Shown piece after piece: positions 1 to 64,000 of a stretch of 64,000 nt of DNA. A model generated the notes under the pieces. The model was not told the origin of the DNA. It did no database searches and saw only the letters and a program-made list of their open reading frames with translations. The stretch is taken from the NCBI GenBank assembly GCA_031213475.1, contig JARUPZ010000015.1, forward strand, positions 8,274,528 through 8,338,527, read 5' to 3'. Made by a program: the position numbers and the translations under genes. The stretch comes from Nereocystis luetkeana. Its lineage: Eukaryota; Sar; Phaeophyceae; Laminariales; Laminariaceae. Within the stretch, counting starts at the first letter, position 1. Every line of letters begins with the position of its first letter.

Positions 1-375
1 TTTTCTTCCTGGTCCAGGGTTTCGTGTCTTGGTGTCTTTTTCATGAAGCCAGTTTTTTCGGTTGTTTCTACAGTACATCCGGTTCGGTTCGCGCCCTTAC
101 ACTGTCTGATACTCGGCCGCTGCTGGCTAGAAGATCTACCATGCTACTCGGTCAGTACCGGTCCGCAACCTGGCCATGTTTGAAACCCCCACCACCGTTT
201 CGCTACCTAGTCCGCGCTGACTGCGTACCATGGCACCATATCACACGGGTGATGAGGTGCACGCCCCCCCCGAGAGGATGTTTCGAGCGGGTTTTTTTTT
301 TTGTAAGATGAGAGAGGCTCACACGACCAAGATGCTGGAGGCTTTGGAAACATACTCGTCGAGACCTTTCCATAG

Positions 376-443
376 ACGTCGCGTCACTCGACGTTGTCGC
401 CTTCCCCGCTGTCGAGAAAATCAGCTCCGAAATTCGCTTGAGG
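376..443 (+). CDS. PRKDC: Possible upstream exon of DNA-PKcs (weak)
   Basis: After a TTTCCATAG acceptor, one frame reads VASLDVVAFPAVEKISSEI and runs to AGG|GTGTGT. It could match human residues near 470-490 (VVMQIDSFPQYSPKMQ). It ends in phase 0, as the first firm exon at 3463 requires, but about 25 residues of the human alignment would still be missing. Similarity is low and the donor is poor. The rest of 1-3462 holds repeats described separately; I see no other gene in it. Confidence 0.22.
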
Positions 444-1195
444 GTGTGTGTGTGGGTTATCCTATCACACGTGTTATGCGGTACTCAACCAGCGCCGAAT
501 GAGTACCTGTTAGCCTTCTACCCAACAGCCAACCAGCAGCCACCCCCTCGTCGCTCAGATCTACGGAAATGCGGGTTTCCACATATAGGCGGCGGCATGT
601 GTCTATTTCATACTTGTACCTGGCATGCATGAGTTGAGGGGTTGAGGCGATGGGCCCGGATCCCCAAGACGTTGCATGCGATACATGTGATCGATAGGAA
701 GTCGACGAGCTTTTTTTTTCTTGTCGGGATATGAAATCATTTCGGAGCAGCTGAACGCTGCTCTATATAGACAGGTAAAAAAAATAGTCATGAGGGGCAA
801 GAACAGATCTGCCTCGTACCCTCTGTTGAAGTATTTTGTTATGATTCGCCGGCTACCCAGTATGGAGGAACATAGTGGTCAGGACCAAATATGCTTGGTA
901 AACATACCTTAATATATGTATGTTATATATTACGGATCCTGATTGCTATGGTCCACCCACAGTAGTTATCTGTCTAACGTATGCGATGCGAAAATCGAGT
1001 GCGTCCTCACACCCCTCTCCGGACGTTTACCTCCGTCCCTCCCTCCCGTCTCTTATTTTTTTGTTTTACACCCGAAGAAGAAAGCTCAGACGTGATGATG
1101 TGGGACATGTTTTCCATGATGGCGCAGACAACTTTATTTTCCCTAGAGCTCATAGAAAGATAGGGACCGCCGGGGTGTATGTACATTTTTTACGA

Positions 1196-1300
1196 CTATT
1201 CACGGGTCGGGTCAAAATTCGCGGGTCGGATCGGATTGGATCGAGTAAGGGTGACCCGGCCCGACCCGACCCGACCCAACTCGACCCAACCCGTGAGATC
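1196..1300. repeat. GACCC/GGGTC inverted repeat, copy 1
   Basis: A stretch of GGGTCGGGTC-type units is followed by complementary GACCCGACCC units ending CCCGTGAG. The two halves can pair. A related copy lies at 37885-38050, so this is a dispersed family. Confidence 0.7.
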
Positions 1301-2159
1301 TATATTAGGCGCAAGTGACCTCCCTTCGTACTCTTCTTCTGTTGGTATCATTAGAGGTACGTATGATACGGAAGAATCGGCCCCACCGGACGCAAGTATC
1401 AGTCTCGGAATACCGAAAAAAGAAATACGATCGAAAGGTGCGAGCTGGGCCAGCCCCAAAACGGATTTTCTTTCCTGAGGCTCTAGCGCCCCCTCTTTTG
1501 CGACCGAGGACTTGAATATTGGAAGCACTATTCCTGGCATATTTGTGAAGATGAAAAGAAAATGTGTGTTGGACCCTTTGCACCTCGACTCGATCTCGCC
1601 GAGATACCCGCGAAAGCTCTAAAGCACAAAAAAAATGGATTATTTGGGGACATTTTTACACTAATTTTGTATGACGACTCCAGAATTCGTTATTCCCGAT
1701 CAAGGTAAATCGTGTGGGCGATGCTGGAGACACGAGGAGAAGATCGATATAAGTCGCATCGTCCAACTCATCACCCATCACGAGATACACAGAAAAAAAC
1801 GATTCCATACGGAAAACAAGTAAAATGACATTATTACTACAATACCCCGCTCAATTTTGCAAAATTCGGACTGAAATCCTAATCTCGTACTTGCACCATA
1901 CGTGCAAATGCATTCCGAACCATCCCTTTTTCGTTTTCGTTTTTTCGCCTTAGTAGAGTGTCTGCGCATAATATTTTCGTGTGTCGGGAGTTTCCGTCGC
2001 AAAGAGAATCATGATCGAAAGCCTTCCGGCATGCGCATAATCGGGGACGAATAAATAGCTAAATATTGGATTCTTATGTATGAAAAAAAAAACACATGCA
2101 GCAGCGGCAGTACTTTTGCAGGACTCAACGAGCAGAGCATAAGTCGCAAGGAGCAGTGA

Positions 2160-2790
2160 CTACCTATACCACCAGCAGCAGCAACAAGCTGCAGAACCAG
2201 TAAGCAGCACAGCAAGCACCAGCAGGCAGCAGTGCGATCAAACGTGCGCTTGTCGACACTCGCTGTGCAAGCGACGCCGCCACAACGAGAAGATCGCCCT
2301 CCTTCTTCGTTGTCCTCTCTGCCCGAAAAGGGGTGGTATAGCGGCGAAGATCAGGAACCTGGCGGCAAGGGTGCGCGCTTGCAGCAGCAGCAGCAGCAGC
2401 AGCCGCCGCAAGCAGCAGCAAGCAGCGCCTGCAACAGCACTTGCAGCAGCGCTTGCTTGAGGCGGCTCTCTTGTTTGCAGCAGCGCTTGCTTGCAGCAGC
2501 GCTTGCTCGCAGCAGAGCTTGCTTGTGCAGCAGCGCTCGCTTGCAGCAACCCTTGTTTGCAGCAACGCTTGCTTACCGCAGTGCTTGCTGGCCGCAGCGC
2601 TTACAGCAACAGCACTGCACACCCAGCTGCACACCTACTGTCAGCAGCAGCAGCAGCAGCAGCAGCAGCACACTACATGCCGTAGTAGCAGTAGTCCGTG
2701 ACGTGCATCAGCAGCTGCAGAGCAGCACCTATCTGTTGCAGCAGCAGTAGATAAGCAGCAGGCAGCAGAGTAGGCATGCAGCAGCAGCGG
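2160..2790. repeat. CAG/GCTTGC-rich low-complexity region
   Basis: About 600 bp of CAG triplets and diverged TTGCAGCAGCGCTTGC units, including pure (CAG)n at about 2381-2403 and 2642-2670. All frames stay open, which produces spurious Gln, Ala, Leu and Cys-rich ORFs on both strands. I see no support for a coding role. Confidence 0.85.
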
Positions 2791-2930
2791 CAGCAAATCT
2801 CGCAAAACCCCGCCGGTATCAGACATGGCCCCAGGTCACTCTCGGGGCAAGCTTGGCCAGTCCAAAGCGTCCGGAGAGTGTTCGGCCAACAGAATGCAGC
2901 GGTCGAATCTCATATCTTATAAATATGGCT

Positions 2931-3046
2931 CTATTACGGGGGACTAGTTAATAGGACCAACTATTGTTAGTAAAAATGGGTTAATATATACCAGGTAGGT
3001 TTTTATGTGTACCATCGGTCCTATTAACTATGGTCCCCCGTAATAG
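2931..3046. mobile_element. PAL-A MITE copy 1
   Basis: A full-length hairpin element with ends CTATTACGGGGGAC and GTCCCCCGTAATAG, and inner arms TTAATAGGACC and GGTCCTATTAA. No coding capacity. TA lies at both ends, as expected for TA-targeting (Tc1/mariner-like) MITEs. The left end lacks 'CAT' in GGGACCATAG. Confidence 0.88.
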
Positions 3047-3410
3047 TAAAATATACTATTAAAAAATGCGTAACTTCGTCATTTTTATGCAAATTTGATT
3101 ACGATTTTCGATTGGTCGTCGGTAACGGGGGAATAGATAAGCAAATTTCCTAATACTTATTATTTTGCGCAGGCACCCTAGTTAAGGCCGCTGTATAATT
3201 GTACGGGTTTTCGGATCGGCCACATATCCCGGTGTATACTGAGGGAAACAAAAGGAAAGAAGGAAGGGCAAATCAATGGTTGCTTGGGACATGAATAACA
3301 CCGTGTAAAAAAATTACGTCAAAATACGTATTTTTGAGCGGGGCATGGCCAATCAACCGCTCTGGCAGCGCCTTGGCTGGCCGAGCTCATATGAATCAGT
3401 GTCCACGTCG

Positions 3411-3414
<4 letters not shown>

Positions 3415-3458
<44 letters not shown>
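3415..3458 (+). repeat. (CT)n microsatellite serving as polypyrimidine tract
   Basis: About 21 CT units, with one CTAT interruption, end four bases before the acceptor of exon 1 (3463). Confidence 0.9.
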
Positions 3459-3459
<1 letters not shown>

Positions 3460-3462
3460 AAG

Positions 3463-3866
3463 CTCGCCGTGGTGGTGCAGAAAGGTGTGCATCTGGCCGG
3501 TACGATGGAACATGTGGAAGGCGGTAGCGGTGAGGGGTCGTCTGGTGCCAACGCTAGGTGGGCCGCTCCCATCGACCCCGACACCGGAGAGGCGGACACA
3601 CGGTTCTGCTTCATCTACGCGGAGTTGTGGAGGCGTGTCGTCCACCCAACCATGGCTGACTTAGAGTTCCTGCAGGCGTGGACGGCGGTGGGGGGGGGGC
3701 GGGGGGCGCATGGGGAGGAGGAGGAGGAGGAGGAGCTCGGGGTGGCGGTGTTGTACCGGGAAAGAGTCGCGCCGGATGTCTACGACGCTGTGTTGGGCGC
3801 CGTGCTGACCGCGGTGAAGAGGCTCGACCTGCGGTACACGTACGACACTCCGGGGGGTGGGGGCAG
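3463..3866 (+). CDS. PRKDC: DNA-PKcs exon 1 of the window
   Basis: Starts after a CT-repeat polypyrimidine tract ending CCAAG. LAVVVQKGVHLAG matches human ISTVVHQGLIRICS, and DVYDAVLGAVLTAVKRLDL matches the helix before human IVEKLDLTLEIQ. Between them is an algal insertion with a Gly-rich stretch and a run of seven Glu (3716-3736). Ends AG|GTGCGC in phase 2. The AAG acceptor is not ideal; GTGCAG at 3475-3480 is an alternative. The next intron (3867-6775) holds two diverged MITEs, one MITE copy, an ATCTGAGAAAT tandem and otherwise nothing recognised. Confidence 0.85.
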
Positions 3867-6800
3867 GTGCGCATGATTACAAGGGATGCTTGAGACGGAA
3901 TAATGCATACGGAACGAGCGTACCCCGTACCACTCTGTCCTGAAAAGTAAGGAACGTTTCGATTAAGTATTTATTATATATGATGTCCTTATACATAGCG
4001 CCAAACACTGTTCATAGGGGGCCCTTTCGAGTTGCCTGAAGGTTCCGCCAGCACGGTACCGCACACGAGTTGACGACATTCCGGTACCGCAAATATCAAA
4101 TATCCTGCTTGGCGACTTTCCAAAAACAAATAGCGACAGCAATACGAACTCCCTGGTACTATCAGTAGTATTTTTTTGCAGGATGTTGGATTCTAGTTTT
4201 CGAGAGTTTTTTTTTTACGACATACTCGGGGACGGGGGGCGTTTTGCAATCGTGTAAAGTGGATGCCTACTGCGGGGGGACATGATAGTCAGGACCGAGT
4301 ATGTTTGGTGAAAGTACTGGAATGTATAGCTAGCTTTTGGTGTGTATGATGGGTTCTGGCTGCTACGATGGTTCGTCACTCATTCCACGGTGTTCGGGGT
4401 TTACCGTTTTTGGGCTCAACATTGTCTAACCGGTTGAGCTCCTCCAGTGAGCAACTTGTAGTATACCGGTCACTATGACACTTTTATCAGTACCTGTTAC
4501 TAGTATGCAATATGTGCGTCAAGGACTACTGTAGCGCAGACAAATACTGGTCGGGTTAAGCGCGAACACAACAATTTTTGAAGAGGTCGTGCTTCGGGTG
4601 AGATGTTGAGCAGCTCCTCATTTGAGGACGAGCTTACTACGGTAGAAAATAGCAAGGCAACCACCCTTGTGAGGCACCACCCCCCCCTCCTCTCCCCCTT
4701 ACCGTGGCGGCATTGCTCGTCTTTGCAGTTTTTTTTTTTCGGCTGGGTCTTCGTAAGCTTGTACTGTGGTCGGAGGTGTACTGCGACAGAGGCGTTACAT
4801 TTCATGAGGTTCCTGACGCGAGGAGGGCTATAACTTTACCCCAAAAAGCCGACGTTGAGAATATGTTGCACACCTCGGAATGATAGATAGAGCATGATCT
4901 GAACCACAGCTCATCTAGTTCCTCGTCTGCATACAAAGTATGTACAGATCCAACCCGGGGGACTTTGTGCAACTCTGTAGATCATGCCGATTATTTTGCG
5001 GGTCCCACCCGGCAGTATAAGCTGCTGTTAACCATGCCCGATTGGGAACAGGCCTCTCTGCGTTGAATATACCTGCCTGGTTGATCATCAACCATCGGCC
5101 CGAGATGTGGAACATTGTATGTCGAGAACACGAATAATATTATTTGTGTACCACTACAGTTGTAGTCACTTGTCCCATCAAGGGCTCTCATCGGTTGAGA
5201 AATATCTGAGAAATATCTGCGAAATATCTGAGAATTATCTGAGAAATACCTGTGCTCGATGGTGCAACCCCTGCCGTGGCACGGTTCGTCGGTATTGCCT
5301 TTCCGACTGTGGAAAACAGGTTTCGTATATATATGTATCTAGAGGTACCATACCAAGGCCAGCAGGTTTAGGTTTCTTCGCGGAATATTTACGTAGCCAT
5401 TGCCTAGAACACCTACTGCTGTATACGAGTACGAGTAGATGTCTCTCTTTAAAAACCCTCCCCATACCACCACTGCAATAAACGACCCACCAACGCCAGA
5501 TGCTAGGACGATAGTGGGGGTATGTGCCTACTTTTTTCTGGGGCTCTTCTTCGCCCGAGGTGCTTCTTCTCTGTACCTGGCCCAACCAAGAACGATTTTT
5601 GAGAAGAAAATGAGGGTGCTGTTTATCAAGTTATTATGTGTTGTATACCGGGCTTTGTATACTACTGTAGTATTAATAGTAAGTCACCCAAACACCGACT
5701 TTTAAGAAGAAATGAAAGTGCAACCCCATGACCCAGCTATTACCAGGGACCATTGTAAATAGGACCTACGGTACACACAAAAAAATTGTGTTCACCTATT
5801 TTTACGAGTAATAGTTGGTCCTATTTAACATGGTTCCCCGCAATAGGTATTCAGCGACTATTTATAAGAACATGTAACATGTCAAACGCTGCTGTAATGG
5901 GTGTTGCAACTTTATTGGCTAGTTTAGTTACCCTGGCAGCCATAATTCATGTTTCGGCCAAAAACGCCTACTACTGTACTCGTACCCGTATATCAGCACA
6001 CGCGTTCATTCGGGTTCTTGACCAAAGTAGGCTGCCTCGCAGAAAGCGTGCAGCTTGCTACAGGGATTCTAGTATTTTCTCAAGGTTTTTTTGCATGTAC
6101 CATGGCATGGCATATGGCCCTGTGGTTGAGCCAGGTTTCGTTTTCGTACGGTGTTGGAGCTGTGTCGTCTGCTTTTTTGCTTTGCGGCGCACGAAAAAGA
6201 AACGCCCGGCGGCGCTATAACGGTGGTAGCTTGGGGCACCGACAATTCGATGGGACCGTGAGTTCGCCGACTGCAAGTCGCCGCCTGGTTTCAGTTGGCT
6301 AGCTATTAAGGCATCAATACTTTTGTTGCGCGCGGTGGCTTCCACGTTTTATTTCCGACGGACGCGTTAGTTAGTGTGCCGGATTTGCGTTTCTTGCTTT
6401 AGACCGGTTGTAGACTTGAATTAGTCAGTTGGTTAGCTTGTTTTCACCCAACTATTACGGGTGGGCATATGTAGTAAACAGGACCAAACCATGGCGTGTA
6501 CACATAGGGAAATACACGGTTTTTGGGTCCATCATGGGCTCTGATTACCATGTATTACTATGCCCCCCCCCGGAATTGACATACACACGTCGCTACCCAC
6601 CATGAGTTCCAGCCAAGGCGTGCCTTACTCACGGCCCCACAGTTCGCGCAGGTGGCGTCAACTCCATCCGTGTTTCGACGGGTGCTTGTGCACACACGCA
6701 CCGATAACGTTTTGTTTTTTTCCCCCCGCCAAGCTTTTTTCGTTTTTGTGCTCCGATTTTCTCGTTGCGACACAGGCCAATCCCTCGGCACCCGACGGAC

Positions 6801-9800
6801 CAGAACATGTTTCTGAACCTGGTCTCCTTCTGCCAAGACCTCCTCCCCACGTGAGCACCGCCCAAAACGGGGCCTTACTGTAGTATGTACCCCGTCTGTA
6901 CCGCAAGGGAGCTCGTATGGCACTCGCGAAAATCGGCCAATCGATTTATTTGTTTGTCATCGATTAGTTCTGGCTCGCCCGCGCTCTCGAATTTGTTTTT
7001 TTTCATCGCCGAGCATGTCTGGCTTGCCCGTGCTGTTATGGTTGTGCATCAGGGTTGTCGTTTGTTTTTTGCAGTGATCGGCCTTGCGGACAGACCGAAG
7101 GATAATCTGTCGGGGCCTTCCCTTATAAGATGGGCTCGAGCCCGATATATTGGCTTGTGAATTCCAATACCTTCGCCTGCGAAATCTTTGAGGCCAACGG
7201 GCGGGTTCAATTCCTTCAGACGAAACGCTCGGAATTTGAGTCAGAGTTAGGTTTCTGTACATTTCTTTCATTCCCGTTAGTACCTCTTTGTGTCTTTGTT
7301 AGTATGGCCCGTTTTGCCTTTTTTGCGTTTTGCTATCTGCTTCTGTTTTTGTTTTGTTTTTTTTGCTTTGCTTCATCTTTTTTAGGTTTGTGTCTGCAAT
7401 TAATAGTCTCCTTTTTGCTTCCCTGGTGTCCGCAGCGGTGGAGTGCGTATGCTTGTTTTTTGTTTTTGCCTCTGTTTTACTTGAGGCATTTCTTCCACTC
7501 CAGAGTTATTGGAGCCTGTCCTGCGACCACGGACTGCATTGTATTGTGAGTTGATGTGAGAACAACAACAACAGTGCACCATTAACAGTACCAGGGTTAT
7601 ATATAACACATCTCAACGTGCCGCCTTGGTGGGAACCGTGCTCAAAGGCAAGAGTACGTCTCTGTAGCACACGCTGTTGTACGCCTTCGCATGCTTCGGG
7701 TTTGATGCTCTGGTGCGGTCGGCTCAGACGAATCTTGTTCAACAGCGCACTTCTCCCCGTTCCTCCCCCGCCTTGTCTCATGCTGAGGGCAGATCATATC
7801 TTAAGAATCGATAAAACCTTGGTAACTGTGTACAATGACGCGAACCACGAGCCAGTCGGATCCTAACGGTGGCCTTCGCTTCCGTAGCTCCGCACGCCTT
7901 TCCGCCGAAAGCTTCCGCAACGCACTGCTGTCTCTAACAGCGTCGTCTTGCACACATCACCTTGGTATGTAAAATATAGCACGGTAGCCATAACATCCGT
8001 TTGCCACGCTATGCATTTCGGATATCCATCTTTGCCTCTTTCACTCATCGATAAAGTCGATGTTTTTGCACGTTTCACGGCTTGCACGCTAACGGTAATT
8101 CGACACTTGCGCGGTAGTGGTAGGCGAATATTTTTCTCGGTAGCAGTAACCCACGGGGAATCACGATATTTACCAAGAATACATGCCGTGATTTTACCGT
8201 GAAAACTGTTTTCGCCGCGGCAATATAAACCGGGTGCTACAGCAGTAGTATATAATTCCGAGGACACCCCTTGACTACAATCTGCAACCCACGACATTTC
8301 TCGGGGCCGTACTACAGGTGTCGCCCGGACCTCCTCCTCGAGTGGGTGCCCCTTCTCTGCCCCGAACTCGTGAAACGTTCTCTGGAACGTCCCTTGGTCA
8401 GCGGGTTCTACCGCCTGGTGACGCTGGTTTTCCGCGAGACCGCTCGCGCGGGGTACTTCGAGCCCCCTCCCCTCTCCTCATCATGCGAATCCGCTGGCAA
8501 CTCCAACAGCGACTCAATTTTGGAGGTAAGTTGATGCGTGCTACCTGGTGTATAATACCTGGTGTACGTTTGCACGGTAGGAGTGCACGTATTTTTTTCC
8601 CTCGGGCTCCTCAATTGAGGAGCTCTCTCTTAAGACTCTCGCCCAACAAATCTAAGCTTTGAGAAAAAAAAAGTGCAACCCACGAAAAGAGTACACGAAA
8701 CAAAAACGAAATCGACACCTCACTTTTTTTTCTTGAGTCCCAGACTAGGGGGAGTGTACTGAAATAGAGTAAAACAAAACTGAAAAAATACACGGTTAAA
8801 TAAAATCTCATGTATAAGTCGGACTAAAGTCCCAACCCACTACGAGTACTCGTATCAATTCCGACGTGGTGGCGATTGCTGCTCCTTTTTTTTCCGTGTG
8901 ACCCTGTACAACCATGTGAACAATCCCATAGTCTACTGTAGTACACACTCGAGCACTATTACGGTGAGCATATCATACTGTAGAAATCGCAACCATATAC
9001 CAGGTAAGGCTACAGGGGGTACCCCGAGTTAACCCTTTTAGAACCGCAGTCCCGTTTTGGGCACAAACTACTTGAAGATTTAGTGGTTTGTCCCCCAAAC
9101 CGGGCTGCGGTTCTATAAAGGCTGATATCACCCCAAGTCAAGAGCATTCTGGAGTTAAGAACGGTCTAAACGGGTTGTCCCACCTATGAAATACTATTAA
9201 GGGGGGCAATAGTAAATAGGACCTACGGTACACACAAAAACCTATAAATTTACCTATTTTTACTAACAATATTTGGTCCTATTTACTATGGTCCCCCGTC
9301 ATAAAAGCTAACTGGTACAGGTATGTATTCCCCACTAGAGGCAACAGCTGTATGCAGTCAAGGTTGCGTGTTTCGGCTTATCACGGGATGCTTTTTTGTC
9401 GGGGTACCCACTTACGAGTTAAATATAGGAACTTGTATGTTTTTAGGGTCCAGTGTTGTTTCTGACTCACTCTCGCCCCCCCGTAAAGACACTGTGAAGA
9501 AAACACAACTGGTTATTTCAGCGATAAGGCATGTTTAACTGGGTAGTCCCCTCAGTTTAAGGCGGGGTGGGCTTTGCTTCCCCGTCCAGTCCAGGGCGGC
9601 GTCTTGAATTGCTTCGCACGCTGAATAACGCACAACTCGCCGTGAAAAATACCTTGAATGATACCAGGTACCTGCTAGTGAAACTTACCAGGCGGGGATA
9701 TCGGCTGTCGGTGGATGCTCTGTTCTGCGGTCGCGGTGTGTTCTAGTGCGAGCGCGCGAATGTACTATTACGGGGGACCATAGTTAATAGGACCAAATAT

Positions 9801-12800
9801 TGTTAGTAAAAATGGTTAAATGTATAGGTTATTATGTATACCATAGGTCCTATTAACTATGGCCCCCCGTAATACAGTAGTAGCTACCTTGTCCCCTTAA
9901 GCGATCAGTCAATCAGATCGACCTATCGATCAACCCACGTATCTATCGATCAGTTTGTGCATCAACTATTACGGGGGAACATAGTTAATAGGACCTATGG
10001 TATACATAAAAACCTATATATTTAACCATTTTTACTAACAATATTTGGTCCTATTAACTATGGCCCCCCGTAATAATTCAATCAACCTACCCACCAAAAG
10101 CGATCAACCAATTGAGTGTCGCACATGCCTTTTTCAAGACTATTCGCGCCTTTTGCTGGGATTCCTCCCCTTGATGCACGCGCGGAGGTAATCGCCCCTG
10201 TCTTCGTACTGCAGGGTCCCCTCTGCTGGGTTCCCTAGGGCGCCCCCCCGCAGCTCCGTATCGCCGCCCACGCCCTTCTAGGCCCGAACCCACCTGGTGC
10301 CGAACACACGGCGAGGTGCCAACACCAATCGTACGACACGCTTTCGGACACCCCTCGACGAGGTCTTTCTAACGCAACCCTTTTCGTCGCTGATATGCGA
10401 CTTGCTGTGGAGATATCGAGCTCGAAAAGTTGGTCCGGGTGGGGGGGGGGGAGGAGGCGTTTGCTCGCGTTGTCGGTACTTCGTACAAACCGTGTCCCTC
10501 GCGTGCGTGCGACTCCATAACAACCGGCAGGTGGCGATGTCCCCCCCCACGCCTGGCTCGGTTGCTGATGCTATCGGGCTGGGTGGGGGTGGTGAGCTAA
10601 GCGGTGGTGGCCGTGGCGATGGAAGCGGAAGCGGCAACGATGGTGGAGGCAAGGGTTTGGTATCGGGGTGTGGCGTTTCGGCTGAGGACTTCGGGGAGAC
10701 AGACGAAGAGGATGGCGGAAGGTTGATTTGCCGCAGGGTGCTGTGCAGGTGAGTTAAAGCGCCCCGGCCGTCCACCATCGGACTTGTGACTCAACGAACT
10801 TGCATGGTCAGGCTGATGATGGATAGGCGAAGGGCATTCACGAGGAGAGCTTTGACGTTGTGGACGTTACCGCCGCGTCACCTCGTGTAGACGTGGTTAC
10901 CATGTGCATGAAGGGATATGAGGTTTTAGTTTTCGAAAACTTCGTTGTGGTCGGAGTCGCGCGGGAAATAATATGTATGAGGGGGAGAAACGTTTTCCGG
11001 CCACTCCATGTGCTCGGAGACGCGCAGGGAAAAACGCTTACGACAGGGTTTTTATCTATGTAGACAGGTTCGGGCGTTGCATGATATAAGCACACGATAA
11101 ACCGCCATGAACGAGATCCCACGCGTGGGTTGGAAAAATCAGTTAACCCACGAAAAATCAAATAACCTGATACTCGGAAGTAACAACATACCAGGTTAGG
11201 CTTTCACTTTTCGGGGAAACGCTCAGAAATTTCGCATTAAAAATCGTGCTCTGCGGCGAGATCTACAGTACACTAAATTCTACTGTACCACTCCGGGCGG
11301 AAATATAAGCACCGTTTAGACATCAACATGAAGACCAAGCGCTACTATTGTTCATGCCTAGGGTGTTATACAATAGCCGATGCTGTTCAAGGTTGTTCAA
11401 GAATGGATGTCACATTGAGGATATAAGGATTTGCTCAGACTACTGCTGTAGGGGTTTTATTCTTACTGGCGGGCCCACACTGCTGTGTCGACACCTGGCC
11501 TCTCTGACTTCGCCACGCAGGGTGATGCTCATATTTCCTGGAATGCTACTTCTCGTACTCAATCGTATACGCCACCGCTTCTGCTGCGTATGGGCACCTT
11601 ATCACAATATCAAGAGACGTGGACTTTTCTTGCAAATAATCCTGTACAACTCTGGCCGTAAATACGATAATCACTTGGTCTTCATATTATTGTCTAAAAG
11701 TCTCTTACATTTCCGCCCAGAGTGGTACGTACATTAGTGTTGGATATCGAACGAAAATCAAATTCGATATCGACGATACCGATGAACAAAAAAAAAGTGC
11801 CGTGACCGACTCTGTATCAACGTTTGATAGTAGACCCGAATCTTTCGTTCAGTGTCAGCATGAGAAACACGGGGGATGCCGACAGGGGATGGAAGGCGAA
11901 ACACGTTCGATATTTCGGTTCGATATTTTGGTATATCGAAACTTTCGATACGGTATCCAACGTTTACGACTTTTCGGAAGTTCGATTTTTTGTTATATAT
12001 CGAAACTCTTAATACGATATCCAACATATACTATATATCGAAAGTTTGATATTTTCGATATATCGAAACTTTCGATACGCTATCCAACATATGCGATCTA
12101 TCGGATTGTCGATTTATCGACATATCGAAAATTTCGATACAACATCAAACACTAATGCACATGAGATGTGCCCCCTACACGGCAGATACTTGGAGTGGAT
12201 GACCGTGCGTATCGGCGGATTCCGAGACGAGCTTCTAGCCGCCTGCACGGAGGCGCTCCTAAATGCACCGCTGGGATTACTGGCCGGGGATCTCGGCCCC
12301 CTCGTCCCCGCCGTGAAGGTCGCCCTCACGTCCGGAGCCTCGCACCTGCCCACTGCGGTTGTGGTGGTTGACGCACTGGAGAGGTGGTGGGAGGAGGCTC
12401 CAGCGTTGCTCACACCGCACTTGGGGGAGGTAAGACTGCTGGGGAGGAGCTCGTAGCTCTAATTTTACTGACGAGGATGTCGACGTTCTATTTATAAGAA
12501 TCACAATTGATCTGGGTACGTGTTGTGATGCATTGTTCAGGTGAGACTTGCAACACTGTGCAGGTGCGAGGCGTCTAGAGGTAGCAGTAGGTGTGGTTAT
12601 ACCCAAAGAGAAAACCTGGATATGCTACTCGCAAGTACCCACAGGTAAATCTGGAGAGGCAGGAGCTACTATTCCTCTTCTTCTTCTGTTTCTTCTTCTT
12701 TTTCTTCTTCTTCTTCTTACTATTTTTGTTCTTCGCCCTTGTTTTATCTGTCTCCCTCTTAGGCTTAACTCTGCAACACATATATACAGCGAGTTCTGTC

Positions 12801-15800
12801 CTTGTACTACGGTTCGTGCCTAGCATTTTTATCGCGAGAAAAATTCGCCCCCCTTTCTTCTTTCGTCGACTCGCACTGAATTTCACTGCGTACGCAGAAA
12901 ATATACCACTCTGAAACCTATCAGGTACATAATACTGTAGTTACCGTAGTATCGCTATCACTGGGGGCATATTAACCAGGCCCGATCATGAACACTAAAA
13001 CCTCGTATATATTACACTATTCTCAAGAAGCATATTTGGTCCTGACTATTCTGTTCTCCCGTATTCTTAATATTGCGGGGGGCCATAGTAAATGGGACCA
13101 AATCTTGTTCGTAAAAACAGAGAAATGTGTAGGTTTTTGTGTGTACCGTAGGTCCTATTTACTATGGCTTCCGGTGATAGCATCACAATAAGCTATGGCG
13201 CATATGAGACTTGAGGAAATGTTCGATCTCGCAGCTTTGTTTTTGTTTTTTTCGGATACGCTGTCGCGCGGTAAAAGTAGTACAAGTGGAGGGCGTCAAG
13301 GGCGAAAGTCGGCTGTATATCATACCCAAGGAGAGATACGCGAAACGCGTCGTGGTACGAAAGCTCCTGCTTCGTGTTGGCGCAGCTCGCGTCAGTCATC
13401 TTGTCTAACAATTATCTTTCGCACGCGAATCCCCTTCTGCCCAGATTCTGCCAAACTTGGACCGTCACCTTTCAGCGGAAGCGTCGGCAGGCGGGGACGG
13501 TGTGTCCTCTGGAAAGACAAGGCGCTCCAGAGGCGGGAAGGCGGGATCGTCTCTGGGTTCGGGGGGGCTAGGTGGAAGCACGGACGACCACGGAGAGGAG
13601 GCGAGGAGGAAGGATCTTCGCCGGAGGATAGTCCGGTTTCTCGGAAGGCTGGGAGGAATGTGAGAGCTTAAGAGTTAGCACTCTGTCTGAAAACGAAAGG
13701 ATCGTTAGGGTACTTACATGAGTAATCTCGACCCAACACAGGGATGCACGAAGAGCAACCCCGAAGGGGAAGCAAGCCTGCTACAAGGTACACATCGGGA
13801 AAGTCTATGACACTTGCATCCTCGGCGGCCTAGCGCAGCACGAGAAAGTAGGTCGCGGTTGCGTAGGAAAACAGACCATCTCGCCCGCCCGCCCGCCCAT
13901 CGCTGTGTGCGAGATACGTCGCCAACGACATCGGTTTTTCGTAATTATTTGCATTGTGTAATTCAACGAGGTGCCGCGTTGACTGTCATCCGAATCAACG
14001 CGGGGATAGTAGCCCTGGGTGATCTCGGGCTGATCGCAGCAGAGACGCCTCACCGATCCTGAACGATAGGAAGTATACGAATTAAAGCGGCGACGAGTGT
14101 TACAGCTTGATTATGCCACTCCACAGATGTTGGAGTCCGTTTTGTGACGACGGACTAGGCTATGGTGATGAGTTAATGTGACAACAGCAACAAATGTCAG
14201 TGCGTGGTTCCGTGCTTCGATTCTTCCGTGCACCAGTCCATGAATATGAGTGGGGTATGGGTAGCTTTTCGTTTGTTTGCACAACAACAACAACAACAAC
14301 AGCAACAACAACAGCAACAACAACGGCAAGTCTCCGTGCGTGCTTCCGTGCACTGGTCTTCCGTGCCTCGGTCTGTGTGTATGCGTGGGGTATGGGTACG
14401 TGGTTGCTTGCTTGCTTGTTGGTTCGTTTGTTTGTTGGTTTGTTTGTTTGTTTGTTTGTTTGTTTGCTCGTTTGCTCGTAACAGTATCAACAACGTAACA
14501 ACACAAAAAACACCCTCCTTCGTGATCGCAATTTTTCTTGTCGCTGCTTCCACGCCATGCCTCAAAGGCACTGTCTGTCGGACTTCCCCAGTACAAGAAA
14601 GCACGATACTCGGGTGGCATCCTTAGAGAGTTTTCTTTGTCGTTCTCCTTTTCCCCCCCGTTCTTTCGCTGTTGTGCCGCGTCCGAAGAGATCACCTTAT
14701 ACGGGTGGGCATATGTAATATTCAGAACCAAATGGGGCGTGTAAACATAGCCTTTCAAGTCCATCGTGGATTATTATTATCCCCCCCCCCCCCCCGGTGA
14801 TAGTGCCCGCTCACGCCTCCTGCCGCACTTTCGGCCTCCCTCGCTCGCCTCAGCACACATAGTGTTGTATGCTTATATAGCTTTCCTAAAAGCAAGGGTA
14901 GATTACACCTGTTCATTTTTTCCCTTGGAGTTTTTGTTCTGTTCTCTGGGTTGTGTCGCGTCCAAAATGAATCACCTATAACAGTGGCGGCCGACGCCTC
15001 TTATGCACTGTCGGCCTCCCCCGCTCGCCTCAGCGCAAGAAGTGAATGCTTGCGTCATCGAGCATTCTGAACGTAACGGTAAACCACCTCTTGTTCCTTT
15101 CAATTTTCTCATTCCGTTCTCTGGGTTTTGCCGCGTCCAAAAGGAACCACCTAGTCGCGGCCGACGCCTCGCACGCACTGTCGGACTCCCTCGCGTGGGA
15201 CACCAAGCCACGCATCGTTTTGAATGTACCCTACAAAGAGCAGCAGGAACCGCTGCAGATCTGTCTGGACGGCACCCTGCAGAGACTGGTGGAGCTAGCC
15301 CGGCGCGAGGGGACGAGACAGACCAAGACCCTTGCCGCGGAATGCCTCCACGCCCTCGTGGTGTACATGGTATGTAGCAGTGCGTTTTATTTTTCTTGGT
15401 ATTGGGTCTCCGGTTAATATTGCGACTCGTACAATATATGTATCTGGTGGTATGCTGTTCGTTTTCCCCCCGCTGTTGGTATGCAGCCCCCTCGGTTTTT
15501 GCCGTAACTCGAACGTACAACCTATATCTCTGGGACAAACGTACCCCAGATTTCGGAGTGTTTCCCTCCTGTCTGAGGTGTACGAGCTGCTTCAGTCACC
15601 GCGGGGTATTATTTTGTGCTGTCTTTTTTCCCGGGTTATTCTTCCACTCCAGAGAAAGTTGGGCCTGCTCTGTGACCACGGACTCGATTGCGGCTATGTG
15701 TCGATGTGAGGAGAAGAAAAACAACTACAGCGACAACATAAGACAGTGTACACAGACAGTACAGGGACAAACTTACTTGAAACGAGCTGACAAGGCTGTC

Positions 15801-18800
15801 AATGCCACAGAGGACACCTACTATTAATACTACGGGGGACCATACCTGGTAGTAAATATGACCTACGGTACGCACAAAAACTACAGTACCTGGTATATGT
15901 TTACCTATTTTTACTAACAGTATTTGGTTATATTTACTATGGCCCCCCGTAATAAGAAAACGGAGACTAAGAAAGGCGAGCTGGGTTTCACAGGATAATA
16001 CGCAACTCAGATGAAGTTAGTGCAGACCGCACCCATTCCAGCGTCAGCAAATCCAGCGTTGACCAGCGTGCCCGTTTGTTACCGCTGTAGTACGACTCCT
16101 GCAAATGTCCAGTAGCATAAAGGCAATGGAGGGGATGTAAACGCGTGAACAGTGCGGGTATTTCGTGTAGTGGTTTCAAACTACCGTGCGCATGTCGAGC
16201 GAGATATGCATGTTACGCGACACAGTTTTGTCTGAACCGCCCTTCCCTGTACACGAGAGGAGAATTGCCCATGCATATATCACAATTCGTCGGCAGGAAC
16301 GTATTTGTCTCTCGAGTCTGTCCATCGCGATTCGCCGCAGGAAATACGGGTCAGGTACTGAATCGGTAGAGGCTCGACTCGCCTCCTTCCAATATTTGGT
16401 AATTGCAGTTTTGATGTGTCTGTTCAGGCGTCTGTTGACCTGTCGGCTGACCTGTCTGCTGACCTTTCGGTTGACCTGTCTGTTGCCGTGTTATCTTGCG
16501 GCATGGTCGGGAGAAATGACTTTCTACTGCGACAGTTGCCCACTTCCTGTCGCCTGTGGCTCGTACCGAGCGCACACCTTTCGTGATTCCTGGACGTGCT
16601 GCAAACGACCTCTGTTTTTTTGTATGTTTACGCAAAATTCGCGTGACTATGCTTTCCGCCGTAACGTCTTTTTTTTCAACGCCCAGTGAAACAAATTTGG
16701 TCCTGCTTCCTTTGTACCAGTATTGCGTACGGTTCGCACTTAAACTTGCTTCAGAGCTACTCTGATAAGGGGGGCGATATTAATCAGAACCCACGGTTGA
16801 CGAAAAAAACTAATGTATTCCCCCAACCAGTATCGGTGTGAGTTTGGTTTTCTGTTATGAACTTGAATTGGTGGCCTTTAGGGAATTTATTCGAGGCGGG
16901 CATTCTTGTGGCCTGTAGAGACGGGCATTCTTTTGACGCGTACGATACATGTGGGCCTGCTGTTTGGTGTTAAACTTGGACCTCGTCAAAGGTGGGCTGC
17001 ACGGCCACTGACCCTTCTTCGGGTCAGCGTGGCCGCCCTGGAGAATTTTCCAAGCTATTTCGGCGCATCTTCCCGGCGGTCCTTCGGCTCGCGGTCGACC
17101 TCGACGAGACGACGAGAACGCTTTTCTCCAAGCTTTCGATGCAGCTGGTGCGCTGGTTTTCGCAGGTGCGCTCGAGGCTTGCGCTCCGCCAAGGGGCTGC
17201 AGGCTTGTATGTAGGTCGTCAAAGGTTGAGCATTGGCTTTGTATAAGCGGGGTGTGGCGTTTCTTTGGCGTTGTTTTCGTGACGTATTTCGTACAAAAAA
17301 ACACGCTCCCTTTATTCGCGTGGTAGTGGTGCTGGCGCCACGGGCAACGTGCCGACGAATGCGAATCGGATCAGAGACCATAATTTTTAATTTCAACCGT
17401 GCCGACAAGCGAGGTCATGAAAAAAGCTTCGTCATTTTGAGACCCAAATGTGTCGAAAACGAAATCATTACCACAAGAGGCCAAATTTTTCGATTCCTAT
17501 CCGACGACTGCAACTGTACCATGCACGGAATGCACGGGGCGACACAGGCGCAGACGGATAACGACGATACGTTGGCTTTGCTGGATTGCCTCGGAGAAGG
17601 CGCGGCCGCGGAGGAGGGAGGGCCGCTTCGGGAGGTCTGCGCGAAGGGCGTTGTTGAATTCCTCCGCTATGCCATCAAGCAGACGAGCAAAAGACAGCAG
17701 GTGAGAGCAATTGGAGGGGGGCGGGGGTGAACGAAAGATAATTTCTCGAGCTATATCCATGGCGTAAAAAGCTGGGTCAAGTCGTATGTACTCTTTATTG
17801 GTGCACTTGCACCCATTTTGCCGAACCTTCTGCCCCCCCCCCCCCCCCCCTCCCATTCATTAGTTTCGTAATTTTTCATCCCACTCCCTTCCGAGGTTTA
17901 ACTCAGGCCCGGGGTCACATAGTAGGATCTCCCCCCCCCCCCCCCCCTTTTTTTTTTTTTTTTTTGGCGGTCGCCCACAGCTGGTTATCCAGTTCGATCA
18001 TTTGTGCGAGGTAAAGAACCTTTACTCTGCACAAGGAAATTGATCGTATCACGTAGTGTTCAAGGTAAGGCACCCAAGAGGCAGTTACATAGTACTCCCA
18101 TTGCTGTCTCTGGAAATGCCTACACCGGAAATTAAATTAACTCATTGAAGCTGTCATCCATATGCAAGTCCGCCTCACAAGTGGTTCTTAGTAGGATGCA
18201 GCTCACTCTTCATGCGACTCGCCAGACACCTCACGGCTCTTCGCGCTTGGTGCAAGCAATGTCTGCCTGGTCGGTGAAAACCCGACATGCTCCGTCCCGG
18301 CATTGTAGGGATGCGAGGGTCTATGGTCATACGACTACGGCCATGCATGAGATCGAGTACATCTCTCCTATCGAGTACACCCCCCCCCCCCGACTACGGT
18401 ACGGGCCTTGAACTTTGTTCACGACAAGGGTTCAGCACTTTTTACCCCCGGTCGACTCACGTCGACTAAAGCTAGACCAACTCGTGTACACTACATACTG
18501 CAGTTACGCCTCATGTGGCGCGGTATTTCTGCAACGTCAAACAATCTTTGTGAAGGATGGGCGTGACTAGAATCACTTGTGGAGCTCTCAGTGATGACGA
18601 CGGGGTCTTATTTATTGGGGCACGACATGCCTCTTTGAAAATTAGAAAAACGCCGTCGCGAGTCATACGAACGCCGCGGGTACGACGTCTGTTGGTAGAG
18701 CGCGGAAGAGCGACCCGATAAAAGCAGAGCTAAGGAAGACATATTTCAACTTAGTCCTTTTACTACTGCAACACATTTTCCGGTCCAATTCCGAGGAGTT

Positions 18801-21800
18801 TGTACCGGAATCGAGCGTTTTCGGGTCCAATTCCGAGGAGTTTGTACCGGAATCGAGCGTTCAGTGGTAAAGGGGCTAACGCCATGCAAGACATTTTGAG
18901 TAGTTGGTCATGTTACCGCGCAACGAGAATGGACCTACTGATACCTTAACCATTGTGTGCACTACCGAGCGTATTTTGAGCAAATTGATGGGTACACCGC
19001 ACGAAAAAAGAGTGAACCTTACCCTATATTAATCCATGGTGTCACTCTTCACTCTCCTTCAACAGGCGGCTGGACCCGTCGCTGTGGACGCATTGCTCAC
19101 CCGCGTGTTCTCTCTCGCGATGCACCCGGACAAAAACCGTCGGCTGGGGGGGCTGATGGCCTTCAACCAGTTGTGCCGTCCGCTACGGGAGGAAACTGCC
19201 CTTCTCGACAGGTGGGTGGCATCGCGTTACCGTAGTTTCTCCTTTTTTCTTATTCTCCTTTTTCCTCCCGTTATTTTTGGATTGATTTCACTCACTGGGT
19301 TGATTTCAAATATGTATATATATTTCAAGTTTTTTCTTTGCATGAGGTTGTACGACGTGCTTCAGTTATGTTGTGTGTATCGTACCGCTTTGTGTTTCAG
19401 GTTTTTTAATGTTTCTGTTCATTTCCTGAGGCATTCTTCCCCATTCTAGAGTTCTTTGAAGCCCGTTTCTGTCCCGTGGCCACGGGCTATAGTTTCGGCA
19501 ATGGGTTTATGTGACAACAGCAGCAACAACAATATCACACAAGGCGAAAAGATAGGGCACCCCCTGGAATGTTTGTTCGGGCTGATTCCCTCCAAATCAG
19601 GGGGGGGAGGGGGGGCACAGAACGAAAACGACGGCTTTGGAAACATTTCGTCAAGACCGTTCCACATGGACGCATCTGTGGGCGTATGCACTCTCCCTAT
19701 CGCTTGGACAATCAGCTTAGAAACTTTTCACACAGGTTATACGGTACCAGGTATATACCTTGAAGCGTCCCACGCGAGCGTGACGTGGATCAGGTTTCTT
19801 GCCGCAACGATCGACGACTGCCACTAGCGAGCAGGATTAATGTTTCATGCTGTTAATACTAGTGTGCGCCTTTTTGTCGCGATGCAGTCGGTCGACCGGT
19901 CGGCGGGTGGTTCTTAGTTTGTGCTATTTCCGCAAGTCTGTCACCGTCGGCTCTTGCCCGGTTGATTTTACTCTGTTTTGCTGCGTCCACCACTACTGTG
20001 CTATTTAATTTTCTGAGGACAAGCATAGGCAGTTTCACGCCTTGGACAGATGGTCGATTCCCACTTCACGGTCTAGGGTTTCCAGGGCAGACGTATCTCT
20101 GATCTGTATGATCTGTATGATCTAGATGTTGCCGGGTGGGAGCCGTATAATGTGCACCATCTAGGGCAGGTTTCCAGGGTTGGATCTGTACCACACAGAT
20201 CCTACACAATATCTCGCTAGGGCAGGCTAGTATGTAGTGACCTAGGTCGTGATCGTCCAAGGTGTCAGTTAGTTGCCTGCCTTTCTGGCACTCCCCCGTC
20301 CGCTCCCCTTCTGATTGCAATCATCAACACGTTGGTTTCCGAGCCTTTCCTTCGTACGACTAAGGCCATGTATGATGTCGAGTACACCGCCCCCCCCTCC
20401 ACGCCTCCCCCCCATGCCTTCCCAGAAAGACCGCCTCACAAGCGGTTTTTAGTAGGATGCAGCTCAACCTTCATGCGACTCGCCGAACACCTGACATTTT
20501 GCTTCGCGCTTGGAGCAAGCAGTGTCTGGCCGGTGAAAACCTTACGTACTCCGTCCCGGCATTGTAGGGGTGCAAGGGTCAATGGTCACACGAATTACGG
20601 CCATGCATGACCCGAGCACACACACACCCGGCCAAGCAATGTCCGCTTGGTCGGGGAAAGCCCGATGTGCTCCGTTTCCCGGCATTACAGTGTTGCGAGG
20701 GTCTATAGCCAGACGACTACGGCCATAATTTGAGTACCCCTCCCGCACCTCCCCCCCCTCCCCCCCACCCTCGCCCCTTCTCCCGCCTGTCCCCCGCACT
20801 TGTCGAAGGTACGCCCTGCGGTTGCTGCACGTGGCATTGATCTCCCTTCGACGAGCGCACCACGATCATTCGGCGCTAGGTGTCGCGGACGCTGCCTCCT
20901 CCGCTGTAGATCGCGCTCTGCGAGTCGTCCACGACTCGGTGGCGAAAATGGGAGACAGGGGCGATCTACTGGGACGCAAAGACGAGCGCGGACAGCTGGG
21001 AAACGTCGAAGAAGTCGCGGGGTGGGCCTGGGAACGGGTGAGGGAGAAGTCTGCTATAGGAGGTTTTCGTTGGGGAGTGATCGTGTGTTTCGCTCCAAGG
21101 AAGCATATGCTATGTAAGGTAGAGGGGGTTAACCGTCTCTGAGGTTGCTTTCTTGCTCGAGGAAACCTCTCCTAAGACGTCACCCCAAAAAAGCAATGTT
21201 ATGCTTAGCCCGATCAGCAAACCCTTGAGCCTAGGCAGTACCACGGCCTAGGTGTATGGTACCAGGTATGAAGTAACGAGTAAATGTTGTAAAATAATTA
21301 TGTCCGGGGGGCACACAGTAATCGGAACCCACGATGGACCCATATTCGGCTGTGCTTACTGCATACGCCCACCCGTGTTCATTGGATCATGATGGTGTTG
21401 AGTAGTTCCTCAGTTAAGAAGCCCCTCCATGATTGTTTTGGCCAAAAACATCTACCCCTTGGTAGCACGGGTTCAAAAACCGCACGTAGCCTTAAGGAGC
21501 GTGGTGACGCCCTTGTGCATAGGGGCTGCTTTCGGTGGTCATTCCTCACGTAGAGCCTATCGGAGAGATCTATTTTATCGTTGGTTGTGACGTTTCCTTT
21601 TGTTTTGGGTGCGTCTGCAACTGGCCGTAGCTCTGAGTCCGTCCTACTGTCTGCACGCCCGTTTGTTTGTTTTTGTTCTTTTGTGGTGTGCGTGTTCCTT
21701 TCTTCCTCGGGCGCGCTTCTCGGAGTGCATTGCTCGGGAGTTTGATGCGGTTTCGCCTACACTGAGCGTATTTCACGTCCTGGTTGGAGGCTCGACATTT

Positions 21801-24800
21801 CCACTCGTGTGCGCTTCTTAGCCCCGTTTAGCTCTGCAGCCTTTTTTCAGAGGCACATTGCTTTTACTTTGAGAGTTGAATCATTTTACCAGTGGGAAAG
21901 GGGTTCCAAACTCTTCAATCGGCATTTCAATGTAGGGTTTTAGCCTGCATCGAGCTTATGTTTTTGCCACGGTTGGTGGTCAACGCTCAACATTGCCACC
22001 GCTGTTTGTTTTCGTCATTCCGTGTCCTCCTTTCGAGATCAGGTTGGTGCCTTGGAGACCAGGTTCCGCCGGAAGTGCATGACAGTCCTTCTTGCGCTGT
22101 GCCCCCTCCTTGTCGGCGACCCCGGCGACCCACCTCCCGACAACGAAGGCGCCCGTGTCTGGGTCTGGCGCCGCATGGAAGAGTCGGGGAGAGGCGGAGT
22201 GACCGAAGCGGTTCGAGTATTCGAGAGCACCCACCATCAAGGCCAATCTGAGGGTGGGACACACTGAACTATGGCGTCGCACCCATTGTGACATTGTCAC
22301 CGCTGGCTGTGAGCCATATGCTTTGCCCCTGTTGTCTGCGTTCACTGCCGTTCTTGCCCACGCAGTCTGGTTTTTACTGCCGATTAATATGCCAACACGT
22401 TTCTTGTGTTGTGCAGGAGGAGGGATTGTGTCAGTGACGTGTCTATCGCCTCGAGACGTCTTGTGAACCAGACACTCACTTAATATTTCGATCAGCAATG
22501 AAGCCACAAGCGGCAAGCGGCTTATCTTGCTACTAATGAGTAAAGTGCGGCGTGTACGACTCCTTCCATTGCCGCTGTGGGAGTAGCTGATCGTCGAGAC
22601 AATGCGGAACGTTTTCATTCAGATGTGTCTTTTTGCAGCTCATATTTTCTGCACAGCACGACTGAAGGGAATCAACTTACCATAAACGCGTGCTACTATT
22701 CGGTAGGGTTGTGCCTTTTTTGTTTCTTTTGAGGCTTGCTCACTTAAGGAGGTTCATACCCCTCACCCAAAAACTGTTTTTTCTATGTTTTTCAATAAAA
22801 ATGTAAACTTAACCCGATGGAACAATCCCGTGGCCTCGTTGGCATACCACAAATAGTATCGTAAAACACTACAGCAGTGGTGATGTACCCATTTCAAGAC
22901 CATCCGGTGTTACCCCTTTTAAGACCGCAGTCCCGTTTTGGGGACAAACTCCTTCGAAGATTTTGAGTGGTTCGTCCCCCACTACGGGGCTTACTGAAGT
23001 TTGCCCTAAAAGGGTTATAGTTAACCCTCTTGGGACTTCAGGTGGGGAAAAATTGACGATAAAAAGCGGCGATTGCAGCAGCGGTTACCGCGTGTATTTG
23101 GCGAATGGCACAAAGTGGTGCCCGAGTTACGATGCAAGGAGGCGTGGGGCACGGGGACGATCAACATAGTCTTATGGCTGTGCACGCTGCCGGGTTTTCT
23201 GTCACGCTATATACTCGCAGAATGTTTGAAGTACCACCAAAGCTGTTATAGCTCTGGTCGCTGTCTCGCAGTCCAGAAGGCGTCAAGAAGGGCCGTATTA
23301 GTCATGAGACAGGGTGAATCGGCTCATTTGTCAAGAGAAAAACACCTGTGCTCGAAAGTAGTACGATGATGATATCATGTTTCCAGTAGGAAAATATACG
23401 GTAAGAACATACAACGTAGTGGAGATTAGACGGAGTCAAACCGGTGTACCACGAGGAAAAAAGACTACGTAGCCGTAGTATGGGACTACGTTATCAGCAA
23501 TAAAATTTACTACCAATATTTTGAATGTTGGGGATAAGACCACGTTTTTTGGGCTTCGTCAAGGGGTGGTCTTCAAAGGGGTCCACGACCTTAACTATTA
23601 CGGGGGACCTTAGTAAGTAGGACCAAATATTGTTAGTAAAAATAGGGAAATATATAGTTTTTTTGTGTGTACCGTAGGTCCTGTTAGCTATGGTCCCCCG
23701 TAATAGGCACCAGGTCCTGGATCGCCTGTTTTTTTGTCTCCATTGCTATTTTTTCGCGTTTTGTTTGTGCGTTTCTTCATTTCCTTGTCTTGTCTGTCTG
23801 TCTGTTTGTTTGCTTGTTCGTCGTTTCCGTGTTGGTTTGTTCGTTGTTCGTTCATAATGATGTCTACGTAGGTACTTCGTTTTGTTCTCTTTATTCAGTT
23901 TTGTTTGCTCAGTTTTCGTGCCTCTCGTCGTTTTCTCGTAAATCTTGGTCCAAAAGGAAAGCTCCACCCCCCTTATCGTAACACGCCTCCGTATAATACT
24001 TTCCCCCCCACACAGCAAAGAGGGCGGATGTTTTTTTGTCGCAAACGGACTTCACCTACCACCGTAAAACACGCAAAATGACACACCCTCCCTCTGGGAT
24101 GAATTTTGGAGCCGATTTTCTCTAAACACTAGGGCGGCATCTACACAAACGAGAACGTTTTTTATAATCCTCCGGCAGATTGGTAAAAATAAAGCCTAAG
24201 CTCACCACACTTCTGGTGGCTTTGCGTGCAAAGATCTGGAGAAAGTTTTATTTTTCTTTTTTCCCGTAATAGGCGCATCGCTCCCCTCGGCGGTTTTTGG
24301 GACTTTCCTTGTTGACAGAAAAATAAACAGGTTGGAAATTCTTCCGAGGGGACATGTGTTATCTTTTTACTGTTTTTTGTTTTTGCTTGAAAAATTGGTA
24401 GCTGTGATGAGATCGAGGTTTTGTTTTGTTGAAACTTCATCTTCGCAAGCTTGGTGGGGTGCTTCGATCGCGCATGAACTACGGGTTTTGAGAGGAACGT
24501 TCCAGCGAGTTATACAGTGAACGTTTTTCAGCGAGAACGTTCAACATTTAGCCACGCGCTTACTTACCTACCACACGCTCTTTTTCTCAGAGAAACGTCG
24601 TCCCCGATTCGAAATTGAACCTGCAGCAGGCGGCGGCGATCACGGTGCTGGTGTGGACAGCATGCTCGGGTACGAGGACAGAGAGCGGGGGCGAGACCAA
24701 AAGAGCGAGTGGGACCGCGTGGCCACCTCGGCGGACTGCTACAACTTCGGCCGCGAAACCGGCATCATCACGGCGGATGAACTATTTTTGGGTGCAAAAG

Positions 24801-27800
24801 TCGAACACACCGCGCCCGGTGGTGGTGATGGTGGTGAGCACGAAAGGGCAGAAGGTGGCGGCCAAGGGAAAGGACAAGCCTCCGGCAAGAAACGAAAGTT
24901 GTCGTCTCCGAGGAGTAGGGGCGGTGCTGAGGCAGAAGAAGGTGGCATGTCCGCTGCGCCTCCGCGAGTGCTTCGCTCATTAGCGGGGATTGTTGAGCGA
25001 TTCGGGAAGTACCTCGAAGAGTTTCCGTTTCAATCTTTGGTGGGAGAGGTTTGGAGTCAGGGTCAGACACCTGGCAACGCCGGGGCTAACGAGACACGCG
25101 AGGAGGGGGGTCTTGCTAGGGGCGGAGCGGGGCACGGCCCCCCCCTCTCGCCGGGGTCTCGGGCGTCCGTCCCTCCCCGGCCTCTGGTCTTGGATGATCC
25201 GGGTGCCCTCCCCACTGATCGCGCGGCGGCGCGGCTTTCTCGCGCCGTTCTTCTCCGCAGAAGCTTCACCCTGCTTGCCGGGTGTTTGTCCGACAGTGCT
25301 CGGCCGGCCGAAATGGCGACGCTGCTGGCGGAGGAAGGTCTGTGGGGTCGAGACATGCACCTCGTCGTGATCTACTCGCTCGTGTGGCCTTGGGCCGGAG
25401 GGCTGCTGCCCCGTTCTTCCGATGGGGACGAGGTGGAACAGTGTGAGTTTGGGAGATGCGGCTTCGAGTCGGCTGGATTTCACAGCCACCACCTTGTCCC
25501 GAATATATCATGGCCCTTTGGATTCAATATGAATGTAGTTTTCAAACGACACTTATATCTCGGGACAGATTGGTAGTTGGCTCGACTTCACAGCCATTAG
25601 GAGGGAATCTAGTAATCAAGGCCCAAGACAGACACAAAAATCTATGTATTCCACTATTTTACTATCCATGTTTGGTCGTGATTACTACCAGGTATGTCCC
25701 CCCGTTGTAGGTCTTTGTTGAGTGGCGAAGTAAGCCAACCAACTGGGTTTAGTTTTTTCAGAGAAACTTTGGCTGATAATTGATAGGGTGTTTAGTCAGT
25801 GCAGCAGTGGCTACGGTCATGTTTTTCATTTATACCCTCAACATTTTTCAACACCCTCGAGCAGCTCGAATATACCCTCCGCGTATCTCTGCCCGTCTGC
25901 CCCCAAAACATTGTGGCACGTCGTATGTATGGGCGCAGTCCTCCCAGCAGCCGTAGGACGCCTGCTGAAACACTGGAAAATCCTGGACAAGGCCGCAGGC
26001 GAAGGAAAGGGTTTTTTGCAGACCCTGCAAACCCTCTTGCGGGTGCAGGTTTCCGAAGGAGACAGTGCCGCGGCGCTAGTTGGAGGCGAGGATGCTTCTT
26101 CTTTCCGCCGGCGTGATGGCAACAGCGCGACCGCGAGTGCCACCAACCTTCCCCGCGATGTCGACCTCTGCCGGTGGATTCTGTGGCGGTGTCTTTCCTC
26201 ACAAGAGGCGTTCTCTCGGCCCTCTCGTACTGGACGTGAAAGCGGTGTCGGTGGTCACGCACGCCGCCGACTCAGAGCACCCGTTACCAACAGCAGCAGG
26301 ACGTTCTCGAGAAAGCGGCAACCACCGCCGGACGAGGAACTCACCGGCCGCGTTATCCGAGCTTACCGGGCCTTTGCCACCGCCGGTCTGTTTGGCAGCG
26401 GAGGTAGCGGTGACGCGCTTGACCTTGCCGCTGGTCTGTGGTCGACGGTGCTCCGCCTACCGGAAGGGCTTCGACCAGCTTCCGAGCACCGTGCCAGCTT
26501 GGCCCTGCGGTTGGCGATCGATCTGGGGCTTCCGACAATATCTGGAACCGCCGGCTCGACACGCAATGCTCGGACTGCAAGCGGCGGCAGCAGCGGTGGT
26601 GGTGGTAGCGACGACAGCAGCTTCGCGATGAGTTATTCACCCACCTCCGCCCGCTCCAGCGGGGGGCGTGGTACCGGTACCACGTCCCTTCTGCACGCGA
26701 GCGAAGACGCGAAACCCCGGCATGCCGCGTCGATTCTTGCGGGCCTGTTGGACGTGCACCCGGTGGGGAAGGCAGAGGTAGGAGGGGCCTACGGTGGTGA
26801 CGACACGAAGTCTTCCGCGACTGGGGGGCGACAAGTGGCGGGAGGGGCAACACGCGGCGCGCTGTTCTACCGCCGGTTCTCGGAACCCATTCACGAAGCT
26901 TTGCTCAAGCGAGGAGGTAAAGTTGAGGCTGTTCACTCCCCGCATGCCCCCCCCCCCCCGCGGCCAAGCTGGCCATACTACTACGGCCATGCATGGTATC
27001 GAGGACATCTCTCGTATCGAGGATTCCCCCCCCCCCCCTCCCCCCGCCTCCTGCTTGACCGCAGGGAATCGGGATCGGCCATCTCAAAAGAGGCAGATGG
27101 AGGGTAAGGTGGCCGATATTTCGGTTTGTGGCCTCCTTTTACTCATTTAGATCTGTACCCAAGGTTTTGAGAGACGTACTACTTTGAGCGACTATGCGAT
27201 ACGTTTTGCAGTTCTCAAAAAGTTAAGGCTGGCTGCATGCGTGTTTCCGAGGGGGCTGGTACATGCAGTTCCATGGCATATCATACTCGTGAGGACCATC
27301 AACCTAACGTCGGTAAGGATGTGGAGCGGTGTTCTTGTTTGCCTCATGTCTGAGACGCCAAAACCGCTGTCATCGTACTGCTCACCACGTGGTATCGTTG
27401 GAGGAGGCGTGCCGCGGGTCTTGCTGGGGACGAAATTCATGACGGGGGGTTGGGCACCGGGGGCCTAGATTTTGGCCAATAGCACACTAGTACGTTGATT
27501 TGCCATGAAAAGCGAGTGTCCCCATACGGGTATAACTTTAGGTTTTCTGTCGCCGTTGGCCACCAATTACCGACCTATCCCGCTTGCGATACAGCTGTCT
27601 GTGGCATCCAAATATTCAACCCAGCCGCAGCCGTACCGTCCCCACAAACCTATCCTCCGGCCTACTCCATTACAGGCGCTTGTCCTTGGCCCCGGGTATG
27701 CCGATCGCTGGTGGAGGCGTGTGTGTCCTCCGGAGCGGACGAGGGGGCAATTAAGAAACGTCTCCTGCTAGCGACGCAGGCGTTTACGGTGCTGGAAGGT

Positions 27801-30800
27801 GTGCTGACCGTCTCATCAGAGCAACAGGCGGGGGCGGTTCGTTTGCACATGGTGAGGCGTTTTTTCCTTGGCCTGAATGTTGGCAGTTGGCCTCCTAGAC
27901 CTAGCGTTGTGCGGGGCTAAAGGTTATATCGCAGGCCGACAAAGAATCACATGACTTTTATGTACTTCGTATACAACGAACATAATGTACAACGCACAAC
28001 GTATTCCAACGATATATATATATATATACAAGGCGCTTCGCTCCGCGGGCGGCCTACGCCGCCCGCTACGCTCGCTCTGGAAGGAAAAAAGTACATCATT
28101 TTATGCGAAGTGACAGAGATCCACGATTGAGTTTAGGTCGTAATTGCAAACCGGCGACTTGATAATGCCAAGAGTCCCGCCGCCATGCTTCAGGAACAAA
28201 CAGCTCCGACGCCAGCTCGAATGCCACGTATGCGCTTCGCGTCGCGGATGTCGTACGTACGTACATACCCCAGGTAGGATACTGCTGTCTGTACTTATTT
28301 TCTTCTTTCGATATACTCTTATGTCTGTACTCGTATGTAGGAAGAAGGCGGAAGCACAGCACGGCACAGCAGCAAAAAAAATGAAAATGAAACCGAAAAC
28401 TCGGAAAGGGATAAAATCCTCGTCCCCTCTCGTGTAATAATTTTCTGCCTGATTGGAACACCTTGCACCCGGTCAAAAAGAAGAAAGAAAAAAACCGCAC
28501 AGAAGAGCTTCTCTCTCAGCCTCGTACGCCGTCTGCCCCTCTCGCGACCACCTCGCTACCGATTCGGTCCGGGTAAAGCTTTTATCACTCTCTGCCACAA
28601 TCAGCCCCGTCGGCCGCCTCGCGTGAAGCCCGGTGCTCACCGTGGCCGTCGTTCGCCAGCTCGATAACGTTGGTGTTCAAACTGCACACCTCCTTCTTTC
28701 AACTTCAGCGTGGTCGCAAAAATAAGCACCGCTTGAATAGTATATTGCCCTCCTGAACGACCTTTATAAACTCGTACATACTCTATCAACAATCATAAAT
28801 CGAAGCCAGACAAAGGCCGTTCATGCATCCCTCGTGTCTCGAGGCACACGCGACGCCTAGGCACGAAAGCGGCGACCGCGCTCCTTGCAACCCCCCCTCT
28901 ACCCGCCAGCACCCGCTGACACCTGCGACGGCGCCGGGCTCTCCCGCCGTGCCGTACTCGGAGTACACGCACGCACACGAAACGAAAGACGAAAAAAGGA
29001 AGAAAGGACGTGCCAACAGAAATGGAGAAAACCCAAGAACTGCTGGAAAGGTCCGGCAAGTAGTAATGAAAAGCTGCCTGATTGGAACACCTTGCACCCG
29101 GTCGAAAAGAAGAAAAGAAAAAAACCGCACAGAAGAGCTTCTCTCTCAGCCTCGTACGCCGCCCGCCCCTCTCGCGACCACCTCGCTACCGATTCGGTCC
29201 GGGTAAAGCTTTTATCACTCTCTGCCACAATCAGCCCCGTCGCCCGCCCCGCGTGAAGCCCGGTGCTCACCGTGGCCGTCGTTCGCCAGCTCGATAACGT
29301 TGATGTTCAAACTGCACACCTCCCTCTTTCAACTTCAGAGTGGTCGCAAAAATAAGCACCGCTTGAATAGTATATTGCCCTCCTGAACGACCTTTATAAA
29401 CTCGTACATACTCTATCAACAATCATAAATCGAAGCCAGACAAAGGCCGTTCATGCATCCCTCGTGTCTCGAGGCACACGCGACGCCTAGGCACGAAAGC
29501 GGCGACCGCGCTCCTTGCAACCCCCCCTCTACCCGCCAGCACCCGCTGACACCCGCGACGGTACCGGGTCCTCCCGCGATGCCGTGCTCGGAGAACACGC
29601 ACGCACACGAAACGAAAGAAGAAAAAAGGAAGAAATGGCCGAGAAAACAAAGAACTGCTGGAAAGGTCCGGCAAGTAATGAAAGGAGGCGGTTTGGAAGT
29701 GGGAGCTCTGAGAGGCCAGGGATGCACCAACCGAGCACGCTCAGGGGTTGTGATCTAAGTATGTAGTTCTATATAATATATTGATACATATCTATATATA
29801 TATTGATATGTATATAATGGGCAGTTCCTCAGTGCCCTTAATTAGCCCTTTTAGGAATGCAGTTTCGTTTTGGGGACAAACTGCTTCAAATTTAGGTGGT
29901 TTATCCTCAAAGCGGGACTGCAGTCCTGAAACGATTGAGGAGCCCCGTCATTCAGGGATACTTTGGCCAAAATATGTTACCCCTAGTTGCAACCTTAACC
30001 CCAAGCTACCGCCCCCCACCGCCGTGCTTGCTTGCTGCTGCTGCCACTACACACATAGTTCAGTGCAGCACCCCCTTTAGGAACATTGGGCGATTCCCGA
30101 GACATTCGGTAGGTATCATGGAACCGGCTGATGGAAATGATGGGCGAGATACGGCATTGCGTATCACCAAACACATGCGTTATCTTTCTTCGGCCGGTTT
30201 GTTTCTCTCTTTCTCTCAGCACCTTCCTAACCTTAAGTCACCCCCCCCTCTCCCATCGCCGTGCTTGCTGCCGCTACACTAAGCCACCGTCCTCCACCGC
30301 CGTGCTTGCTAACACTATGCTAAGCCACCGCCCTACATTGCCATGGATGCCGCCACGATAATGCGCGCATGCGCTGCAGACGGACCCGAGCGAAACCCTG
30401 CGCGCGATCGTGCCTGAATTCCGGCGTCTGGTGAATCATCCTGACTGGGGATCGCCACCCGCGGAGGAAGAAGAGGTGCGTGCTTGCATTCACTCGATTT
30501 GTTTTGTGTTTTCCAGTAAAAAATATTACATATACGTCCACTGTGAGGTCGACCGATCGAGTGGTTGATACTCAGCTTTGCAAGCTGAGTGTTACGTCGG
30601 CCGCGCGTGTTCTACAGCACGCTGTGCAGATTAGTTTTTTTGGTGTTCAGATTTGTTTTATTCCAACGGTCCTTACATTTCCGTCCAGAGCGGTATTGTA
30701 CAGTAGAGAGTATCACTTATTCGAGGTTTGGTCTGATTGGCTTACGGTCAGGGGTAGGATTGCTTTGACTGGCTTAGGATTAGGCTTAGGGTTAGGGTTA

Positions 30801-33800
30801 GTTCTAGTCCTTCCGTACACAGTGTGTCAACCGTTTTCTCGAATAACTGGTAAGCAACCCTCGTGTTTTTGTAGTATTTTTTTATGTTGTGGAGCTTCAC
30901 ACGGGAAAGCAATGTCGAACTTGAACGAAACTTGCTGCATCAATCGGCCACACGATGCAATCCCGGGCTACTGGAGTAGAGGAGTTGTAGTACAGCTGCT
31001 TCCACACCTCCCCGCAAACACACCCCAAGCAGACATGAGCCAGATAACAACCGGCGCAAGCGAATATCGGCTTGTCTCATAACCCCCCACCCCAGGCGCA
31101 TTTCCCTACCAGACATCAGACTGGCGACAGAAAATGAGCATTACTATCTGCTTTTGTTGCATTCCATGCCTTCCTTTGCCCTTTGGGGGGGGGTGTTTTC
31201 GTACCGTTTCTTCAAAGTACAGCTGCAAGCGCTTTTCCTAGATGGTTGATAGGGCTGCACTTATCTCGTGTTTTTCTTCGGTAGGGTGGGTAGGACCTAC
31301 CAGGGTAGTTATAATCTTATGAGGTTCCCCATCGAAAGAGATAGATACCTCTCACCCAACAGGTCCACCGTGATTGACTAAAGATTTTAGCGCAGCTCGG
31401 TGCACAAGCCCGTAGTAGGCTAGGTACCGTGAAGAGCTTTGAGTTCGTTCGCACAGGGCTACGATGATCGTTTTTCAGCGCTCGTATTATATACGAATAC
31501 AACGGTAGTAAGGATGCTATTGTGAATTAAGTCGAAGATTATTTTATTTTCGGAAGGCTCTTCTCTCTCAACCTTGGTCTTGTCGTTCGGTATTGGCAGG
31601 CAAAATTTCTCGATTCCGAAAAAAAAATCGAGCACAGTTGAAAACACGGTTTCATCCCTGGGCGAAATCGGTGTTCGTTTTCCGGTGCCTAACGAATGTT
31701 ATCGTAAAATGCGTATCGGGCACTAAGATACCTGGTACTGGGTAGCTTCTCAGCCGACGAGCCCCCCATCAGTGATGACATTTTTTGGCTGAAACGAAAG
31801 TGCGTATCCCTTACCACAGCACTGCTCATGGTTTGTCTATTTGAAGTTATGTTACCTGCGGCGCTCAGAAATAACGCCTCCCATCTCCAAACCGGACGAA
31901 GAAATGACGCTCGCTCTTTCCACGCATCCGACCGCCGGCGGCAGGAGGCGAAGAGAGCAGGCACCGACAACGCTGGGAAGGGGAGAATGGTGCGAGAGTC
32001 TCTTCGTCTCTGCCACCGACTCCTTCGACTGGCCGCCGCCGTTGATTCGGGCGGCGAAGGTGGTGAGGATTGTTCAGTACGTATCGGGGCTCCGTTGACT
32101 GCGGAACTACCCAATAGCGTCAGGGCCTGATCGGTGGTTTTCCAAATATGGTTCGCTACAAACCTACAGTAGTCCAGTAGATACAATTTGATGCAAAAGT
32201 CAGCTTTCTGGGCGAGGAATACTAGTAGAGCTCATGTTCGTTTGTTTTTTTTATCATCGAGGACTTTCACTTTCCAGCTTACTTCGTAGGAGGTTTAACC
32301 CTCCGCGATCTTCTGGACAAAAGCAGGGGGCTTCACCCTCAGCGATCTTCTGGACAAAAACCGTGGTCAGAGGTGTCGTCCCTCCTCCCCCTCCCCCCCG
32401 GTACGATGTGTGCCTTCATTTTTATCGCGCATAGGGTTCAGCATTCCCGGTGCTCGTCGATTTTCATCGAATGTTGCTAACTCACCCTCTCGCGCTTTCC
32501 GCCAATCAAATGTATTGCTCTTCAAAATTAGGCGCTACCTGTGCCATAGCATGCGTCACTCAATTGTTCCGCGCGGGGATCGGTTCCTCGTACTGTGGCG
32601 AGAGCTGTCGATCTCCGTCCGTGGATCTCTCTTGGTGTCGTTTGTTGAATCCAAGTTCGTCCGGGGACTGTCCTGGTGTGTTGGGTTTGTTGAACCTATC
32701 GGGACCGCGGTCCCGTTTCGGGGACAGACTACTCGAAAAATTGAGTGGTTTGTCCCCAAAAAGGGAATGCGGTCCTACAAGGGTTAAGAAAAACAAATTA
32801 TAATTCGTGCAGTTTTCCCCGAGGTGGTTTGTTCACACTCTCCGGGAAGATAATCGATACCAGGTGCCAGATATCAAGTTGATCTAAACTCTTCAAGGCA
32901 GATGTACTCCCGATATTTCTACTGATGATGTAGCTCATGTTGCGGGGTGGGACCCATCTAATCCGCATGATCTATGTAGCGCATGTTTGGCTGGGCTGGA
33001 TCGGTGCAATTAGTATGCAGATCCTGCACAACCTCTCACAACGGCAGATGAGGAAGGAACTGGATCATCTACTGTATATAGATAGATCATGATATGCCCG
33101 TCCAAAGTGAGGTGCTCTTGGGGACCGTGTCGCCGTTCGTTCCTCTCTCTATCCGCTGCTGGCTGAGAGTAAGGCAGAGAGTAACCCGAAGACAGGCTCC
33201 ATTGTTACTCCTAGTCGTTTTATTTCATTGACACACCCGATAAACACGCAACAGCAGTCGTCGTTTCCCGCACTTCCCAGCTTTACTCAGGCGGTACTTT
33301 TTACCCGCGTGGCCATTGGGCCTTCTGGACAAGCCGTGGTCGTAGGCGTCTACCGTGCCCCTGCCTTCATGTTTTTTTCGGCATAGGGTCCTGCATTATA
33401 TGTGTCCTGACATCTACGCCTCCGCTGACCTTTATCCTCCACACACAAGCTCACAACTAATATACCTCACTGTCAAACCTCCATGCAGCCTCTGGCACAA
33501 ATGGGAAGGAAGGCTCCCGAGAGGTAGGGAAGCGGACGGTATCGCCGACATCATCGTACTTCCACCAGCTGCTGGAGATAAGCGGCGTCCTTGTGGCGGG
33601 TACCCTCGAGTCTGCGTCCCCGACAGTGGACGCTTGCGCCAAGGCCGACGCTCTCACTCTCGTACCGTTCCTACGGCCGTGCCTCATACGGAGGGCGAAG
33701 GAATACGGCCATTCGGTGCCTTCCGCGGCAGCGGGGCAATGTGAGACTAGCTGGTTTTCTGTGTATTCATTGAAACTTGTTGTACCAGATATTTCGTGTT

Positions 33801-36800
33801 TCTCGTTGGGTATGAGCTGGCACCATCCTGTCCGTAAACATAGGGTACGGTTTGATTGAATCGTAGCATACAGGCGGTGCTTGTGTTCAGGGACAGGCAG
33901 AGTGGTGTCTCTTACCCTGGCGATGCCCCTGGGTTTTTCTGTCACCTTTCCGGTCCAGTCGTGTTCGAAACATGTATATATTGGTACATATTCACTACAT
34001 TTCGGGACAGAATGGTCCGGATCAGTCCCAATCAGCGCCTGAGGTCCTGCCGGGTGATATCAATGATTATGGTGATGAGGTTGGTTTACGGGTATGGTCA
34101 CGGATACACCAGGGATGCCGGTTGGTCAGAGTTCACTTCACGGTTGCTTCGCCCTGATCCTGGCCGGTCTGGTCCCAACCCTTATTTTGCATTTACGTGT
34201 TCATTTATTCATTCAGTTAATTATGTGTGCATTTATTTATTGATTGATTTATTGATTGGTCTAATGATTGAGCTTTTCTTCCGGTATGCTTGACATTACA
34301 AATGTTAATCGTTAATTTTTACTTATTTGTTTGTTTGCTCGTTAATTTCCATCGTATTTTTTGTATTCACGCCTCAGATCCGAGGTCACATAGCAGGCAC
34401 CCCCCCCCCCCCCCCCCCCCTTATACAATGGTTGGGTTGGCGTCGGTTGCCAACGACACTGTCAAACATGCCGCTCGACAACCAGGGTACCGCTTTTTTC
34501 TTTTTTTCTTTTTGGCGGCCGGTCATAGCTGGTTGTCGAGTTAGATCGTTTGTGCGAGGTGAACAACCTTTACTCCGCGCAAGTGGGAATGATCGTATCA
34601 CGTAGTGTTTATGGTAAGGCATCCAAGAGGCCGTTACATAGTGCTCTCATTGCTGTCTCTGGAAATGCGTACACCGGAAATTAAATTAACTCATTGAAGC
34701 TGTCATCCATATGCAAGTCCGCCTCAAAAGCGGTTCTTAGTAGGATGCAGCTCACCCTTTTCATGCGACTCGCCGGACACCTCACGGTGCTTCGCGCTTG
34801 GTACAAGCTCGGTGAAAACCCGACGTGCTCCGTCCCGGCATTGTAGGGATGCGAGAGTGTATTGTCATACGACTACGGCCATGAATGATATCGAGTACAT
34901 CGCTTCTATCAAGCACACACCCCTCCCCCCCGCTGGGTGAAAACCCGACATGCTCCGTCCCGGCATCGTAGGGACGCGAGGGTTTATGGCCATACGACTA
35001 CGGCCATGCATGAGATCGAGTGCATCTCTCCTATCGAGTACACCCCCCCCCGCTAGCTGGCTCGAATATTTGGGGTTCCCCACACCTACTCATGCATACT
35101 CTGCCAGGTGATACTGGGGGTGATGGTGGGAGCGGGGCCGGCGAAGGGATGGGGGGCCGCGAGAGCTCTGCTCGAGTGCTGCGCGCTCTCGAGGAGATGA
35201 TGTCGAGGCATTTCCCGATCGAGAACAGTCGGGAACCGGTCGAAGGGTCGAAAGAAGCCGCCGCGTTTGCGATGTTGCTGAGGGGGCTACTCGGCGCTTT
35301 CGTCAGGTACGACAGCTGGGAAGGTCAGGAATTTCCGCGTTCATGGGGGGACGGCAACTTCCCGCGCGCGCGTGCGGTGAAAGCTTCTCGTGTACTGTAT
35401 ACCTGGTTCCATTATATTCCAAACAGTAAGGCCATTATTGCGGTCCTATGTAGTACGCAACCGTTTTGTTCCCCCGGTCGCGAGATGCTTTTGCGTCTTT
35501 TCTACAACACCCTCCATTTTTTGTTTTTTCATCATCGTTCCATTTTTGTTTTTTTCAAGTAGTTGTGGTAGTCTTGGCTGGTGTGAGGTTTTTGCCGAGA
35601 GCCTGCAGGAGAAGACCCGCCCCACGGACTCATCCAATGGTTGAACACCTCGGACAGATCATCTACAGATTGATCGTGATCTAGATCGTTCAGGGCAGAT
35701 ATGTTCCCGATCTGTGTGATGTAGCTCATGTTGCCGGGTGGAACCCGTATATTCTGCATGATCGAAACCCTGCTCTCCTGGGTTGAGTCTGTGCTATACA
35801 GATCCCGTAAAAAGTATGATAACGGCAGGTTAGAATCTATCTGTAGATGATCTAGATCGCGATTTGTCGGACGTGGTTGCACTCTTGTTTTGCATTGATT
35901 TGTTTTCGTTCTGCCCGGGCGGTCGGTCGGTCATCGCAGATGTGGAGACCTCGGTCTGCTGGAGCTCCTGTTCGGCACGCTGGCTGAAGGTCGGAGGCAT
36001 CTTCATTACAGGTGATATAAGGAATACCGCGCCTGCGTTTGCGGTTCGGGGACGTTGTGCTAACCCACCACCTTGCTCGTGAAGGCACGGAAGGAAGGGG
36101 GGTACCGGTGTCCTCACGGGTGTCTCGGAAGTAGTCTTGTCATGCTAGCGCCTAGTAGCGGAGAGCAGGGGTTTGTTCTACGATGTTCATGACAGGTGAG
36201 ATACCGACTGCACGTCTGCTTGCGATGCAGGGATGTTTTCTATACCACCACCTTGCTCGTGAAGGCACTCATAGGAGGGGGGGGTTGTTGTCCTCACGGG
36301 TGTCCCGGGAGTACAAGGCGATGCCAGCGCCCGACAGTCGAGAGAGCAGTGGTGTGTGCTACAGCATATTCTCGAGCACCCGTTCCGCACTTGCTCGGGT
36401 GTATTCCTCCATGAAGAATTCCGTACCACAGGCGGTTGGCGTGGCGAATCGTAGCTGCCGACCCGCGCTTGGGAGGCGCTTGGTCTCGTAGCGCTGCCGC
36501 AAGAGCGAGTGGGGCAGTCTGGACTTTAGCACCTTGCAGCTTGAGTCGGACAGATAGGTCATGTACAAATAGATAATCTACAGAGATATCATCGAGACCC
36601 TAGCCATTATGAGATGTTCTGCAGGATCTGTGTGGGACAGATCCAACCCAGGAACCCTGCTCTAGATCGTGCAAATTATACGACTCCCAGGCGGCAACAT
36701 GAGCTAGATCATACAGATCAGGAGTATATGATATATCTGCCCTGAAATATCTAGCCCATGGACTGTGAGAATGATCTATCTGCTCTATGTCCGAGGTATG

Positions 36801-39800
36801 CAACGTTTCCGTTGACCGTCGAATAGTTGGTTCAGCCCGCCGGCCGCGATAAGGAGAATAATGGTAGGCCTGTCCCTTCGGAACCCACTTACAGCCTCAA
36901 CATTCTGTGTGTTACTGTTTTATGTCTCAGCTCTACAGCACGGTGAATCGGGATTGATGTGCCTCAGGCGTCGGTCGCTCGAAAGTGACGCGAGGCGAAT
37001 AGCTTAGTTGTCCATCGTTGATTTGCTATTTTTCGATGAAAGGCGCATGAAAAAGCACATTATCTGAATAACACTTCCATGCCGCTGTCTTCAGATGGGT
37101 TTCCAGGGCGTTGGATGCGTTTGTCTCGAGAGTGGACGTCGAAGCAGACGGCGTTGCGGAGGCCGTCTTCGGTTTCTGCCTCTGCAAAATATCGGATCAA
37201 AGGGTCCCCAACAGCGTCAAGGCCACGCTTTTTGACAAGGTATACCGTTTATTTTTCCCTGGACACTGTTCGGCAAGGTACACCCTATGTTGTACTTTAG
37301 GGCGTGTTGTGTTGTATGTACCTGGTATTCGTAGTGTTTTCAACCATTATTTTATTCTTCGGCCGTCAATTTTGTCCGGCGTTAGCCATGCTTGCTCGCC
37401 TGCTATGTCGTTGGTATATACATAGGAAGTAATATACAAGCAACCAATAGCTAAATGGTACCTCAAGCTAAATTATTTCCCGTACCCGACATCGCACGCC
37501 ACCTCGTGTGACCCCCGAACGGCTGTGAATCGTTTGGCCAACCGTGACTAAAACCCCCCTAGTGTCGGAACGCGCTGCGAGCAGCGGGTGAACGCGTAGA
37601 GTGCACTGCGAAAGGACCGACCGTAAGGTGGCCATACCACAGATATGTAAGCACTTTGAGTTGCCGCCTCCCGCTCCATCCCCCCCGATTGGCTCCTCGG
37701 ACGGCCTGGATATCAAGCTCCGTACAGCAGTGTGTTCGACAGGAGTAGATCGTTTGGTGGACACGGACGAGCCGAGTGCGGAAGTATTTCGGCCACGTCC
37801 TAGCTCTAACCCAGCGTACGATGCCGCTTCGTGATACGGGGGGCGTGGATGCCTCTAAAAATGAGCACCCGATCCATGATTGTTCCTGGGCTATTCACGG
37901 ATCGGGTGAAACCTTGCAGGGTCGGGTCTGGTCAGTCAGGGTGACCCGACCCGACCCGTGAGATTTTGAGCCCCTCCTGACCCGACCCGACTCGACTCGA
38001 AACGTGGGCATTCGAACACCTCCTGATCCGACCGAACCCGACCCGTGAGGTTTTAAATACCTGAAGGGCCGTAGATTTTTCGTTCAAGTACACCGATCAA
38101 AGCGTGTGAATCTTGCTACGGGGGGAAGCCTCTCAGGAACGAACAACCGTTTCGCGCTGAAAATTCACCTGTTCTGAGTTTTTTTCAAACTTGTTTTTGA
38201 CACAGGTGTGTCTTCCGATGGTGCGGCGATGCCCGGTAGAAGTGTCCCGGGCGCTGTACCTTTCAACGACAGCCGCCGGGAGCGCTTTCGACCCTGGCTC
38301 GAAGGGGGCGAAGACAGGCGTGCCCGTTCTGAGGCGCCTCTCAGCGGTGTTTGAAAGGCGCAGCAAGCAGACGGGCAAGTTTCTGGCCGGTCCGCTACTG
38401 GCGTCTTGCTGCTTCGCGCTTGTCGAGGTGAGGCGATGTATAGCATTTTTCTAGTCGGGAGGCTGCCTCATGTCGTTCGATCACGTTGCGGGCAGTCGCA
38501 ACGGCATTTTTCGGTCGGGAAAATGGTCTTCGGTTACGCTTGTGTTGGCAGTGATGGTAGCGGTGTTGATGGTGATGGTGTCGGTGTCTACTGTAGCTAC
38601 CGTTGCTATTGGTGTTGGTTCATGGCAAGTAGCCCTCAAAGTCGCCCGGGCTCTGCAGTAGCTCCATCGGCCTGGTTGACTACCTGCATCTTTGCCTGTA
38701 ACTTGTCGGGTTTGTGACAATGAGAGACCGAAGTTTTCCTGCGCTATTTGGGGTGTCGCAATTCCCCTCCGTAGGTTGATCGCACGTGTCACACCAGGTC
38801 CGATTGTTTTGTGCACAAACCAAAGTGTTGGGGTGTTTTTTCATGGTATCGTAGCGAAGGTGGCTCACTACCAATACCGCGTTGACATGACAATGCTTAG
38901 AGTAGCAAGACGATATGCAGCATGGTTGTCCCGAGTCGTTTGAGTTATATCTGTGCTCGCGAACAGTCGCCCTAGATATATCAGTGCCTAGCCAAGAAGA
39001 GTTGGTGCGTAACATGAAACATATGACAACGGCATCAGCAGGGGCGTGTATGCCCGTCGAAATGAAGCGATGTTTGGTCAACGTTTGCCCTGCATTCCAA
39101 AGCCATAGCTTCCTGCGTATGCAGTAACGCTGGACGACACAGCATTCAACTTACAGTAACTGTTTGGGCGCACGACTACCGGTACGTTGATTGTGTGTGT
39201 GCCGGGCCTTACGGCAACCCTCGCAGGCTTTGTACGAGATGCTAAGCCGCTCTCAACTGAAAGCTCTTGCGGACGAGGCATACGGCAAGGAAGACGCCCT
39301 TAAAGAAGTCACCAAAACCGTTGCCAAGGCGTGGAAGGCGGTTAAAGACGGCTACGCTCAGAACACCATCCCCGATCAGGTAACAGTACAACAAGAGGGC
39401 GGGTGTATCCGTATTGCTTACAGTAGTTTCATACGCTTACGTAGTGATGATGAAACCGTTGCTAAGGCGTGAAAGGCGATCAAGGACTGGGCACGTTCCG
39501 AGCACTATGCCGGGTCGGGTATGGTGTGATACAGTGCGACGGGTATATCCGAAGATGCTTGTGTAACACTCGCTCCCCTTAATGAACAGCTTGAAACTCA
39601 CGATACCCCTCTAATCTGCTCTGTTTACGTTCCTTTGCTATTTAATAAAAAAACTGCATCCATGTTTTTGAGGGGAAAATTCTTGAATTAGTGTAAGATA
39701 ATCCTGCATCAGTTGGGTTTTTACCGTGAATACGACCATACGTATTCGTACAGAAGTCATGTCAGCGTGGAGTGCAGGTACGTTGAGTGCGCGGCAGGGC

Positions 39801-42800
39801 AACTGGCGAGCCGCAGGGCACCAAGTTTGCACCACGGTTCAGCCTTGAAGCCTCGCGCTTCGTCGAGCTCTGACAATGAACCCCCCTCCCCGAATTGCCG
39901 GACCTTCCTGGGCGTACGCAGTACATGTCACGGTGTATGCGCCGAGTGAGCGTCTCCGGCCGATCGCGTCAGAGAGGCCTCATTGATCCGACGTTTTGTG
40001 TGAAACCCTTGTATGTAGGACCGCGGTCCCGTTTTGGAGACAAACTACTTGGAATTTGAGTGGTTTGTCCCCAAAAGGGGAAGTGCAGTCCTAAAAGTCC
40101 TAAAAGGGTTGAAAGCGTTGACGGCTTTCTTGTGAGAGGTTGCTTTCGTGCATCACTATCAATAGCAGGGTTCTCTTCGGTTGATAATTTCACTGCTGGC
40201 TGCTCCGTGGCTACGCTCTGATTTCGTGTACTCTGCCCGTTGTCCTCTCCCGTGCTCTCGTGCAATACCCACATGGTTGAAAAACAAATGCATAGCGGGC
40301 AATTTAACCAACGCGTAACGCCGGCACTCCTCTCCCTTGCTCTCCTGCTATACCCGAACGGTAAAAATAAATAAATGGTGGATAACGAAACCGGCGTGGA
40401 ACATGATCGGTGGGCAACCAAACCAACGTGCAACACCGGAAATACGAAACAACCACAAGTCCTGGCTCGAGTTGCGCTCCCGCCGAGCGGTGTTCTCCTG
40501 CGTCTGCGCCGTGGTGCGCGCCACGCAAGACCAGGAGAAACATTTCGACAGCCTGCTGTGGGCCGACTCCTTCCACGACCCGGCGTCCACCAGCGTGGAC
40601 AAGACCAGCGTGCTCGCACTCTTGCTGGACCTGTCTAAGGAGCATGTTTTCGAGGTCAGCCCTCCCCTGTTCCACACGACTGGGCTTCACCCACCGCGTC
40701 CTCCGCCCCCGGGGGGCGGGCATAGACGCGGGAAGGGGGGAGTAGAGCGCGCGGGGCGTGTCACCGCCTCCGGTATGCTCTCGCAGAGCAGCCTCGCTTT
40801 CGGAGGCGTTTCTTTGGCGGGAATGGGGGGCGATTGGGGCGGCAAAGGCAATGGTTCTGATGGGTTGAGCGGAGAAACCCCCGCGGAAGATGTGCGAGAA
40901 TCTTACAGTAGCCAATTGGCGTTGACGGAGCCGGGAGGGGCTTCGGGTGACGAGGAGAAGAAGGGTTCCGAGGGAACTTCTCAGGAATTTTCTTCTTGTT
41001 CTTCGCAGTCTCAAGAAACTCCCGGGTTTGGTAGACGCGTTTCGAGTGCGGTCGTGGGGGGTAGGGTCGCGGTGGCGTGGAAGCAAGGAAGAGGCGGGGA
41101 GGCTGGGGGAGGGGCCGATGAAGAGCAAGGAGATGATGATGATGACATCATGCTGGAGATGAGCCATGTCAATAAAGAGCCGGTCATGAGGTCGTTGCTA
41201 TTGGTTATTCAGGCGGAACGGCGGGTGTTCGAAGAGGGCTGGCTGGATGCGTACGACAGAAGCCACGGAGTGTGAGTACCCGGTGCATAGAGCGCGCGTA
41301 GTATCTTAGGGATGCAAGAGTTGGTCCTGGGTTTCGCGGCTAGATCGTAACTGAGTGGAGAAGCAAGCTATCTCACTGGCTTATAGTGGTCAATACTATT
41401 ATTGAATAACACAGTTCGTGCCACAACCGCGCCAGTGAAGTACACAGACGTAGACTTTCTTCCAGTCAGGAGATGCGCTTCGTTTGTCCCCGGATCTGGT
41501 CCCAAAATTTACCGTACTTATGAATGAATAGCCGTACTAGCCAACAAGTACCTACGTAGTCGGCGTCTTTTACTCGCCCAACTCACAACCATGTGGCACC
41601 AGATCTGGTTGTCTTCGTCGAGGACCCGGCGGGTTTCCGCAGGATCAGTCTCAAAAACAAAAACCAAGCGAGTTTTCGGGGACGGGCTGGAAAGCACGCT
41701 CTGAGCTACCTGGTATATGTTTTAGTGCCGAGAGGGAGTAGCGACTGGTGCCGGGGTGTTGGCTTGTGGATACAAGGGCCTGCGCAAATCGTCAATGGTG
41801 GGCTACCAGGCAGCAAGCGCTCCATTGATGAGCCCCTGAAAAAACTGTAGACTAAGATAACGGCCCGAAAGGTTAAAAAAAACGAAAGGCTAGCTTGATT
41901 TTCGTTCACTGGTAACCATTAAAAAAATATATTTGAGAGGGGTCGGGCTTAGCGAGATATCCTTCCACTCCAGAGTTATTGCAACCTGTCGTGTGAGGAC
42001 GGACCCGATTTTGGCGATTGTATTATGTGAGAACAAGAACAGCAAACTCGCTCCGACCCCGCACCCCTTATGCTGCCCTTGCTTTTCGAAACCCTTTCCC
42101 TCTTATGCTGTTGCTGCTATTCGAACCCCCCTCGTCCCGGCCCGTCCCTTCATTGTAAGGATGCTAGTGTCTATGGTCATGCGACTACGGCCATACATGA
42201 TATCGAGTACCCCCCCCCCCCCCTCTATACTGCCTTTGCTTGGAAATCCCAGGTTTGAACCGGCGTGGTCCGCCAAGATGAGGGCAAAACTCGCTGACTG
42301 CAGTCTCGCTCGCAACGTCCGCCTCCTGGCGTTTCAGTTCGCGCTTAACGCTCCCGTGGCGGCGGCCGTGGTACCCTGGTCTGTGCCGTGGATTGTGGCA
42401 ATGGCGAACTTTGCCCTCGCTCCTCTACCGGAAGGATTAAGGTGCATGGGACGCCGTGCCACGGTACGGTAGACGTAACTTCTATGACCGGTAATTTTGC
42501 GTGCCACGGTACGGTAGAGGTATCTCCCATTACCGGTAATTTTTCGTGCCACGGTATGGCAGAGATAACTCCTGTTACCGGTAATTTTTGGGAGGCTCTT
42601 CACTCGAGGAGTTCTCTCTCTATCTCACCCAAAAAAACTGTCCGAAAAAAAAAAAATGAAAATATATCCGATTCGACACGAGTCAGTCGACGAGGAAAGA
42701 AATCGGCAGAAGTCTTTTCGCGACGAAAAAGCAAGGCACTCATAACCGGAGTGGGGAATGGGAAGGAGAGCCTGCTGTGCGGCCCCGGATCTGAGTTACG

Positions 42801-45800
42801 ACGGGGGAGGATGGAGAGAGAAAAGAAGGGCGGAGATAAAAAATAGTGCAATGGGGGAAAAAAAACGTCCCACAGTAGGCACGCAACGAACAGTATTGTA
42901 AAACATGGATGGCGTTCCAACGATAAGGCGTGCCTTGTTAGGTAGTGTTGTCAACGCCCTCGAGGAGCCCCCCCCGTCAGTCAGAAGTATTTTGGCCAAA
43001 AAATGGTACCAGGTATACCTCTATGGCAGCACACGGGTCATGGGGGGGGGGGGGGGGACAACATCTGCCGTGACACCACTCTGTTCCGCGAACTAAGGAA
43101 GTTTTGGATACAATAGTAATACACAAACCGTGTTTTTATTTCACGACATGAATGGTGTGTTGTTTTGCAACCTTCTTAGTGGTTTCTGTTTGTTTTTTTT
43201 GTGATAGGAAACGGAGACATCAGCGCGGGCGTGTCGACGTGAAAGGTCTACTCCAACCCCTCTAGCACTGCATAGTACAGTTAACCTAAACCTGTTTGGA
43301 CCTGCACCGTAAAGCCAACCTTGCGGTAACTCGTTAACAACTACACGCACCTTTTTCGAGACAATTTGCTTGGATTTTGTACGGGGTGAGTCTTGCAGTA
43401 GTAAAGACATATTTTTAGCCGCTCGCTCGTCCGCGTTAAAAGTATCCACGAAGTATTTCCGGAAAAGACGTCAAAGAGTGAGAAAACGTTTCAGTATTTT
43501 CGTGACGAAACACACAATTGGGACTCTCCCGTTCGAGTCTTGAACGATGCTCCGTGGTATAAACAGCATTATTATTGCAGCAGTAGTATAAATAGTGTAA
43601 GCGGTGTTGTTGTTTGTTGCGGTTTTCACGCAACACATACCAGTGCATCTGGGTGACGCCCTAAAAGGGTCGCGATGTTGTAGAGTCGGGTCGTTCGGCT
43701 TTCGGGTATGTTCAGACGGCAATAATTTTTGTTTAGTGTGTTTTGACCGCTTACGCTCGTGCCGTGTTCGGATACGGACAGGACGGACGGGGAGAAAGGG
43801 TTCCACTACCTGCTCAGGGATTTCGCCCAAGTACTCCTCGACGAAACAAGGTGAGGATTATTACGTACCCGATACCTGCTATATTTAGGGATGAGGTTCC
43901 GTTTTTTTTTTTTTTTTCCCCTACACCAACCATGACTTGCCTCATCTTTCGACGCAAGTTTTGTTTTTACGGCGACTTGGCAGTCGGCGCTTCTTCTTGC
44001 GCGGCACATGTGTTCGTACCGCGAACGCTTTACGGGTCTGTTTATCGCACCTTATGCTCAGGTGCCGATTTGTGATCGGCCGGACCGTCGTATCTCTGCA
44101 CTATTACGGGGGACCATAGTAAATAGGACCAAATATTGATAGTCACAATAAGTAAATATATAGTTTTTAGTGTGTACCGTAGGTCCTATTTACTATGGTC
44201 CCCCGTAATACTATTACGGGGGAACATAGCAAATAGGACCAAATTTTTTGTTCCTAAAAATAGGGAAATATATAGGTTTTTGTGTATACCGTAGGTCCTA
44301 TTTACCATGGTCCCCCGTAATAGGTGCCGACAACGGACGTTTATTTTGCAAAATCGTTCTCTTTTCTGGGGCGCGCTCCGGAACGTGACATTTGCTGTAT
44401 TCTTACCACGTGCTGCTTCGTTATCATGCCGGGACGTACGGATATACCTTATCATACGTGTGATAGGATAACACCACCGTATCACGCGTGTGATAACACT
44501 ACACTGCCGTATCACACGTGTGATGATATTACACAGTACGGTATCACAAGTGTGATAAGATAACATTATACTGCCGTATCACACGTGAGATAAGATAACA
44601 CTACACTGCCGTATCACACGTGTGATAAGATAACACTACCGTATGACACGGGTGATAATATACACGTGTGATAAGATGTAACACTACCGTATCTCGCGTG
44701 CGATAAGATAACACTACCATGATAAGATGGCACTACCATGTCACACGTGTGATAAGAGAACACTACCGTATCCCACGTGTGATAAGATATAACACTGCCG
44801 TAATACCGGGGTGATATGACGTCACTACCGTATCACACGTGTGATAAGACAACACACCCGTATCACACTAGAGTGATAAGACAACACTACCGTATCATGT
44901 GATATGATGACACCGCAATAAACCATGCGCTGAGGGCCCAATCCCTTCCGTCCCTCGGAATCGGGCTGCAGCAATGGGTGGGGCGGTGCTGTGCGGGAGG
45001 CGAGGGCACAAGAGCGTTTACGGGCGGTGGAAGCGGGAGACCCAGGGGATATGTCCCAGCAGCCTCTTCTCGCTGTTGGCAACAGGCTGGTGAGCTGCGG
45101 CCATTTATTTCTTGCGTCCGTGCTTGGAGCGGGAGCGGTAGGGAAGTGTTCACACCTTGGACAAATCGTTTTGATTCCCACTTGATGGAGCTAGACGTTT
45201 CATGGCAGATATATCCCTCATCTGTGTCGTATTATCTAGCTCTACTTGCCGGGTGGCAGCTTTTCATAGCTGCATGATATATGACATGTTTCCTGGGTTG
45301 GATCTGTACTGTACAGATCCCTGCACATAATCTTATAACGGCAGGTTATTGTCTATCTGTAGATGATCTAGATCGTAGTCTGCCCGACGCGTGAAAGTGT
45401 TGGGAGACGTCAGTACATCGTCCGTACAGCGGCTGTTTTGCGCTCGCTTGTGGTGGCATGGTGGAAACAAGAGGAGCGCCTCGTGGGTGTGCATTTGCCG
45501 CCACATACGTTGCGCGTATTTCCATCCTGGCGGTCCTGAGGGAACCGATCATCTTTTTGCCTTTTTCATATAAGCTCGAGGGAAATTCCGAGAGGGTTGG
45601 TGATATCACTGTGCCAAGCTCTTACCCGCGTTTGAAGTGCCTCGTCAGGATGTCGTGGCGTGAGTGTCGCGACCTCGATATATTTGGCGCATTCACGTAG
45701 TCACGGAGCAACTCCTGTACTTCCGTATGAGTCCGCGTACGGACTGGCTTGCTTTGGTCGTGATCCGCCACGATGTGGTAGCGCTCTGATTCTTCGACGA

Positions 45801-48800
45801 GTCGAGTCTACGCGGTCAGCTAGTGCTGTGCCTTGACAAAGCGCCGAGTTTCGGGCGACCCTACTGTACGTATGTACGGATTCTTTGGTTATAAATAATT
45901 GTTTAAACTTCATTTTTAAGTATTATTCTACCTCTTCTTGGCTCGTAATTTTCTTGATTTATAGCTGGTACACTGAAATAGTTTTTAAAAAGTCGGTGGC
46001 TGAAGTCACGGACGATGTTTTTCCGATTTCAGCAACTACCATCGGCTCAACTATGGTCCGGAAGAGGTGCTCTTGCCGTACTTTTGGATGAGCCCGAACA
46101 AGCTAATGGTGCCCGCAGTTTTCCTATTGGTCATGTTAAAAAACAAAAAACTTACTGATCGGTGGAAAATTCTTGGCCAACCGGTGTCATCATCCGGAGT
46201 CGTGACGCCACTTTTTGGAAAACTTGAATGTTTCGCACTTGGCCGTGGTAGGCGATGACGTCAGCCCATAGATGGACTCTGCCGTGCTAATGAACGAGCC
46301 TTGGAAAAACAATTTGGGTCTCAACGAAATGATCATGTTTGGAAAAAAATGAAAGTACTAATCGGTGGAAAAATCCTGGTCAACCGGTGTCGTCATCCGG
46401 GATCGTGACGTCACTTTTTTAGGAAAACTTGAATATGTCGCACTTGGGCGTGGACGATGACGTCAGCCCACTCTGCCGTGATAGTGAATGAGCATTGAAA
46501 AAGCTAAGCTGATCGTCAAACCAAAATGGAGCAGGTTTCGCACCTGATGTCGGTGTCCAGCTGTCCCGAGGGCAAGACGCCTATGCTCCGGGCCAACGTG
46601 ATGCTCGTGGCTGGGCTCGTCAGTCTATTCGGCGAAGCTTCCCATGTTGAGCTGAGCGAAGACGGCGAAGGCTTTGGCTGTGATGATGGCGCCGTACAAG
46701 GTGCGCTGGAATGAATACCTTCGGTGGGGTAAATAGCTGCGGTAGAATTAATGCCTGGTATGACTGTCTGCTACATCCACACGAACTCTTGTCCCAGCTC
46801 AGTTCGCCCGGCATTCTCGACCGTCCCTTGGTACCAACTGTCCAGGCGACCACCACATTTGTTTTTCTTTTTTAAGGTACTATGTGATCACACGTTGTCC
46901 TTCATTCCGAATCACGTGGTGTTGTGCCGGTCAATGTTTTTCGACATGGACGCACTAAACGTCACCATGCAAGCTGCGGGATTCGTCCAGGGAACCTCCT
47001 TCCCCGTAGTTTTCCTTTCACGCATTTGGTTTCCGTTGTTCTCTCGGGCATCAGATGCAGTATTGAGACCTTTTGGTTACAAAGCCAATGCCACATAGAG
47101 TTGACGTGGGTTGAGATACTATAAGCACACACAAGCAGAAATACGAAGCCTGTTTTCAATAGTTTGCCGAGACACGTTGGTTAACCGGTGGTTCCCCTTC
47201 CCCCCTCTTTTCCTACTGCTGTGAGCTGCCCGGACTTGACGTCGGCGGCTCGTATTTTTAGGTAAGGGGCAAAGCAAGCCAACTAACCGACTTTAGTGTT
47301 TACTATAAACATCAAGATTCGAACCACAACTGCGCTAATCAGGTGCAGAGACGCAGAGCTACGCCAAAACCGCACACACCTATTGTTGGCTGCATTACCT
47401 AGCCAACTAATGAGCTATCACGGAGAATCATATTGATCGGAACCCCATCATACACACAAAAGCTACACATTCCAGCATTTTTACTGTTACGGGGTACCAT
47501 AGTAAATATGACCAAATGTCGAATATAAAAAAGGCGAAGTATGTAGGCTTTTTTGTTTTAGGTCCTATTCAATATGGTCTCCCGTACTTGGCAATTTTAG
47601 TCCTGGTTGCTCTGATCCCTCGTAATAATGGGCGATTCACACAATCAGTCAACTCACAGGCCTCTACCCTTTCCCCCCACCCATGCCGCCCACTGGAACA
47701 TTGTGGCTGTGACTTCTGTTCACAAGGTGATCGCGCGCCGTCTCCAGCGAAGAGGAACGATCTCCGACTCAACCTGCAGTGCGTGGTGGACATGCTGCTT
47801 GAAAGAGAGGGGCATACGGGCGGGGCACACGCCAGGTGCGTCCCCAGGAATATATATATGTAGCGTTCTCACATAGTTTGAAGCAGGAAGCAACTCGGCC
47901 GCTGCTTTGGTTCTGTCTTGTGGCCCGCGCTACCTGGAGGCAGTCTACTACGCGGATTTATTTATTCGTGGGTGATTGCTCAATCTTTTCGGCAAAATTC
48001 GAGTTGGCTTGCTTGCTTTGCTCGTCTTACTTGCTTGCTCTTGCTTGCTTGCTGGTGTGTTCGTGCTTGCTGGTTTGCTCGTGCTTGCTTGCTCTTCCCT
48101 GCTGGGTTGTGGTAATATGATTGATGGTTGACTTGCTCGCTGATTATTGACTGTCTGGGTTGATTTATACTTTTATGTTTCGGTTGTGTATATGAGGGCA
48201 CGTACCTTCGTCCCCCCTTTTTTTGTATCTCTGCATTCAAACGCCGTGCTTACCAGCATTTCACCTCCCTCGATTGGAGACACTCAAGAAACGTTGCCCC
48301 TGCGACTCTACATCCCTTCAGGAACGAGAGTGCTGGCGCCCAGGCGAAGCACACTATTCTTACGGCACTCAACCTCCTCGGCGTCCTTCTGGGAAGGGTA
48401 AGCACCGTCCTTGGGTTCATGAATACCGAGACAACATCGTCCAGATGATGACCTGCATCGTTCAGATCCTACAGTTGGACGTCTGATCATCTACAGTCGA
48501 TCATCTAGGTCCTGTTGTTGGGCAGCTGTGGCCTGGACCGTTGTGGCCTGGACCGTCGAGATAGTTGAACAGGCGATGATCTATCTCACTCAAATCCTAT
48601 AGTTGAACAGTTGATCATCTACATTAGATCATTTATATTATGTAGTTAGACAGCTGATGAACTAGATCATCTATCCCCTCCGGTTGCACAGCCGATCATC
48701 TAGATAATCTTTGACCTGTCGTTGCCGTTTGAGCTGGTGTACGCAATATGCAGATATTTTCAGACCCCACCCGGGCTAACATATGTGCAAGAGCTAGACG

Positions 48801-51800
48801 ATACAGAGCCACTCGGCAACAATGATCTGCATCGTGCAGATCATGCAGGACGGGGATCTGTATGTCCTGAAAATGTCCGCATCATAGAATAGGTACCTGA
48901 TCTGTCCTATACCTGGTGTGACAGGTGTGTGGAATATCGTCCGCGAGGCGCGTCAAACACGGATCGAAATACGTAGATTTTTCTCAGAGAAGCGCGCATT
49001 GGGCTGACAAGTGGACTGTGCTATATCCTCCACGTTGAGTGTGTTAACGCGGCCCTGTCCCTCTCTCGGTGTGTGCACATATTCTCACAGATACAGTACT
49101 TTAGCTGTAACAAGATGCATGAACAAAGCTCCTGATCCCCGGCAGAACGAAATCTGACACCAGCCCCCTGCCAACCCCAAACTGTTCAATGTTGTTTTTG
49201 GCCGTTGCCAATCGGACCCGGCTGCTTCCCTTTCGTTGGGCGTCCGAGTGAGTTTGCATCGTTGTTCCCAAACCGAGCTCAGACGTAATCTCGATCCAAA
49301 CCTGGGATGCACGAAGAGCGACCCCGCAGGGGGAGACAAGCCTGCTGGAAAGTACGCAAGGAGCATTTTTTGTGTTAGTTTTTCCCTAGTAACTATTCTC
49401 TGCGACGAGGTGCCGGGTTGATTGCCATCGAACCAACGCGGCGGCAGTTGCCCTCTGTGAGAGCCTCCGGTTAATTGCAACAGAGGGGCCTTATTAATCC
49501 CAAAATATATACCTGGTACACATTATAACGACGACGGAATGTTGTTGCAGGAATTCAGTGGGTCATGCCAGAGGAAAATATGTAGACCCTGGTCGCCATT
49601 CACGTGGAAATGATACTTTTGCTGCAAGTGATACCCCGCTCCCTTCAGCACGGCGGCGTCCGCCCGCCCACCTACAATGTAGCGAGCACAAACAAATGCG
49701 CAAGTCGGACAGATCATCTACAGATAGATCATGTACGGATATATCATCTAGATCCCATCCCTTGGAACGTGTTGTGCATAAACTGTGTAGTTGAGATTCA
49801 ACCCATGGAATACGATCTAGATTATGCAGGATCTGCATAGTATAGTACAAAGCCAACCCGGGAAGAATGTGTTAGGCCATGCAGATTGTGCGGCTCCCAC
49901 CCGGCGATATGAGCTGGATCACATAGATCAGGAATATATCTATCTGTGCCCTTAACGATCTAAATCATGAAACGGGAATCATTTATCTGTCTTGGGGTCT
50001 CTAAATAATGTCCCCTACTATTACGGGGGAACATAGTTAACAGGACCTATGGTATACATAAAAACCTATATGTTTAACCATTTTTACTAACAATATTTGG
50101 TCCTGTTAACTATGCCCCCCCGTAATACTACCTCGGTAGAAGTGATCCCACACTACCTCCCAAGTAGTGTGTCCCCGAAACGCGCGTCAAGTTCTGAAAA
50201 ATCGAAGGGGCAACGCGTTACCTTGTACGAGCTGGTTCCAGCAGGCAACGAGTTGGGATAAAAACCGATGTAATAGATGTCGAACCGAGTGGCGCGGGCG
50301 TACAAAACAAATGCCATGGTACAATGTTCTCGGTTCCGAGCAATCTGCAACAATGTTCTTGGGGTGTATGACTTGGAATTGGTGTGGGGCCCTTTTTTTC
50401 AGTGGTGCAAGGATAAGATAAATACCTGGCACTGGGGGTCTGCTAGGCCTGACGCACCCCTCTCACAAAGCGTAGCCCCCCCCCCCCCCCCCTCCCTGTG
50501 TTTCGCCTGCGGGCCTTTAGTCGATGTTTTGTTTTTAGTTGTTCGACGCTGGACATATCTCGCGAGTAAGTAATCGATGTGAAGGTTGGTTTGGCCTGCG
50601 AGCCGTATACATATATACATCGCGAGTGAGGGGCGGTACCTTGTGCTGTTTCGCTGAAGCGAGTACCCCCATCGTTATCACGTCTTGGTCAACATACCGC
50701 GATTGATGTGTGCATTTCCAAAGGAGCCCTCCATCTGATAGTCTAGCCGATACAAGCGAGCGGTGTTGGCCGTTGGTACGGGATGTTCTCGGAATGCAGT
50801 TCGGCATCCTGAGTTGGAGGAGGGTCATGTCATACGTTTATATAGCTCGGAAAAAAGTGATCATGGTCATGTCTGAATCACAGGAGGGTTTCTCTGGTTC
50901 GCATATGCTGTGTACCATACCCTGGTGTACCCTGGTATATACTTCAGATATTTCCGGGTTGGCAGTACGGGTTTTGCGGTATCAAGGAATCCTGTATGCG
51001 CGCTAAGTGGCGGGAAAACTATGCTATCCTCCCCTCCTTTGATACATCGCCATGATGTCGCTAACGGCCCTCCGGCTCTTTGCTTGTACTGGTATCAAAT
51101 AAGCTTGTATGCTCACGAAGAGACGGGAAAGCTATACGTATTATCCCCTTGCCTCCTTGATACGTTGCCATGCTTTGGTTAACAGCCTCCCGGGACTTCG
51201 CTTGTTCTGGGATTAATTAAGCCCGTATGCGCGCGCAGTGAATGGCGAGCTATAACATCGTCCCCTTCTTTGCTGCTGGTATCTACGCTAACGGCCCTGC
51301 CCTCCAGAACGTGCCAATTTTCGCCTCGAGCGTGCGTGCGGCGGATGAGCTGGCGCGGGCACTCCCCGATGTCTGCCTTTCCTACACTCAGAAGGTACGG
51401 CACCCAAATATGTATTTGCTGTACCTTTCGTTCGGATTTGCTAATATAGTACATACCATTGTTTTCGTTGTTCATAGTTGGTAACGTGTAGTCGTACCTG
51501 GGATGGTATACCAGGTAATCTCTTTTATTTTCTTCGCTCACCTCGTGTTTTATCGAGGTTTTGACATTCTGCTGCTTGCTGCACGTGTGGCCGCGCTCGA
51601 TAGCGTTATCAAGCCAAGTATTACCAAGGATGTGGTACCAACCTTGTTCCAATGTTTGGATGCATCCGATTGGATGGCGATTCTGCCGGATATGCACAGT
51701 ACCCCAGTGTTGATACGTACCAGGTATTTCGTTTGTATCACCTTGTTCTTCATACCATTAGGGTAATATAAGTTTTTCAAGCAAATCCAAAGGAAAAACA

Positions 51801-54800
51801 AACATCCGAGAGAAAAACGAGCGTGAGCGGCCTTCGACGCCAAATCGACACACACGAGTTCATGTCGGGACAATCCACAAATGAGGAATTGCACCGACGA
51901 GCGAAAACAAGTGCCGTCCCGCAGACCTACACGCGCGTCTATACGTTTATGGCCGTACGCAACACTGCATGTAGCGCGAGATCGATATGTAGCATTGGCA
52001 AGTTTCGCAAGTCACGCGAAACAGCAGGCGCTCTCGTTGAATGAAGAAAAAAAAAACGCGACGTATGTAGCAGCTCGCAAGCACTACGGTGTATTAACCC
52101 TTTTAGAACTGCAGTCCCATTTTGGGAACAAAGCGCTCAAATTCCAAATAGTTTGTCCCCGAAACGGGACTGCAGTCCTAAAAGGGGTGACCCCATTATA
52201 CCCCTTTAAGTACTGTATTGAGAAACCTAGAGCTGACTTTAATTCCAAGTAAAATGTCCTCCACAACGGAAGTGCAATCCTAAAGAAGTGCAAAAACAAT
52301 GTCCGACACTTGTTTTTTTTCCCGAAACCCGTCGTCGAGCGTGATGTATGCATGCTAGAATGTGTGTGTGTGTTGTGCCTGTCGTATCCAGTACGATTAC
52401 ACGGCCATTGCATTGCCTACTCTGCTCACTGCATAACCATGAAGTATCTCTGTGTCGTAGTTTTTGTGACCACAGAGCTTGTATCTCTCTATGGTTGAGA
52501 AAGCCGGCACGGGCACTGGTTGCGTGCTGGATGTCGACGGGTAGAAAGAACGGTTTGATGTGAAACCGCACACATACATGTGCCGATTCCCGTTCTGCGG
52601 CCGTTTTATATTCTTCGCGGTTTGGGTGGTATACCACCCTGTTTCAGAACAGAAGGTAGTTTTGGTACGTCTAACACATGCCGCGTGATGTCCGAAGCTG
52701 CCTTATGTTCTGGGACAGACTGGTAGACCTCGCTCAAATTCAACGAACGGTATATGTATTTATATTTATTTATTTTTTCATGCAAAATGGGCGAAACGTC
52801 AGTCATCGGAGTGTTTTATGTGACGTCACCCCCACCTCACGTTCGTGTGCCTCCCGTGCTCCGAAGGAGAGCCTTGTGCGTGCGGCATAAATACGTGCGA
52901 ATATTCATATTTTGTTTTTGTCGGTTTTCGCTTGCGTCGCATACCCCCGCCTATGTGACAGAACCGGCCATGGACCAGTTCGACGGTTCCACATTGTCGG
53001 ACTGGTCATGACCTAGATCGATTAGATCACTTAGATCCTATCATCTGCCGTCATGAAATGTTGTGCCAGATTTGTGTAGTACCGATTCGAACCCAGGTAA
53101 CGTATCCAACTGTAGATCATGCAGGTTATGCGAGCGGGTCCCGCTCGGGAAACACGGGGTAGATCATGCGGATCAGGAGTAGATGACCTATCTGCCCTGA
53201 AAGGTCTACAGCAGTAACTCGTGAAGTGGGAATGATCTGTACGTGATCTGTAGGTGATCTGCAGATGATCTGTAGATGATCTGTCTGAGTTGTGGACTAA
53301 TGTGCATGTTTCACTTCGATTTCAATCGTTTTTTTTTGTAAATGGACCCCAGCAATGCCACCCGCTATCGGGGAGCTATCATAGCTTAATAGCTCGTAAG
53401 CCTGTTGAGCGTGATGCCCGACATGTTTACCACGAACGTTTGGCGACGTTGTCTTGGCGTGCGTCACATGTCCGCTCCTGCCTGGCGTGGAATAGAACAC
53501 GTTCGAGACCGGCACAGAGCTACTGGCCATGGCCCTAGCGCACGTGGCTTGGCTCAAAGAGGGCGGGCTACCTCCCGAAGACGAGCTCTGCGCGCAGTGC
53601 GGGGTGAGTTGCACGAAAAAAAAGTTTAGTTGCGCCATGTTCTGCGTGCTCAGTCCCGACTTTTCACATACTCTTCCACAACCTTCATATATGCAGATGA
53701 TCTTTTGTTGTGGCTAGTCATTTCCCTCCCCCCCCCGCGCTCTTCGAGGTTTACGACTCGCTTCGTTTCTTTGCTGAGGGCGACACAGCGACAGAAACAA
53801 TGGGTATTCGAAGATAGCGACCTAAACAACGGTTGTTTGAAGACAGCAACCAGAGCAATGGTTGGTAACGTTTGGTGCTGTCAACCATCTACGAGCAGCG
53901 TGTTGCCGCCCTGCCGTATTCATCCTTTTTTTTTGGAACCCGGACGCCACTCTGTATCACCCCCCAGTTACCGTTGCCAAACGAATTCGTCTCTTTTTTT
54001 ATCGATTTTTTTCACAAGTTTCGGGTCGACTTTTGCACGAAACAAATGAGTATATATGTCGATATATACTCGTATAATATATACCTGGTATATGTATACC
54101 CTGGTATGTATTTTGTCTGACGATACGGTAGTGTAGGGCGTAGGACACACCCTGCCTCATGTACTCGTAGGAATACAAAGAGGTTGAGCCTGGCCGCCAT
54201 GCCTTGAGTAGTGTCACGTACTCGTTTTCTTACTTTCTTGGGTGTACGTGGCATGGATGTGAATAATATTTTTGAGCATGGATACACCCATAATAATAAG
54301 AACTTGCGACTGGACCGAAATAAGACATGCCTTCAGTAGTGTCGCGCACTATATACCGTACGGTGTATATAAGTTGTTTGCGATCGCACTCCGTTTTATT
54401 ATTTATTTTTAGAGTGTAAACTTTCGGTGAATATTCTTCCGGAACTATTGCGGTTTGCACATGATATAGGATGGTATACCGCGGCCCGTTGTAACCGTTT
54501 GGCACGCGTATGGGTATGTACTGCGATGCTGCACGTAACATTCTGTACCAGCTACTTGTTTTTCTCCCGCGGGCACGTTTGTTTTACCTGTTCATGTGGC
54601 CACGGGCTAGGCTTCAGGGGAACGTTTGTTTCACCATCATCATGCTGTATCATACCCTATTTTGTCCGCAATCTTCCTTCCCCCGACCGCCTCTGCTCCG
54701 TCTTCGCCAGGCTGAAAACGGTGATTGGTTTGTCCGGAGGGTGAGCGATCGGCTCGTGCGTATGAGCAGAGACGGGGGGGGGCGCAGCCGCTTTCTTCAT

Positions 54801-57800
54801 GCTGTGGCGACCATTACCAGCGTCTACCCCGCCGTGCTAACAAGGAAACTACTGCTGAGGTAATCAATCGCCGGTCCCGTTCGCGCGTTGCTGCGGCGAA
54901 GGCTACGGGTAGAGGGCACACATGGGCCAGATGACACCGATCCCTTCCAGGGCAGTTATGTTCCTGATCTGTAGGGTGTACAGGTAGTCTCGATCCAAAA
55001 CCGGGGATGCAAGAAGAGGATCGCCGGAGAGGAGAAAGCCTGCCTCATTAATCCCAAACTATTTACCAGGTATATACCAAGTACGAACGAAAGCGACGAG
55101 GATATGTTACTGCAGTAGCTCAGGTTGCCGAGTAGAGGCCGTGTAGTCTGTATGATCTACATAGCACGAAATTCCTGGGTTGGATCGGTACTGCAAATAT
55201 CCTGCCTAGAAAGTCGTGTAGGCAGGTTAGGGTCTACAGTAGATGGTCTACAGTAGATCGTGATCTATCTGTAGATTATCTATTTGTAGATCGTGATCTG
55301 CCCGATGTGTAGATGATTTGCGCAACTGACTTTTGGCTCAATGTTTTGCGACTTGTGTACATACTTCGTATCATGATAGTTCATTCCCTGAGCGTTGATG
55401 GTGTTCCATTATGTGCAATCCTGCTCCCGTACGCTACGGGATGCACAAGGTATGCGGGAACGGGGGGGGTGGAGGGGGGGGGGGCGTATGCAAACGCCAT
55501 TCTCGTCTTCGGGCCCGAGGTTAGTAACCCTCACGCGTGCATCATCTGCCTATAGTATATAGTTTGCTCGTTTTGGTCCCGGACCATGGATCGGGCTTCC
55601 CCGGGCCTAGGCTGCATGGGGTTCAGCTGTCGTTAGCGATCATTGTAATCGGCTAATCTGCGTTACGGGCAGGATTCTGGTTTGAAGGGGTCGTATTGGA
55701 GACTCTTTAGATTTTGCAACGTATCCCGATGCGTCTCAGTTCGCAGTTTGCATCTCGGTTGGGTAGTTTAGCGGCCAACTGGTTGATGTACTGGTACGTA
55801 GAGAAGCAGGAAACGAACGCCGTGTCGAAAGATAGCTTTTACAGTGACCTCCGGTCTTATTTCCAAACAGCTCGTGCCGCTCTGTACCAGCGGGGAGCCA
55901 AGAGCCGGGAGGAGACCACTGGGGTGTGCTTTGTTGTTGGCGCCTGTACAGTTGCGGATTAGTCATGGCTTGAACAAGGCTAAGCTGACCCATCGTTCCA
56001 CAGGCGCTCTCCCAGCGTCTGCGCCTCCGCTTGTCTCCCTGAACGCTCTGGTACCATGCCCTGGCCTTCTGTCATCCGCCAACCCTTCTGTAGCCTGAAG
56101 GTCGGGCGGAACTATGTCATGAGGTCGTCCGTGGGTGTCCATGTTGATGGGATTCGACGTGCACCGAAATAATGCATGGTGTTGTAATCGGCTCGTGATG
56201 AAGGAGCTCCTTGCATCGCTCTTGGCTCTCATCGTTAAAAAGTTGACGCACGTTCCCCTGTTGTCTCTGTTCGCGGCTACCTCGTTTTGGCGCGTACCGG
56301 GAACACTTCTCACCTCGCCCCCCCTGTCTCTGCACGCGCCTGCCTCGTCTTGGCGCGTACCGGGGACACTTGTCGCCTCGTCCCCTCTCGTCTCTGTCCG
56401 CGATTCGTGTGTGGTGCTTGAACGTTGCCAAGTTCCATTGAGGCTATGCAGTTTGCAGAAGCCAACTGTCGAGGACGTTTCCTAGCCACCCTTGCCGACG
56501 CCTTCCCACGGTGAGATGACAGACAGTGGCGCCGTATCATTGCGGCTCGTGGGTAATAAGTTTTTATCACAAAATAGAAAAGGTTTTCGCTGGATACTTC
56601 CCCGAAGTGCGTAGTGGTCATGTCGATAGGGATTGTTGTGATACGCCGGTACGGGGTGTAATTATGATGTACTCACGTGATGCCGTGGTCGTATATATTA
56701 CGTTAATAAGGGGTGTTGTAGATGTTATTGCAGGGAAGCATGCAGTAGTAATCAGGACCAAACATGCCTAGTAAACATGCTGGAATATATAGTTGTTTTG
56801 TGTATGTGATGGGTCCTGAATACTATGGACCCCCGGAATAATTCATTTCACGCAAGAGGGACGCAATATGGAGGGGGGGGTGTACTCAATGTCATGCATG
56901 GCCGTAGTCGTATGATCATAGACCCTCGCATCCCTACAATGCCGGGACGGAGCACGTCGGGTGTTCACCGACCAATACAGGGGGGGGGTGGAACTCGTTC
57001 ATCTCGCAAAAGGGGGACGCAATATGGTTGGGTTCGGGTTCGGTGGAGAGCGAGGGGGTACCCATTTTGTTGCTTGCCTTAGTCGTTTGACCACCGACCA
57101 CGCATCGCTTTCGAGACGGGGCGGGGGGGGGGGCATACTCACTCGTTTCTTGCCTTTGTCATTTGACCAGTGACCACGCATCCCTTTCGAGACGAAACAC
57201 CGTTCCTACTCCCAAGAGAGACACCTCCAGGAGGGAGGGGGTCGTTATTGATTATTTTCGCCAAAGAGGGACGCAATGTTGTTGCATAGCATCACTCGGT
57301 CTCCGTAGATGTTTCCCGGACGGCAGTAACACCTCGAAATCGAGTACGCCCAATCCTCGTATATAAACATACCTGTAACGCTATAGACAGGATTCCTCGG
57401 TTTTACAGGAAAGCTTTTTTAGAAGGCTTGGAATTCACGGTGTACCACGCCAATTTTTTGTTTGTTACTGTAACAGCAAAATGACTTTCAACAGAGTGGG
57501 CCTGCTACGATTTTGGACCCGCTTCGCGTTTATCAAAGTTGAAATCATACCTTTTTTGCGGTTTTCTGACTGGGTGCCAAGAATTTCAAATACCCTCTCT
57601 CGAGAATTTTGGAACCAGACGTATGGCGGCTGGCCGTCAGCCACTGCCACAGTGAGAGCAGCAAAATATTTTCCTTACCTCTGATGAATCGCGATTCATT
57701 CGTGAATGGTTCCCTTCGGCCAAGCAAAGTAATGGCCACGCCATGCCTGGCTTCTGCCTCTACACCAGCTCTACGTGGTGTGGCCATCATCGCTGCCGAA

Positions 57801-60800
57801 CGTTAGTTTTATTGTTGTTTTTTTTCTTCTCGACGCTGCTCCTCACACTGATCAGCCTTTTGTCTGTGCTGCCGACCGTGTGGCAGTGGCCTGGTGCCCG
57901 CTCTGGAAGTGCAGAGCCTGTTCGTGAGGCTGCAACCGTTCTTGCCTTCGTTGCTGCTGGAGCCGGAGGTGGAGTTCGTCCGTGGGTCTAGGGTGAGATA
58001 ATGCCCACCGCTTTTTTCTGGGTTGTACACATACAACCCTCAAAACGCTCGTCTTCATACAAGTATTTTTTTGGGGGTTACGCTTTTTCTGCCACACCCC
58101 TGTGTGGCTGAAACTCACCAGTACGTAGGGTTTTGCGGACAGATACTCGGAATATTCAGTGGAATTTATTCTGCGGGTAGTAATTTTGGACCCAAAACCG
58201 GGGACGCAAGAACGGCATCCCCGAAATGGGAGAAATCCTGCTGGAAGCACACAAGAAGCAACTCAATGTCACGCGCTTCGTGGGCCACCTCTATACGGGC
58301 AGCTCGGGAAAAGTGGGTAGCGGTCAGGGAAAACGGACCATCCCGCCCGGCGATCGTTTTTGTGCGAGATACGTCGACAACGACACACCAGTTTTCTTGA
58401 CACACACCAAGGTAGAGGTGAGGTGCGCCATGTTTTTGTTGTGGGGCTCCTCGTTTGAGGAGCTCTGGGCTATGAGTGACACGTTTGTACTGCCCGCAAG
58501 TAAGTCACCCCCCAAAAAAAACGGATTTTGAGAGACAGAATGAAAGTGCAACCACGCCGATGAAACGACAAAGAAAATCCCATGTCCTAGTTGTAAAAAA
58601 ACATACACACAACATGCCAGTATCGCGAAAAGAAAGGAGGACGAAATTTTGACTATTTTGGGGTTGAGGACCCGCGCTTTTCAGAACGTATTTTGACCGA
58701 AAAGTACTGCCTCGTTTGCAACACGCGCCACTTGTGCTTGTTTTTCCCGGAGAAATTATTTCGGCGACGAGGTGCGGCGTTGATTGCCATCGAATCAAGG
58801 CGCGGTAGTAGCGCTGGGTGAGCACCTCCGACTGATCGCAGCAGAGAGGCAATCCCAAAGTATAAAGGGAAGTGCGAGTTAAAAGCAACGACGAAATGTT
58901 ACTGCAACAAATCACTGGTCGCGTACTACATATATAGAATATCCTGAAGCCATGATGCTCCACTGTTTTTCTGAATCGGTGGCAACCTACTCAAAGTACT
59001 GCAAGTTTCACAGGGGTGTATGTTATATGTAGGCGGTTGTGACACCAGTATCACTGGCAAGGGGGAACGGAGTTTGGAGACCCGTCGCCTACCGGGGAAG
59101 AAAACACTTCACGTCTCGGACAGATAGATTGGATAGATCATGATCTATCTCTCTTCACCACAGATCATCTGGATACGAGGACGGATCCAACCCAGGAAAT
59201 ATGGTGCTAGATCATGTGGATAATACGGCTCCCACCCGGCAACACTAAGCCACATAGATCATAAAAGGTCAGGAATAGATCATCAGTATCTGCCTTGAAT
59301 AATCTAGAGCCATGAACTGGGAACGATCTGTACATGACCTGCCCAAGGTATGAAATGGAACCACTTGTTTTCTAAACAGAGACTTTCAGTAGATCACGGC
59401 GCACCAGGTACTTAATTTCGGGGGATCATATTAAATAGGACCTACGGTACACACAAAAACCTGTATATTTTGCTATTTCTACTAACAATATTTGGTCCTA
59501 TTTACTATGGCCCCCCGTAATAGTGCATTCTACGGGGAAGGGACTAAGTGTTGCGTATCATACCCCATCTTGGAGGGAAACGGCTAACGCTCGGAATCGA
59601 GCAGCCGCTGTACAGCTGCGCATGGGAGGACCGACGCCCTCTATTGCCCCTCCACGCCGCCCCGTGCTGTGCAGGAAAGCGGACAAGCTTCGGAGTGGAT
59701 ACCGACGGCCCAGCTGTCGGCTCTTCGACTGTTGCGCGCGTTGGCCCCAACGATGACGTCCAAGCAGCTCGGCTCGGTGCTTGGGGAGGACGATGCGCAT
59801 TCCTTGGTGAGGGAACGACCAAGTTATGGCGGCAGTTGTGGTCCCCCCTGTAATACCGGCAGAGCAATGCCGGTTACCCGCTATAGTGCCTGTGAAATCA
59901 CTTTGCGCATGTGGGATTGACTAAGTGTGGTAGTGTGCGAGGTATATAGTGCCGGCTGCCGCTCTGCAGCAATAGTGCCGGTATTGTTCGCTGGCGCATA
60001 CCGGCACCATCGAGGGACCATCACTGCTGCTGTATATGCTAACCGGCGTGGTACATTCTTGTGGCGGTTTTCAAAGGGCAAGGTTTCCCACGTCGGGACA
60101 GATCATGCTCTCGATCGTCTATGCAGTATACGAATTTTGGTATTGAATCTGCCGCTATGAAGTGTCGACGCAGGATATGTATGTATCGTACAGATCCAAC
60201 CCTTGAAAACACGTGCTAGACCATGCAGATAGATCACACCGCCCCCGCTCCGGCAGCATGAACTGAACAGAATAGTGCAATCATGAATATACCCGCCTTG
60301 AAATGTGTAGATTGTTTAGTGGCGGTCGGCTATCTATCTGTCCGATGCATGTGAATACCTACCATGGGGATTCGGCTGGAGCCAAAATGCTGACGAGGGA
60401 GGGAAAATCTGGGTCCGCCGCCCCTGTACATAGTACATGGGGTGTTTCAAGTCGTCCTTTGTGCCGTCACAGGTGAATCCCGCTCGCAAGGGCTGAGATT
60501 TCCCAGCCCGCCTAGGGCTCGATATACTCTCTCTCTCCATGTGGCCATTTCTCCAGTTAGTCGCGAACTATACAATCCCGGTCAGCGGCCGGGAGGTTGG
60601 TTGCTCGCCTTCAAACACGACGACCAGTTCATCTCTCCACTTTCACAGACAGTGCAGTTTTTTTTCTTTTTTAATAGGAGCCTTGAACCACAACCCAATA
60701 CTTGTATTGCGTACCAGGTACTCTTTCCCGGCGAGAGGTTGCCTCATGGCGCTGCTGGCGTTCTTTCTTAGATTCCCTTTTGCTTTTCCCATCTAATATC

Positions 60801-63403: not shown

Positions 63404-63424
63404 GTGGGCCTTTGAGAGCGCTTT

Positions 63425-64000
63425 GCGTACAGGCATGCACACATAGCACATACAAGCGTGCATGCACATTCAGCACATCAAAACGGGCATGCATGTTCAT
63501 GACATACAAACGGGCTTACACATGCAGCAAACACAAACCTATCTTCAAACAATCAACACATTCGAGCCAACATGTAAACAATCAACACATAAAAACGGGC
63601 ATGCACATACAGCACATGAACACGGTCATGCACGTTCAAAACATACAAACGAGCACACACATGCAGCAGATACAAACGGACATGCAAACAATCAACATGT
63701 TGAAACGGACATGCGGACAATCAACACGTGGTGAAACGGACATGCGGGCAATCAACACATGCAAACGGACATGCACTTACAGCACATACAAACGGTCATG
63801 CACTTTCGAAAACATACTAACGGCCATAAACACAGAGCAGATACATACGGGTATGCAAACAATCAACACATAGAAACGGAAACGCAAACAATCAACACAG
63901 AGAAACGGGCATGCAAACAACCAACACATACAAATGGGTATGCACACAATCAACGCATACCAACGAACATGCAAACAATCAACGCATACAAACGGACATG
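63425..64000 (+). repeat. ~30-bp minisatellite to the window end
   Basis: Two alternating unit types, AAACGGGCATGCACATACAG with CACATAC, and AAACGGACATGCAAACAATC with AACACAT. It starts 22 bp after the exon 39 donor and runs off the window. The period is close to a multiple of three, so more than one frame stays open and gives false His/Thr/Gln-rich ORFs. Confidence 0.92.

Follow-up and report, generated by a model that had tools for sequence, protein, structure and literature searches.

This locus raises the question of whether the 64,000-nucleotide stretch analysed here (the window, C15:8274528-8338527, + strand) belongs to an intact gene for DNA-PKcs, to the remains of one, or to another gene with a similar layout. 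All positions are given in window coordinates, which continue beyond both window ends (another 20 kb on the 5' side and 100 kb on the 3' side were included), and the genome searched comprised 465 Mb in 1,987 contigs. We consider it about 95% probable, judging from the sequence, that the window covers the central part of one complete DNA-PKcs ortholog gene of approximately 130 kb, with about 97 exons and some 5.5 thousand residues. The predicted gene (~130.2 kb, C15:8257821-8388048, + strand, or -16706 to 113521 in window coordinates) extends past the window by ~17 kb on the 5' side and ~50 kb on the 3' side, and the final model contains 97 exons encoding 5,519 aa, with a median exon of 138 bp and a median intron of 1,028 bp. 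The model starts with an ATG at -16706 and stops with a TGA at 113519-113521. Thirteen predicted exons lie 5' of the window, and a start codon at 3505, downstream of these, was rejected as wrong. Within the window we predicted 42 exons on the + strand, from 3463 (first start) to 63403 (last end), together encoding 2,806 aa (Table 1). The initial annotation had proposed 39 exons between exactly these two ends; its end points were recovered, and its count equals ours when about three doubtful exons (16428-16505, 27065-27103 and 32290-32372) are set aside, leaving 39.

The gene model combined codon-position Markov chains with donor and acceptor weight matrices in a self-retraining procedure, seeded with nine exons chosen by hand and two kinase exons located through their motifs. 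Its ATG and stop were imposed, both having been picked by similarity to the ends of human DNA-PKcs. A GT donor and an AG acceptor were present at all 96 predicted introns, which is no test of the model since the script demanded AG and permitted only GT or GC. The coding score was positive in 96 of the 97 exons, including exons without recognisable homology, with the model trained on the same exons. Two sets of exons from an early model were dropped: those at 28.9-29.7 kb, which fall in a 630-bp-spaced repeat, and the terminal exons, which were wrong. These false exons vanished once doubtful exons were excluded from training and the stop was imposed at the FATC end. The splice junctions are predicted, and we infer that the exons are spliced into one transcript and expressed.

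To identify the protein, five pieces of an 84-exon model (4,910 aa, with 13 upstream exons left out) were searched against Pfam. Matches were obtained to DNA-PKcs_N (E 4.4e-35) and CC5 (E 2e-11 and 3e-07), each covering part of the profile, to DNAPKcs_CC1-2 (E 2.3e-54, profile positions 4-333 of 809, extending into the first ~55 aa of exon 27 at 24630..25442), to the kinase (E 3.7e-49) and to FATC (E 6.5e-7). The CC3 or NUC194 domain (PF08163), which PMC8549938 describes as a DNA-PKcs signature, scored 20.4 bits (E 2.7e-4), under its cut-off of 28.9, and the residues flanking it align to human. A weak match to Tra1_ring (22.1 bits) also fell under its cut-off of 27. One of the five pieces had no Pfam match of any kind, and the FAT model had none at E 0.1 in the five pieces; the FAT stretch was located solely by alignment to the human FAT region, where some exons had p<0.05 against shuffles. 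A six-frame search of the genome with NUC194 returned no match, and absence is not shown by this search, as its controls gave none either.

Comparison with PDB sequences separated DNA-PKcs clearly from its relatives. Among the best 60 of 117 sequences, the kinase piece scored 287.6 bits to DNA-PKcs, 138.4 to ATR and mTOR, 128 to SMG1, 127.5 to a Tel1 and 116 to human ATM. The piece spanning N-HEAT and forehead (908 aa) matched DNA-PKcs with 262 bits, the sole molecule matched at E 0.01. The CC5 piece matched DNA-PKcs with 37.5 bits, exon 55 (63235..63403) holding only a 1.6-bit stretch, and the CC2-CC4 piece had no DNA-PKcs match at E 10 with phmmer. The predicted kinase exons (102.5-109.0 kb) and FATC exon(s) (113.4-113.5 kb) both lie 3' of the window and are open with intact catalytic motifs. 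The kinase retains FLVKGGEDLR together with the catalytic loop GIGDRHLENF, GIDFG and LPVPELIPFRLT, the latter three aligned to their human counterparts, and the protein terminates in VECLIDLATDPDVLGRQWIGLATWV-stop, aligned to the human FATC end. The motif YRxGxxPD (YRPD motif), given as invariant in DNA-PKcs in PMC8549938, occurs once, as YRDGELPD aligned to human YRHGDLPD. By sequence, the gene is identified as DNA-PKcs and not another PIKK, in agreement with the initial annotation; the best matches to ATM, ATR or mTOR that it had named as grounds for abandoning this identity did not occur in the PDB comparison of the kinase piece. Of the exons it had suggested seeking 3' of the window, those for kinase and FATC were predicted there, with FAT traced by alignment only. 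Of the DNA-PKcs profiles it had suggested, CC domains (CC1-2 and CC5) matched, as did DNA-PKcs_N, with NUC194 remaining below its cut-off.

The order of the matches was also that of the human protein. A tblastn search with whole human DNA-PKcs placed 23 of 30 matches on a single + strand diagonal from 6.8 to 113.5 kb, the seven off the diagonal all having E >= 1.2; no diagonal match was observed between 20.9 and 70.4 kb. The global alignment spans human residues 1-4128 with 1158 identities in 3964 aligned positions (~29%), part of which is the optimism of global alignment. The full-length gene that had been proposed is complete at the sequence level and larger than the window, and the proposed ~2,000 human-equivalent residues in order were confirmed, as the 42 window exons align in order to human residues ~479-2568. 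Since the CC2-CC4 piece lacked a phmmer match to DNA-PKcs, a shuffle-controlled alignment was used for the poorly conserved stretch at 24.6-62.4 kb. Against human residues 1202-2570 it gave a local alignment score of 313, compared with a shuffle mean of 122 (SD 18, z 10.6; maximum of 100 shuffles 190.5) and 115.5 for the reversed human sequence. In a 6 by 6 block comparison of the same stretch, two of the six diagonal blocks carried signal (z 6.7 and 5.8), with off-diagonal blocks at or below 3.1. Tested singly, 19 of the 42 window exons had p<0.05 against shuffles (~2 expected by chance), as had 47 of 97 in the whole gene (~5 expected), while 23 window exons were without individual homology support at this threshold.

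Table 1. Predicted exons of the candidate DNA-PKcs gene within the window, numbered as in the 97-exon model. Human residues are approximate and were taken from the alignment itself; p refers to the homology of each exon compared with shuffles.
Exon	Position	Strand	Residues (aa)	Human residues	Support	p	Remark
14	3463..3866	+	596-729	~479-602	gene model	0.010	
15	6776..6850	+	730-754	~603-635	PDB match, tblastn	0.003	
16	8318..8525	+	755-824	~636-684	PDB match, tblastn	0.003	
17	10531..10748	+	825-896	~684-708	gene model	0.389	mostly Gly-rich insertion
18	12186..12429	+	897-978	~709-791	Pfam, PDB match	0.003	
19	13445..13659	+	979-1049	~792-864	Pfam, PDB match	0.003	
20	15144..15369	+	1050-1125	~865-940	PDB match, tblastn	0.003	forehead start
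21	16428..16505	+			gene model	0.837	doubtful; in 12-bp tandem repeat, without human counterpart
22	16992..17165	+	1152-1209	~942-997	Pfam, PDB match, tblastn	0.003	
23	17548..17700	+	1210-1260	~998-1049	Pfam, PDB match, tblastn	0.003	
24	19066..19211	+	1261-1308	~1050-1097	Pfam, PDB match, tblastn	0.003	
25	20809..21037	+	1309-1385	~1098-1175	Pfam, PDB match	0.003	
26	22043..22253	+	1386-1455	~1176-1226	Pfam, PDB match	0.003	
27	24630..25442	+	1456-1726	~1227-1384	strong coding score	0.465	with insertions
28	25951..26916	+	1727-2048	~1385-1573	gene model	0.033	
29	27065..27103	+			gene model	0.017	doubtful; 39 bp only
30	27676..27851	+	2062-2120		gene model	0.243	
31	30380..30475	+	2121-2152		gene model	0.296	
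32	31945..32062	+	2153-2191		gene model	0.056	
33	32290..32372	+			gene model	0.781	doubtful; overlaps dispersed repeat 32325-32502 found at unlinked loci
34	33569..33740	+	2220-2276	~1670-1702	gene model	0.010	
35	35108..35306	+	2277-2342	~1702-1751	gene model	0.007	
36	35940..36011	+	2343-2366	~1752-1775	gene model	0.023	
37	37107..37239	+	2367-2411		gene model	0.126	
38	38206..38427	+	2412-2485		gene model	0.512	
39	39227..39379	+	2486-2536		gene model	0.066	
40	40535..41271	+	2537-2781		CC3 match below cut-off	0.056	NUC194/CC3 region with S/TQ-rich loop
41	42253..42441	+	2782-2844	~2122-2174	CC3 below cut-off, gene model	0.003	
42	43782..43850	+	2845-2867	~2175-2195	CC3 below cut-off, gene model	0.003	
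43	44972..45089	+	2868-2907		gene model	0.850	
44	46571..46700	+	2908-2950		gene model	0.179	
45	47727..47835	+	2951-2986		gene model	0.173	
46	48322..48397	+	2987-3012		gene model	0.080	
47	51308..51394	+	3013-3041		gene model	0.767	
48	53496..53603	+	3042-3077		gene model	0.053	
49	54711..54859	+	3078-3126		gene model	0.106	
50	57887..57992	+	3127-3162		gene model	0.894	
51	59675..59806	+	3163-3206		gene model	0.542	
52	60994..61075	+	3207-3233		gene model	0.841	
53	61512..61679	+	3234-3289	~2459-2494	gene model	0.003	
54	62242..62407	+	3290-3344		gene model	0.322	
55	63235..63403	+	3345-3401	~2520-2568	Pfam CC5 reaches in	0.150	CC5

The introns are laden with repeats. Dispersed repeats that also occur in 180 kb of unlinked loci occupied 38 intervals between 2924 and 61209, covering 8,024 of the 64,000 bases, and several intervals of ~120 bp had 15-17 matches each, e.g. 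9186-9304, 9758-9880, 9952-10078, 23592-23707, 56870-56991 and 59413-59530. These repeats largely avoid exons, with one of the 42 window exons overlapped substantially and a second by 2 bp. Also observed were the intronic direct repeat at 28025-29773 that misled the first gene model (630-bp spacing, 300 nt, 96% identical), a satellite-like array at 44445-44897 whose unit contains the palindrome CACACGTGTG, and, in the intron that follows exon 55, a minisatellite of ~29-bp units at 63432-64000, extending to the window end.

Such a setting could also hold a decaying or interrupted DNA-PKcs pseudogene, of which pieces align with no full protein encoded. The locus is intron-rich and full of dispersed repeats, half of its exons lack individual homology support, and the model was forced to stay open, so that a false intron could mask a frameshift. 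We nevertheless judge this very unlikely: open frames and intact catalytic motifs are seen in the kinase and FATC exons, the coding score is positive in nearly every exon (exons on which the model was trained), and the repeats keep largely to the introns. The stretch at 24.6-62.4 kb, where neither a phmmer match of its own nor a diagonal tblastn match was found, invites the suggestion that two adjacent genes, one for an N-terminal HEAT protein and another for a kinase, were falsely joined. This same stretch aligns to the matching human stretch (z 10.6), with ordered matches to that one human protein on either side, and we regard a false junction as having almost no probability. Equally improbable to us is that the gene encodes another PIKK (ATM, ATR, mTOR or SMG1) or an unrelated HEAT-repeat protein. 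HEAT, FAT, kinase and FATC are common to all PIKKs, the kinase piece also reaches 138 bits to ATR and mTOR, and the weak Tra1_ring match points in the same direction, but DNA-PKcs is ahead by ~150 bits in the kinase, the N-terminal 908-aa piece matches it alone, the models specific to it match, the protein carries the YRPD motif, and ATM has its own gene on C11. A single complete DNA-PKcs gene remains our preferred reading.

In the predicted protein the domain order is as in human: N-HEAT, forehead, an M-HEAT cradle with a putative NUC194, an ABCDE-like loop, a basic stretch, YRPD, a putative FAT region, kinase and FATC. The basic stretch, which precedes the YRPD motif, resembles the human DNA-end-binding helix. 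Two loops were rich in S/TQ: the ABCDE-like loop ahead of the basic stretch and YRPD carries nine S/TQ in 136 aa (shuffle mean 1.5; none of 5,000 shuffles reached nine), and a PQR-like loop at aa 2616-2701 (exon 40535-41271) carries five in 86 aa (mean 1.2, p 0.0006), both p-values being optimistic since the loop ends were chosen after the sites had been seen. With no choice of loop ends, the best 120-aa window of the protein contained 8 S/TQ, compared with at most 5 in 300 whole-protein shuffles. Within the ABCDE-like loop, S/TQ were observed opposite human T2620, T2638 (RATQ in both proteins) and T2647, while T2609 falls in an alignment gap and S2612 faces S-Y. The PQR-like loop occupies the position that the PQR cluster has in human, just ahead of a conserved acidic stretch, and its likeness to human is limited to this position and its S/TQ richness. 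In the kinase domain, the human site T3950 is not conserved (SSELP vs human ATQFLP). Lees-Miller et al. are said to have reported in 2020 that T2609, T2638 and T2647 are conserved in most eukaryotes. We tentatively raise the possibility that a lineage far from animals has both autophosphorylation switches, ABCDE and PQR, in the form of S/TQ-rich loops at the corresponding positions. If this were true, the ABCDE part would extend what has reportedly been published already, and the PQR part would be new.

Other components of the pathway were sought in the same genome. The search listed 25 PI3/PI4-kinase exon matches, three of them in the DNA-PKcs gene, and six of ten other PI3/PI4-kinase places had tblastn matches to the kinase domain. 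One of these (C11:7127621, L020) is a separate ATM gene, sharing the PIKK kinase and FATC layout with the gene described here and differing in its closest PDB sequence (ATM 204 bits, DNA-PKcs 68). By motif, two other places are presumably TOR-like, one ATR-like and one VPS34-like; the two TOR-like kinase genes are separate (L014, C21:2982000-2991999; L015, C11:12261000-12270999). The Ku core search yielded five matches. C24 had a single match (E 6.2e-10), which reads through two stops, C33 had three, the best of them at E 0.0018, and C30 had a weak one. Ku_PK_bind (PF08785) matched once, at C24:1512154-1512291 (profile positions 46-94 of 120, E 3.9e-7), 48 kb from the Ku core match and on the same strand; one of 14 control genomes also matched PF08785, below the cut-off. 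We infer that the two C24 matches belong to one gene, which by sequence is probably Ku80, and the C33 gene, seemingly ending in a SAP-like exon, is probably Ku70. If the VWA-like, Ku core and Ku_PK_bind exons form one gene, the presumed Ku80 gene would be 57 kb long or longer (C24:1454726 to at least 1512291). An acidic DDLL-type tail was not observed in the 80 kb of Ku loci read, the Ku80 end falling beyond that stretch. At the presumed Ku70 locus (C33:5429299) we observed a peptide frame akin to that of the 28025-29773 repeat. The genome search for DNA ligase IV (PF11411) gave six matches with a best E of 0.22, of which three repeat the same place.

A working for the predicted protein can be proposed from human DNA-PK. 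There, as described in PMC8549938, the kinase is brought in by Ku sitting at a break, and the DNA end is held in the HEAT cradle against the basic helix. The two loops are phosphorylated, largely in trans, which frees the end. By analogy, Ku70/Ku80 would recruit the kinase to a double-strand break, where the DNA end would be gripped by the HEAT cradle and held to the basic helix, with activation of the kinase. The kinase could then phosphorylate the S/TQ sites of its own disordered loops in trans, and this phosphorylation would release the ends and allow end joining to proceed. On the human model, the protein would be an active kinase that depends on Ku for its recruitment and takes part in end joining.

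Human DNA-PKcs (PRKDC; PDB 5w1r and others) shares with the predicted protein the domain order over its whole length, the kinase and FATC motifs, YRPD with the basic stretch before it, and an S/TQ-rich loop at the ABCDE place. It differs in length (4,128 residues vs ~5,519 here, with Gly- and Ser-rich insertions), in sequence (~29% identity), in the T3950 place, which is without S/TQ here, and in the loops, both of which contain more S/TQ here. With the non-animal DNA-PKcs of PMC8549938, compared by the description given there, the gene shares YRxGxxPD and membership of a distribution that is patchy outside animals. That paper places DNA-PKcs in mosses, ferns, conifers, green algae, oomycetes, Dictyostelium and some fungi, and describes it as absent from flowering plants and Dikarya (PMC8549938). 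The statement of the initial annotation that DNA-PKcs is absent from land plants is therefore contradicted by its presence in mosses, ferns and conifers. The consulted portions of PMC6635534 and PMC8516963 name no stramenopile DNA-PKcs, and our search of the open-access literature found no publication on DNA-PKcs in brown algae.

Given this wide spread and the absence from flowering plants and Dikarya, an ancient and repeatedly lost DNA-PKcs is already the published view, and the present gene adds a member to a kinase already known as widespread in eukaryotes. It also provides an example of a gene that would be broken up by frame-based annotation, with ~97 short exons over 130 kb and repeat-laden introns. 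What the locus offers is a complete DNA-PKcs gene, testable domain by domain, probably from an alga or protist, in a genome that also contains ATM and probably both Ku genes, in support of an ancient and repeatedly lost kinase. The S/TQ-rich loops offer a handle on the age of the autophosphorylation switches. If both switches are indeed present and the host is a stramenopile alga, T3950 would be a later addition or a local loss, and two-loop control of end access would date to the common ancestor with animals.
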